A DNA stretch of 64,000 nt from Armillaria gallica. Its lineage: Eukaryota; Basidiomycota; Agaricomycetes; Agaricales; Physalacriaceae. Location: positions 2,232,001-2,296,000 of the forward strand of contig JBANDB010000005.1 in the NCBI GenBank assembly GCA_037576215.1, given 5' to 3'. The notes under the pieces are model-generated. The model ran no database searches. It had not been told where the DNA came from and saw nothing but the letters and a program-made list of their open reading frames with translations. Both the position numbers and the translations under genes were made by a program. Position 1 is the stretch's first letter. Every line of letters begins with the position of its first letter. Below, in pieces: positions 1-64,000 of this stretch.

Positions 1-269
1 TTACTGTACAACTGTGGGCTGTCGGTTCCTCGCCGTTGTGGAGCTTGAGGCGCTGGCCGTGTTGGGGTCAGCGACGTCGCCGTCATATTGTAGGCCATGC
101 TACTGGATTGGTGTAAGAATATCGTGATACAGGGTCCTGTACGGCGCTGCCTATTCAATGCCAGCAAAAGTTGATGTTAGCAGAGGAAGAGCGTCTGGTC
201 GTCGAGGTCGTGCGACAGCCGTCGTCGCCGTCGCCGCTGTTATCTGCAACGACGAGGAGATATGTTTAG
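1..269. other. Left flank of the tandem array, no gene seen
   Basis: This stretch has no counterpart in the later array units: similarity to the unit ends starts abruptly at the GCGCTGTCTGAG at 270. It is rich in CGTCG/CGCCG trinucleotides around 200-245. The short frame on the minus strand runs across the junction and is not convincing. Confidence 0.6.
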
Positions 270-675
270 GCGCTGTCTGAGATGGCGAGGAGGACAAGGA
301 GGGCTTTGTTTGGCATTGGGATTGACGGCGGTAAGGTCCGGATAGATCCGGGCACGCCATCACCTAGGTAACTCTGCCTTTTACACCAAAATTATCTTCG
401 AATGTCCGTGTACATAATGATCATTGTCAATTGTCCAGTATCCTACGTTCATTTATGGTCCCATGTCCGAATTTTTCGTGGTATAGCTGCCTTCAAAGAG
501 GCAGGGCCGTCAATGGATTTCCATAACGGATTCCTTCAGTGGCAACAATCATTTCTCGTCCATGAATCGAAGAATGAATTCGCCGTTTGACAGTGCAATC
601 ATAGAGTAACGCCACGCTTCAATTTTTTCGGGGGTTCTTATATTTGGCTAAATCCGATGATTGATCTTCACAGGC

Positions 676-1281
676 ATGCCAGGAGCTATGCCTCGGTCAG
701 ACTTGCATCTGATGAGAGGATGGGTCGGCCGGGAGGCTCTGCTGATTGTGGACCTACCAGCTGCTGATTGTCTGAGAATGTCGACTCGGACCGCACTCCC
801 GAGTCCCAATGATTTCGGCCTAGAGGAAACTGATGGAAATGGAGCTGAAAATCTTTCCTTAGATATGTTTCCGTCTGTTGGAAATCAGATTTTGGCGGCG
901 AGAATTCTGTTTCTGGCTGGACGGAAACTGTATAAAGAAAAATTTCAGTGCCACCACACATCTCCTTCGTGCAAAAACTCAGGCATGCCAGGAGTGCCAG
1001 AACCATTCAACCCGTCGGCAGAGTCGATGCTATCAATATCCTGAAATTCGGCCAGAAGAATGGAATACAAAGTGCTAATTCCATTCCTTCAATCTGCGGA
1101 GCACGAAATAGTGGATGGAGGAAGTATCAGAAGAAGGCATATCAGAGTTCCACGCACCCCCGTGACTCCTGGAAATAGTGTGTGCAGCCACTTTCATAGA
1201 TCCAAAATTCTAGAACGAAGCATGGAAGTAACAAGACGGATGGGCACATACCACGTGTTAGACTGGGTTCGCAATACGTAG
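676..1281 (+). pseudogene. Broken copy of the unit's 201-codon open frame
   Basis: Same reading frame as 12832-13437, with ATG at 676, but interrupted here by a TGA at 1042-1044 (TCC CGA in unit 2 reads TCC TGA here). I do not recognise the product. It starts MPGAMPRSDLHLMRG. Antisense and alternative frames are also fairly open, so coding status is doubtful. Confidence 0.3.
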
Positions 1282-1345
1282 GAACGTATACTAGACGGCC
1301 ACGATAAGACGTGTCTTCCCAAACCGCGTATCTAGAGAAATATTA

Positions 1346-1674
1346 CAGCTGTTTGTATACAGCTTGACAATCAAGGGTGTTTTCGTAGAAGATGAAAGGA
1401 AGCTCGGACTTGGTCATAAAGCGTGTTTTGGGGACTTCAAGTGCACGAATTGGTGCGCTTTACGGGAGAGAAGAGAGTGACCTGGACTTGGTCATAAACC
1501 ATGGTTGATGGGCTTGATGACACGTTGGTGGGTGGTTTGGCATGGCTCTTCCAGCGATCTCGGAGGCCATTTCGTGTGCTCGGAGTCCCCAAAACGCGGT
1601 TTATGACCAAGTCCGGGCTTCCTTTCATCATCCGTGAAAACGCCCCTAACTGTCAAGCTGTATGCAAACTGCTG
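1346..1674. mobile_element. MITE-like element A, unit 1 (about 105-bp TIRs, TA flanks)
   Basis: The two ends are long imperfect inverted repeats. The left arm starts CAGCTGTTTGTATACAGCTT and the right arm reads the same inwards as CAGCAGTTTGCATACAGCTT; similarity continues about 105 bp inwards, including a GGACTTGGTCATAAA block in each arm. A TA dinucleotide sits directly outside both ends (1344-1345 and 1675-1676), as expected for Tc1/mariner-type insertion. At about 330 bp with no transposase it is a non-autonomous miniature element. Confidence 0.75.
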
Positions 1675-1733
1675 TAACTGCAGTGTGATCAAGTGAAGCA
1701 ACAAGAACATACTCCGGCATGTTGGCTAGCTTA

Positions 1734-1976
1734 GCTGTTTGCGTACAGCTTGACAGTAATGCGCGAGAGAAGAGAGTGATTGAATATTCAGACTTGGTCA
1801 TAAATCATAGTTTAGGGACTTGATGACACGTTTGTAGCTGGTTTATGGTTTATGGCAGTTTCGGAGGTCCTCTCGTGTGCTTCAAGTCCGCAAAACACGT
1901 TTTATGACCAAGTCAGAACCTTCGTTCATGATCCACGAAAGCACCCCTGACTGTAAACCAGCATGCAAACACATAC
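1734..1976. mobile_element. MITE-like element B, unit 1, related to A
   Basis: About 245 bp with weaker inverted-repeat arms of the same family: GCTGTTTGCGTACAGCTTGA on the left and a matching right arm, with the GTCATAAA block in both. It lies about 60 bp right of element A. The fourth X copy lacks it, reading straight across the site (near 38171-38190), so it inserted in the array lineage or was lost at the parental locus. The ends are less exact than those of A. Confidence 0.6.
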
Positions 1977-2514
1977 AAGGACCTATTACACCGTCGAAAG
2001 CTACCAAGGAGAGATAGATCGTTTCTTAATAGAATTACAGTATTAGAGTGACGTGTGAGTGAGATATCAACGGGATAACTTATAACCTTATTTTGAACGG
2101 CAGCATTCGTCAGAACAAACAGAATTTAGGGATAGTCAAGGATTACGAGCCATTATGGGAACGATTATGGCTTTGATGATTCCGCCTCCTGCTTAATCCG
2201 AGGAAAACAGCGAGCTATAATCATCATTTTCATGATCGAGGTGCTCTGATCCCCCTATTGCCAGAATATGACACCGTTCATGAAACTGAGAGGAACGTGC
2301 CTGGGATATCCGACCAGCCTGATAGTACGAAGTACGAGTAAAGGGAAACGTCTCTCTGCTCGTAAGCTGAGATAAAACCATGCAGAATGTTCTTCTTGGT
2401 GTCTTGGTAGGCCCTGAAGGTGATAGATGGTATTCACAAAAGAATGCTTTTATACGACGAGGGTGGAGATGAAATGACGAGAAATGAATTGCAGCATGGT
2501 AGAGTGTCGACCTA

Positions 2515-2948
2515 TCACCGTCTCTTGGACTCCTTCGACATCTTTTGTCTATGACATACGTAAGATTAGTGCTAATGTGAACATCGTGAAGGACTCACTT
2601 TGTCGGATTGTTCTTCCTCGTGTGCGAGAACTCGCCAAGCTTGTGTCCCACCATGTCCTGCGTCACTAGCACGGGAAGGTACTGTTTGCCGTTATGAACG
2701 AGAAATCGGATCCTGTGTACATGTGTTGGTCATTCATCAGCCTATAGTTCCCAGAAAACTTACCCGACAAAGTTGGGCAGAATTGTGCATGCACGAGCTT
2801 GCGTCTTTATCGCGACATTGCGCTGGGAAGCTTCTTTGAGGTTGGAAAAGGCCACGAAATAAGGACCTAGCATACGCGATCAGCAAGGAAAATACGGGCA
2901 ACCAAGCCAGAATAATTCACCTTTCCACCCTTTGAAGAGGCTAAGCGT
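2515..2948 (-). pseudogene. 5'-truncated mitochondrial uS19 pseudogene, unit 1
   Basis: All four exons and three introns of the intact gene at 39431-39881 can be followed here with GT-AG ends and the same TGA stop. The match ends at codon 4 (ACG). The bases where ATG should be are unrelated and the frame upstream reaches a stop without an ATG. Nine bases encoding Arg-Ser-Ala of the FKGRSAWKG motif are also missing. Introns are kept, so it arose by DNA duplication and not by retroposition. It is probably non-functional unless a fused upstream exon supplies a start. Confidence 0.85.
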
Positions 2949-3226
2949 TGGTGATGTCAGTGGCTGTGCAGATAAGGAGATCGACGATGAAAAGGCCGAT
3001 TTCTCGACGATGGCGAGGGCGATAAGCAAAGAAAGAGCGAAATATGTTTATTGAAGCTACTACTGTACAGGATGTAATGAATAGAAGAGGATCGAAGCGA
3101 AGAAATTTCCCCGAAGAATCACCTAACAAGAAATTAACACGGTTAGGCAACGAAAAAAGCCGTAAGTCAGCAGCCATTCTAGCTCATAGGATCATAATCT
3201 CCCCACCCCGAAGGTATTCGTCAAAA

Positions 3227-3260
3227 GCACAAACGGGAGGCGGCTTCCTCCCGTTTGTGC
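3227..3260. other. Perfect 14-bp stem, 6-nt loop hairpin
   Basis: GCACAAACGGGAGG and its exact complement CCTCCCGTTTGTGC are separated by CGGCTT. A second small hairpin (GAGTCC-CGAA-GGACTC) follows at 3352-3367. No Helitron CTRR terminus lies at the expected distance. Also in units 2 (15400-15433) and 3 (27575-27608). Confidence 0.8.
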
Positions 3261-3561
3261 ACCGGCCAAGCGTAGTCTCCCGTTCAAATCGTTCCAACGG
3301 GAAACCGAGGCTTGCCGTTGTGGGTCCGATTTGCCCAAAAAAAAATAGTACGAGTCCCGAAGGACTCAACCTGCTCTCAGTGTAACCCTAACCCGATGGA
3401 CCGACCTTTCAAGAGACGGCAACGAGCTAGAATATAAGCAAGTCAGCATCTGGCGAAAGAAGACAGAAAAGTCGGCTCACCATCTCAATTCCAAGACACA
3501 CCAAACGAGTCAATCACAAGACGCCGTTGTCCAACCCCGCGTCGCCCTCAACAGACGGCGG

Positions 3562-3738
3562 CTATTTAATCAGCCGCGACGGGTTCGACGGGGTGATCAA
3601 AGGCGTCCGGTGCTTGACTCCCTCATTATCGTCGTCGCCGTCTTGAGGAGAAAGTGATATCTATGCCCGCGCATCAGTCCTTGTCAAAGTGAACAAGGGA
3701 AGGAAACTCACTTCGACTTCAACCGGATCGTCGACATC
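3562..3738 (-). CDS. Candidate 3' exons of a decayed or unresolved minus-strand gene
   Basis: The last exon (3562-3660, 33 codons with TAG) and the preceding 9-codon exon (3712-3738) join in frame across a 51-nt intron (GTGAGT...GCATAG). The peptide begins DVDDPVEVEISL and ends TPSNPSRLIK, acidic then Ser/Pro-rich like many fungal C-termini. Upstream a further intron (3739-3791) is plausible, but the frame then meets a TGA within ten codons, so either the exon model is incomplete or the gene is broken. Function unknown. Same sequence in units 2 (15735-15911) and 3 (27910-28086). Confidence 0.35.
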
Positions 3739-4037
3739 CTGCAGGAAGAGTATCAGCTGCCAAATCAATCACCCTATAGGGGAACACGTACCATCCATCC
3801 CGACCCATCCGCCCATCAAGTCTACCTCCCTCACTTCACCTTGATGCGTCCTTCTCGAAGGCGAACGTTGACTGTGCGTTGGAACGAGTGAACGGATGGC
3901 GCGGGTGCGGGGATCCCTTAGCCCGGGTCTTGTGTGATCGGCGGATCGTCGTTCTTCCCTGTCGAGCGCGGACTTCTCTAACCCTTTGCCCGACTACATT
4001 CCCGGTGATACCTTGTCATCCTCTTCGCATCCCCATG

Positions 4038-5062
4038 CTCGCCGGAGCGCGATACGTCGTCTTACGGCAAAATTCGTTGCCTAGGCAGTTCACCGTGTAA
4101 TAGCGAGCCTGCAGGGACTGTTACAAGTAGATTAGCTAGAGAGACAGGAAAAGAAAACATAGCACGCACGTTCAACAAAGCGGAACGACTCTGAGCCTGC
4201 CGAGCGACCTCCCCAACTCCCCATCTTTGCCAGTGCACCTGCCCTTGCTCGCCGGAACGCGATACGTCGTCTCGCGACAAAACTCGATTGCCCGGAAGTG
4301 CACAGCGTATTATTGAGGCTGCGATATACGTGCTTTTAGCGAAGGCAAAGTCGTCGGAGAACAGCAAAGGGCGGGGGCTGCTTGACTAGATTAGCTAGCG
4401 AGAAATAAGGGACAGTATAAAACTCACGTTCAACGGAGCTGAACTACTCTGAAGCCTCCCGAGTGATCAATGCGCGCAACCTCCCCAACTCCCCGTCTTT
4501 GCCAGTGCACCTGCCCTTGCTCGCCGGAACCCGATACGTCGTCTCGCAGCAAAACTCGAAGCCTTGAGCTTCAGCGTGAGCTTGAGGGCCCAAAGGGTGA
4601 TGCCGTGTGCGGGTTTGGTTGTGAAGGTTCTCTGTTAAACAAAATTAGTTAGTAAAAACCAAGAAAAATGTCAAACCCACTTTGGATGTGCACGGAGTGC
4701 ATGACAGCACTGGCTTTCCTCGCCTTACAATCCCTCTGCAGCAGTATCACCTACTGGTCCATCTCGCCGGAACGCGATACGTTGCGTCGGAGCAAAAATA
4801 GGTCGACATCATGGTCGAGAGATGTTGAGGATACGTCGGGGTGCTTTCCATCACTGAGTCCTAGAGTCAGATAAGAATAGGAACACAGAACAGAAACAGG
4901 ATCGACGTACGGTTAGGGTGGACACTTTCGGTCCGTGTAATCCGTGTGCACGCCCATCGTGCTCCTCCCTCCGCACATCTCCAAGTCCCTCCTACACGTC
5001 CTCCTCCTCGCTGATGCCGCTCGCCGGAAGTCTATACGTCATGTCGGGGCAAAATTCGTCTT
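4038..5062 (-). repeat. Five-fold exon-like repeat encoding FCxxxTYRxPA
   Basis: A block of about 40 bp (plus strand starting CTCGCCGGAACGCGATACGT) recurs at 4038, 4248, 4520, 4763 and 5020, spaced 210-272 bp. On the minus strand all five read in one frame as FC-x-x-x-TYR-x-PA. The Arg codon is CGC, CGG or AGA and the Cys codon TGT or TGC, so several differences are silent. Introns with branch sites lie between the repeats (for example GTGAGT...CTAATCTAG near 4384-4424 and GTGGGT...TTTAACAG near 4632-4681). I could not assemble one continuous frame. Copies in units 2 (16212-17236) and 3 (28387-29411). Confidence 0.55.
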
Positions 5063-7200
5063 ATACAGCCATTGCAGGAGCGACTGAGCTGCCTGGGAAT
5101 GATGTGGGAGTGAAGGCCAGAGTAGGGAAGAGGAAATTTCGAGGGAGGGAGACGTCGAAATGAATTGGTAGTGGAATGGCTTCTTGAGGTTCCTTCAGCC
5201 ACAGAAACATCCAATAGGAATGCGGAACCCACCACTAATCAAATCAAAACCAATCCACCACAAAACGCACCCTTTGCACGCGAATACGCTTCGTTGATGG
5301 CCGAGAACCGAGTTGTCCATGGAATACGCCAATCGAGCGTGCGCCAAATATTGACGTCCTACCAGAGTCAGAACAAAATTCAGCAAATTCGATAAGATGA
5401 AGATAGAAAGAAGAACCTACGCAAACAAAAGGTAGATATCGAGGAACGAGAGAACAAGAGAGTGGGAGACGGAAGGAAAGCACAAGAGAGCTGGCCGTGC
5501 CAAACACGACACCGTTGCCAAACATCCCGTTTTGAGCATTCAACGCCCATCACGACGTGACAACGACGCGTCCCCGATGCAACACACCATCACGAAGGGG
5601 CAAATAGATGGTGAACATCCCTACTGTACACATCAGTATACACAGGATGTGCGACAGTCTAGAATAATGGCAGCATGGGGGTAAGAAAGGAGGATATCCG
5701 ATCACTCAATTTCTGATGCTTATATACCTTCGCAGATCGGTTTCACGGTCCGTAACTTGTAAGATCAACAAAAAATAATTTTATGGAAGAACTGATCTTC
5801 CATGTCTAGGCTCTGTATCCCTTGCCAACCCACAGCATGTGCATCAATCCGAATACTTTCTTCGGATATTCCTCTGCCACCTGTCATAATTTCAGGGCCT
5901 TCCAGGGGCGCAGGAAGGCTCATATGAGCGCTCCTATGCTTCTGGAATGTACTCAAACTATGGCATCTACTCACATTCATTTCCGTGTGATGAGCAACTT
6001 TGTAAACTTCTCTTACATTCAACTGCCAACACTTCAAGTATTCCAAGGCTTCAAAGTATCTAATGACTGCGGAGTGAATTTGAGTTGGAACCAATGTATA
6101 TTATGAGGTATGTATGATACAAATTAAGTTACAAGGTTGCCATGATGCCCTAAGAATAAGTACTCCATCCTGCACATGCACATGCACATTCTTCGGGTCC
6201 TTGCATCATCATGTGGCCACACTAATCTATTTGTGAGCAATTTGAAGCAGCGATTATCTGCCGATATTGCAGAATTGCGATGATCAGGCACTAGGGCAGT
6301 TGCCCAAGCGCATCCGGCTGGGATGCCGTACAGTTGCAACTGAAGCTGTCCTCAAGGGACAGCTCAGCGAGTCCTATACAATCATATAGCCGGTAAATAT
6401 GCATCATGTTTCAGGGCTACTTACTTGCATGACACAGGGCTGGACTGCGTGCCGTGCACTCAAAGCCACCCGCTGAAAGAGTATCTGTAGAATGTGAATT
6501 TGGTATCTTTGGACCAACAATGAGTATGTCTACTTCTGCTCACGAAGTCAGAAACGCGCTTACATTGGTGTTATGCTACTCATAATCCAGCGAGAGCCAT
6601 TCGACGGCAACGGTATATCAAGTTCCGATTATGACCTCATTCTTAAAAGATTAACCTGTCCCACATGGACAGCCAACAAGAATACCTACTGGGGCCGGGC
6701 CTCATGAAAAGCGATTATATATTCACTCCGTGGAATGAATGTTCCAAATTTCAAGGGGATTGCCCTGATACTTGGTGAGTCGTCATTGGTTCAATATTCC
6801 ATAAATCCTTACCGTAGAACGTGGATACGGCTAGACACCTACGCCGCCGCGTCAACAAATGAAGATCGAGTGTGTACGGTGTGCCTAGAATGTTCCTGAA
6901 TCATTCCAGCGATCGCAACCGTCTGAAAATCGGAACCCTTTCTCGTAAGAGTTCCATCCAGCTCAAAAAGAATACTCACTAGCACCGAGTCTAAGCGACG
7001 TTACAACAGGCTTTCAGTATATCAGCTTGCTCGATAGCAAATAGATGGTTGAGTACCCTACAGTGAGTTTCCTTCGGATTAGATACAACTCATCATGAAT
7101 GAAAGCCTGCGTTGAGGTAGGTACGAAGGCTAGACAATGTCGCCATCTATTCATAGAAAGGGTCGTAAAGGTGTCCCTAGTTCCTGAATTATTCGGGTGA
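5063..7200. other. Array Y segment with no resolved gene
   Basis: Several partly open frames occur on both strands. On the minus strand an ATG at 5550 can be joined across a GTAGGT...TGGTAG intron to a frame ending at 5195, giving about 97 residues, but nothing recognisable. Around 5765-6340 the minus strand contains protein-like runs and a GTGAGT donor near 5978. I regard this as decayed coding sequence or noise. Repeated in units 2 and 3. Confidence 0.4.
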
Positions 7201-7515
7201 TCAAATCGACTTGAAAATCGGAAACCTTGGTGATATGTCCATGCTACGCATGGCTTCGACGTCCTTACATGACCGCAGTGAGAGATATTGCTAGCAGCCC
7301 GGTAAATGTATGTTCATGGATTTCAGAGAGTATTTACTCACAACTCTGTATGTAGGACCAGATTCAGAGTCCACAGACAACTCTGCCGTCTTCTCGGCGC
7401 GCGCAATGCCTACGTCTTTGTGTGAGAAATCGATGAGAGGGTCGCACCAGCAACCGGTTAAGCACGTCACTCGGGTGGGTCGGGAACGGGCATACGGCAC
7501 TATTATCGGGGTCAT
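7201..7515 (-). CDS. Candidate two-exon 87-aa protein
   Basis: ATG at 7513-7515. Exon 1 runs to 7342, a 51-nt intron (GTGAGT...GCTAG, 7291-7341) follows, and exon 2 ends at TGA 7201-7203; both exons are a whole number of codons. The peptide begins MTPIIVPYARSRP and has a Cys-rich CLTGCWC stretch, with no signal peptide or membrane segment. No family recognised. The splice signals are good but the branch site is weak. Copies in units 2 (19377-19691) and 3 (31551-31865). It may be a fragment of a larger decayed gene. Confidence 0.3.
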
Positions 7516-9787
7516 GGTTAGTATATTTTCCCTTCTTCCACATCATGATCAGCCCTAGTTTAAACGAGTTCGATCCAGACGGCTCCACCGCTACCTGTAT
7601 TCGCCATGCGAACTCATGCGAGTCGGGAAATAATACCGTCAGCGTAGTTAAGGCGATGAATTTCCCATTTGATTTGTATGGAAGGTAAAGGTTTCATAAT
7701 TCGGTTCATATACTAACCGCGCTCACCTCTGATCAAGACAACGGCGCAAGCGTCGGCTCCGCCGTCGCCTCTAACTTACAATGGCGCGGGTCAGACGTCC
7801 TCGAGTTCGGGTTTTGAAGTGAGAAGGTGGTATCACGCCGATGCGATACATAGTTTAGATACATATTGCATGCACAATAGTAAAATACAAATGTCCTGCA
7901 CTGTATGAGCACTCGATATTCACGAGAATGGAAATGAACACGAACCAAAGTACGGACGTCGATTGGCGGGCTACCCGCCTCAATCTGAATCCTTTCACAA
8001 CGAGTCCTATCAGAAATCCTGCGAAACATCAAATGTCCGTCATCGAGATCGTCGATGTTTAAACATCCCGCGGGAAACGGCCTACTCCTCGTATCTTACA
8101 AAAGACATCTATAGGACCGTGCGTCAGTGAAACGGGGAAGCACAACTAGGTCTTCGTACCACGATGCTCGATCGACATAAGTAAATTGAATACGGTTCCG
8201 TTAGAATACAGGTGCCTGCGCCGCATCAGCACTTATCATACACCAGGATAGCAACGACCACGTACCAATTCACTTGTACGAGTTCTGATTACCTTTGCGC
8301 CCTCGATAAATCACTCAAATATTCGAATAAGATCTCCTACGTGTTATCGAAGGAATGTTAGTGCGATGATGATACCCAAACTAAACATTTAGCCGTTGTT
8401 CGATGTCCAAGGTCTTTCAACACAACGTATTCCTAGAGAACGTCAGCTGAGATAGCACAAACCTACGAAATTACCACCTTATCCCTTAAATATCCGTTGC
8501 TGATGCTTTCCAAGGGAAGAAGATAACAGTCAAATATCACTTTAAAGCTTGAAGACCCAATTTCGTGGTAGTCCAATACCTCACGGAGCTTGAACGTCGG
8601 AAAACACGCGAGTCAAGAATCGAACGAGTAACATGATGGTGGTAGTGAACAAAAGAGGAAGTTGCCGGTTCCGTCAACTCCCAAAGAGGAATCACCTCGG
8701 TTTCCTTCTTACCACTTCCTCCAATCCGTGAATTTCGTTCTTTCACAATTCTGTTTCGCGTATTCACTCCCCCAGCTTTGCTGGATTTCCATATTTTGAC
8801 TATATACAGCCTTTGTTCAATCTAAACTGCGTGATGATACGCTTTTCGCTACTCTCAGTGTACGGGAAAGGATCTGAATCGACAACGGACGGCTCTGGGT
8901 GCTCGTTCGGACCCTGCACAACGCGTCCTGCATTAATGAGATCCTTCGGACCGGGTCACCGCGGCCCCAGATCATGACGTCGCGCGTCAGCCCTGAACTT
9001 GGAAAGGAGCTTCACTATCCATTCGTGAGTTATCCTTCGTACCGCATGAAAGGACTTTTATTTTGATGTAGAATCAATTATCAGCCTAGATGAGGTCTAC
9101 GATACGCTTCCAGACGTTCAGGGAAGACCGTAATCCTGTTTGAGGTCCAGAGTTTATCCAGGTGGTACGTTCTCCAGCGTTTGTATATCATTACCGAAGC
9201 TTACGATCACCAAAAATATAGTAACATGTGTTGTTTGTATTAATGCAACTACGACGACGAGGCCCAGATGGCTTACTCGCGGCCTAACCGGTTGAAGATT
9301 GCAACAGAAGCATTCCCGTCGTAAGTCCCAAATATCCGTATTTCAAAGTTCTCATAGTCGTGTGCTTTGAAGATGGCCCTGGTACGTGATCAGGGTCGCG
9401 GGGTAACCGGGCTCCCACCCTGTGCCTGCCACCAAACCAACCTGAAAGTCGGAACTCTCCCCAGTGCGTACTTTGTGTTTTCCGTGTTTCTGTAACGAGC
9501 TTAATGTTTCTGTTGGTCATAGTAAAGTTCTGCGTAGAGGGGAGGGCGGGACCAGAGTCTAATATTTTCAAGCATGTCGAGATATCGACTTGTCTGTAAC
9601 ATCGGGAGCACTACGCTCGAAGCAACACGGGTAACTCATTCCGGCTTTGCAATCTGTTTTTGAGATCTTCCAAATTTCGGCCGTCGCAAATTCTAATGTC
9701 CGGTATTCGCGTGCCTTGTCATCAATCAGCATGGTCTATCCGTGTACTGCCTGGGCTCTAGACCGATGCGAATGCTTTAAATACGAG
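7516..9787. other. Array Y segment, no gene recognised
   Basis: No frame here has both a good start and supporting splice signals. Notable points are the adjoining palindromes at 8054-8074 and a GGCGGG-CTA-CCCGCC inverted repeat at 7965-7979. The A/T-rich spacers and lack of codon structure suggest non-coding or decayed DNA. Confidence 0.4.
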
Positions 9788-11945
9788 GTATGTTATCCCT
9801 TTCTATCCATCATCCCATTCATCCCTACTTTCCCTCCCTTCTCTAGCATCTCCCCTCTTCTCCTTCTCTCAGCCGATTTCTTTCACTATCTTCTCGTTGT
9901 CGAGCACGTTCTCGGCGGGTCTCCCGCCGTCGTACGCCTCCTCGTCCATTTCTTCTACCTCGATGATTTGGTCTCGTGACCGCCATCATTTCCTTTTTGG
10001 CCTCGTTTGTTGATTTTCATCTTCACTTCGACCTCAACCACGACGACGTCGTCAAGCTCGACGTCGACAACAGTGAGTTCTGTTTTATTTTTCCGTGTTC
10101 TATTCCATTCTGACGTCGCGTAGACTGTCGCTAATGCCCACGATGATTGCTTTAACCGTGGTGGACGCGTCAAACGGACGAAGGCTTGGCTAGTCAATAT
10201 TTTACTCGATGCAGGTAAGCCTCTTGTGTAAAGCTATCACGCCTTTATCTCTTACTCTTATCTTCGTCGTTAGTCTCTATTAATGGTAAGCTATTGTACT
10301 ACCCTCGGTTCCCGCCTCTACTAAGTAATGTTTGCCCTAGCTGGTTCCAACTGGTATTGCTGCAGCCGCACGCCAGGTAAGTCCTTGATGCTCTATAAAC
10401 CTCTCGCAAGCTCACTGTTTTTTTTCCTGTCGCTCCACAGCAAGTAGCATTTCCCTTCGACGACGGCCGCATTCGGATTTGCAACGCGCACCATGATGCC
10501 AACCGATAGAGGCAAGATTCCTCGAATGCACACGGCGATGGTTAGGTGTCGACGTCGCATCGTTACGATGCTGGAGGGTGGTCGATAAGGACTCGCGGAC
10601 TGAAGGGACTAACTATGGTGAGCCATGATTTTTGTTGTTCTTTTGACTGCTTCTGACGCGTCTCTTTTTCAGCTCATTGATACGTACACCAGGTTGAGGA
10701 CACACGGTAAGAGATTCGTTTATTGTCGGGACGGAGCAAGCTAACGCTAGCAATAGAACACTCGTCTATTGGAACCGCCGACCGCCAAACCGAGCACCGA
10801 GCACCACACCACACGAATACTGTACACGATGGTGGATTCATGCTTGGTCCCTTTTACTGGGAAGGTACGCTGGTGTAACTAAGGCAAAGTGGCCTCTTTC
10901 GACTAACCGATGTCGTAAGGTGTCGAGAATCCCTCAAGCTTCGTGTCCGAATCAGAACAGAACAGGTATGTAGACCTTTTTCCTTTGATTTTGCAACAGC
11001 TCACGCGTCGTTTGTCATTATAGGATCCAATAGTGAATATCGACGTGACGACAATCGGCCAGCAGCGGCACAGGTGCCTCGTGCTATGATGGAGATGGCG
11101 TTGGTCAGACGGTACGCTGGTGTGATGAGGGAATGGCGGGATCTGGCTGACAGATGTGTATCAACTCTTGAGGTTGGGATCGAGGGTTGTGTCGGCACAG
11201 ACGCTCCGCGGAATCCGGTATGTCTACCTTGTTCTACCACCTTTCCTGCTACTAAGCTGCCGCTCTTAGGGGATGGGCTGCAAGCATGCGCTATCTACCC
11301 CTTCTCTTCTACTCGCTGGCCGACTATTCCCTCAGACGATGGGTGTTTGAACATCGTTCCGAGTGCCAGTCTAAACACGAGGCGGCGGCGCCGTCGTCAA
11401 CTTGCTCGGAATCAGGACCGAGGGGGTAGGCTTGCAGGGGATGCGAGGAGAATGTCATTCTGTTGTGCCAAGACTTGAGAGCGAGTCGTCGGTACGTAGC
11501 TTTCTCCTAATCTTTATTCGCTAGCTAAACATATGTGTTAGGGTCTCGCCGGAAGGGACGCAGTAGTTGGTGAGGGCAGCACGGTGGGGTAGTGACCGCA
11601 GGATAGGCTTAGAGGTGTACTAGGTATGTTGACGCGAGCGCTTAGTTTGAAGCGGAACTGACGGTGTTCACGCAGATATTAATTCATGTAACAATGTGAA
11701 AAGGTGTGTCCTATTCGCTGACTCTATCTGCTCTTACTAACGAGCTGTACAGATATATATGATGTTACAACAGTTCTCAACGCGGAATGATAAGAGAGGG
11801 ATTGTAAGGACGGCGCTGATCTAGCAACCGCGGGTCAAAACTAGACTGGTCGCGGAGGACCAGTCCTTCGAATAGACACCTACGCGGATAAGGTAAGCTT
11901 GCGATTGGACGAAATTTGAAGGTCGACTAACGATTTACCTTTCAG
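9788..11945 (+). other. Intron-dense plus-strand transcription unit without an intact frame, unit 1
   Basis: About 14 intron-like blocks follow one another on the plus strand: 9788-9872, 10073-10123, 10215-10273, 10286-10340, 10377-10440, 10618-10672, 10707-10756, 10865-10919, 10966-11023, 11218-11269, 11492-11541, 11624-11675, 11704-11752 and 11893-11945. Most are 49-64 nt with GTAAG/GTATG/GTGAG donors, branch sites such as TACTAAC or GACTAAC, and CAG/TAG acceptors. They leave short exons, one of only 12 nt (10274-10285). Open runs cross several junctions: one from 10124 through 10214, the 12-nt exon, 10341-10376 and into 10441; another from 10673 through 10920-10965. No single frame survives end to end. 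It is either a spliced non-coding RNA or a decayed multi-exon gene. Confidence 0.5.
11844..11865. other. 8-bp stem hairpin near the end of the intron-dense unit
   Basis: GACTGGTC-GCGGAG-GACCAGTC, a perfect stem with a 6-nt loop. It sits between the last two introns of the candidate transcription unit. Its role is unknown. Confidence 0.5.
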
Positions 11946-12200
11946 TTTGCTTTCTGCAAAGGGCATGGCAGTTGCAGAGGGAGGGGATATGGACGGAGGG
12001 CAGCACTGAAAGTCGACGCGTGCGCGGAGGGGATGAGAGAGTGCGGGAAATATGCGCGCGGAGGGGATGTGTGCGGATGGGCGTTTGTGGAGGGAGGCGT
12101 GCGCGGAAGGGAGGGACGTCGACGGGGGCAAGCTATTATTAGACTGGATGGAGGGATGAGGGAGGTAGGGTGTTATTTATAGACGGCGGAGGGAGGTAGG

Positions 12201-12330
12201 GACGGACGATTTCCTGCAGGAAGGGAGGTCGACGCCTTTTTGGCGGGAGTTCATAGGGACAGGCCATTTCGTGCAGGAAGGAGGGTCGACGGGTTTTTGG
12301 CGGGAGGTTATAGAGACGGCCGTTTTCACG
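12201..12330. repeat. 57-bp tandem repeat, about 2.3 units, in a G-rich tract
   Basis: Units start at 12201 and 12259 and share TGCAGGAAGG, GGTCGACG, TTTTTGGCGGGAG and AGGGA blocks; a third partial unit starts at about 12315. The surrounding 12000-12430 is strongly G-rich on the plus strand (many GGAGGG runs), which explains the long Pro-rich frame on the minus strand. Repeated at the ends of units 2 and 3. Confidence 0.7.
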
Positions 12331-12831
12331 GAAGGCGCATCGGAATGCGGAAGCGGGTTGGACGAGGGAGAAAGCGACTCGGACAAGGGTTTGGGAGGGA
12401 CTCGGAGTGTAGGGTCGCGTCAGTGACGGGAGCGCTGTCTGAGATGGCGAGGAGGATAAGGAGGGCTTTGGCATTGGGATCGACGGCGGTAAGGTCCGCG
12501 TAGATCCGCGCACGCCTCACCTAGGTAACTCTGCCTTTACACCAAAATTATCTTCGAGCGTCCGTGTACATAATGATCATTGTCAATTGTCCAGTATTCT
12601 ACGTTCATTGATGGCCCCATGTCCGATTTTTTCGTAGTATAGCTGCCTTCAAAGAGGCGGGGCCGTCAATGGATTCCCATAACGGATCCCTTCAGTGGCA
12701 ACAATCATTTCTCTTCCATGAATCGAAGAATGAATTCACCGTTTGACAGTGCAATCATAGAGTAATGCCACGCTTCAATTTTTTCGAGGGTTCTTATATT
12801 TGGCTAAATCCGATGATTGATCTTCACAGGC

Positions 12832-13437
12832 ATGCCAGGAGCTATGCCTCGGTCAGACTTGCATCTGATGAGAGGATGGGTCGGCCGGGAGGCTCTGCTG
12901 GTTGTGGATCTACCAGCTGCTGATTGTTTGAGAATGTCGACTCGGACCGCACTCCCGAGTCCCAATGATTTCGGCCTAGAGGAAACTGATGGAAATGGAG
13001 CTGAAAATGTTTCCTTAGATATGTTTCCGTCTGTTGGAAATCAGATTTTGGCGGCGAGAATTCTGTTTCTGGCTGGACGGAAACTGTATAAAGAAATTTT
13101 TCAGTGCCACCACACATTTCCTTCGTGCAAAAACTCAGGCATGCCAGGAGTGCCAGAACCATTCAACCCGTCGGCAGAGTCGATGCTATCAATATCCCGA
13201 AATTCGGCCAGAAGAATGGAGTACACAGTGCTAATTCCATTCCTTCAATCTGCGGAGCACGAAATAGTGGATGGAGGAAGTATCAGAAGAAGGCATATGA
13301 GAGTTCCACGCACCCCCGTGACTCCTGGAAATAGTGTGTGCAGCCACTTTCATAGATCCAAAATTCTAGAACGAAGCATGGAAGTAACAAGACGGATGGG
13401 CACATACCACGTGTTAGACTGGGTTCGCAATACGTAG
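12832..13437 (+). CDS. Hypothetical 201-aa open frame, unit 2
   Basis: This is an uninterrupted ATG-to-TAG frame of 202 codons and the longest frame in the array. The product is not recognised; I see no signal peptide, membrane segment or known motif, and the C-terminal half is rich in Arg and Ser. The frame is open only in units 2 and 3. Unit 1 has a stop, and the fourth copy has a 1-nt insertion near 37445 that shifts the frame. With near-identical copies, openness in two units is one observation, not two. It could be an exon fragment of a decayed gene. Confidence 0.3.
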   Translation: MPGAMPRSDLHLMRGWVGREALLVVDLPAADCLRMSTRTALPSPNDFGLEETDGNGAENVSLDMFPSVGNQILAARILFLAGRKLYKEIFQCHHTFPSCKNSGMPGVPEPFNPSAESMLSISRNSARRMEYTVLIPFLQSAEHEIVDGGSIRRRHMRVPRTPVTPGNSVCSHFHRSKILERSMEVTRRMGTYHVLDWVRNT

Positions 13438-13501
13438 GAACGTATACTAGACGGCCACGATAAGACGTGTCTTCCCAAACCGCGTATCTAGAGAAATATT
13501 A

Positions 13502-14131
13502 CAGCTGTTTGTATACAGCTTGACAATCAAGGGTGTTTTCGTAGAAGATGAAAGGAAGCTCGGACTTGGTCATAAAGCGTATTTTGGGGACTTCAAGTGC
13601 ACGAATTGGTGCGCTTTACGGGAGAGAAGAGAGTGACCTGGACTTGGTCATAAACCATGGTTGATGGGCTTGATGACACGTTGGTGGGTGGTTTGGCATG
13701 GCTCTTCCAGCGATCTCGGAGGCCATTTCGTGCGCTCGGAGTCCCCAAAACGCGGTTTATGACCAAGTCCGGGCTTCCTTTCATCATCCGTGAAAACGCC
13801 CTAACTGTCAAGCTGTATGCAAACTGCTGTAACTGCAGTGTGATCAAGTGAAGCAACAAGAACATACTCCGGCATGTTGGCTAGCTTAGCTGTTTGCGTA
13901 TAGCTTGACAGTAATGCGTGTGAGAAGGGAGTGATTGAATATTCAGACTTCGTCATAAATCATGGTTTAGGGACTTGATGACATGCGTTTGTAGCTGGTT
14001 TATGGTTTATGGCAGTTTCGGAGGTCCTCTCGTGTGCTTCAAGTCCGCAAAACACGTTTTATGACCAAGTCAGAACCTTCGTTCATGATCCACGAAAGCA
14101 CCCCTGACTGTAAACCAGCATGCAAACACAT
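13502..14131. mobile_element. MITE-like elements A and B, unit 2
   Basis: Unit-2 copies: A at 13502-13829 with TA on both sides, B from 13889 to about 14131. One C is missing from a C-run near 13800 compared with units 1 and 3. Confidence 0.7.
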
Positions 14132-14687
14132 GCAAGGACCTAGTACACCGTCGGAAGCTACCAAGGAGAGATGGATCGTTTCTTAATAGAATTACAGTAT
14201 TAGAGTGACCGTGTGAGTGAGATATCAACGGGATAACTTATAACCTTATTTTGAACGGCAGCATTCGTCAGAACAAACAGAATTTAGGGATAGTCAAGGA
14301 TTACGAGCCATTATGGGAACGATTATGGCCTCCTGCTTAATCCGAGAAAAACAGCGGGCTATAGTCATCATTTTCATGATCGAGGTGCTCTGATCCCCCT
14401 ATTGCCAGAGTATGACACCGTCTCAATCCCAGCCAGTGCTGCTGCTGGTATCATGAAACTGAGAGGAACGTGCCTGGGATATCCGACCAGCCTGATAGTA
14501 CGAAGTACGAGTAAAGGGAAACGTCTCTCTGCTCGTAAGCTGAGATAAAACCATGCAGAATGTTCTTCTTGGTGTCTTGGTAGGCCCTGAAGGTGATAGA
14601 TGGTATTCACAAAAGAATGCTTTTATACGACGAGGGTGGAGATGAAATGACGAGAAATGAATTGCAGCATGGTAGAGTGTCGACCTA

Positions 14688-15121
14688 TCACCGTCTCTTG
14701 GACTCCTTCGACATCTTTTGTCTATGACATACGTAAGATTAGTGTTAATGTGAACATCACAAAGATCTCACTTTGTCGGATTGTTCTTCCTCGTGTGCGA
14801 GAACTCGCCAAGCTTGTGTCCCACCATGTCCTGCGTCACTAGCACGGGAAGGTACTGTTTGCCGTTATGAACGAGAAATCGGATCCTGTGTACATGTGTT
14901 GGTCCTTCATCAGCCTATAGTCCCCAGAAAACTTACCCGACAAAGTTGGGCAGAATCGTGCATGCACGAGCTTGCGTCTTTATCGCGACATTGCGCTGGG
15001 AAGCTTCTTTGAGGTTGGAAAAGGCCACGAAATAAGGACCTAGCATACGCGATCAGCAAGGAAAATACGGGCAACCAAGCCAGAATAATTCACCTTTCCA
15101 CCCTTTGAAGAGGCTAAGCGT
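14688..15121 (-). pseudogene. 5'-truncated mitochondrial uS19 pseudogene, unit 2
   Basis: Same structure and same breakpoint as 2515-2948; no premature stop within the remaining exons. Confidence 0.85.
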
Positions 15122-18100
15122 TGGTGATGTCAGTGGCTGTGCAGATAAGGAGATCGACGATGAAAAGGCCAATTTCTCGACGATGGCGAGGGCGATAAGC
15201 AAAGAAAGAGCGAAATATGTTTATTGAAGCTACTACTGTACAGGATGTAATGAATAGAAGAGGATCGAAGCGAAGAAATTTCCCCGAAGAATCACCTAAC
15301 AAGAAATTAACACGGTTAGGCAACGAAAAAAGCCGTAAGTCAGCAGCCATTCTAGCTCATAGGATCATAATCTCCCCACCCCGAAGGTATTCGTCAAAAG
15401 CACAAACGGGAGGCGGCTTCCTCCCGTTTGTGCACCGGCCAAGCGTAGTCTCCCGTTCAAATCGTTCCAACGGGAAACCGAGGCTTGCCGTTGTGGGTCC
15501 GATTTGCCCAAAAAAAAATAGTACGAGTCCCGAAGGACTCAACCTGCTCTCAGTGTAACCCTAACCCGATGGACCTACCTTTCAAGAGACGGCAACGAGC
15601 TAGAATATAAGCAAGTCAGCATCTGGCGAAAGAAGACAGAAAAGTCGGCTCACCATCTCAATTCCAAGACACACCAAACGAGTCAATCACAAGACGCCGT
15701 TGTCCAACCCCGCGTCGCCCTCAACAGACGGCGGCTATTTAATCAGCCGCGACGGGTTCGACGGGGGTGATCAAAGGCGTCCGGTGCTTGACTCCCTCAT
15801 TATCGTCGTCGCCGTCTTGAGGAGAAAGTGATATCTATGCCCGCGCATCAGTCCTTGTCAAAGTGAACAAGGGAAGGAAACTCACTTCGACTTCAACCGG
15901 ATCGTCGACATCCTGCAGGAAGAGTATCAGCTGCCAAATCAATCACCCTATAGGGGAACACGTACCATCCATCCCGACCCATCCGCCCATCAAGTCTACC
16001 TCCCTCACTTCACCTTGATGCGTCCTTCTCGAAGGCGAACGTTGACTGTGCGTTGGAACGAGTGAACGGATGGCGCGGGTGCGGGGATCCCTTAGCCCGG
16101 GTCTTGTGTGATCGGCGGATCGTCGTTCTTCCCTGTCGAGCGCGGACTTCTCTAACCCTTTGCCCGACTACATTCCCGGTGATACCTTGTCATCCTCTTC
16201 GCATCCCCATGCTCGCCGGAGCGCGATACGTCGTCTTACGGCAAAATTCGTTGCCTAGGCAGTTCACCGTGTAATAGCGAGCCTGCAGGGACTGTTACAA
16301 GTAGATTAGCTAGAGAGACAGGAAAAGAAAACATAGCACGCACGTTCAACAAAGCGGAACGACTCTGAGCCTGCCGAGCGACCTCCCCAACTCCCCATCT
16401 TTGCCAGTGCACCTGCCCTTGCTCGCCGGAACGCGATACGTCGTCTCGCGACAAAACTCGATTGCCCGGAAGTGCACAGCGTATTATTGAGGCTGCGATA
16501 TACGTGCTTTTAGCGAAGGCAAAGTCGTCGGAGAACAGCAAAGGGCGGGGGCTGCTTGACTAGATTAGCTAGCGAGAAATAAGGGACAGTATAAAACTCA
16601 CGTTCAACGGAGCTGAACTACTCTGAAGCCTCCCGAGTGATCAATGCGCGCAACCTCCCCAACTCCCCGTCTTTGCCAGTGCACCTGCCCTTGCTCGCCG
16701 GAACCCGATACGTCGTCTCGCGGCAAAACTCGAAGCCTTGAGCTTCAGCGTGAGCTTGAGGGCCCAAAGGGTGATGCCGTGTGCGGGTTTGGTTGTGAAG
16801 GTTCTCTGTTAAACAAAATTAGTTAGTAAAAACCAAGAAAAATGTCAAACCCACTTTGGATGTGCACGGAGTGCATGACAGCACTGGCTTTCCTCGCCTT
16901 ACAATCCCTCTGCAGCAGTATCACCTACTGGTCCATCTCGCCGGAACGCGATACGTTGCGTCGGAGCAAAAATAGGTCGACATCATGGTCGAGAGATGTT
17001 GAGGATACGTCGGGGTGCTTTCCATCACTGAGTCCTAGAGTCAGATAAGAATAGGAACACAGAACAGAAACAGGATCGACGTACGGTTAGGGTGGACACT
17101 TTCGGTCCGTGTAATCCGTGTGCACGCCCATCGTGCTCCTCCCTCCGCACATCTCCAAGTCCCTCCTACACGTCCTCCTCCTCGCTGATGCCGCTCGCCG
17201 GAAGTCTATACGTCATGTCGGGGCAAAATTCGTCTTATACAGCCATTGCAGGAGCGACTGAGCTGCCTGGGAATGATGTGGGAGTGAAGGCCAGAGTAGG
17301 GAAGAGGAAATTTCGAGGGAGGGAGACGTCGAAATGAATTGGTAGTGGAATGGCTTCTTGAGGTTCCTTCAGCCACAGAAACATCCAATAGGAATGCGGA
17401 ACCCACCACTAATCAAATCAAAACCAATCCACCACAAAACGCACCCTTTGCACGCGAATACGCTTCGTTGATGGCCGAGAACCGAGTTGTCCATGGAATA
17501 CGCCAATCGAGCGTGCGCCAAATATTGACGTCCTACCAGAGTCAGAACAAAATTCAGCAAATTCGATAAGATGAAGATAGAAAGAAGAACCTACGCAAAC
17601 AAAAGGTAGATATCGAGGAACGAGAGAACAAGAGAGTGGGAGACGGAAGGAAAGCACAAGAGAGCTGGCCGTGCCAAACACGACACCGTTGCCAAACATC
17701 CCGTTTTGAGCATTCAACGCCCATCACGACGTGACAACGACGCGTCCCCGATGCAACACACCATCACGAAGGGGCAAATAGATGGTGAACATCCCTACTG
17801 TACACATCAGTATACACAGGATGTGCGACAGTCTAGAATAATGGCAGCATGGGGGTAAGAAAGGAGGATATCCGATCACTCAATTTCTGATGCTTATATA
17901 CCTTCGCAGATCGGTTTCACGGTCCGTAACTTGTAAGATCAACAAAAAATAATTTTATGGAAGAACTGATCTTCCATGTCTAGGCTCTGTATCCCTTGCC
18001 AACCCACAGCATGTGCATCAATCCGAATACTTTCTTCGGATATTCCTCTGCCACCTGTCATAATTTCAGGGCCTTCCAGGGGCGCAGGAAGGCTCATATG

Positions 18101-21100
18101 AGCGCTCCTATGCTTCTGGAATGTACTCAAACTATGGCATCTACTCACATTCATTTCCGTGTGATGAGCAACTTTGTAAACTTCTCTTACATTCAACTGC
18201 CAACACTTCAAGTATTCCAAGGCTTCAAAGTATCTAATGACTGCGGAGTGAATTTGAGTTGGAACCAATGTATATTATGAGGTATGTATGATACAAATTA
18301 AGTTACAAGGTTGCCATGATGCCCTAAGAATAAGTACTCCATCCTGCACATGCACATGCACATTCTTCGGGTCCTTGCATCATCATGTGGCCACACTAAT
18401 CTATTTGTGAGCAATTTGAAGCAGCGATTATCTGCCGATATTGCAGAATTGCGATGATCAGGCACTAGGCCGCAGTTGCCCAAGCGCATCCGGCTGGGAT
18501 GCCGTACAGTTGCAACTGAAGCTGTCCTCAAGGGACAGCTCAGCGAGTCCTATACAATCATATAGCCGGTAAATATGCATCATGTTTCAGGGCTACTTAC
18601 TTGCATGACACAGGGCTGGACTGCGTGCCGTGCACTCAAAGCCACCCGCTGAAAGAGTATCTGTAGAATGTGAATTTGGTATCTTTGGACCAACAATGAG
18701 TATGTCTACTTCTGCTCACGAAGTCAGAAACGCGCTTACATTGGTGTTATGCTACTCATAATCCAGCGAGAGCCATTCGACGGCAACGGTATATCAAGTT
18801 CCGATTATGACCTCATTCTTAAAAGATTAACCTGTCCCACATGGACAGCCAACAAGAATACCTACTGGGGCCGGGCCTCATGAAAAGCGATTATATATTC
18901 ACTCCGTGGAATGAATGTTCCAAATTTCAAGGGGATTGCCCTGATACTTGGTGAGTCGTCATTGGTTCAATATTCCATAAATCCTTACCGTAGAACGTGG
19001 ATACGGCTAGACACCTACGCCGCCGCGTCAACAAATGAAGATCGAGTGTGTACGGTGTGCCTAGAATGTTCCTGAATCATTCCAGCGATCGCAACCGTCT
19101 GAAAATCGGAACCCTTTCTCGTAAGAGTTCCATCCAGCTCAAAAAGAATACTCACTAGCACCGAGTCTAAGCGACGTTACAACAGGCTTTCAGTATATCA
19201 GCTTGCTCGATAGCAAATAGATGGTTGAGTACCCTACAGTGAGTTTCCTTCGGATTAGATACAACTCATCATGAATGAAAGCCTGCGTTGAGGTAGGTAC
19301 GAAGGCTAGACAATGTCGCCATCTATTCATAGAAAGGGTCGTAAAGGTGTCCCTAGTTCCTGAATTATTCGGGTGATCAAATCGACTTGAAAATCGGAAA
19401 CCTTGGTGATATGTCCATGCTACGCATGGCTTCGACGTCCTTACATGACCGCAGTGAGAGATATTGCTAGCAGCCCGGTAAATGTATGTTCATGGATTTC
19501 AGAGAGTATTTACTCACAACTCTGTATGTAGGACCAGATTCAGAGTCCACAGACAACTCTGCCGTCTTCTCGGCGCGCGCAATGCCTACGTCTTTGTGTG
19601 AGAAATCGATGAGAGGGTCGCACCAGCAACCGGTTAAGCACGTCACTCGGGTGGGTCGGGAACGGGCATACGGCACTATTATCGGGGTCATGGTTAGTAT
19701 ATTTTCCCTTCTTCCACATCATGATCAGCCCTAGTTTAAACGAGTTCGATCCAGACGGCTCCACCGCTACCTGTATTCGCCATGCGAACTCATGCGAGTC
19801 GGGAAATAATACCGTCAGCGTAGTTAAGGCGATGAATTTCCCATTTGATTTGTATGGAAGGTAAAGGTTTCATAATTCGGTTCATATACTAACCGCGCTC
19901 ACCTCTGATCAAGACAACGGCGCAAGCGTCGGCTCCGCCGTCGCCTCTAACTTACAATGGCGCGGGTCAGACGTCCTCGAGTTCGGGTTTTGAAGTGAGA
20001 AGGTGGTATCACGCCGATGCGATACATAGTTTAGATACATATTGCATGCACAATAGTAAAATACAAATGTCCTGCACTGTATGAGCACTCGATATTCACG
20101 AGAATGGAAATGAACACGAACCAAAGTACGGACGTCGATTGGCGGGCTACCCGCCTCAATCTGAATCCTTTCACAACGAGTCCTATCAGAAATCCTGCGA
20201 AACATCAAATGTCCGTCATCGAGATCGTCGATGTTTAAACATCCCGCGGGAAACGGCCTACTCCTCGTATCTTACAAAAGACATCTATAGGACCGTGCGT
20301 CAGTGAAACGGGGAAGCACAACTAGGTCTTCGTACCACGATGCTCGATCGACATAAGTAAATTGAATACGGTTCCGTTAGAATACAGGTGCCTGCGCCGC
20401 ATCAGCACTTATCATACACCAGGATAGCAACGACCACGTACCAATTCACTTGTACGAGTTCTGATTACCTTTGCGCCCTCGATAAATCACTCAAATATTC
20501 GAATAAGATCTCCTACGTGTTATCGAAGGAATGTTAGTGCGATGATGATACCCAAACTAAACATTTAGCCGTTGTTCGATGTCCAAGGTCTTTCAACACA
20601 ACGTATTCCTAGAGAACGTCAGCTGAGATAGCACAAACCTACGAAATTACCACCTTATCCCTTAAATATCCGTTGCTGATGCTTTCCAAGGGAAGAAGAT
20701 AACAGTCAAATATCACTTTAAAGCTTGAAGACCCAATTTCGTGGTAGTCCAATACCTCACGGAGCTTGAACGTCGGAAAACACGCGAGTCAAGAATCGAA
20801 CGAGTAACATGATGGTGGTAGTGAACAAAAGAGGAAGTTGCCGGTTCCGTCAACTCCCAAAGAGGAATCACCTCGGTTTCCTTCTTACCACTTCCTCCAA
20901 TCCGTGAATTTCGTTCTTTCACAATTCTGTTTCGCGTATTCACTCCCCAGCTTTGCTGGATTTCCATATTTTGACTATATACAGCCTTTGTTCAATCTAA
21001 ACTGCGTGATGATACGCTTTTCGCTACTCTCAGTGTACGGGAAAGGATCTGAATCGACAACGGACGGCTCTGGGTGCTCGTTCGGACCCTGCACAACGCG

Positions 21101-21962
21101 TCCTGCATTAATGAGATCCTTCGGACCGGGTCACCGCGGCCCCAGATCATGACGTCGCGCGTCAGCCCTGAACTTGGAAAGGAGCTTCACTATCCATTCG
21201 TGAGTTATCCTTCGTACCGCATGAAAGGACTTTTATTTTGATGTAGAATCAATTATCAGCCTAGATGAGGTCTACGATACGCTTCCAGACGTTCAGGGAA
21301 GACCGTAATCCTGTTTGAGGTCCAGAGTTTATCCAGGTGGTACGTTCTCCAGCGTTTGTATATCATTACCGAAGCTTACGATCACCAAAAATATAGTAAC
21401 ATGTGTTGTTTGTATTAATGCAACTACGACGACGAGGCCCAGATGGCTTACTCGCGGCCTAACCGGTTGAAGATTGCAACAGAAGCATTCCCGTCGTAAG
21501 TCCCAAATATCCGTATTTCAAAGTTCTCATAGTCGTGTGCTTTGAAGATGGCCCTGGTACGTGATCAGGGTCGCGGGGTAACCGGGCTCCCACCCTGTGC
21601 CTGCCACCAAACCAACCTGAAAGTCGGAACTCTCCCCAGTGCGTACTTTGTGTTTTCCGTGTTTCTGTAACGAGCTTAATGTTTCTGTTGGTCATAGTAA
21701 AGTTCTGCGTAGAGGGGAGGGCGGGACCAGAGTCTAATATTTTCAAGCATGTCGAGATATCGACTTGTCTGTAACATCGGGAGCACTACGCTCGAAGCAA
21801 CACGGGTAACTCATTCCGGCTTTGCAATCTGTTTTTGAGATCTTCCAAATTTCGGCCGTCGCAAATTCTAATGTCCGGTATTCGCGTGCCTTGTCATCAA
21901 TCAGCATGGTCTATCCGTGTACTGCCTGGGCTCTAGACCGATGCGAATGCTTTAAATACGAG

Positions 21963-24120
21963 GTATGTTATCCCTTTCTATCCATCATCCCATTCATCCC
22001 TACTTTCCCTCCCTTCTCTAGCATCTCCCCTCTTCTCCTTCTCTCAGCCGATTTCTTTCACTATCTTCTCGTTGTCGAGCACGTTCTCGGCGGGTCTCCC
22101 GCCGTCGTACGCCTCCTCGTCCATTTCTTCTACCTCGATGATTTGGTCTCGTGACCGCCATCATTTCCTTTTTGGCCTCGTTTGTTGATTTTCATCTTCA
22201 CTTCGACCTCAACCACGACGACGTCGTCAAGCTCGACGTCGACAACAGTGAGTTCTGTTTTATTTTTCCGTGTTCTATTCCATTCTGACGTCGCGTAGAC
22301 TGTCGCTAATGCCCACGATGATTGCTTTAACCGTGGTGGACGCGTCAAACGGACGAAGGCTTGGCTAGTCAATATTTTACTCGATGCAGGTAAGCCTCTT
22401 GTGTAAAGCTATCACGCCTTTATCTCTTACTCTTATCTTCGTCGTTAGTCTCTATTAATGGTAAGCTATTGTACTACCCTCGGTTCCCGCCTCTACTAAG
22501 TAATGTTTGCCCTAGCTGGTTCCAACTGGTATTGCTGCAGCCGCACGCCAGGTAAGTCCTTGATGCTCTATAAACCTCTCGCAAGCTCACTGTTTTTTTT
22601 CCTGTCGCTCCACAGCAAGTAGCATTTCCCTTCGACGACGGCCGCATTCGGATTTGCAACGCGCACCATGATGCCAACCGATAGAGGCAAGATTCCTCGA
22701 ATGCACACGGCGATGGTTAGGTGTCGACGTCGCATCGTTACGATGCTGGAGGGTGGTCGATAAGGACTCGCGGACTGAAGGGACTAACTATGGTGAGCCA
22801 TGATTTTTGTTGTTCTTTTGACTGCTTCTGACGCGTCTCTTTTTCAGCTCATTGATACGTACACCAGGTTGAGGACACACGGTAAGAGATTCGTTTATTG
22901 TCGGGACGGAGCAAGCTAACGCTAGCAATAGAACACTCGTCTATTGGAACCGCCGACCGCCAAACCGAGCACCGAGCACCACACCACACGAATACTGTAC
23001 ACGATGGTGGATTCATGCTTGGTCCCTTTTACTGGGAAGGTACGCTGGTGTAACTAAGGCAAAGTGGCCTCTTTCGACTAACCGATGTCGTAAGGTGTCG
23101 AGAATCCCTCAAGCTTCGTGTCCGAATCAGAACAGAACAGGTATGTAGACCTTTTTCCTTTGATTTTGCAACAGCTCACGCGTCGTTTGTCATTATAGGA
23201 TCCAATAGTGAATATCGACGTGACGACAATCGGCCAGCAGCGGCACAGGTGCCTCGTGCTATGATGGAGATGGCGTTGGTCAGACGGTACGCTGGTGTGA
23301 TGAGGGAATGGCGGGATCTGGCTGACAGATGTGTATCAACTCTTGAGGTTGGGATCGAGGGTTGTGTCGGCACAGACGCTCCGCGGAATCCGGTATGTCT
23401 ACCTTGTTCTACCACCTTTCCTGCTACTAAGCTGCCGCTCTTAGGGGATGGGCTGCAAGCATGCGCTATCTACCCCTTCTCTTCTACTCGCTGGCCGACT
23501 ATTCCCTCAGACGATGGGTGTTTGAACATCGTTCCGAGTGCCAGTCTAAACACGAGGCGGCGGCGCCGTCGTCAACTTGCTCGGAATCAGGACCGAGGGG
23601 GTAGGCTTGCAGGGGATGCGAGGAGAATGTCATTCTGTTGTGCCAAGACTTGAGAGCGAGTCGTCGGTACGTAGCTTTCTCCTAATCTTTATTCGCTAGC
23701 TAAACATATGTGTTAGGGTCTCGCCGGAAGGGACGCAGTAGTTGGTGAGGGCAGCACGGTGGGGTAGTGACCGCAGGATAGGCTTAGAGGTGTACTAGGT
23801 ATGTTGACGCGAGCGCTTAGTTTGAAGCGGAACTGACGGTGTTCACGCAGATATTAATTCATGTAACAATGTGAAAAGGTGTGTCCTATTCGCTGACTCT
23901 ATCTGCTCTTACTAACGAGCTGTACAGATATATATGATGTTACAACAGTTCTCAACGCGGAATGATAAGAGAGGGATTGTAAGGACGGCGCTGATCTAGC
24001 AACCGCGGGTCAAAACTAGACTGGTCGCGGAGGACCAGTCCTTCGAATAGACACCTACGCGGATAAGGTAAGCTTGCGATTGGACGAAATTTGAAGGTCG
24101 ACTAACGATTTACCTTTCAG
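21963..24120 (+). other. Intron-dense plus-strand unit, unit 2 copy
   Basis: Same exon/intron pattern as 9788-11945, shifted by 12175 bp; splice sites unchanged. Confidence 0.5.
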
Positions 24121-25005
24121 TTTGCTTTCTGCAAAGGGCATGGCAGTTGCAGAGGGAGGGGATATGGACGGAGGGCAGCACTGAAAGTCGACGCGTGCGC
24201 GGAGGGGATGAGAGAGTGCGGGAAATATGCGCGCGGAGGGGATGTGTGCGGATGGGCGTTTGTGGAGGAGGCGTGCGCGGAAGGGAGGGACGTCGACGGG
24301 GGCAAGCTATTATTAGACTGGATGGAGGGATGAGGGAGGTAGGGTGTTATTTATAGACGGCGGAGGGAGGTAGGGACGGACGATTTCCTGCAGGAAGGGA
24401 GGTCGACGCCTTTTTGGCGGGAGTTCATAGGGACAGGCCATTTCGTGCAGGAAGGAGGGTCGACGGGTTTTTGGCGGGAGGTTATAGAGACGGCCGTTTT
24501 CACGGAAGGCGCATCGGAATGCGGAAGCGGGTTGGACGAGGGAGAAAGCGACTCGGACAAGGGTTTGGGAGGGACTCGGAGTGTAGGGTCGCGTCAGTGA
24601 CGGGAGCGCTGTCTGAGATGGCGAGGAGGATAAGGAGGGCTTTGGCATTGGGATCGACGGCGGTAAGGTCCGCGTAGATCCGCGCACGCCTCACCTAGGT
24701 AACTCTGCCTTTACACCAAAATTATCTTCGAGCGTCCGTGTACATAATGATCATTGTCAATTGTCCAGTATTCTACGTTCATTGATGGCCCCATGTCCGA
24801 TTTTTTCGTAGTATAGCTGCCTTCAAAGAGGCGGGGCCGTCAATGGATTCCCATAACGGATCCCTTCAGTGGCAACAATCATTTCTCTTCCATGAATCGA
24901 AGAATGAATTCACCGTTTGACAGTGCAATCATAGAGTAATGCCACGCTTCAATTTTTTCGAGGGTTCTTATATTTGGCTAAATCCGATGATTGATCTTCA
25001 CAGGC

Positions 25006-25611
25006 ATGCCAGGAGCTATGCCTCGGTCAGACTTGCATCTGATGAGAGGATGGGTCGGCCGGGAGGCTCTGCTGGTTGTGGATCTACCAGCTGCTGATTG
25101 TTTGAGAATGTCGACTCGGACCGCACTCCCGAGTCCCAATGATTTCGGCCTAGAGGAAACTGATGGAAATGGAGCTGAAAATGTTTCCTTAGATATGTTT
25201 CCGTCTGTTGGAAATCAGATTTTGGCGGCGAGAATTCTGTTTCTGGCTGGACGGAAACTGTATAAAGAAATTTTTCAGTGCCACCACACATTTCCTTCGT
25301 GCAAAAACTCAGGCATGCCAGGAGTGCCAGAACCATTCAACCCGTCGGCAGAGTCGATGCTATCAATATCCCGAAATTCGGCCAGAAGAATGGAGTACAC
25401 AGTGCTAATTCCATTCCTTCAATCTGCGGAGCACGAAATAGTGGATGGAGGAAGTATCAGAAGAAGGCATATGAGAGTTCCACGCACCCCCGTGACTCCT
25501 GGAAATAGTGTGTGCAGCCACTTTCATAGATCCAAAATTCTAGAACGAAGCATGGAAGTAACAAGACGGATGGGCACATACCACGTGTTAGACTGGGTTC
25601 GCAATACGTAG
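25006..25611 (+). CDS. Hypothetical 201-aa open frame, unit 3
   Basis: Identical in structure to 12832-13437, with the same ATG and TAG. No function recognised. Confidence 0.3.
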   Translation: MPGAMPRSDLHLMRGWVGREALLVVDLPAADCLRMSTRTALPSPNDFGLEETDGNGAENVSLDMFPSVGNQILAARILFLAGRKLYKEIFQCHHTFPSCKNSGMPGVPEPFNPSAESMLSISRNSARRMEYTVLIPFLQSAEHEIVDGGSIRRRHMRVPRTPVTPGNSVCSHFHRSKILERSMEVTRRMGTYHVLDWVRNT

Positions 25612-25675
25612 GAACGTATACTAGACGGCCACGATAAGACGTGTCTTCCCAAACCGCGTATCTAGAGAAATATTA

Positions 25676-26307
25676 CAGCTGTTTGTATACAGCTTGACAA
25701 TCAAGGGTGTTTTCGTAGAAGATGAAAGGAAGCTCGGACTTGGTCATAAAGCGTATTTTGGGGACTTCAAGTGCACGAATTGGTGCGCTTTACGGGAGAG
25801 AAGAGAGTGACCTGGACTTGGTCATAAACCATGGTTGATGGGCTTGATGACACGTTGGTGGGTGGTTTGGCATGGCTCTTCCAGCGATCTCGGAGGCCAT
25901 TTCGTGCGCTCGGAGTCCCCAAAACGCGGTTTATGACCAAGTCCGGGCTTCCTTTCATCATCCGTGAAAACGCCCCTAACTGTCAAGCTGTATGCAAACT
26001 GCTGTAACTGCAGTGTGATCAAGTGAAGCAACAAGAACATACTCCGGCATGTTGGCTAGCTTAGCTGTTTGCGTATAGCTTGACAGTAATGCGTGTGAGA
26101 AGGGAGTGATTGAATATTCAGACTTCGTCATAAATCATGGTTTAGGGACTTGATGACATGCGTTTGTAGCTGGTTTATGGTTTATGGCAGTTTCGGAGGT
26201 CCTCTCGTGTGCTTCAAGTCCGCAAAACACGTTTTATGACCAAGTCAGAACCTTCGTTCATGATCCACGAAAGCACCCCTGACTGTAAACCAGCATGCAA
26301 ACACATG
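25676..26307. mobile_element. MITE-like elements A and B, unit 3
   Basis: Unit-3 copies: A at 25676-26004 with TA on both sides, B from 26064 to about 26307. Confidence 0.7.
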
Positions 26308-26862
26308 CAAGGACCTAGTACACCGTCGGAAGCTACCAAGGAGAGATGGATCGTTTCTTAATAGAATTACAGTATTAGAGTGACCGTGTGAGTGAGATAT
26401 CAACGGGATAACTTATAACCTTATTTTGAACGGCAGCATTCGTCAGAACAAACAGAATTTAGGGATAGTCAAGGATTACGAGCCATTATGGGAACGATTA
26501 TGGCCTCCTGCTTAATCCGAGAAAAACAGCGGGCTATAGTCATCATTTTCATGATCGAGGTGCTCTGATCCCCCTATTGCCAGAGTATGACACCGTCTCA
26601 ATCCCAGCCAGTGCTGCTGCTGGTATCATGAAACTGAGAGGAACGTGCCTGGGATATCCGACCAGCCTGATAGTACGAAGTACGAGTAAAGGGAAACGTC
26701 TCTCTGCTCGTAAGCTGAGATAAAACCATGCAGAATGTTCTTCTTGGTGTCTTGGTAGGCCCTGAAGGTGATAGATGGTATTCACAAAAGAATGCTTTTA
26801 TACGACGAGGGTGGAGATGAAATGACGAGAAATGAATTGCAGCATGGTAGAGTGTCGACCTA

Positions 26863-27296
26863 TCACCGTCTCTTGGACTCCTTCGACATCTTTTGTCTAT
26901 GACATACGTAAGATTAGTGTTAATGTGAACATCACAAAGATCTCACTTTGTCGGATTGTTCTTCCTCGTGTGCGAGAACTCGCCAAGCTTGTGTCCCACC
27001 ATGTCCTGCGTCACTAGCACGGGAAGGTACTGTTTGCCGTTATGAACGAGAAATCGGATCCTGTGTACATGTGTTGGTCCTTCATCAGCCTATAGTCCCC
27101 AGAAAACTTACCCGACAAAGTTGGGCAGAATCGTGCATGCACGAGCTTGCGTCTTTATCGCGACATTGCGCTGGGAAGCTTCTTTGAGGTTGGAAAAGGC
27201 CACGAAATAAGGACCTAGCATACGCGATCAGCAAGGAAAATACGGGCAACCAAGCCAGAATAATTCACCTTTCCACCCTTTGAAGAGGCTAAGCGT
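26863..27296 (-). pseudogene. 5'-truncated mitochondrial uS19 pseudogene, unit 3
   Basis: Same structure and same breakpoint as 2515-2948. Confidence 0.85.
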
Positions 27297-30200
27297 TGGT
27301 GATGTCAGTGGCTGTGCAGATAAGGAGATCGACGATGAAAAGGCCAATTTCTCGACGATGGCGAGGGCGATAAGCAAAGAAAGAGCGAAATATGTTTATT
27401 GAAGCTACTACTGTACAGGATGTAATGAATAGAAGAGGATCGAAGCGAAGAAATTTCCCCGAAGAATCACCTAACAAGAAATTAACACGGTTAGGCAACG
27501 AAAAAAGCCGTAAGTCAGCAGCCATTCTAGCTCATAGGATCATAATCTCCCCACCCCGAAGGTATTCGTCAAAAGCACAAACGGGAGGCGGCTTCCTCCC
27601 GTTTGTGCACCGGCCAAGCGTAGTCTCCCGTTCAAATCGTTCCAACGGGAAACCGAGGCTTGCCGTTGTGGGTCCGATTTGCCCAAAAAAAAATAGTACG
27701 AGTCCCGAAGGACTCAACCTGCTCTCAGTGTAACCCTAACCCGATGGACCTACCTTTCAAGAGACGGCAACGAGCTAGAATATAAGCAAGTCAGCATCTG
27801 GCGAAAGAAGACAGAAAAGTCGGCTCACCATCTCAATTCCAAGACACACCAAACGAGTCAATCACAAGACGCCGTTGTCCAACCCCGCGTCGCCCTCAAC
27901 AGACGGCGGCTATTTAATCAGCCGCGACGGGTTCGACGGGGGTGATCAAAGGCGTCCGGTGCTTGACTCCCTCATTATCGTCGTCGCCGTCTTGAGGAGA
28001 AAGTGATATCTATGCCCGCGCATCAGTCCTTGTCAAAGTGAACAAGGGAAGGAAACTCACTTCGACTTCAACCGGATCGTCGACATCCTGCAGGAAGAGT
28101 ATCAGCTGCCAAATCAATCACCCTATAGGGGAACACGTACCATCCATCCCGACCCATCCGCCCATCAAGTCTACCTCCCTCACTTCACCTTGATGCGTCC
28201 TTCTCGAAGGCGAACGTTGACTGTGCGTTGGAACGAGTGAACGGATGGCGCGGGTGCGGGGATCCCTTAGCCCGGGTCTTGTGTGATCGGCGGATCGTCG
28301 TTCTTCCCTGTCGAGCGCGGACTTCTCTAACCCTTTGCCCGACTACATTCCCGGTGATACCTTGTCATCCTCTTCGCATCCCCATGCTCGCCGGAGCGCG
28401 ATACGTCGTCTTACGGCAAAATTCGTTGCCTAGGCAGTTCACCGTGTAATAGCGAGCCTGCAGGGACTGTTACAAGTAGATTAGCTAGAGAGACAGGAAA
28501 AGAAAACATAGCACGCACGTTCAACAAAGCGGAACGACTCTGAGCCTGCCGAGCGACCTCCCCAACTCCCCATCTTTGCCAGTGCACCTGCCCTTGCTCG
28601 CCGGAACGCGATACGTCGTCTCGCGACAAAACTCGATTGCCCGGAAGTGCACAGCGTATTATTGAGGCTGCGATATACGTGCTTTTAGCGAAGGCAAAGT
28701 CGTCGGAGAACAGCAAAGGGCGGGGGCTGCTTGACTAGATTAGCTAGTGAGAAATAAGGGACAGTATAAAACTCACGTTCAACGGAGCTGAACTACTCTG
28801 AAGCCTCCCGAGTGATCAATGCGCGCAACCTCCCCAACTCCCCGTCTTTGCCAGTGCACCTGCCCTTGCTCGCCGGAACCCGATACGTCGTCTCGCGGCA
28901 AAACTCGAAGCCTTGAGCTTCAGCGTGAGCTTGAGGGCCCAAAGGGTGATGCCGTGTGCGGGTTTGGTTGTGAAGGTTCTCTGTTAAACAAAATTAGTTA
29001 GTAAAAACCAAGAAAAATGTCAAACCCACTTTGGATGTGCACGGAGTGCATGACAGCACTGGCTTTCCTCGCCTTACAATCCCTCTGCAGCAGTATCACC
29101 TACTGGTCCATCTCGCCGGAACGCGATACGTTGCGTCGGAGCAAAAATAGGTCGACATCATGGTCGAGAGATGTTGAGGATACGTCGGGGTGCTTTCCAT
29201 CACTGAGTCCTAGAGTCAGATAAGAATAGGAACACAGAACAGAAACAGGATCGACGTACGGTTAGGGTGGACACTTTCGGTCCGTGTAATCCGTGTGCAC
29301 GCCCATCGTGCTCCTCCCTCCGCACATCTCCAAGTCCCTCCTACACGTCCTCCTCCTCGCTGATGCCGCTCGCCGGAAGTCTATACGTCATGTCGGGGCA
29401 AAATTCGTCTTATACAGCCATTGCAGGAGCGACTGAGCTGCCTGGGAATGATGTGGGAGTGAAGGCCAGAGTAGGGAAGAGGAAATTTCGAGGGAGGGAG
29501 ACGTCGAAATGAATTGGTAGTGGAATGGCTTCTTGAGGTTCCTTCAGCCACAGAAACATCCAATAGGAATGCGGAACCCACCACTAATCAAATCAAAACC
29601 AATCCACCACAAAACGCACCCTTTGCACGCGAATACGCTTCGTTGATGGCTGAGAACCGAGTTGTCCATGGAATACGCCAATCGAGCGTGCGCCGAATAT
29701 TGACGTCCTACCAGAGTCAGAACAAAATTCAGCAAATTCGATAAGATGAAGATAGAAAGAAGAACCTACGCAAACAAAAGGTAGATATCGAGGAACGAGA
29801 GAACAAGAGAGTGGGAGACGGAAGGAAAGCACAAGAGAGCTGGCCGTGCCAAACACGACACCGTTGCCAAACATCCCGTTTTGAGCATTCAACGCCCATC
29901 ACGACGCGACAACGACGCGTCCCCGATGCAACACACCATCACGAAGGGGCAAATAGATGGTGAACATCCCTACTGTACACATCAGTATACACAGGATGTG
30001 CGACAGTCTAGAATAATGGCAGCATGGGGGTAAGAAAGGAGGATATCCGATCACTCAATTTCTGATGCTTATATACCTTCGCAGATCGGTTTCACGGTCC
30101 GTAACTTGTAAGATCAACAAAAAATAATTTTATGGAAGAACTGATCTTCCATGTCTAGGCTCTGTATCCCTTGCCAACCCACAGCATGCGCATCAATCCA

Positions 30201-33200
30201 AATACTTTCTTCGGATATTCCTCTGCCACCTGTCATAATTTCAGGGCCTTCCAGGGGCGCAGGAAGGCTCATATGAGCGCTCCTATGCTTCTGGAATGTA
30301 CTCAAACTATGGCATCTACTCACATTCATTTCCGTGTGATGAGCAACTTTGTAAACTTCTCTTACATTCAACTGCCAACACTTCAAGTATTCCAAGGCTT
30401 CAAAGTATCTAATGACTGCGGAGTGAATTTGAGTTGGAACCAATGTATATTATGAGGTATGTATGATACAAATTAAGTTACAAGGTTGCCATGATGCCCT
30501 AAGAATAAGTACTCCATCCTGCACATGCACATGCACATTCTTCGGGTCCTTGCATCATCACGTGGCCACACTAATCTATTTGTGAGCAATTTGAAGCAGC
30601 GATTATCTGCCGATATTGCAGAATTGCGATGATCAGGCACTAGGCCGCAGTTGCCCAAGCGCATCCGGCTGGGATGCCATACAGTTGCAACTGAAGCTGT
30701 CCTCAAGGGACAGCTCAGCGAGTCCTATACAATCATATAGCCGGTAAATATGCATCATGTTTCAGGGCTACTTACTTGCATGACACAGGGCTGGACTGCG
30801 TGCCTGCACTCAAAGCCACCCGCTGAAAGAGTATCTGTAGAATGTGAATTTGGTATCTTTGGACCAACAATGAGTATGTCTACTTCTGCTCACGAAGTCA
30901 GAAACGCGCTTACATTGGTGTTATGCTACTCATAATCCAGCGAGAGCCATTCGACGGCAACGGTATATCAAGTTCCGATTATGACCTCATTCTTAAAAGA
31001 TTAACCTGTCCCACATGGACAGCCAACAAGAATACCTACTGGGGCCGGGCCTCATGAAAAGCGATTATATATTCACTCCGTGGAATGAATGTTCCAAATT
31101 TCAAGGGGATTGCCCTGATACTTGGTGAGTCGCCATTGGTTCAATATTCCATAAATCCTTACCGTAGAACGTGGATACGGCTAGACACCTACGCCGCCGC
31201 GTCAACAAATGAAGATCGAGTGTGTACGGTGTGCCTAGAATGTTCCTGAATCATTCCAGCGATCGCAACCGTCTGAAAATCGGAACCCTTTCTCGTAAGA
31301 GTTCCATCCAGCTCAAAAAGAATACTCACTAGCACCGAGTCTAAGCGACGTTACAACAGGCTTTCAGTATATCAGCTTGCTCGATAGCAATTAGATGGTT
31401 GAGTACCCTACAGTGAGTTTCCTTCGGATTAGATACAACTCATCATGAATGAAAGCCTGCGTTGAGGTAGGTACGAAGGCTAGACAATGTCGCCATCTAT
31501 TCATAGAAAGGGTCGTAAAGGTGTCCCTAGTTCCTGAATTATTCGGGTGATCAAATCGACTTGAAAATCGGAAACCTTGGTGATATGTCCATGCTACGCA
31601 TGGCTTCGACGTCCTTACATGACCGCAGTGAGAGATATTGCTAGCAGCCCGGTAAATGTATGTTCATGGATTTCAGAGAGTATTTACTCACAACTCTGTA
31701 TGTAGGACCAGATTCAGAGTCCACAGACAACTCTGCCGTCTTCTCGGCGCGCGCAATGCCTACGTCTTTGTGTGAGAAATCGATGAGAGGGTCGCACCAG
31801 CAACCGGTTAAGCACGTCACTCGGGTGGGTCGGGAACGGGCATACGGCACTATTATCGGGGTCATGGTTAGTATATTTTCCCTTCTTCCACATCATGATC
31901 AGCCCTAGTTTAAACGAGTTCGATCCAGACGGCTCCACCGCTACCTGTATTCGCCATGCGAACTCATGCGAGTCGGGAAATAATACCGTCAGCGTAGTTA
32001 AGGCGATGAATTTCCCATTTGATTTGTATGGAAGGTAAAGGTTTCATAATTCGGTTCATATACTAACCGCGCTCACCTCTGATCAAGACAACGGCGCAAG
32101 CGTCGGCTCCGCCGTCGCCTCTAACTTACAATGGCGCGGGTCAGACGTCCTCGAGTTCGGGTTTTGAAGTGAGAAGGTGGTATCACGCCGATGCGATACA
32201 TAGTTTAGATACATATTGCATGCACAATAGTAAAATACAAATGTCCTGCACTGTATGAGCACTCGATATTCACGAGAATGGAAATGAACACGAACCAAAG
32301 TACGGACGTCGATTGGCGGGCTACCCGCCTCAATCTGAATCCTTTCACAACGAGTCCTATCAGAAATCCTGCGAAACATCAAATGTCCGTCATCGAGATC
32401 GTCGATGTTTAAACATCCCGCGGGAAACGGCCTACTCCTCGTATCTTACAAAAGACATCTATAGGACCATGCGTCAGTGAAACGGGGAAGCACAACTAGG
32501 TCTTCGTACCACGATGCTCGATCGACATAAGTAAATTGAATACGGTTCCGTTAGAATACAGGTGCCTGCGCCGCATCAGCACTTATCATACACCAGGATA
32601 GCAACGACCACGTACCAATTCACTTGTACGAGTTCTGATTACCTTTGCGCCCTCGATAAATCACTCAAATATTCGAATAAGATCTCCTACGTGTTATCGA
32701 AGGAATGTTAGTGCGATGATGATACCCAAACTAAACATTTAGCCGTTGTTCGATGTCCAAGGTCTTTCAACACAACGTATTCCTAGAGAACGTCAGCTGA
32801 GATAGCACAAACCTACGAAATTACCACCTTATCCCTTAAATATCCGTTGCTGATGCTTTCCAAGGGAAGAAGATAACAGTCAAATATCACTTTAAAGCTT
32901 GAAGACCCAATTTCGTGGTAGTCCAATACCTCACGGAGCTTGAACGTCGGAAAACACGCGAGTCAAGAATCGAACGAGTAACATGATGGTGGTAGTGAAC
33001 AAAAGAGGAAGTTGCCGGTTCCGTCAACTCCCAAAGAGGAATCACCTCGGTTTCCTTCTTACCACTTCCTCCAATCCGTGAATTTCGTTCTTTCACAATT
33101 CTGTTTCGCGTATTCACTCCCCAGCTTTGCTGGATTTCCATATTTTGACTATATACAGCCTTTGTTCAATCTAAACTGCGTGATGATACGCTTTTCGCTA

Positions 33201-34136
33201 CTCTCAGTGTACGGGAAAGGATCTGAATCGACAACGGACGGCTCTGGGTGCTCGTTCGGACCCTGCACAACGCGTCCTGCATTAATGAGATCCTTCGGAC
33301 CGGGTCACCGCGGCCCCAGATCATGACGTCGCGCGTCAGCCCTGAACTTGGAAAGGAGCTTCACTATCCATTCGTGAGTTATCCTTCGTACCGCATGAAA
33401 GGACTTTTATTTTGATGTAGAATCAATTATCAGCCTAGATGAGGTCTACGATACGCTTCCAGACGTTCAGGGAAGACCGTAATCCTGTTTGAGGTCCAGA
33501 GTTTATCCAGGTGGTACGTTCTCCAGCGTTTGTATATCATTACCGAAGCTTACGATCACCAAAAATATAGTAACATGTGTTGTTTGTATTAATGCAACTA
33601 CGACGACGAGGCCCAGATGGCTTACTCGCGGCCTAACCGGTTGAAGATTGCAACAGAAGCATTCCCGTCGTAAGTCCCAAATATCCGTATTTCAAAGTTC
33701 TCATAGTCGTGTGCTTTGAAGATGGCCCTGGTACGTGATCAGGGTCGCGGGGTAACCGGGCTCCCACCCTGTGCCTGCCACCAAACCAACCTGAAAGTCG
33801 GAACTCTCCCCAGTGCGTACTTTGTGTTTTCCGTGTTTCTGTAACGAGCTTAATGTTTCTGTTGGTCATAGTAAAGTTCTGCGTAGAGGGGAGGGCGGGA
33901 CCAGAGTCTAATATTTTCAAGCATGTCGAGATATCGACTTGTCTGTAACATCGGGAGCACTACGCTCGAAGCAACACGGGTAACTCATTCCGGCTTTGCA
34001 ATCTGTTTTTGAGATCTTCCAAATTTCGGCCGTCGCAAATTCTAATGTCCGGTATTCGCGTGCCTTGTCATCAATCAGCATGGTCTATCCGTGTACTGCC
34101 TGGGCTCTAGACCGATGCGAATGCTTTAAATACGAG

Positions 34137-36294
34137 GTATGTTATCCCTTTCTATCCATCATCCCATTCATCCCTACTTTCCCTCCCTTCTCTAGCATCT
34201 CCCCTCTTCTCCTTCTCTCAGCCGATTTCTTTCACTATCTTCTCGTTGTCGAGCACGTTCTCGGCGGGTCTCCCGCCGTCGTACGCCTCCTCGTCCATTT
34301 CTTCTACCTCGATGATTTGGTCTCGTGACCGCCATCATTTCCTTTTTGGCCTCGTTTGTTGATTTTCATCTTCACTTCGACCTCAACCACGACGACGTCG
34401 TCAAGCTCGACGTCGACAACAGTGAGTTCTGTTTTATTTTTCCGTGTTCTATTCCATTCTGACGTCGCGTAGACTGTCGCTAATGCCCACGATGATTGCT
34501 TTAACCGTGGTGGACGCGTCAAACGGACGAAGGCTTGGCTAGTCAATATTTTACTCGATGCAGGTAAGCCTCTTGTGTAAAGCTATCACGCCTTTATCTC
34601 TTACTCTTATCTTCGTCGTTAGTCTCTATTAATGGTAAGCTATTGTACTACCCTCGGTTCCCGCCTCTACTAAGTAATGTTTGCCCTAGCTGGTTCCAAC
34701 TGGTATTGCTGCAGCCGCACGCCAGGTAAGTCCTTGATGCTCTATAAACCTCTCGCAAGCTCACTGTTTTTTTTCCTGTCGCTCCACAGCAAGTAGCATT
34801 TCCCTTCGACGACGGCCGCATTCGGATTTGCAACGCGCACCATGATGCCAACCGATAGAGGCAAGATTCCTCGAATGCACACGGCGATGGTTAGGTGTCG
34901 ACGTCGCATCGTTACGATGCTGGAGGGTGGTCGATAAGGACTCGCGGACTGAAGGGACTAACTATGGTGAGCCATGATTTTTGTTGTTCTTTTGACTGCT
35001 TCTGACGCGTCTCTTTTTCAGCTCATTGATACGTACACCAGGTTGAGGACACACGGTAAGAGATTCGTTTATTGTCGGGACGGAGCAAGCTAACGCTAGC
35101 AATAGAACACTCGTCTATTGGAACCGCCGACCGCCAAACCGAGCACCGAGCACCACACCACACGAATACTGTACACGATGGTGGATTCATGCTTGGTCCC
35201 TTTTACTGGGAAGGTACGCTGGTGTAACTAAGGCAAAGTGGCCTCTTTCGACTAACCGATGTCGTAAGGTGTCGAGAATCCCTCAAGCTTCGTGTCCGAA
35301 TCAGAACAGAACAGGTATGTAGACCTTTTTCCTTTGATTTTGCAACAGCTCACGCGTCGTTTGTCATTATAGGATCCAATAGTGAATATCGACGTGACGA
35401 CAATCGGCCAGCAGCGGCACAGGTGCCTCGTGCTATGATGGAGATGGCGTTGGTCAGACGGTACGCTGGTGTGATGAGGGAATGGCGGGATCTGGCTGAC
35501 AGATGTGTATCAACTCTTGAGGTTGGGATCGAGGGTTGTGTCGGCACAGACGCTCCGCGGAATCCGGTATGTCTACCTTGTTCTACCACCTTTCCTGCTA
35601 CTAAGCTGCCGCTCTTAGGGGATGGGCTGCAAGCATGCGCTATCTACCCCTTCTCTTCTACTCGCTGGCCGACTATTCCCTCAGACGATGGGTGTTTGAA
35701 CATCGTTCCGAGTGCCAGTCTAAACACGAGGCGGCGGCGCCGTCGTCAACTTGCTCGGAATCAGGACCGAGGGGGTAGGCTTGCAGGGGATGCGAGGAGA
35801 ATGTCATTCTGTTGTGCCAAGACTTGAGAGCGAGTCGTCGGTACGTAGCTTTCTCCTAATCTTTATTCGCTAGCTAAACATATGTGTTAGGGTCTCGCCG
35901 GAAGGGACGCAGTAGTTGGTGAGGGCAGCACGGTGGGGTAGTGACCGCAGGATAGGCTTAGAGGTGTACTAGGTATGTTGACGCGAGCGCTTAGTTTGAA
36001 GCGGAACTGACGGTGTTCACGCAGATATTAATTCATGTAACAATGTGAAAAGGTGTGTCCTATTCGCTGACTCTATCTGCTCTTACTAACGAGCTGTACA
36101 GATATATATGATGTTACAACAGTTCTCAACGCGGAATGATAAGAGAGGGATTGTAAGGACGGCGCTGATCTAGCAACCGCGGGTCAAAACTAGACTGGTC
36201 GCGGAGGACCAGTCCTTCGAATAGACACCTACGCGGATAAGGTAAGCTTGCGATTGGACGAAATTTGAAGGTCGACTAACGATTTACCTTTCAG
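34137..36294 (+). other. Intron-dense plus-strand unit, unit 3 copy
   Basis: Same exon/intron pattern as 9788-11945, shifted by 24349 bp; splice sites unchanged. Confidence 0.5.
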
Positions 36295-37180
36295 TTTGCT
36301 TTCTGCAAAGGGCATGGCAGTTGCAGAGGGAGGGGATATGGACGGAGGGCAGCACTGAAAGTCGACGCGTGCGCGGAGGGGATGAGAGAGTGCGGGAAAT
36401 ATGCGCGCGGAGGGGATGTGTGCGGATGGGCGTTTGTGGAGGGAGGCGTGCGCGGAAGGGAGGGACGTCGACGGGGGCAAGCTATTATTAGACTGGATGG
36501 AGGGATGAGGGAGGTAGGGTGTTATTTATAGACGGCGGAGGGAGGTAGGGACGGACGATTTCCTGCAGGAAGGGAGGTCGACGCCTTTTTGGCGGGAGTT
36601 CATAGGGACAGGCCATTTCGTGCAGGAAGGAGGGTCGACGGGTTTTTGGCGGGAGGTTATAGAGACGGCCGTTTTCACGGAAGGCGCATCGGAATGCGGA
36701 AGCGGGTTGGACGAGGGAGAAAGCGACTCGGACAAGGGTTTGGGAGGGACTCGGAGTGTAGGGTCGCGTCAGTGACGGGAGCGCTGTCTGAGATGGCGAG
36801 GAGGATAAGGAGGGCTTTGGCATTGGGATCGACGGCGGTAAGGTCCGCGTAGATCCGCGCACGCCTCACCTAGGTAACTCTGCCTTTACACCAAAATTAT
36901 CTTCGAGCGTCCGTGTACATAATGATCATTGTCAATTGTCCAGTATTCTACGTTCATTGATGGCCCCATGTCCGATTTTTTCGTAGTATAGCTGCCTTCA
37001 AAGAGGCGGGGCCGTCAATGGATTCCCATAACGGATCCCTTCAGTGGCAACAATCATTTCTCTTCCATGAATCGAAGAATGAATTCACCGTTTGACAGTG
37101 CAATCATAGAGTAATGCCACGCTTCAATTTTTTCGAGGGTTCTTATATTTGGCTAAATCCGATGATTGATCTTCACAGGC

Positions 37181-37615
37181 ATGCCAGGAGCTATGCCTCG
37201 GTCAGACTTGCATCTGATGAGAGGATGGGTCGGCCGGGAGGCTCTGCTGGTTGTGGATCTACCAGCTGCTGATTGTTTGAGAATGTCGACTCGGACCGCA
37301 CTCCCGAGTCCCAATGATTTCGGCCTAGAGGAAACTGATGGAAATGGAGCTGAAAATGTTTCCTTAGATATGTTTCCGTCTGTTGGAAATCAGATTTTGG
37401 CGGCGAGAATTCTGTTTCTGGCTGGACGGAAACTGTATAAAGAAAAATTTTCAGTGCCACCACACATCTCCTTCGTGCAAAAACTCAGGCATGCCAGGAG
37501 TGCCAGAACCATTCAACCCGTCGGCAGAGTCGATGCTATCAATATCCCGAAATTCGGCCAGAAGAATGGAGTACAGTACTATTTCCATTCTTTCAATCTG
37601 CGGAGCACGAAATAG
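37181..37615 (+). pseudogene. Frameshifted copy of the unit open frame at the array edge
   Basis: It follows the 12832-13437 frame to about codon 88, then an extra A in the A-run near 37445 moves it into a different frame that ends at TAG 37613-37615. This is also where identity to the array starts to fall. Confidence 0.3.
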
Positions 37616-37847
37616 TGAACGGAGGATGTATCAGAAGAAGGCATATCAGAGTTCCACGCACCCCCGTGACTCCTGAAAATAAAATGTGCAACCACTTCAT
37701 AGACCTAAAATTCTAGAGCGAAGCATGGAAGTGACAGAAGGATGGGCACATACCACGTGTTAGACTGGGTTTGCAATACGTAGGAACGTACACTACAAGG
37801 CCATGTTAAGACGTGTCTTCCCAAACCGCGTATCTAGAGAAATATTA

Positions 37848-38107
37848 CAGCTGTTTGCATACGGCTTGACAGTAACATGTTTGCTGCGCGAGAGAAGAGA
37901 ATGATATAATGAACTTCGTCATAGACCATGATTTAGGGACTTGATGACGCGTTGTAGCTGGTTTAGGCCTATTTCGGCGATCTCGGAGGCTCTCTCTCCT
38001 GCGCTTCAAGTCCCCAAAACCCAGTTTATGACGAAGTTCGAACCTTCATTAATTCATTCATCATCCACGAAAATGCCCCTGACTGACAAGCTGTATGCAA
38101 ACAGCTG
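37848..38107. mobile_element. MITE-like element A at the parental locus
   Basis: A 260-bp member at the same site as element A. Its ends are cleaner than in the array: CAGCTGTTTGCATAC on the left and its perfect complement GTATGCAAACAGCTG on the right, both flanked by TA. The interior differs from A and resembles B in its left half (GCGCGAGAGAAGAGA). Confidence 0.75.
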
Positions 38108-38537
38108 TAACTGCAACGTGATTGAGTGAAGCAGCAAGAACATATCTGAACATACTCCGGCACGTTGGCTGGCTTAATTATCGGCGTGCAGGGACCTAGT
38201 TCACCGTCGGAAGCTGCCAAGGAGGGACACTAGCCTTAGTTTGATCGTCTCCGGATAGAATTACAGTATTAGAGTGACCGTGTGAGTGAGATTTTACCGC
38301 CATATCTTGAACGACATCATTGGCGCGTACTAACCGGTTCTCCTCAGAGCAAACAGAATTTAGGGATAGCCAGAGTAGAGGATCATGAGCGATGATTGGG
38401 ACGATTTGGGTTTCGATGATTCCGCTTCCTGGCTAATCCGGGGACCCATAATCGTCCCCATAATTGCTTTCATGATCTAGACATTCTGACCCCCTATTGC
38501 GAGAGTAGTAGTTTAGTAGGAGACTTTGTCATGAACT

Positions 38538-39400
38538 TTACGAGCACCCGAGGAATGAGGATATCATTGTAAGAGCCGCGGAGAAGGCGCTCCTTTGGTG
38601 AGGAGTCAATGATGTTAGTGAGCGAACACTCTGCGGTAACTCAATGATGTTGATGAGATTGAAAACATCATCAATGGTGAGATCGTCTCTCCATGAAAAG
38701 GATGCATGCGGTGCCAGACGCTGGAGGACATGCAACAAATCCACAAACCATGATGGAACGCCGTTTCTGGCCAGAAGTAAAGATGTGCGAAGTGCAAGGT
38801 TGGCGTAATGTCGTTCTGGCAGAAAAAGGAAATACGACAAATACGACAAAGCTAGTAAGAGGCGACGGTAAGGGAGAGGAGTCATGCCTAAAGGCACCAA
38901 CAATTAGCATTTTTATGGTGTAAATATAGACATAAGGAAGCGTACCCATTTCAGAGTACAAGAACGCTACGGTTGACACCGAAACTGTGTCGAAGGAAAG
39001 CATTAGAGACAGCCTGTAACTCAGATGCTGTCGCTCGTTAACGTCCAGAGCAACTCCACAACCAGCATTGAGGGAGGGGTCGATGCGGCGACCCTCGCGG
39101 TGGTATAGATCCACGTTCACTGTCGACACGAGAAAATAGTGCATTCTTTGATGACACTGTCTCAAGCCCAGTGCTTCTGTCCGTGCTCATGAAACTGATA
39201 GGAACATTCGTGTGATACCCGACCAGCTTGATAGCACGAAGGACAAGTAAAGGAAACGTCTCTCTGCCCATAAGCTGAGATGGAAACCATGCACAATGTT
39301 CATCTTGGCATCTTGGTAGGCTTTGAAGGTGGTAGATAGTATTCACAAAAGAATGCTTGCCCTTTTTATACGACGAAGATGGAGATGAAATGACGAACAA
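38538..39400 (-). pseudogene. Relic frame, possibly C-terminal part of a LINE-type reverse transcriptase protein
   Basis: Minus-strand coding-like sequence in three pieces. The first runs from about 39400 to 39170. The second, 39165 to about 38950, is shifted one base. The third, about 38890-38538, joins in frame after a 58-nt intron (GTACGC...CTTTAG) and ends at TAA. Segments such as LLLALSYLSYFLFLPERHY, SWFVDLLHVLQRL and LTIDDVFNLINIIELP look protein-like and remind me of the C-terminal region of Agaricomycete non-LTR element proteins, but I cannot confirm the family. The one-base shift near 39170 suggests a pseudogene. Most of this block is absent from the array units. Confidence 0.35.
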
Positions 39401-39430
39401 TGAGTTGCAGCATGGTAGAGTGTCGACCAG

Positions 39431-39881
39431 TCACCGTCTCTTGGACTCCTTCGTCATCTTTTGTCTACGACATACGTAAGATTAGTGTTAATGTGAACAT
39501 CAGAAGGGACTCACTTTGTCGGATTGTTCTTCCTCGTGTGCGAGAACTCGCCAAGCTTGTGTCCCACCATGTCCTGCGTCACTAGCACGGGAAGGTACTG
39601 CTTGCCGTTATGAACGAGGAATCGAATCCTGTGTACACGTATTAGTGATATCTCAACCTACAGGACCTAGAAAACTCACCCAACGAAGTTGGGCAGGATC
39701 GTGCATGCTCGAGCTTGAGTCTTTATCGCGACATTGCGTTGGGAAGCTTCCTTGAGGTTGGAAAAGGCCACAAAATACGGACCTAGCACACATACTCAGC
39801 AAGGAAATACAGGAAACCAAGCCAGAATAATTCACCTTTCCAGGCAGATCTCCCTTTGAAGAGGCTAAGCGTCGGCCGCAT
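39431..39881 (-). CDS. Mitochondrial small-subunit ribosomal protein uS19 (Rsm19/MRPS19)
   Basis: Nuclear-encoded uS19 of the mitoribosome, a head-domain protein that contacts 16S-like rRNA and uS13. Four exons (39836-39881, 39680-39782, 39515-39628, 39431-39464) are separated by introns of 53, 51 and 50 nt, all GT-AG. The spliced product is 98 residues, close to the roughly 90 of fungal and bacterial homologues. Family landmarks are in order: [12 protein letters not shown] at the N-terminus, then [16 protein letters not shown], then [20 protein letters not shown] and EFSHTRK. There is no obvious long presequence, as is common for this protein. If the third intron is retained the protein ends eleven codons earlier. 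It is the only copy here with a start codon; array units 1-3 carry truncated copies. It is divergent from the gene at 40121, with 239 bp between starts. Confidence 0.92.
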
Positions 39882-40120
39882 GAGGGAAGAGGTTGCAAAT
39901 ATTTGTCCCTGGATTGTCAGCAGACACGCGAGTTTCCCGATATGGAAACATCTATGAATTGAATTTTCCATCTTCACACGGTCGCCGTGCTCGAGACCCA
40001 AAGTCACATTCATCTTCTTTCCAACAGGCATCTTTGGCACGAGTGCCAGCACACCAGCACATTGCACTCTCTCTGTATATATAATACCGCAGTATTCGAA
40101 GGAAGGGGGATGCCATCACG
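39882..40120. promoter_or_regulatory. Shared divergent promoter of uS19 and the membrane-protein gene
   Basis: Only 239 bp separate the two start codons. A TATA-like TGTATATATAATA lies at about 40075-40087, some 35-45 bp before the plus-strand ATG. No comparable element is evident on the uS19 side. Confidence 0.5.
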
Positions 40121-40771
40121 ATGATCATTGCTATTCGACAAATCACCGTATACGGCCCGACCTCTACCGTCACGGTTCCCGCAGCGGCGGAGGCGACTGA
40201 TGGCGCTTCCCTTGGAAGGAATTCTTCAAACGGCGCCGCAAAGGTACGCCCGTCATTCATGATTACCCCCAGTCACCTCAAGCCATCGTCTGCAAGTCAA
40301 CTTTGGAATGGCTTTTTATCGCCTTGGTCTGTATTCTTATCCTGTCCATAATATCACGGAGGTACTTTTTCATCCCAGTCTTCACTCGATCAATCTCCTT
40401 ATGTTCTGTACAGAATGATGCAGCTGAAAGCACGTCGAGTACCCGTATCGCATTTCTTTAGGTCCCCTCGATCCGTGTCTCCTTCTCGCGGATTTCCCGT
40501 TGCTACACCAGGATACACATTACCTCAGTTATCTGACATACCAATGGCTTATCACCCTCCGACGCGCGCGCGGGCAGGGGGTACCGCCCAGGAGGATCGG
40601 GGGGACAAGGATGCTCTCCCAGCTTATGATAAGGCTGGCAGTCCACCCAAATACGTTGAGATTGAGTCGACGTGCATACCCCGGGTGGACTCAGAGAGAG
40701 CACCATCGGTCACGATTAATACAGGACCGACCCTCGGGTGCGAAACACAAGCTGCAGGCGCGAGAAGTTAA
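40121..40771 (+). CDS. Single-pass membrane protein, Agaricomycete type, function unknown
   Basis: Three exons: 40121-40243, 40297-40361 and 40414-40771. Introns are 53 nt (GTACGC...TGCAAG) and 52 nt (GTACTT...TACAG). The product is 181 residues. Residues 1-41 are Thr/Ser/Ala-rich (TSTVTVPAAAEATD) and probably extracellular. Residues 44-61 (LEWLFIALVCILILSIIS) form one membrane segment, followed by basic RR-MMQLKARR. The tail is cytosolic and Pro-rich, with LPAYDKAGSPPKY at 131-143, a motif common in the tails of Agaricomycete one-pass membrane proteins. No enzymatic domain is visible. The first intron ends in AAG, an unusual but allowed acceptor, so that boundary is the least sure. Confidence 0.65.
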
Positions 40772-42495
40772 TATTCTCCCTATATGCCATGTTATGATTA
40801 CTTACGATATTTCGTCACTGTATCTTTACCTACTCCTGGAGTTGTTCTTTATTTGCTCCTCGCTTCTTTCCCCGCCCACAATGGCTTTGATGGCTGTGGC
40901 GTTGGGGGCAACATATAAACTTTGTACATTGCAGACGTTAGCGGGACCGAAATTAAAAATGATTGAGCCTGAAGCTAGTGGAAGAAATGGGCAAAGTGAT
41001 ATTACCGGCGAAGCTAAGACCGCGTGTATACGAGGTTGATATCACCGGAATCGGAAGGAGTAAGATCTGTGAGAGAGAGAACCAAGATACAAAGTATTTT
41101 TGGGGCTTGGGGGGTGAGTATCCCGCTTTTGAAGGAGGCAACTTCAGAAAGTGAGACAAGTCGAAAAGGGTGAGCAACTTCGTCACCGACTGAAGAAGCA
41201 GGAGATCTAGGTGTTCGGGAAGTCCTCGACGACGACTGGCCGACAGCGAGATGCATGAAATGACAAACAGACGAACCCGAACAGCTATCCAAAATCAAGG
41301 GTGCAGGTGGGAGGGTCACAAAATTACGAGGCCTGCAAGATGAGGATGAAGACGAGATATGGAGCGATTCTATTTGGCGCCGCGAAGCACGGCGAGTGAC
41401 TGATGTACAACTAGATCGAAACAGGCGTGCTACTACCCTCAGCTTATAGCTTGGCCCGGCACAAGCTCGACGTGATCTATATAGCACCAACTGCAAGACA
41501 AGAGGGGTGATAACTGTGACAGTTGGCAAGCAATCTTATAGCACAGGCCACGCAGAGCAGTAAACTGAGAGTCAGATTTAACCGGAGCTGAGTAGAGCTG
41601 CGTCCAGAGCGAGTCACAGACTGGGTGACTCGGACATACGTTGTCCTCTCCCTCTTTACTGCACGAAAAGAACAGTTAGTTTGTCAGACATCCCGCCAGA
41701 TATTTATGCTAAGAGAAAGCTGAAGACACAAGGGGTGGGGAAGCTGACGGCTGAGTCTAGAGAAATGATGAGTGAGCCATAAATGCATTGATGGTGTTGG
41801 TGTTGACACCGGCACAAGGTCCCAGTAGGGAACGGCCGGGCCCACAGCCCTGACGAGCTGTGGCCACGAAGGCTCATACCGTTGCTATTGAGTGTGTCGC
41901 ACGGAGTAAAGACTCTTCGTGAGGTACACTGCCAAAGACAACGGACCATACCTCGGAGCTTGAGTCTGAGAGTGGGAAGGCCATGCGCATTGTATGGACC
42001 TGGGATCGTAGCTGCATTTTCCGAAATTAGTCATAGATGACTGGAATGCCCCCAGTACGTCGATATAAAGATGCCAACCATGTAAACTTTTCTACGTGGA
42101 GTAGTGGACTACATGCTTGGCGAGACGAGGATGTCCGAGGTGATGAAGGGGAAGGAGATACGCCGTTGGCCCCTCGAGTCGGCAAGAAAACAAACATGAC
42201 CATATACAAATGTGAGATGTGCTCGGGTCTGCGAAAACGAAGGGGACGAGAAGGCAACTGCAATGCATAGGCGCGGGATCAAGATACGGGAGCACAGGAG
42301 CGCAATGGGAACACAAACACAGGAACAACAATGCACGGGAACCGGGAACACAATGGGCACGGAGGACGATACTGGGGCAGGCACCAGGCACAGCCACCAT
42401 GGCGCGCACCCACGCGCACGTGAAAGTCACGTTTTCACGATATAACAAAACTGGAAATTTCGCGCCTTTCCTTTCATAACTAACTCTCATCCAGC
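40772..42495. other. Intergenic, no gene supported
   Basis: Frames of 70-170 codons occur on both strands (the longest is minus, 41529-41014) but lack an ATG at their start or splice support. A low-complexity GGAACACAA/ACACAGG-rich tract covers 42290-42370. Confidence 0.5.
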
Positions 42496-44124
42496 ATGAA
42501 TCGCAGGGTTGGAATTGAGCGCTCTACAGGCCTTGCAGGGGGCGGAGTAGTATCAGCCGCATCGCAGCGCAAGTAAGCTTTTCTCTTTCCCTCTTCTGTC
42601 TATTCCAAAACATTTTTTAGCTACGAAATTGGCGCGGAGCTCTGCCGCAAAAGAAAACCTAACGAGGCGGCTCCGTATCTGTTAAAGGCAATAGAAGATC
42701 ACAATAATTTGGACGCCTTTATTGAACTGTCATTCCTCATGCCTGACTGGGAGAGCAGATTGGAAGTGCTAGCTACTGCAGCCAGGAATGGTGCGTTGAT
42801 TTCCATTCTACTGACGCACCATCTTACACAATTCTAGGGCAAAAAATTCTCAAAGCGCGTCTAGGTCCTAACTGCTTCGACGATAACGGCCCCCATGTTG
42901 GCAGGTTTTGGGAGATCCTGGATACACGTCCATATATGCGCGTTCTGCAAGCGCAAGTTCGCCTGTTCTTTGAGAGTGGAGACTACAAGTCGTCTGCGTG
43001 AGGCTTCTTTTTTTTAATATTCACCACGTACGCGATTTTGACGCGTTATCAGTGAGACCATCATCGAGATGCTTCGTCTTTGTCCCGGAGACAACATGAA
43101 TCAGCGTACTTGGCTTGGACCTCTTCTTTGTCGCCTCGAGCGCTATTCAGATGCGTTGTACTTTGCACGTTTCTGGATAGAAGATTTCATTTCCGACCAT
43201 ACGAACTATGTTCCTCCCTACCGCGGCGGAACTGCTTTCAAAGTCCCAGAACGCAAATTATTCCCTCCGGAAGAGGAGAAAAATGTCGATTCCAGTCCGT
43301 GTTCCATGACTTATACGGCAGCCCTTGCGGCGTTTAAGCTCTGGGGTGATTGTGAGGAATCGCGCCAGTACCTGAAAGTCGCGTCCAAGGGCAACCCCCA
43401 CGTAATGATCAAGGTTCTGGGTAGAATCAATCGCCCTGGTAAGCACTTTCTGGACTTATCTCTCCCTGTTGTGACCATATTCTTTGCAGAACAAATGAAT
43501 ATGAATCCACGAGGCTGGAACGGGCCAGAAGATGCTCATGATTATCTTTGGTTGGTGCAAGACCTATGGATGAATGACAATGTCTGGAATTGGGCCAATG
43601 AACATCCTGAAGCCAAAGGAGCGACTTTCAAGAAATGTGGAAGACCCTCCTGTACGCTGAAAGAGACCCGTGCTGCAGAATTCCAGCGATGCTCGTCTTG
43701 TCATCTGGTAGGCTATTTGGTCTCCATCTTTTATAGCCTGGGCTAACTCGTTGGACGTCCTCTAGGTCTCGTACTGTAGCCAAGCATGCCAAAAGGATGA
43801 CTGGAAGAGGCATAAACCTGGTATGTCTTTACGGTTCGTGAGGTCCCTTTCCGAAGATCTAACATGATATTTTTCTCAGATTGCCAATTTCATAAAATGA
43901 AGAAAGCGGCAGTACAAGCGTTCAACGCTGGGAAAGCTGCGCCCGAGGGGTGTACTATTCCGATATTCGCCACTGATTTCTCTGGTGGCGCAGTTCATCT
44001 TTACGATGGGAATCAGGCGACCGTCAATGGTGTGCCGATCCCAGACCCTGGTACGGCTTCAGCTTCAGCTTCGAAGAAAAAGAAGAAGAATAAAAAAAAG
44101 AATAAGAAGCCTGAGGGCAACTAG
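42496..44124 (+). CDS. MYND zinc-finger protein, 436 aa
   Basis: Seven exons: 42496-42572, 42621-42790, 42838-42997, 43053-43438, 43490-43707, 43766-43820 and 43880-44124, with introns of 47-59 nt, all GT-AG, keeping one frame throughout. The MYND finger covers about residues 314-357: CGRPSC, CSSC, YCSQACQ and WKRHKPDC supply the zinc ligands. The N-terminal 300 residues are helical and TPR-like in feel (YLLKAIEDHNNLDAFIELS, RLFFESGDYKSSALTI), as in the 'suppressor of anucleate metulae B'-like and related fungal MYND proteins. The C-terminus is strongly basic (SKKKKKNKKKNKK), possibly for nuclear localisation. MYND fingers usually bind Pro-rich partners; the role here is unknown. Confidence 0.85.
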
Positions 44125-44599
44125 GTCCCTGTGTACCTGTTGCCACTTGTTTCAGCTTTCCCTCCATGTCTTCATACGTTTTGTCTTCTTGCGATACGCG
44201 TCCTATGTAACGTACGATAGCACTCTGCCTTGTAATAATCTTTACATTCATAGCCCAGAGTGCATGCAAGTGAGGTCGTCTGTTACTGGAACTCCGAGTA
44301 CCACGTGACGATAGACCTCTCCGACTGACATCATTGTGACACTCTGTCACAGCTGCAATATTAAAATAATAATATATTTCCAATTATTTATATTACATTA
44401 TTACATCAGTCTTCAGACGAACTGCACCGGTCTTCATACTGCACAATCTTTTACATCTTCAGCTGTGGCTCTGTTGAAGCACCATATCATCTTGAGACAC
44501 GAGCAATCTGCCTGCAACCGTCTTCAGACGCGTCCAAACGTGTCACGCGGATTATCACGCGATTACCATCAACAAATATTTCGATCTCCGATCGAACAT

Positions 44600-44880
44600 T
44601 TACATCAAACCCTCGCACACCTTTTTCCATTCCCTTGCGCTACATCGGCGGTTACCACTGCCGTTCAGCTCCACCCCAGGACTAGTGCCGCGGCTGTTCC
44701 AACGGTTCTCACTGTCCGCTGGCTTCGCTGGTGCTTGAATCTCTTTCCACGTACCTTGGGTATCATTCAACTCAATATCCAACCGTTTCCACAGTTGGCT
44801 GGCCGCACGGCCGCTTCAATTTCTTCTCGCGCGCCCTCCAGGGCAGCATCGATTCTCCCCGCGATGTCGAACACCTCCTT
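44600..44880 (-). pseudogene. Captured or relic coding fragment inside the 2-kb element
   Basis: Minus-strand sequence reads coding-like in two pieces: VFDIAGRIDAALEGAREEI (about 44880-44805), then after a one-base shift LDIELNDTQGTWKEIQ onward to a TAA at 44600. Unlike the A/T-rich ends of the element it is GC-rich. The pieces could be one broken gene fragment. Family not recognised. Confidence 0.3.
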
Positions 44881-45380
44881 CCTTACTCGGGTTCAACGGC
44901 AAGTCCCCTCAGGCCGCATTTCTCGAGCGCGCCACGCGCCCCTAGAAAGTAGCTGGGATCCTTATGCACGGAATCACCCCTGGGTCCAATGCAAGGCGTC
45001 TGGCTACTTTCTGGGTGTGTTGGGCGCATCTGACGCGCATTTGTTGCCCACCAGCTTTGCTAACCATTGCGATCCGTGGGCCCTGGACATAACCCCCGCG
45101 GTGCACGTAAGGGGGTCCACTAGTCCTCCTATGGAAACCCACCGACAGTGTTGCGTGTCGAATTGAAGCGGTGCCTTGCGCTTTCCTCAAACGGTGTACT
45201 GTTCACCGTGGTGAGTTGGTTTTCTTCATGATGGCGACTCTAGCAGCTAACGAAACCTTGGAATTCTCAGTTGTTGAACGTAGGGACATTTCATCGATAT
45301 GTAACATATACCTTCCATAGCAAAAATGTACGGTACAACTACAAATAATACATCGTATCTCTTGAATATTCTATTGGGGT

Positions 45381-46250
45381 GTCTTAAGATATGTTGGGAT
45401 TGTGCAATTTGCAACGCTGGGTCTGAAGATGGAACACCACAAGTACCGGCATCTCAAGACTGCAAGAGGAAAGTGTCTCAAGTCATGTCCAATCATCTCC
45501 GATGTGAGGTCAGTCTTAAGATGCAGAAGTTGGAATAATGCTATACACTCCTCTATTAGATGTTGGCCATCATCAGTCGTTCCTTTTTAGCTCGCCGTGT
45601 TGATTATTGTTGATTATGTATGCGCGCAGTGAACAGTGAGGAAGACAGCATGTCATAGTATCTTTACGTCCAGCTAGTCTTAAGATAGGCCTGTAAGAGT
45701 CTCTTGACTCAGAGGGCTTGAACTTCGACATATGACAGATATAGTCTCTTCAGGCTCTATCACCACCATTGATAATAACGTAGAGAGGCCTGTATAACAT
45801 TGAATCCAATCGTTTTTTACTTATTTCACACTAGCTGACATCTTCAGATGGAGAACACAATTGTCCTCTTTTCTGTGCTTTCTCAGGCCATCACCAAGCT
45901 TCAAAAGCAACCATTGCATCGTGCAAGAGGGCTGGTATCTTAAGATGCTTGATGGTTCGGGTTTAATGAGCCTATGTGACCCACCGTGAATGTGTCGTCT
46001 TAAGACAAAGGACATGAGTGTATCTACACTTAGCTTGAAGACAAGGCATCAGTATCTTTAATTCTGCCGTACCCTCTAACACTGCATTTTCGATGTTGTG
46101 TGTCTTCAGATCGGTTGATCATATCAGTGTCTCAAGTGACCTTTCCGCCGATTCCACGATGAGGTGAGGCAGTCTTCAAATGGACGAGAGACTGCATTTA
46201 TATCTTGCTCATTCAAACGGCTTGAACTGATAATACTGTGGTCTTAAGAT
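45381..46250. repeat. Cluster of six TCTTAAGA palindromes
   Basis: Exact CTTAAG cores within TCTTAAGA occur at 45383, 45515, 45679, 45939, 45999 and 46243. Near-matches lie at about 45446, 45475, 45837, 46036, 46106, 46126 and 46172 on this side, and at about 44408, 44430, 44454, 44490 and 44523 near the other end of the element. By chance an 8-mer would be expected about once in 65 kb. Confidence 0.8.
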
Positions 46251-46345
46251 ATCTTAATAAATATTGGTTGATAGTTGCAGTATTATAGATAATGAAATCC
46301 GTTATTAAATGATAAATTCCGCAATGTGTGACGAGGTGACAATGA

Positions 46346-47620
46346 GCCGAGGCCTGCCGATATCCACGTGACACTCCAAACTGATGAAACTCTCCGAGTT
46401 CTGGCAGTCCCGCAGTTCTGGCATGCAACGAGCCGGCCTTCGGTCTTAGCTCCGGAGGGTCTCGTGATCCTTTCACATTTTCGGAAATTGAACGAACGTA
46501 AATCCTTTGTACACTCCCTTCACGAACGTTCACTTGTTCATGTGTGGATGGCATTCTGGTGCCTAACACAATATCGTCTCAGCATTTGAATTTGTTGACC
46601 TCTACTCTTCAGCTTATCCGACGTTCGCGCAGCAAGACGCGAATTTGCTTTACAAAGCACCCTCATTCCTTGCGCATTCCCGTTTCATCAACGGAAGCGC
46701 CACGATGCAGTGGACTTTCGGCTACTGCAGATACAGAAACTGGGAAATAAATGACCAGTTGGAATTATCACCTTTCGCCCTTTGCTATCGACGATCTATT
46801 TGAAAACCCTCACTCGGCGGTCTCAACTTGAATGTCGGAAGTGGCACCATGCGTTCCTTGTTTCGCTACCGTGAGGTTGCAAGAGCAAATTAACTGCGGC
46901 GAATTGAATAGAAACGAGCAAGAAGGTTGCAATCGGTCAGCAACCGTGTGCTTCAGCATGTTGGTCGCGGCGAATTTGACTTGCATGCTGTAGTCGTAGC
47001 CGTTTTGGTGGGTCATGCATTTGAGTTCGGACGCTTGTGTTTACTCTTTTGCGGTAGGCGTAATGAAACCTGGTTACTCTCATTTCTTTACCTCAGTCTG
47101 ACACGCTGTGGCGGCTCTTGACGGTAGACGGGTCTATCAACCGCGATAGCGCTTTTCAGGTTGTCGGCGTCTCAGAGTACATCAAATGTGCAGTAATTCC
47201 GTACCAAATCTACGGTGGATCTTGAAGCCGGTGTCTATTCGAAGGCCTTTGAGCTATACGCATCTCGAAGGATACTTGCTTTGTGCCATGGCAAATGCAT
47301 CAATGCACCATGTGAGTCATTTAGTCCGGTTTGCCAAACACCGGTCTAATTGATCATTAGTTTAGAGAAATTGATGTTTGACTTGGTTTTTGCGCATGAT
47401 AGCATGCAAATGAAAACGTGCTGTCCATTTGCCGGTGTCGTCTAAATTCTTCGGACAAATTCGAGGACCGTGTTCGACAAACGCTCATGTTACTATTCTA
47501 CTCCCGTTAACAGTGAAAGCATGATTCAAGCCTGCAGGAGCGGTATCAATCCATTCACCGGTCTCCGCCCTTGATGCAGTATTCGTCAGGCTTTCTACAG
47601 CTAACCGGATATCGGCCGCA
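46346..47620. other. Intergenic, no gene supported
   Basis: The frames are short. From about 47530 the frame of the next gene is already open but has no ATG until 47621, so an upstream exon is possible; I could not find a convincing one. Confidence 0.4.
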
Positions 47621-48089
47621 ATGATAGGAAGCGGGGTAATAGCATATGGTTTGTAAGTAGTTCTCACATCATCACGCTGGACTCAGCGCTAACCTGTACT
47701 CGTCACTCAGGAACACCGGCGCACACAAGGAGATGTTACTTCAAGTCTCTAATCCTGTATTCAATGGAATGTCAGTACAATCGCTTATGACAAGAGATGG
47801 ACTGGGATCACGACTTGATCCTGGCATCTTATCACAAACGTTTGATATCAGCCCCTCGAACTTCCTTCAATTAAACCATCTTACATGGTGGCATGCAATG
47901 CTGTATGTAGCGGGTTTAGCTCCGGTTGTAAGCACCCTCTCATTGTCGGAGCTGCTGAGAGATCCTTACGATTCCGATTTCTGGGCTCATCTCGGTGATA
48001 GTCCAGATTTTCATCATCCATGCATTATGGGTGTTCGTTTCCGTCTTGCACGTACCCTGATCGCTATACTCAACGCTTTACAGACGTAA
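47621..48089 (+). CDS. Candidate two-exon protein of about 136 aa, unknown
   Basis: Exon 1 (47621-47652) joins exon 2 (47711-48089) across a clean 58-nt intron (GTAAGT, CTAAC branch, CACTCAG). The spliced peptide begins MIGSGVIAYGLNTGAHKE and contains a hydrophobic stretch WWHAMLYVAGLAPVVSTLS. The frame is also open for 30 codons before this ATG, so the true start may lie further upstream. A GTAAGT right at the stop could splice to a final TGA-less mini-exon ending at 48144, changing only the last residues. No family recognised; it may be a fragment. Confidence 0.45.
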
Positions 48090-48144
48090 GTGACGACTTT
48101 GCCTCACCTTGTACTTACATATGACAAACTCCAGCAGGATGTAG

Positions 48145-49608
48145 GGTTTTACGCGGACCATTGGAACAAGCTATTCGAGGATATTACCAAGAGAGCGGGG
48201 CGGCTCGCACCAGGATCTTTTCCGGTGCTGTTACCGGCATGAACAAGTTTGCGAACTCTCGTAGGTGCCGTAGTTGCATGGTGTTTGACAATCAGCTAGA
48301 TGAAGTCGGGGATTGTATGGAGCTCCGCCCTCGCTCCAGATTCTCAAGACACCTCGACGTTATGGTGGAGTCATTTTATTTACGACTTGACTACAGATGA
48401 AAATACGTCATCGCTGAAAGCGCGTTTGTACTCAGTAAAGATGTAACTTGTTGGCGGTACGGTCCTCGGGGTAATGTGCGAGAGCGTGCCTTGTGAGTAT
48501 TTGTGGTAGTCACCAGGACGCGGTTGTCGCCGAAACAGCGCATGCCCTGCGGGAAGGTTCTTGAAGTCAATGTAATCAAGGTGGGTGATATACCCATTCC
48601 TGGTGCTACTCAATGCTTCGGACTCTTTAGTGGTGGTTATAATTGGCTAAGGTGCCCGAATTTACCACTAGGAAGCGTAGTTCAAAGAGTCGTCGAAGGG
48701 TCGTATCAAGTCATGACTTGATACGACTAATACTACTGTTATCGAGATGCCTATCGGACGAATCAGTATTTTTTTAGACTAGCTGCCTCTCCTATGACTG
48801 GTTGATATCACAGATATTCAAGAACATCGAGCTACCAAGGTTATGACTTCATTGTGGAGTATCATGGGGCAATAAGCAACGTACTTCGAGTTATTGAAAA
48901 CCTCTTCTTTCTCAGCTTCTCATTTTTATATCTCCCATGACGGTCTCAAGTCTCCCATCCCTGTCCTCTTAGATAGTTTGACGCTGTCACGGTTGACTTT
49001 GAAGTTGAATGATAATGATCCGGCCCGGTACCGACCGCTTCCATAAGCATCTCTCTTCTTACCATCATGTCCGCTTGTGCTTTCACATTTATCTCACTTG
49101 AGGCACGTTTCAGGCAGGCCAGAGCGCCTAACACATTCTCGAAACAAGATATAGAAGTCCGGGCGCTGGCACGAATCACTGTTTGTCGCACTGAATCGAC
49201 AGACTTAGATTCGGAGCTCACCCGCGAAGCATGATGAATATTATCATTGTTTTTCAGATCCAATCACCAGGGTAAGTACATGCCCTTCGGAATACCGTGC
49301 TTCCACTTATGTAGTTTCTTCGGTTCCGCGTAGACATAATCAGTGTCATCAGCCTGATGAAGTGATAGAGATCCTAGATTGGATATCAGCCACAAAACAT
49401 ATTGAAAAAGAGTCATTCACGGAATTGGGACTCAGAAAATCTTATCCTGCATCTTATCCTGCTCGTGATATGACTCGTGGAGAGCCTCATGGCGGCCAGA
49501 TTGGTATACATTGACGTATTGATGGCGTCTCTCACACTGCTATATTAGAGCGGCCGAGAAAGTTGGAGTCAAATTTCCCTTCCCGATCCTTCTTCCCCCG
49601 AGTTCACC
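48145..49608. other. Intergenic, with a 28-bp perfect palindrome
   Basis: Partly open frames on both strands (plus 48161-48400, minus 48613-48380, minus 49263-48946) lack good starts or splice context. The palindrome at 48700-48727 is listed separately. Confidence 0.4.
48700..48727. repeat. 28-bp perfect palindrome
   Basis: Each half is GTCGTATCAAGTCA followed directly by its complement TGACTTGATACGAC, with no spacer. The flanking bases do not pair. It could be a dimer-binding site or a cruciform-forming sequence. Confidence 0.9.
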
Positions 49609-51827
49609 ATGGACCCCATGGACCCCATGGGCATGTACTCAACTCCTCCCTCGATGGAATACACCCAGGCGGGTATGAATTTGTCGTCTGGTCCGTCCTG
49701 GGTCAATCATTTCATGGGTTTTTCGTCGCTCTTCGGTCTAGGAGCACTGTTCTCCACACATTCGTACATATGGGATAGCTTCAGGTTACTGGTGTTAGGG
49801 TCCATCATTGAAGCGGGGCGTAGACTGTGCCAGTGGCTTATGGAGCGTGTTCGGTTTCGTGAGTCCTTCATTTCGCAAACCATTAACTCTGACCTCAATA
49901 TGTTTCAGAATATTCCATAACGGCCAGATTTGACCAAGGGGATCCCGCCTACGAGTGGATCGTTCATTTTTTGGTACGAAATAATTTCTGTTTATGTCGA
50001 GAGCTTGGTAGGCAAGCGGGTCTCGTTCAAACGTACATTTTCGATTCAACGTATGCTCAAGTTTCGACGGAATGACATTTACTCGTTCATCCATGAACGG
50101 ATTCATGCTCTTTTTGTAGAATTTTGCTTACATGTCGATTAGACACAGGAAAAAGTCTGGAAACGATCTCGAGATTTCCGTGTAACTGCCAAAAGCTCGA
50201 AGCGCGAGTGGTCCATAGAAACGGGGCCTGAAAGTGTACAAGGAAACGCGGAATACGTACCCGAATATGCTAAGCCTCAAATATTCCGTTGGGAAGGTTA
50301 TTGGTTGGAAATCAAGCGTACGGATGGTTTCTTTACTGGCAATCGTGCTGCAGGCGGACCTCCCAGTGGCGGTGGTACGATATATGTAACGTGAGTCAAG
50401 CTCTCTACCACAACGTGTTGTTTTACTGACGCCCGCAGTGTGTATACAATGGACATGAGCATCCTCTCGAGACTTGTGGAAGATGCACGACGTCGATATA
50501 TCAATGTTAGCAAGCCCAATGTCATCGTCCATTCTACAGAAGCCGTGGTGGTAGTCATCGTTCTCCCTGTCTTCATCATTCAGCACTAATCTCGTGTTCA
50601 GATGGGGCACAACTACGGGAGAGGTGGTATGTGGGCTGACGTGAAGCGGAAGCCTAAGCGCCCCTTGGAATCTATCATCCTGCGGGAGGGTATCTTACAA
50701 TCGCTTATACAAGACGCGCGGGAGTTCATCGACTCGGAACAATGGTACAACAAAGCTGGAATCCCACATCGGATGGGTATCCTGCTCTACGGACCCCCGG
50801 GAACCGGCAAGAGTATGTGGCGCCGTTCGCAGATCTCTTAATATACATATTCTGACGCTGACCCAGGTTCGACAATCTACGCTTTGGTGAGGCTGCGTGC
50901 CTATACTTGGCTAAAGACACCCTTATCTTATCATCACGGTTTCTTTAGGCAGGCGAATTGGGATTTGAAATATACTCCCTCTCATTAGCATCAAACTAGT
51001 ATGTGTTCTTTCCTCCAACGTATCCTTAGGACCCGAAGCTGACTGTGGAAAACAGCGTGGACGACTCATTCCTTCAGCGCGCGGCCTCAGCGGTGCCCAA
51101 GCATTCAATATTCCTAATTGAGGATATCGATTGTGCCTTCCCGTCCCGCGAAGATCGAGAAGAAGACCTTTTGCATAATCAATACATCGCCTATGACCCT
51201 TACTCTCAGCCCCCACACCGTCGACGGTCCCTCGTTACGCTTTCCGGGTTGTTGAACGTTATCGACGGCGTAGGTAGCGAGGAAGGCAAATTGTTTTTCG
51301 CTACGGTACGTTCCCTTACATAAAATATCCCTGGTGACAGGCGCCTAATACTTTGCTACAATATCACACAGACAAATTACATCGACAGACTCGACGCTGC
51401 TCTCCTTCGACCGGGGCGTATCGACAGGAAAGTTCCCTACAGCCTCGCGACTCGCGAGCAAGCGGAAGCTCTTTATACGCGATTTTTCCCTGAAAGCCGC
51501 TTACCGGACCTTGGAATCATGGTCGAGAAGGGAGACTCAATCGAACAATATGCCAGGGACTTCGCGGATCAAATTCCATCTGATGAGTTCTCCACGGCCG
51601 AATTACAGGGATACCTACTAGCTCACAAGAAGCAACCTAGGCAGGCTGTGGATGATGTCAACGCTTGGATTGAGAAGGAAAGACAAGAACGGAGGGAGAA
51701 GCGAGAGAGAGAAGCCAAACGCTTAGAGAAGATGCGAGAACAGGCCAAAAAGCGTTCCAATATGTACTCTCCTATGCCAGTTGTCCCTGGGATGGCAGTG
51801 GGACCTGTGATAGAGGATGATTTTTGA
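49609..51827 (+). CDS. BCS1-like AAA ATPase, 551 aa
   Basis: BCS1-family AAA protein of the mitochondrial inner membrane; the yeast and human members move the folded Rieske iron-sulphur protein across the membrane for complex III assembly. Nine exons: 49609-49858, 49909-49973, 50149-50390, 50439-50550, 50602-50812, 50867-50886, 50949-50998, 51056-51305, 51372-51827. Residues about 56-79 form the membrane anchor, followed by the BCS1 N-terminal domain (WIVHFL, EKVWKRSRDF, RWEGYWLEIKR). The AAA module has Walker A GPPGTGKS (287-294), YSLSLASNYVDDSFLQ, Walker B IFLIEDIDCAF (335-345) and TNYIDRLDAALLRPGRID (401 on). The C-terminus adds a highly charged helix (EKERQERREKRERE) and a Met/Pro-rich end. 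Fungi often have several BCS1 paralogues, so this may not be the Rieske factor itself. Intron 2 is unusually long (175 nt). Confidence 0.9.
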
Positions 51828-52467
51828 CGTCTTGATACCTTAGAATATGTATTCATTTAGTTGCTAATGACATTTTCATACTGATGACGGTTGGAAGATG
51901 TGTTTCGCGAAGCGGTAATATAACCTGGGCCTGAAAGAACAGCGACATAATGGAGAATGGTTCAAGGCGGATATCATCAAGTGGTGATACATCAAGACAG
52001 CCGGGGAAATCCAGAAATGTCCAATATCAGGAATGGTCGAGGTCTAAGCTTGTCAGGCGATATGGTGAGCAACCCAGAGGAAGGGCGCTGGCATATTACA
52101 CGCTCCCTCTAGAAGACGCGGGGATCAATTCATTAGAAGACTAGGTACATTATTACCGCGAGATATATGGATAAAGATAGGGCAGGATGCTGTAAAGTGT
52201 GTCTAGAGCGAAAGCATGAGTGGGAAAAGGTAAGTACATGTAACAGGGAGCGGCGTGATATATGTAGCAAGAACGACAAGCGAAATCCAATGAAGCAGAA
52301 TAGATTGTAATACTAATACATGTAGGTGATTACTTGTAGACCAAATGTGTGTAACTGTATTAAGTATGCGAATTTGCGAAGGAGTCCCAAAGGTATATCT
52401 AGGTCATGCGGGGGAATGAGTTTCATAGCATCATAAAAAACTACCGATTGGTATAACACCGGCACAT
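51828..52467. other. Convergent intergenic region of BCS1-like and PDR genes
   Basis: About 640 bp between two stop codons facing each other. No gene or clear terminator hairpin seen; it should hold both polyadenylation sites. Confidence 0.6.
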
Positions 52468-55400
52468 CTAGATGTTCCTTGCTTTGGCACCTTTTGGTAC
52501 ACGAGCGAGCCAGTAGAAGAAGAGAGCGCCGACAACGTTTACGACAATATACACCCAGAAAATGCCAAAGTTCCGCCATCGGTGATCGTACGACACGTTG
52601 ATCTGGGTCAAGAAAGCATTCGTTGATGTGACAGAGCAGAACTGACAGTTGGACGTCGCGTCGGGATTGGTGATGCTACCTCCGGCCATATTTATGTAGT
52701 CCTCGAGGTATTGACGGCAAGTGGTTCCGTTCGTAGGGTTGAATACCGAAACTTCGATATCCGAGCAGGTTGCTCGCGTGTTGGCTAGACCTGTCGATAA
52801 CAGGCCGTCGACCAAATATGTAAATGGGGATACGCGGTACATGAAGATCCAGAAATGAGGGAATTCGTCTGGACCAGCGAGAACACTAAATAAAGATATG
52901 TCAGTTAGGCCGTAATTCCGAATCTTACGGAGAAGAGTCGCTTACCCGCAGAACACTAATGTCAGCGAGAACAGCATGTTGGCAAGGTTTCCTCCAGTCT
53001 CGGCTGTGTCAATACCCGCAATAATCATGTCCGTAAACGTCGATGTGAACATGAGGAAGGACCAGACATAGAGGAAGAACAAGGCGCCGCGTTCGTGTGT
53101 GGTGTTCGTATCATAGGTATTGGCGTACAGCCCCACGGGGTAATAGTAGCAGAAGAAGATCAGCACACCCATCAGCGAGTTCCAGGGCAACTCGGCTGTG
53201 ATATTCGCCAACATGAAGGCTTGCCATGAATAGGTCTTCGACGGACGTTCTCGGACCTCGTACAGTGACCTCTGTGTGACGAAATGGGGCATGATTTGAT
53301 TGACCAGGTTACCGAAGATGGTCATCAACATGAAAATGGAGAACATCTGGTTTTGCAGGCCTTGAAGGGTGTTGTCGGCTTTGAAAAACGAGAAACCAAT
53401 GAACAATGCCTATAAGATAAGACCATGAACAAGGATATCAAAAGACGGCAAAAGACGACTCACCGTCAAAACCGAAAGTGCCGTCTTGGAATAGATATAT
53501 GAAGGAGTGCGCCAGTATTGTTGGAAAACCCGGTAGGTACAGATAAGATACTGAGAGAAGAAAGGAGCGGCAAACTCGCGGGTAGCATTGATGTCGGTGA
53601 CAGCCATGGGATCGAGAGGTTTAGCATTCTCGCGTTTACGTGCCAACTCCTCCTTGATGGCAACGAGCTCAGGGCTCTGGTTCCATGCCTCAACAAAGTC
53701 ACGAGTAGCAACAGCTCCAGGGGCAGCACCAATGACTTGAAGCATCCATTCAGCCGGATTGGCATCAGGAGGACACCGCGGGGCACCGTTGCGCTCAAAG
53801 TAGTCGATCATCGTCTGCGAGTTCTCGCCAATATCACCATAGTAAACTGTCTGCCCACCGCGACCGAGGAACAAAAGTCGATCGAATTCCTGGAAGAGAA
53901 GCGCAGATGGCTGGTGAATAGTGCATAAGATGGCTTGTCCATTTTTCGCCAGTTTACGGAGAAGCGTGCAGATTGCCCACGCGGTTTGACTAGAATCGGA
54001 ATATACATTAATCCCATTCGTCATAAACCAGAGATTGATGAACTTTACCTGTCAAGACCAGAAGTAGGTTCATCAAGGAAGAGTAATAGCTCAGGCTTGG
54101 CAGCCAATTCCACACCGATGGTTAGACGCTTGCGCTGTTCGACGTTGAGACCTGATTACGTTCATTCAGTCACCGAACCAACAAACCAAAGCAATGCGCC
54201 TATACCTTCACCAGGAACACCGACGACAGCATCAGCGTATTGTTCCATCTCTAGCAGACGAATGACTTCTTCGACGTATGCCACTTTCTCGGCGTCCGAG
54301 ATGTGCTTTGGTTGCCGTAACCTAGCACTGAACTCAAGAGCCTCCCGAACAGTCGATGTCTGGAGATGCAAGTCCTGTGAAACCAGAGCACGGTTAATAC
54401 CATCCCTGAAAACGGGTTGAAGCGGACACCCACCTGCTGCTGAACATAGCCTGTCTTGCGTTGGAAAGAACTGTCTCGTTGGTGACCATCAACCAACATG
54501 GAACCCGTAACGACACCCATAGTAACACGACTCGCCAGCACATCCAACAAAGTTGTTTTACCAGCACCAGAAGCACCCTAAATCATAGTTAAATTTAGCG
54601 GTAACTCAGCTCGTATTATGAACGAAACCTACCATGAGAGCAGTCAGCGTACCCGGCTCGACCCAACCATTGACATGATCCAATAGTCGCCTCGGTTCAC
54701 CCTTGATTTTAATATCATAACAGACATCCTCCCAATGGAAGATAGCGGTCTGCTTCTGAAGTGCCCCAACTGCTTGATCCTGCTGACGAACCAAAGAAGT
54801 CTTATTCTCGTCGAGTGCATCGCCATCAGCCTCTTCGTCATCTGCCTTGCTGGGTTTGGGAGGTAGATGCCCACGTCTGAACACGAGAACTTCGCCCTTG
54901 GACTTGGCTGCGGTGATGTATTCGGTCGCCGTCATGTACGTGAAGCAGAAGAAGCAAATGAAGGCAATGATGATACCAAGGTTCCTGAAAGAGTGACGTC
55001 ACGTCAGTTCATGAGAATTCCATCTGTCGAACTCGGCTTCACCCACCTCCAGAGGTGCGAACGACGGTACTTAAAGGTTTCTTCGAGATACCGGGTGCCC
55101 GATACGAAATTGGAACCAACTTCAGATCCTGCTGTCGAACAGATGTGATTTGTAGGGCCGACATCAGCGTATGATGGTCCTGACGGTACGTAAGCGGAGC
55201 AAGGATATTGCTGGCCATCGAATTCGTTAACCATCAGACTCTCGAACGCATAACCGATAGGATCAATGTAGTTGATCCATCGGAAGTAGACATGCATTCC
55301 AGATGTAGGGATTGTGAAGCCAGTGTAAATAACCAGGGCGAGAATGAGAATAGCGGCGGGAGCCATGGCCTGGGAAATTGTCCGGGAAAGTGCACCGATG

Positions 55401-57537
55401 GTCCGGAAAATCATGGACATCGCCAAAGTACACATAAACGAGAAGAGGATAAAGACAAAGAAACCATCCGCTTCACGACGCAGGTTGGTCATGAAGTAGA
55501 GAACCGTATTGAAACTTATGGCCGTGAGGATCTTTGAAGGTAGATCACAGATCATAGATGCGATAGCTTCAGAAGACGGATGATAGAATGCCATACGTGA
55601 ATGTTTCTCGACGATAGGGCGTTGCTCGTACAAGGTAAGAATCTATCAAGCATCATTAGATCAGACGTATGTGAAGATGGAGGTCTGCAAAACTAACCTC
55701 AAGGGCGGAACTGAAAGCGTTCATGAGGATAGCGAAAAAGAGCAATGCCCCACGGCTATAGAAACTGCCGGTGTCCTTGGGAAGGTTGTAAAAGATACTG
55801 GAGATGATCAACGACATGATGAAGTTGCCAAGCACAGCGGTGAAAAACAGGGTCATATCTCCATGGAGTCTCTGGAAGCCGCGTTGAAGGCATAGGCGTA
55901 CTTGCATAGGGGTAGAGAGGGTATACGGCGACTTTGCGCGCCTACAAGCGGAGGTTAGAAAACGACGAACGCGAAAATTTCCAAGATCTACTCACATTCC
56001 CTTTGCCTGTTGAGCTTTCCGTGAAACTCGGAATTTGTCGAGTTGATCGCCGCCAACGGGGAATTCACGGTCAAATCTATCAATCTCCTGTAATAGACGC
56101 TTTCGCTCGTCACTCTCCTTCCATGCCTTGGCAAACTCGTCGGGTGTACGCGGGACTTTCGACTCATACCCGGGTCGAACCTGACGTTCGGCAGGATTAG
56201 TGAGGGATGTCAAAAAGTCTGCCGTGGTCTGGCGCTCCGGGCAGTGGAAACCCATCTCAACGAAGAACCGCTTCGCAGTCTCCGTGCGGCCGAAGTAAAT
56301 CTGGCGCCCTTCATAAAGAACAACAGCTTTGTCAAAGATCTGGAAGACGTAATTAGTAGGGCGCTAATCGAGAATCATAACGTCACGCACATCGTAGATG
56401 TCCTGAGAAGCCTGGTAGATCGCAACAACAGCAGTAGCGCCCATGTACTTAGTAGATAATCGCACAGTTTTGACGAACTCTAGTGCTGTTGCGCTGTCGA
56501 GACCACGAGTGCTGTTGTCCCAGCACTGTAGCGGGCTACCGCTAAGCGCCACCTCTGCGATACTGACACGTTTACGTTCTCCGCCGGAAACACCGCGAAC
56601 AAAGTCATTTCCGACCTTGGTGTTCAACGTATGAGAAAGACCAAATACCGCCATTACGACATCTCGCATGTGCTCAGCCCACATGTCCCTCGAGACACCA
56701 GGGATACGAGTGCGGGGAGTCCGAGCACGAGCGGCAAAGGATAAAGTTTGTCCAACGGTGAGATTGGGAAAATGGACGTCGGTCTCCGCGTTGTAGACGA
56801 CTTCACCGCGAAAATCGCGGTGCATTGTCTTCCATGGAATGCCTGGAAAAGTACTCAAAATAAGCTCACACGACCGTAAAAATGGAACCGACCTTGATAG
56901 TTAATCTTGGCATCCTTTTCGACGAAGAATCCATGCGTTTCACCAGATATGGTCTTGAGCAGCGTCGTACAACCACTGCGAGAGAATAATGTCACACCCA
57001 GCTCAATACAGAAAAAAAATCAACGCACCTGCCAGGACGGCCAAGAACAACCAGCATCTCTCCATGCCTGAGAACACCTTCAAAATCCCTCAAAATATCT
57101 ATCCTCCGTCCCTTGCTCCCAACCAGACCCCCGACCATCTTAGGCAGGTCGAGCAGCACGTTCCCGACGGTCTTTTGGTGGTCAGTGGGCTTCCCGTATC
57201 CATATACATTTAGATTCTGGAAGCTGATGCCAGCTGTACGACGAGGATACCGGTCGGGGTCGCGCGAGGTAATCTGCAGAATAGAGCGAATCCACAGGTG
57301 GTAGTCGAATTTACCGGACCGGGGATCCATGCGTGGGTCAGGACTGCCCTCAAATGGATTGTCATCGTCATGAAGGCCCTGGCCCGCTAGAGAAGCATTC
57401 GTCAACGACCTGGCCAACTGCACAACTTCCCTCTCTGCATCCTCTGGAAACGGCTCGGCGTCGTAGGCCGTGACAGCAGATTCATGGTCAGCTGAAATCC
57501 TCTCTGTAAGTTTTTCGTTTGGGTCCTGCGTGCTCAT
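52468..57537 (-). CDS. PDR-type (ABCG) full-size ABC transporter, 1467 aa
   Basis: Plasma-membrane drug/lipid efflux pump of the fungal PDR5/CDR1 family, layout NBD1-TMD1-NBD2-TMD2. Thirteen exons in minus order: 57029-57537, 56893-56975, 56391-56842, 55996-56339, 55698-55941, 55047-55642, 54633-54984, 54434-54577, 54206-54374, 54049-54151, 53464-53989, 52946-53409, 52468-52885. Introns are 48-62 nt. NBD1 has the family's degenerate Walker A GRPGSGCTT (166-174, Cys for Lys), signature VSGGERKR (281-288) and [17 protein letters not shown]2 has a canonical Walker [10 protein letters not shown] (861-869), a degenerate signature [12 protein letters not shown] (966-977), and Walker B with [13 protein letters not shown] (986 on). 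Both membrane domains show typical motifs ([25 protein letters not shown]). Sites that are degenerate match the usual PDR pattern, so the pump looks intact. The donor of intron 2 (GTCGGT) is non-standard. Confidence 0.95.
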
Positions 57538-58661
57538 CGTCGGGGACAGCGACGGAAGGGAATGAAAAGGAACGAAGGAACAGAATAGTGGAAAGAAACG
57601 TAGCGCCGCTCATGCTTGTTGATATATGGAATATGTAGTCGTTCAGGGCCCCGCTGACATATGCAGAATTTCGTTTCCTTTCTGTGGCACGGGGTTGTTG
57701 TCAAGCTCATACTTTAACTCAGATCATACCTAATGCGGCAAAATACGGGCCGAAACTTTCATCTTTGGGTGTAATTCGGCCACTTATACTTTGGATGTTG
57801 ATTGAACGGTAGTGCGGTGGCTTCCTCGCCTGAAGGAGCTTCATAAATGTTTCAATAGAAAAATCAAAGGTCGGAATTTTGTACAACAAGCCCAACAACT
57901 CACACGCCATACTGATTGCCGAGGATCTCCTGTAACGCGGAAAATTTCTGCTACTAACCCCAGATCAGCAAGGGTAAGAGGTAAGACGACATGAACTCCT
58001 CATTCAGGTATCGTGAGATTTCATATCAAGTATTTCCTGCAATGATATTCAATTCACTCGTTTTATTCGTTCCGCACCATGTGTAGAACCGAACCAACCA
58101 TTCTACGTGATCGTTCCGGTGCTTCCTTCGCCCCTGATAGAAGCGGCATAATAACTGCCTATTCCTCTTAGCCCGACAAACAAGGCCAGAATTACGTGGC
58201 GTCCTTCAGTTCGGATTGCGGTGTATCCCACCTGGGACGCCCATAACCATTCCAGTTCCAAGCATCATTCTTTCCCTTTGGTTACAGTGGCCAGTTAGCG
58301 GCTCAGTGCCGCGGTATCTCCCGGCCTCCGGTGCCTGACATACAGTCACTGGGACAAATTCCCGGCCGGAATCTTTCGTCTTGGCGACCCTTGCAACCGT
58401 CTGCAAAAGGAATACTTTTCCCGTCATGTCAGTGTCGAAGTGACTGGACACCAGATCAGACCAGATCTAGCCTCCAAACCCAATCGCTAGCGACATGTGC
58501 TCGAAAGATAATATGAATTGCTTCAAATCTACATTACCATCCCCCGTTCCCAGGAACTTTTCAAGGTGTGGAGTACATTCCGGAGCTTCTCGAACGGCCC
58601 GTACAAATTTTGCTCGTATCACTCCGGCAATACAGAAATTTGAGGCAGTCTGATTTACTTA
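57538..58661. promoter_or_regulatory. Upstream region of the PDR gene, no gene seen
   Basis: About 1.1 kb before the PDR start codon. No frame with a sound start or introns. A short direct repeat CCAGATCAGACCAGATC is at 58451-58467. I see no clear PDRE-like site. Confidence 0.4.
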
Positions 58662-59284
58662 CCTATACCTAAGATTCCATGTAAATAACAGGACTTACTG
58701 ATGCTTGTACCCATAGCAAAGGTTCATGAAAGCTTTGGATCATCTCTGGAATGTAGGATATCGGATTTGAATCGAGGCTGCTGTAATCGAGGTCTGAAAG
58801 CAAAGATTCAGGAATTCCTTGAACTAATTACGAAAGCCTCCGTTTGGGGTAAAGTTTCGGCAGATGGAAAACTTAAGGTTTACTGGTGTACGGAACGCAT
58901 GCCTAGACCTTTGTTTCCCGTGCCGACATCAAATAGACCCAAATTAGGATTTCGGACAACGTTCCGGCACAGTATGCCCGAAACTAAGCCCGAAGCCTTA
59001 GTTTCGGCTTTTCCTAACACGGATATCGAAATAAAGAATTCCGGTCGAGATTTCGGTAACCCTCACATTTTTGGTACTGGTCCTGCCGAAATATGTGTCC
59101 AAACAGATGCTTTCGGCAACGATTCAGGGTAGCTGGGAACAATTAGTTTCGGCTCGAGCACCGGAACCTCGTGATCCATTCCTTGTTTCTTTGATTTGGG
59201 ATCGATTTCATAGCATCCTGGAACTTTTGGTATCGGACGGAATTCCAGCAAGTCTTATTCACGATCCGAAAGCTTAGGTATAGG
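58662..59284. mobile_element. 623-bp TA-flanked inverted-repeat element
   Basis: CCTATACCTAAG at the left end matches CTTAGGTATAGG at the right end, both bordered by TA, so 14 bp pair including the flanking TA; pairing is weaker inwards. The interior has a 143-codon plus-strand frame (58701-59132) and a perfect 11-bp inverted repeat CCGAAACTAAG...CTTAGTTTCGG (58978-59007). Frequent TTTCGG/CCGAAA words make the interior self-complementary. It resembles a mariner-like MITE. The frame is probably not a gene. Confidence 0.55.
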
Positions 59285-60992
59285 TACTATAATCGGGACA
59301 CCCTAAATTTTAGGATTTCCGGTGTGTATTATGAAGATGTATTGTACGAATTTTTGGTTACGAGATTCCCCAGGGTTATAGAAGTAGTGGAAGGGACTCG
59401 GGCCGTCTTCAAAAATATGTATTACGGGTGGGTCGTGTAGTCCGTATCGATGACATATCTATAATTGGGTGAGAAAAAGCAAACCAAGTTAGCAAGAATT
59501 ATATATACTTGACCGATTACTATGGATCTGACTCAAGAACACGTCCGTCCCATCGTTCTTGTCACTCGACTTTTATCCGCTCTCGCTTCTAATGTTCAGA
59601 TGTGAACGGACAATGTCAACCGGGTGATGATTCAGAGCACTCGCCCGTCTTTGTCGAATCATGAAGTTTCACGCTCCACCGTGGTGTAACCGACGCTCCC
59701 GTCTCCGAATATCGAATACACAATTTCGGCCAGAAGATGCTCCGTACCTACAATTAGAACTAGTAGTTAGTTTATAGCACCAAATTCCGGTTCGTCACAA
59801 AGAAAGGACCGGGCTGTGGGGTGAGGGGTCTCAGAAGCACCAGTGCACTTCGAATCCTGAAATGAAAGCTAGTTTGACGGCTGTATTCAGGGCTCGTATT
59901 CTAATGCCCCCGCCGGCGAATTAAGCGAGGGAAAAGATAACCACAAGCGCACGAGAAACGCTCTGATACCACGAATGATGCTGGTTCTGAGAAGTTCATT
60001 TCCGTGATACATAATATACTCACCCACCACCAGTCTGTGTCCTATTTCATGGTCGAGTTGTGCGGCTAGGGTCCAAGTGGTCGCGCGCGCATTCGGCACA
60101 CAGCTGTAAATCCGACCGCCGAGAATTAATGATCAACGACACAAAGGTATGACAGTGAAAAACCCGATCCAGACTAGAAGACAGCCGCCTGATGGTAAAG
60201 AGAACTTTGGACCGGCACCCAGAGCTGAGAAGCAGCTAGTATTCGTTTTCATGCAAGTAGCGGCGTGCTTTCAATATCATTGCTGCGCATTAGCCATAAT
60301 TTAGAAGATCAACAGCACTGTCAGAAGCAGTGTGAACGGTGGCAAGGAACAAGCTATCAACAAAATGAATGAGATCCCACTTCTGTAAACGGGTATTTAT
60401 CTGGAAGAACCCTAGGTGGCGTTGATACGGAGGAAATTCGTCGTTACAAGCTGTCAGGTTTGATGAGCAAGACAGCGACAAGGCAGAGAAGAAGGGCGGT
60501 AGAGAGCGCGTACACATCGTAGTTGCTGCTTAAAAACCCGACATCCGGCCTGTGGCGCTGTACTACGCGACAGATTGAAATTTAAGCGCTGAGATGAAGT
60601 CTAAGAGTGCCAAGGTTCATTCCGATTCAATGAAAATTGATCTTCGATGTAGTTCAATGAGAGCACGTCGGATTCCTCGTTAATGCATATGGCCGCAGCC
60701 CGCCTTCAAGTCGTTCAAACAAAATTCCGACCCTGTATCGAGTACGAAACCCAGAGAAGACACAGCGCCGCAGTCGAATACGAAGACTTCAGAGCCGCCA
60801 AAGCTCCCCCCTATGTAGACGGTAAATAATCTAGAACACAGAATAACGTATAGAGAGAGAAACCGAGCCCAGGGACGCTCGCTCCTGGTTCACCAGTAAG
60901 GGGCGCGTCGGGCCGAAGTTCCGAAAGCCGAATAGAACGCTTGCCTCCCTTTTCGGCAGTCTGAGCCTGAGTGACCTTTGTCTTCTACCACC
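59285..60992. other. Intergenic, no gene supported
   Basis: Only short frames without splice context. The last 300 bp should hold the promoter of the following MYND gene; I see no strong TATA box. Confidence 0.5.
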
Positions 60993-62796
60993 ATGATGAA
61001 TCGTGTTCCTCCTTTGACTGCCAATTACTCTCAAGCTTGCTACGCCTGCTTTAAAACAGAAAGTCCAAACACAAAAATTTCACGCTGTACACGCTGCAAA
61101 CGCGTGTCTTATTGTGGAACAGGTTTGCATTGGCTCTTCCCCCCGACGCTTCTGTGATTAATGAGATATGCTAGACTGTCAAAGAGTTAGCTTTTGTCTT
61201 TAGGATTCATGCATCATGACTTATCTAGGTGTAACAACCTCTCTTTCAATAGAAGGACTGGTCTCAACACAAAGCGATTTGCAAGGCACTGAACGTAGTA
61301 GAAAAGAGCGCTCTTGCCATCTCGACTCTCACATTCTCTCTCGCTGATGCGCCCTCTACCGATACTGACTTTATCAACATGCTTGGTGATCAATTAGTTC
61401 AAAACGAAATCAGTCAAATTATGCTACCCTTTCGCAAGGAAGGACGTCCACTGAATACAGCAGAACAGAATTTACTGGCGTTCCAGCCCCGTTGCATGGC
61501 ATGGTATGTTACTCATTCTCACTGCAACAGACCTTCACGCTGACGTCTTCTCAGTGCCCGGACTGACCGACTCCTCCGAATGAAACCCTCCCCACTTCGC
61601 TCCTCCTCTCTTTCATCTTGCCCGGACTGTAAGATGGCGTTCTATTGCTGCGACGACCATTGGGAAGCTATTCGCCACATCCACCAGGAACAAGCCAGCG
61701 AAGAGGGACCGACGCAGTGCCAGATCAACCAGCAAGTACGCGCCGATATTCTCTTTGCAGACCTCATGAGTGGAATGTCTGTGCCTTTTTCATGGGCCCC
61801 TGAGCGTGTGAAGGATGCTTGGCATTCACTGGAAGGTGCGACATGGGAAAGCGAGTACCAAGAAGATGTTCAGCGTGCGTTTGGTGCCGATTTGCCGGCT
61901 TCTGTGGTGGTACGAGCCGCCTCGAATCAGTTGTCGATGCCTATGACAATCTTGTGGGCATTGGAGCACCTGAACGAGGGAGACGCGTGGACCACGAAGG
62001 AGACGCTGATGATCCACGTTAGTGCCCTTCAATGACATTCTATCATGACTTATATCGCGAAGATCATCGGCGCGTATGATGCCGAAGTGGGGGCTGGTCA
62101 AGTTTTTGAGGAGATTCTTCACAGACTTCCTCGAGTAAAGACTCTCAAAGTAAAGTTACCTTTGTTGACATCGGAGCTTGTGTTGACGTCGCGACAAGCT
62201 CGTTCTTTGTGGTCCGCAACTACCGCATTTGATGAAGCCGTGGTCTTCTGAGGTGATGACTATGGACACATGCTCGTGCGGCGTCTTGATCCTTTGTCAA
62301 GGCCATTGTCTAACCCTCCTGCAGAGACTGCAAAGACAAGTCTCGCGCTCGTCTTCACGAACACAGTCGCAAGTACGTATACCGTTTGTCGCTCGAGTTA
62401 TTCTGACTCGTATTTTGCAGACTGTATCATGAGCTTGGTGCTAGGTCTACTTTCGAAAAGCCCGACCTCGCCGTCGCCTTCAACTCTGGACTTTCCGAAG
62501 AAAGCGCTGGTACCTGGCCGGACACCATCAAATTCCTCGTTGAACGGAAGATACCCTCAATCTTTACCGTGAGTTACACCCTGCTCTTGAACCTTGTTTC
62601 TAATTTAAAAATGTAGGCTTACAATCGTCATGAGGCGGAAGCCGACGCCAAGATCCTCACCCGCTGTGGTGCGCAACTGGTATCCGCCCTCGGACCTAAG
62701 AAGAATCCATGGGAGAGTCTTCTAGCCAAACCTGAGCCGTGCAAAGTGTATGGATTCTACTCTGTAAATGGCTGGGTGGCTGGAGCGTTCCGTTAA
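60993..62796 (+). CDS. MYND / Mss51-like C-terminal domain protein
   Basis: Starts at ATG 60993. Exons 60993-61122, 61175-61185 (11 nt), 61253-61503, 61555-62017 and 62063 onward are joined in one frame by introns of 45-67 nt; the last exons are 62421-62568 and 62617-62796 (TAA). The MYND finger lies at residues 16-57 (CYAC, CTRC, YCGTDCQ, WSQHKAIC), with the 11-nt exon coding the CQR part. A second Cys cluster (CPDC...YCCDDHW) follows. The second half matches the Mss51-like C-terminal domain of fungal MYND proteins: MIHIIGAYDAE, EILHRLPRVKTL, PDLAVAFNSGLSEE, WPDTIKFL, IPSIFTAYNRHEAEAD. Between about 62150 and 62310 I could not fix the exon boundaries, so either one more intron or a lesion lies there. 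Mss51 itself is a COX1 translation factor, but most fungal proteins with this layout are uncharacterised. Confidence 0.8.
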
Positions 62797-63718
62797 CGTA
62801 TAATGTGTGTGATGAACATTCTATCTGATTTGCTTAGTCGATGAATTCAATGTGATAAGGTTATCTCGGTTGCACGCCCCCTGATCCGATGTTCGAATGG
62901 AATTTGGGGCTGATACTACAGGGCCTTTTGGGATGACTTGCGTACGTCAGAAGTTAAAGAGAGGCAAGTGCTGTCTCAAGGATCTGTGTCGTTAAGGACG
63001 ATTTGCTCGATGGATCAGGAGAATGCTCTTCCTGAGAAACTGCCCATCTTCCTATCTTCCCTCCATCTTGGCCTCAAGTTTGATTAATTCTCTCCATCTT
63101 TGCCTAAGGCTTGATTCTTCACCGTTATCAGAGGGCGTCCCGCTTCAAAATTGGTTGCAACTTCTTAGCGGTGCTCGGAGCTATTGCAGGGGTAACATCT
63201 TTTTCGAAAAGAACATGATGGTCGGAAGTCAATTAACGTGCTGTTTACTGGTGTCTACGATTCTTCGTGCACACCTTATACGGTATCTGGTCTCCTGTGA
63301 AGACATTTATCAAGGAATACGACAAAGACATTCTCTTAGGTATGCAACTCAATGCCTTGAGAACTGTTACTTGATGCTTTTTAGGACCATACAAGCGATT
63401 TTCTCATCACAACCGCTGTTCCATGATGGAAAGAATGGTTCTTTAGCCTGTTTTTTGATGCTTCTACGACGGCTGTAGAACGCAGAAAAACCTTTTAGGA
63501 ATGGCGAGTTGATGTTCGAACTACCGTTTCGGCTTAAGATGGATGGCACTCAGAGTATTTAGATACTCGAGGATCTCGTACATGCGTTCACCCCCGAACC
63601 TTGGTGAACAGTCAACGCCGCGAGGTTGAGGCAAAACTCTGATCGGGTATCCCGGACCGGCGGTTACAAAACCTGAACAGTCCCACCGTCGATTTACCTC
63701 TCTCTGGTCCTCTCCATC
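62797..63718. other. Intergenic with a relic frame
   Basis: Around 63233-63440 the plus strand reads FVHTLYGIWSPVKTFIKEYD, then after a 46-nt intron (GTATGC...TTTTAG) GPYKRFSHHNRCSMMERMVL and a stop. No start codon precedes it (a TAA lies just upstream) and the family is not recognised. A 151-codon frame overlaps it in another phase. I treat it as a gene fragment. Confidence 0.3.
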
Positions 63719-64000
63719 ATGCTGTTTCGACCCGCCCTTTCTCTCAGGGACTCAATTCTGCTGGTTCTGGGAGCGGCGTTGATGCATTTCGTTTCTCTGG
63801 TTGATCTATCAGACTCGAACACCGTCACTAGTATCAATACCCACCTTCAGCACATTGAAGATGCGCCATTACCACCTCCCATCTGGAAAGAGGATAGATC
63901 ACCTGCTAATCAGGTGGAAACGCACCCTGGAGAGATTGGTATTGTTACGATGACTCCGGAACCTTCGAAGTCATTGCAGACGGTCCACGGCAATCTACCA
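63719..64000 (+). CDS. 5' end of a predicted signal-anchored membrane or secreted protein (partial)
   Basis: ATG at 63719 opens 94 codons that run off the window. The N-terminus is MLFRPALSLRDSILLVLGAA with a hydrophobic helix at about residues 12-27. A Ser/Thr/Pro-rich stem follows (LPPPIWKEDRSPANQVE), which is the layout of type II membrane glycosyltransferases and similar Golgi proteins. The catalytic part lies outside the window, so the function is only a guess. Confidence 0.6.
   Translation, partial: MLFRPALSLRDSILLVLGAALMHFVSLVDLSDSNTVTSINTHLQHIEDAPLPPPIWKEDRSPANQVETHPGEIGIVTMTPEPSKSLQTVHGNLP

Follow-up and report, generated by a model that had tools for sequence, protein, structure and literature searches.

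Tandem segmental duplications that arise by unequal crossing-over between direct repeats are known from yeast CUP1 and from the globin genes. The locus described here, which lies in a 64,000-nucleotide stretch of Armillaria gallica DNA (the window), resembles these duplications in its near-identical head-to-tail units, its diverged edge and a mosaic with a mapped exchange boundary. It differs from them in that its unit is mostly a non-coding repeat with a start-less gene copy, and in that it is situated in a mating-type flank. The amplification mechanism is already known; it is the location that is noteworthy. Of the mushrooms compared below, Flammulina belongs to the same family as Armillaria.

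According to the available excerpts of a Trichaptum study (PMC8970355), the MATB flank genes of that fungus include PAK, RSM19 and DML1, RIC1 is MATB-linked, and the MATB region measures 30.3 kb. Similarly, PAK, RSM19 and DML1 are here found on the chromosome stretch that holds the STE3 receptors. In contrast to Trichaptum, the distance from PAK to the furthest STE3 match is ~109 kb, a different contig carries RIC1, and the array occupies the PAK-RSM19 interval. Flammulina velutipes matB has STE3 and pheromone genes, as does the present region, but CLA4 is described in the extracts of PMC3140503 as not linked to matB3, whereas a PAK/CLA4-type kinase gene is close to STE3 here. Haplotypes of Pleurotus ostreatus exhibit transposon-associated expansion of matA/matB, with extra genes and transposon proteins inserted (PMC13108863, in part). 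The mating-type region is likewise enlarged by repeats in our case, albeit by a tandem array with a flank-gene remnant instead of inserted genes and transposon proteins. Among the literature matches listed, which include portions of PMC8970355, PMC3140503, PMC13108863, PMC8686365 and PMC12470553, no report of an RSM19 duplication or of a tandem array in a MAT-B flank was found, which is no proof of its being unpublished.

The array and its neighbourhood

Self-BLAST and unit alignment identified three full units in the assembled sequence, arranged head to tail with periods of 12162, 12174 and 12175 bp as originally predicted, and followed by a partial fourth unit (Table 1). Over 12,173 aligned bases, units 2 and 3 are distinguished by 11 SNVs and 3 indels (~0.1% divergence), in agreement with the dozen or so differences previously counted, and their closeness fits the proposed very recent expansion and/or homogenisation. 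Their longest exact match in register is 3,973 bases, which rules out similarity by chance. Unit 1 is separated from unit 2 by 58 SNVs and 12 indels (12,139 aligned bases) and from unit 3 by 69 SNVs and 11 indels (12,140 aligned bases). The term near-perfect, used in the original prediction for the whole triplication, is appropriate for units 2 and 3 throughout and for the right ~9.5 kb of unit 1 (9,477 bases, with 3 SNVs to unit 2 and 14 to unit 3), but not for the left 2.7 kb of unit 1, which contains 55 of its 58 SNVs relative to unit 2. The predicted array end at 37575 coincides with a real boundary (between 37571 and 37578), where array-type sequence gives way to a homologue of ~10% divergence that extends to ~39875. 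In the 86-Mb, 28-contig genome, near-identical unit copies were found only at this locus, with 40 candidates scored in each search. An rDNA or tRNA array was rejected, as had already been concluded for rDNA: the unit is without rRNA or tRNA genes, and the array gave no Rfam match at the gathering threshold.

Table 1. Features of the array and its flanks (positions in the window)
Feature	Position	Strand	Remarks
5' end of CLA4/PAK-type kinase gene	1..98	-	First base of start codon at 98; continues to ~C5:2229483, beyond the window
Unit 1	270..12431	.	Self-BLAST and unit alignment
Short multi-copy element (MITE-like)	793..1000	.	Stretch also in other units and partial unit 4
MITE-like hairpin element	1340..1680	.	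Many genome copies
RSM19 copy, unit 1	2515..2948	-	Exons 2-4 open, start-less, RSA codons absent
Non-coding interspersed repeat, unit 1	2952..12431	.	Left end near 2952-2960, right end near 12390-12431
Unit 2	12432..24605	.	Left resembles unit 3, right resembles unit 1
RSM19 copy, unit 2	14688..15121	-	Defects as in unit 1 copy
Same-type ~9.5-kb repeat, unit 2	about 15125-24605	.	
Interval with exchange boundary 2	15763..17475	.	Unit 3-like left, unit 1-like right
Unit 3	24606..36780	.	Self-BLAST and unit alignment
RSM19 copy, unit 3	26863..27296	-	Defects as in unit 1 copy
Same-type ~9.5-kb repeat, unit 3	about 27300-36780	.	
Partial fourth unit	36781..37574	.	Left part (L) of unit; 2 SNVs per 793 bases vs unit 2
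Exchange boundary 1	37571..37578	.	Array-type left, B-type (~10% diverged) right
B-type homologue (~10% diverged) of unit positions 1070-2951	37575..39875	.	Self-BLAST and alignment
Separate MITE-like copy in B	37842..38110	.	100% identical over 269 bases to C3:660940-661208
RSM19-B, complete uS19m gene	39431..39881	-	Exons 1: 39836-39881, 2: 39680-39782, 3: 39515-39628, 4: 39431-39464

The left edge of the array and the start codon of the CLA4/PAK-type kinase are separated by 172 bp; the ORF of this gene begins with MAYNMTATSL..., and its PBD and kinase domains reside in further exons. Three STE3 pheromone receptor matches (C5:2317k, 2327k and 2337k; two of the three were rescanned) lie 45 kb from the array. 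A CaaX-ended ORF (MDSF...GYCVVA), which from its motif we take to be pheromone precursor-like, is present next to STE3 in one (L049) of the two receptor loci examined, and absent from the other (L048). PAK and RSM19 are neighbours, and a DML1-domain match is located at C5 2149k, 83 kb from the array. On the basis of this gene content, the array is placed in the flank of the MAT-B mating-type locus of an Armillaria-like mushroom. A link to MAT-A via MIP was unsupported, with M3-peptidase matches on C6 and C10.

RIC1 has a single match, on C6, and is not linked to the STE3/PAK region, in spite of the MATB linkage in Trichaptum. As CLA4 is itself unlinked in Flammulina, we read this as variation in flank gene order between mushrooms. 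The MYND gene neighbouring the array has its nearest named matches in Guyanagaster/Desarmillaria (58-64%); none of the 66 matches listed is named Armillaria.

RSM19 copies and the non-coding repeat

Each unit contains one copy of RSM19, a nuclear gene that encodes mitochondrial ribosomal protein uS19m. This gene part had been overlooked, as had the setting between PAK/CLA4 and a complete RSM19 at the MAT-B flank, and the older copy B at the right end. Short ORFs do not imply that the unit lacks gene sequence, because RSM19 is split by introns of 50–54 bases. The unit copies have retained their splice sites and open exons 2-4, while exon 1 has no ATG and misses 3 codons (RSA); since the start codon is missing in each, these copies are probably non-functional. 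RSM19-B, an older-diverged second copy, is complete; it closes the array and probably supplies the uS19m protein. Its predicted protein is that of Armillaria cluster P0001 (identical to an Armillaria borealis cluster). A second RSM19 form of Armillaria borealis, P0002, comes from a 24-kb contig. The coding sequences of the array-type copy (A) and B differ by 12–13 synonymous changes in 57 sites (~0.22 per site) and 1 non-synonymous change in 192 sites; their divergence is old and under purifying selection. The genome has seven RSM19 family matches, all at the array locus except two pieces on C9, which were taken for the cytosolic homologue.

Most of the unit is a ~9.5-kb non-coding interspersed repeat. 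Relatives that reach both its ends, with gaps, occur at C5:2167-2177k and C7:2375-2384k (blocks of ~68–89%), and partial relatives at C4:6277-6288k and C6:4306-4312k. In 124 of the 132 listed stop-to-stop frames of at least 50 aa around unit 2, no transposon domain (transposase, helicase, reverse transcriptase) was found, which bears out the earlier statement that intact transposon genes are lacking. The sole Pfam match in these frames, mono-CXXC (E 0.0042), was not credited, and codon-position substitution counts in the repeat gave no consistent three-base rhythm as judged by eye. Frames of five loci with repeat relatives yielded only Copia-type domains (66 of the 113 listed), i.e. Pol_BBD and gag_pre-integrase in one frame between two repeat-matching blocks (locus L027), and RVT_2 in two of the frames. 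A KDZ transposon was rejected as the source of the repeat: of the at least 169 KDZ matches in the genome (150 of 233 candidates scored), those listed are all outside the array and outside the fetched stretches with relatives of the repeat. An autonomous transposon as the amplified unit was also rejected, since neither transposase or reverse transcriptase, nor terminal repeats, nor dispersed full units were found among the scored candidates and frames.

Exchange boundaries and origin of the array

Boundary 1 (37571|37578) has its counterparts at 1065|1074 (unit 1) and 13221|13230 (unit 2). To its left, unit 2 and B differ by 2 SNVs in 793 bases, compared to 92 in 932 to its right (positions 1074-1335 and 2278-2951). 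The divergence of unit 1 from B steps at the same point, from 26/793 to 92/932 (Fisher p 3e-8), indicating that array-type sequence is here joined to B-type sequence. A first reading of units 2 and 3 as hybrids (B-left, A-right) was weakened by this shared step (3.3% to 9.9% in unit 1), and it is more likely that the left part of B was derived from array-type sequence. Boundary 2 is a switch in the nearest neighbour of unit 2, which in alignment columns 1-2715 has 0 SNVs to unit 3 and 55 to unit 1, and in columns 5067-12198 has 0 to unit 1 and 10 to unit 3; the sites flanking the switch (columns 4313 and 5067) are ~750 bases apart. Boundary 1 is sharp and boundary 2 weaker, with a Fisher p of 0.025 inside the repeat alone for a cut chosen after looking.

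We propose, with a probability of about 0.72, that unequal homologous exchange amplified a segment of the MAT-B flank in tandem and so produced the array. A and B are diverged direct repeats flanking the repeat element, and as homologous copies they are able to misalign. The PAK-to-RSM19 interval would have existed in two old direct copies, A and B (of which B has the complete gene), that came to flank the ~9.5-kb repeat. Misaligned exchange between A and B, and later between units, would then have given three copies of the RSM19 remnant plus repeat and homogenised everything except the left edge. The reason for the amplification, previously considered open, is largely provided by the recombination mosaics. 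The role of crossovers, and not of conversion alone, in driving the expansion, the sequence in which they occurred and the passive, non-selected state of the array are inferred.

Some observations speak against this proposal. The divergence of unit 1 is uneven (28/793 in the left and 26/1863 in the right part relative to unit 2, and 14/9477 in the repeat relative to unit 3), a pattern not expected from a single simple history of crossing-over. The weakness of boundary 2 inside the repeat, the position of RIC1 on C6 and the absence of matB linkage of CLA4 in Flammulina also count against it.

It is unlikely that the array is in part an assembly artefact, in which only unit 1, one array-type unit and B would be real and the assembler would have followed the near-identical loop one time too many. 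The 0.1% distance between units 2 and 3 is what such an error would give, and a mosaic unit 2 would likewise result if the assembly path ran through sequence common to two units, with switch sites as close as observed (~750 bases; columns 4313 and 5067). Unit 3, however, has 12 private differences (11 SNVs and 1 indel), with 10 of the SNVs in columns 5067-12198, and looping of one sequence cannot generate the left part of unit 1 and the B boundary, which are 2–10% distinct. Two diverged units plus B are hard to obtain by mis-assembly, though the third unit might stem from the assembly graph. A transposon-driven concatemer, e.g. by rolling-circle replication of a Helitron-like element with a captured RSM19, would account for a dispersed repeat with a gene fragment in head-to-tail copies, but is very improbable: the RSM19-bearing stretch (window 2278-2951) matches only the three units and B among 40 scored candidates, the frames described above contain no suitable enzyme around unit 2 and only Copia-type domains in the relatives, none of 12 inverted-repeat pairs connects the two ends of the repeat, and the left part of the unit is the PAK-RSM19 intergenic region.

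The flanks of mating-type loci may be diverged, and A and B (and likewise unit 1 and units 2-3) might be alleles of two diverged MAT-B-linked haplotypes, joined by homologue exchange or by the assembler. Purifying selection on both A and B in spite of the start-less state of A, as if each were the sole RSM19 of its haplotype, would fit this idea, as would the second Armillaria borealis form (P0002). We nevertheless regard it as rather improbable, since an old duplication with loss of the A 5' end explains the same data, and since the repeat, and not PAK, lies in front of units 2 and 3 and of partial unit 4, junctions that simple concatenation of haplotigs does not give. Moreover, RSM19 gave no signal of balancing selection in Trichaptum (PMC8970355, excerpts). 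Quite speculatively, the array might record exchange between long-diverged MAT-B-linked haplotypes, with A and B as RSM19 alleles of different mating types, which an ectopic exchange brought into tandem while cutting off the start of A; the repeat would now be a recombination-prone (or recombination-blocking) mating-type edge, differing in length between mating types.

Implications for the MAT-B flank

Mating-type regions are often discussed in terms of reduced recombination, e.g. in the Pleurotus study as excerpted (PMC13108863). With unequal exchange as the preferred origin, an unexplained, satellite-like array would become a trace of ectopic recombination next to the mating-type locus of a mushroom. 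The complete RSM19 copy and the three start-less ones would provide simple markers, i.e. the number of units and the boundary at 37571|37578, by which exchange at the MAT-B flank could be traced through crosses, clones and sister species.

Structure of the array and its exchange boundaries

Self-comparison bore out the head-to-tail triplication of the original prediction, with a partial fourth copy to the right of unit 3 (see the table). Units 2 and 3 are indeed near-identical (11 SNVs and 3 indels in 12,173 aligned bases); for unit 1 the counts are 58 SNVs and 12 indels against unit 2, and 69 SNVs and 11 indels against unit 3. In columns 1–2715 of the unit alignment units 2 and 3 have no SNVs relative to each other and 55 each relative to unit 1; in columns 5067–12198 it is units 1 and 2 that show no SNVs relative to each other, and each has 10 relative to unit 3. 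The window spans C5:2232001–2296000 of an 86.05-Mb genome in 28 contigs; among the 40 candidates scored per search, near-identical copies turned up at this place alone.

The left 2.7 kb of the unit (270–2951), referred to as A, is homologous to 36781–39875, where a diverged homologue, B, closes the array. Left of unit position 1065, unit 2 and B differ at 2/793 bases; beyond 1074, the difference between A and B amounts to 92/932 aligned bases (1074–1335 plus 2278–2951), a count that omits stretches with MITE-like copies or poor alignment, which are more divergent (80/328 and 62/288 for unit 1 versus B). This first boundary lies between 1065 and 1074 in the unit and at 37571|37578 in B, and a few sites run counter to it (two at 941 and 962, one at 1143), in the way that changes special to units 2 and 3 would. 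Since unit 1 also steps here relative to B (26/793 to 92/932, p 3e-8), the best fit is that array-type sequence on the left was joined to B-type sequence on the right. The second boundary, in unit 2, lies between columns 3354 and 5067, with 65 unit-1-only differences to its left and 3 to its right, against 0 and 12 unit-3-only differences (excluding two unit-2-only indels). Unit 1's left edge contributes most of this contrast; for the repeat alone it is 3/3 versus 0/12 (p 0.025, with a cut point picked after inspection).

Unequal crossover between the units of a two-unit array would yield such a mosaic unit 2. A walk through the assembly graph predicts the mosaic equally, and nothing but the 11 SNVs and 3 indels counted above distinguishes unit 2 from unit 3. 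Differences of 2–10% among the left part of unit 1, units 2–3 and B are too large for loops of one sequence. Judged from these differences, at least two units and B are likely to be genuine. A single crossover predicts one value of divergence, with which unit 1 is at odds: against unit 2 its divergence is 3.5% up to the first boundary and 1.4% over the RSM19 part, against unit 3 it is 0.15% within the repeat. Two candidate sources of such a gradient are poor homogenisation at the edge of the array and exchange between homologues. Unequal homologous exchange, an ordinary mechanism, appears to be the origin of the array, and the diverged A and B copies, taken with the mapped exchange boundary, go most of the way towards explaining the amplification, whose reason had been left open.

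Diverged RSM19 copies

RSM19, the nuclear gene for mitochondrial ribosomal protein uS19m, is represented by exons 2–4 on the minus strand of every unit. Reading frames in the array are short because introns split the genes (50–54 bases in RSM19). A whole-genome search for the uS19 family gave seven matches. The three units hold one apiece, B accounts for two exon pieces, and two further pieces on contig C9 were taken for cytosolic uS19. The predicted translation of RSM19-B, including exon 4, is 100% identical to protein cluster P0001, named for Armillaria borealis. The unit copies retain exons 2–4, splice sites and stop; from exon 1 the ATG and three codons (RSA) are missing, with no in-frame ATG from the nearest upstream stop to exon 1.

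RSM19 of A and B differs by 12–13 synonymous changes per 57 sites, by one non-synonymous change in 192 sites, and at 26/154 intron bases. Together with the divergence of the flank, this indicates that A and B are old and were both selectively maintained for most of that time. That A kept its frame under selection and yet is start-less would be explained if the start was lost late, when the repeat arrived, or if A and B were once alleles of different MAT-B haplotypes. A second A. borealis form (P0002), with RST replacing RSA, occurs on a 24-kb contig; it shows that that species has two forms, which may be alleles or paralogues.

The 9.5-kb repeat, MITE-like copies and KDZ matches

A repeat of about 9.5 kb makes up each unit from 2952 (unit 1 numbering) onward. 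Relatives of the repeat match it in blocks with identities of roughly 68–89%; the relative on contig C5 occupies a site some 55 kb left of the window, with DML1 on one side and PAK on the other. The left 650 bases have many additional shorter matches in the genome. Substitutions relative to the relatives show no consistent codon rhythm, none of 12 inverted-repeat pairs connects the two ends, and transposon domains were absent from the listed frames examined around unit 2 (124/132). Copia-type domains were seen on scanning 66 of 113 listed frames from the loci of relatives; the one with a known place lies between two repeat-matching blocks, as an insert would.

MITE-like copies at 37842–38110 and C3:660940–661208 are 100% identical over 269 bases, which suggests recent movement of their family. 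KDZ transposons are known from mushrooms, and KDZ transposase matches number at least 169 genome-wide.

Coordinates of the array and of associated features (bare numbers, window positions; C4–C7, genome contigs)
Feature	Position	Strand	Remark
Array unit 1	270–12431		self-comparison
Array unit 2	12432–24605		self-comparison
Array unit 3	24606–36780		self-comparison
Array partial unit 4	starts 36781		self-comparison
RSM19-B	39431–39881		all four exons present
MYND-type protein gene	43069–45166	plus	59% identical to Guyanagaster protein
PDR-type ABC transporter frames	52468–57537	minus	multi-exon; ABC_trans_N, ABC2_membrane, PDR_CDR
DML1-domain match	C5:2149k
Repeat relative	C5:2167681–2176721	minus	gapped, both ends reached
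Repeat relative	C7:2375–2384k		gapped, both ends reached
Repeat, partial relatives	C4:6277–6288k; C6:4306–4312k
PAK-like partial copy	C5:2227829–2228806		about 3.2 kb left of window
STE3 match 1	C5:2317336–2318351		right of array
STE3 match 2	C5:2327353–2328427		right of array
STE3 match 3	C5:2337159–2338237		right of array

Genomic surroundings of the array

The immediate left neighbour of the array is a minus-strand CLA4/PAK-type kinase gene that carries PBD and kinase domains; its start codon begins at 98, 172 bases from the array. The PAK-like partial copy adjoins this full PAK. Its three PBD matches (two rescanned) cover the first half of that domain, and a scan of four frames there gave no kinase domain. 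With the RSM19 unit copies, both genes bordering the array thus have additional partial copies.

On the right, the PDR-type ABC transporter is located between RSM19-B and the pheromone receptors. The MYND-type gene is perhaps a lineage-specific or decaying copy: its stretch 43069–43743 has Guyanagaster and Desarmillaria matches at 58–64%, and none of the 66 listed matching proteins is named Armillaria. On the strength of this result and of the RSM19-B match, the source is called Armillaria-like. Two of the three clustered STE3 matches were rescanned with Pfam, and some matched stretches contain stops, which would reflect introns or else decay. Outside this cluster there are STE3-like matches on C5 (3.94 Mb), C2 (4.30 Mb) and C1 (3.48 Mb), probably not mating-type. 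A CaaX-ended ORF (MDSF...GYCVVA) lies about 0.56 kb from the third STE3 match, the only one in the 3.4 kb of that receptor locus (L049); another receptor locus (L048) has none, 24.1 kb of the window has one of unlike sequence, and shuffles (n=20) average 0.2 per 24.1 kb.

MAT-A is marked by MIP, an M3-family peptidase, and matches to this family were found on C6 and C10. In Trichaptum, as described in PMC8970355, MATB is flanked by PAK, RSM19, DML1, RIC1 and SNF2; PAK, RSM19 and DML1 accompany the STE3 receptors there and here, whereas RIC1 is not linked to the array, its match being on C6. The Flammulina account (PMC3140503) places CLA4 unlinked to matB, in contrast to the kinase gene near STE3 here. 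From the context of PAK, RSM19, STE3 and DML1, the surroundings are taken for a MAT-B flank, of which the array would occupy the PAK-RSM19 interval. The interest of the array lies in this place, the presumed flank of a mushroom mating-type locus.
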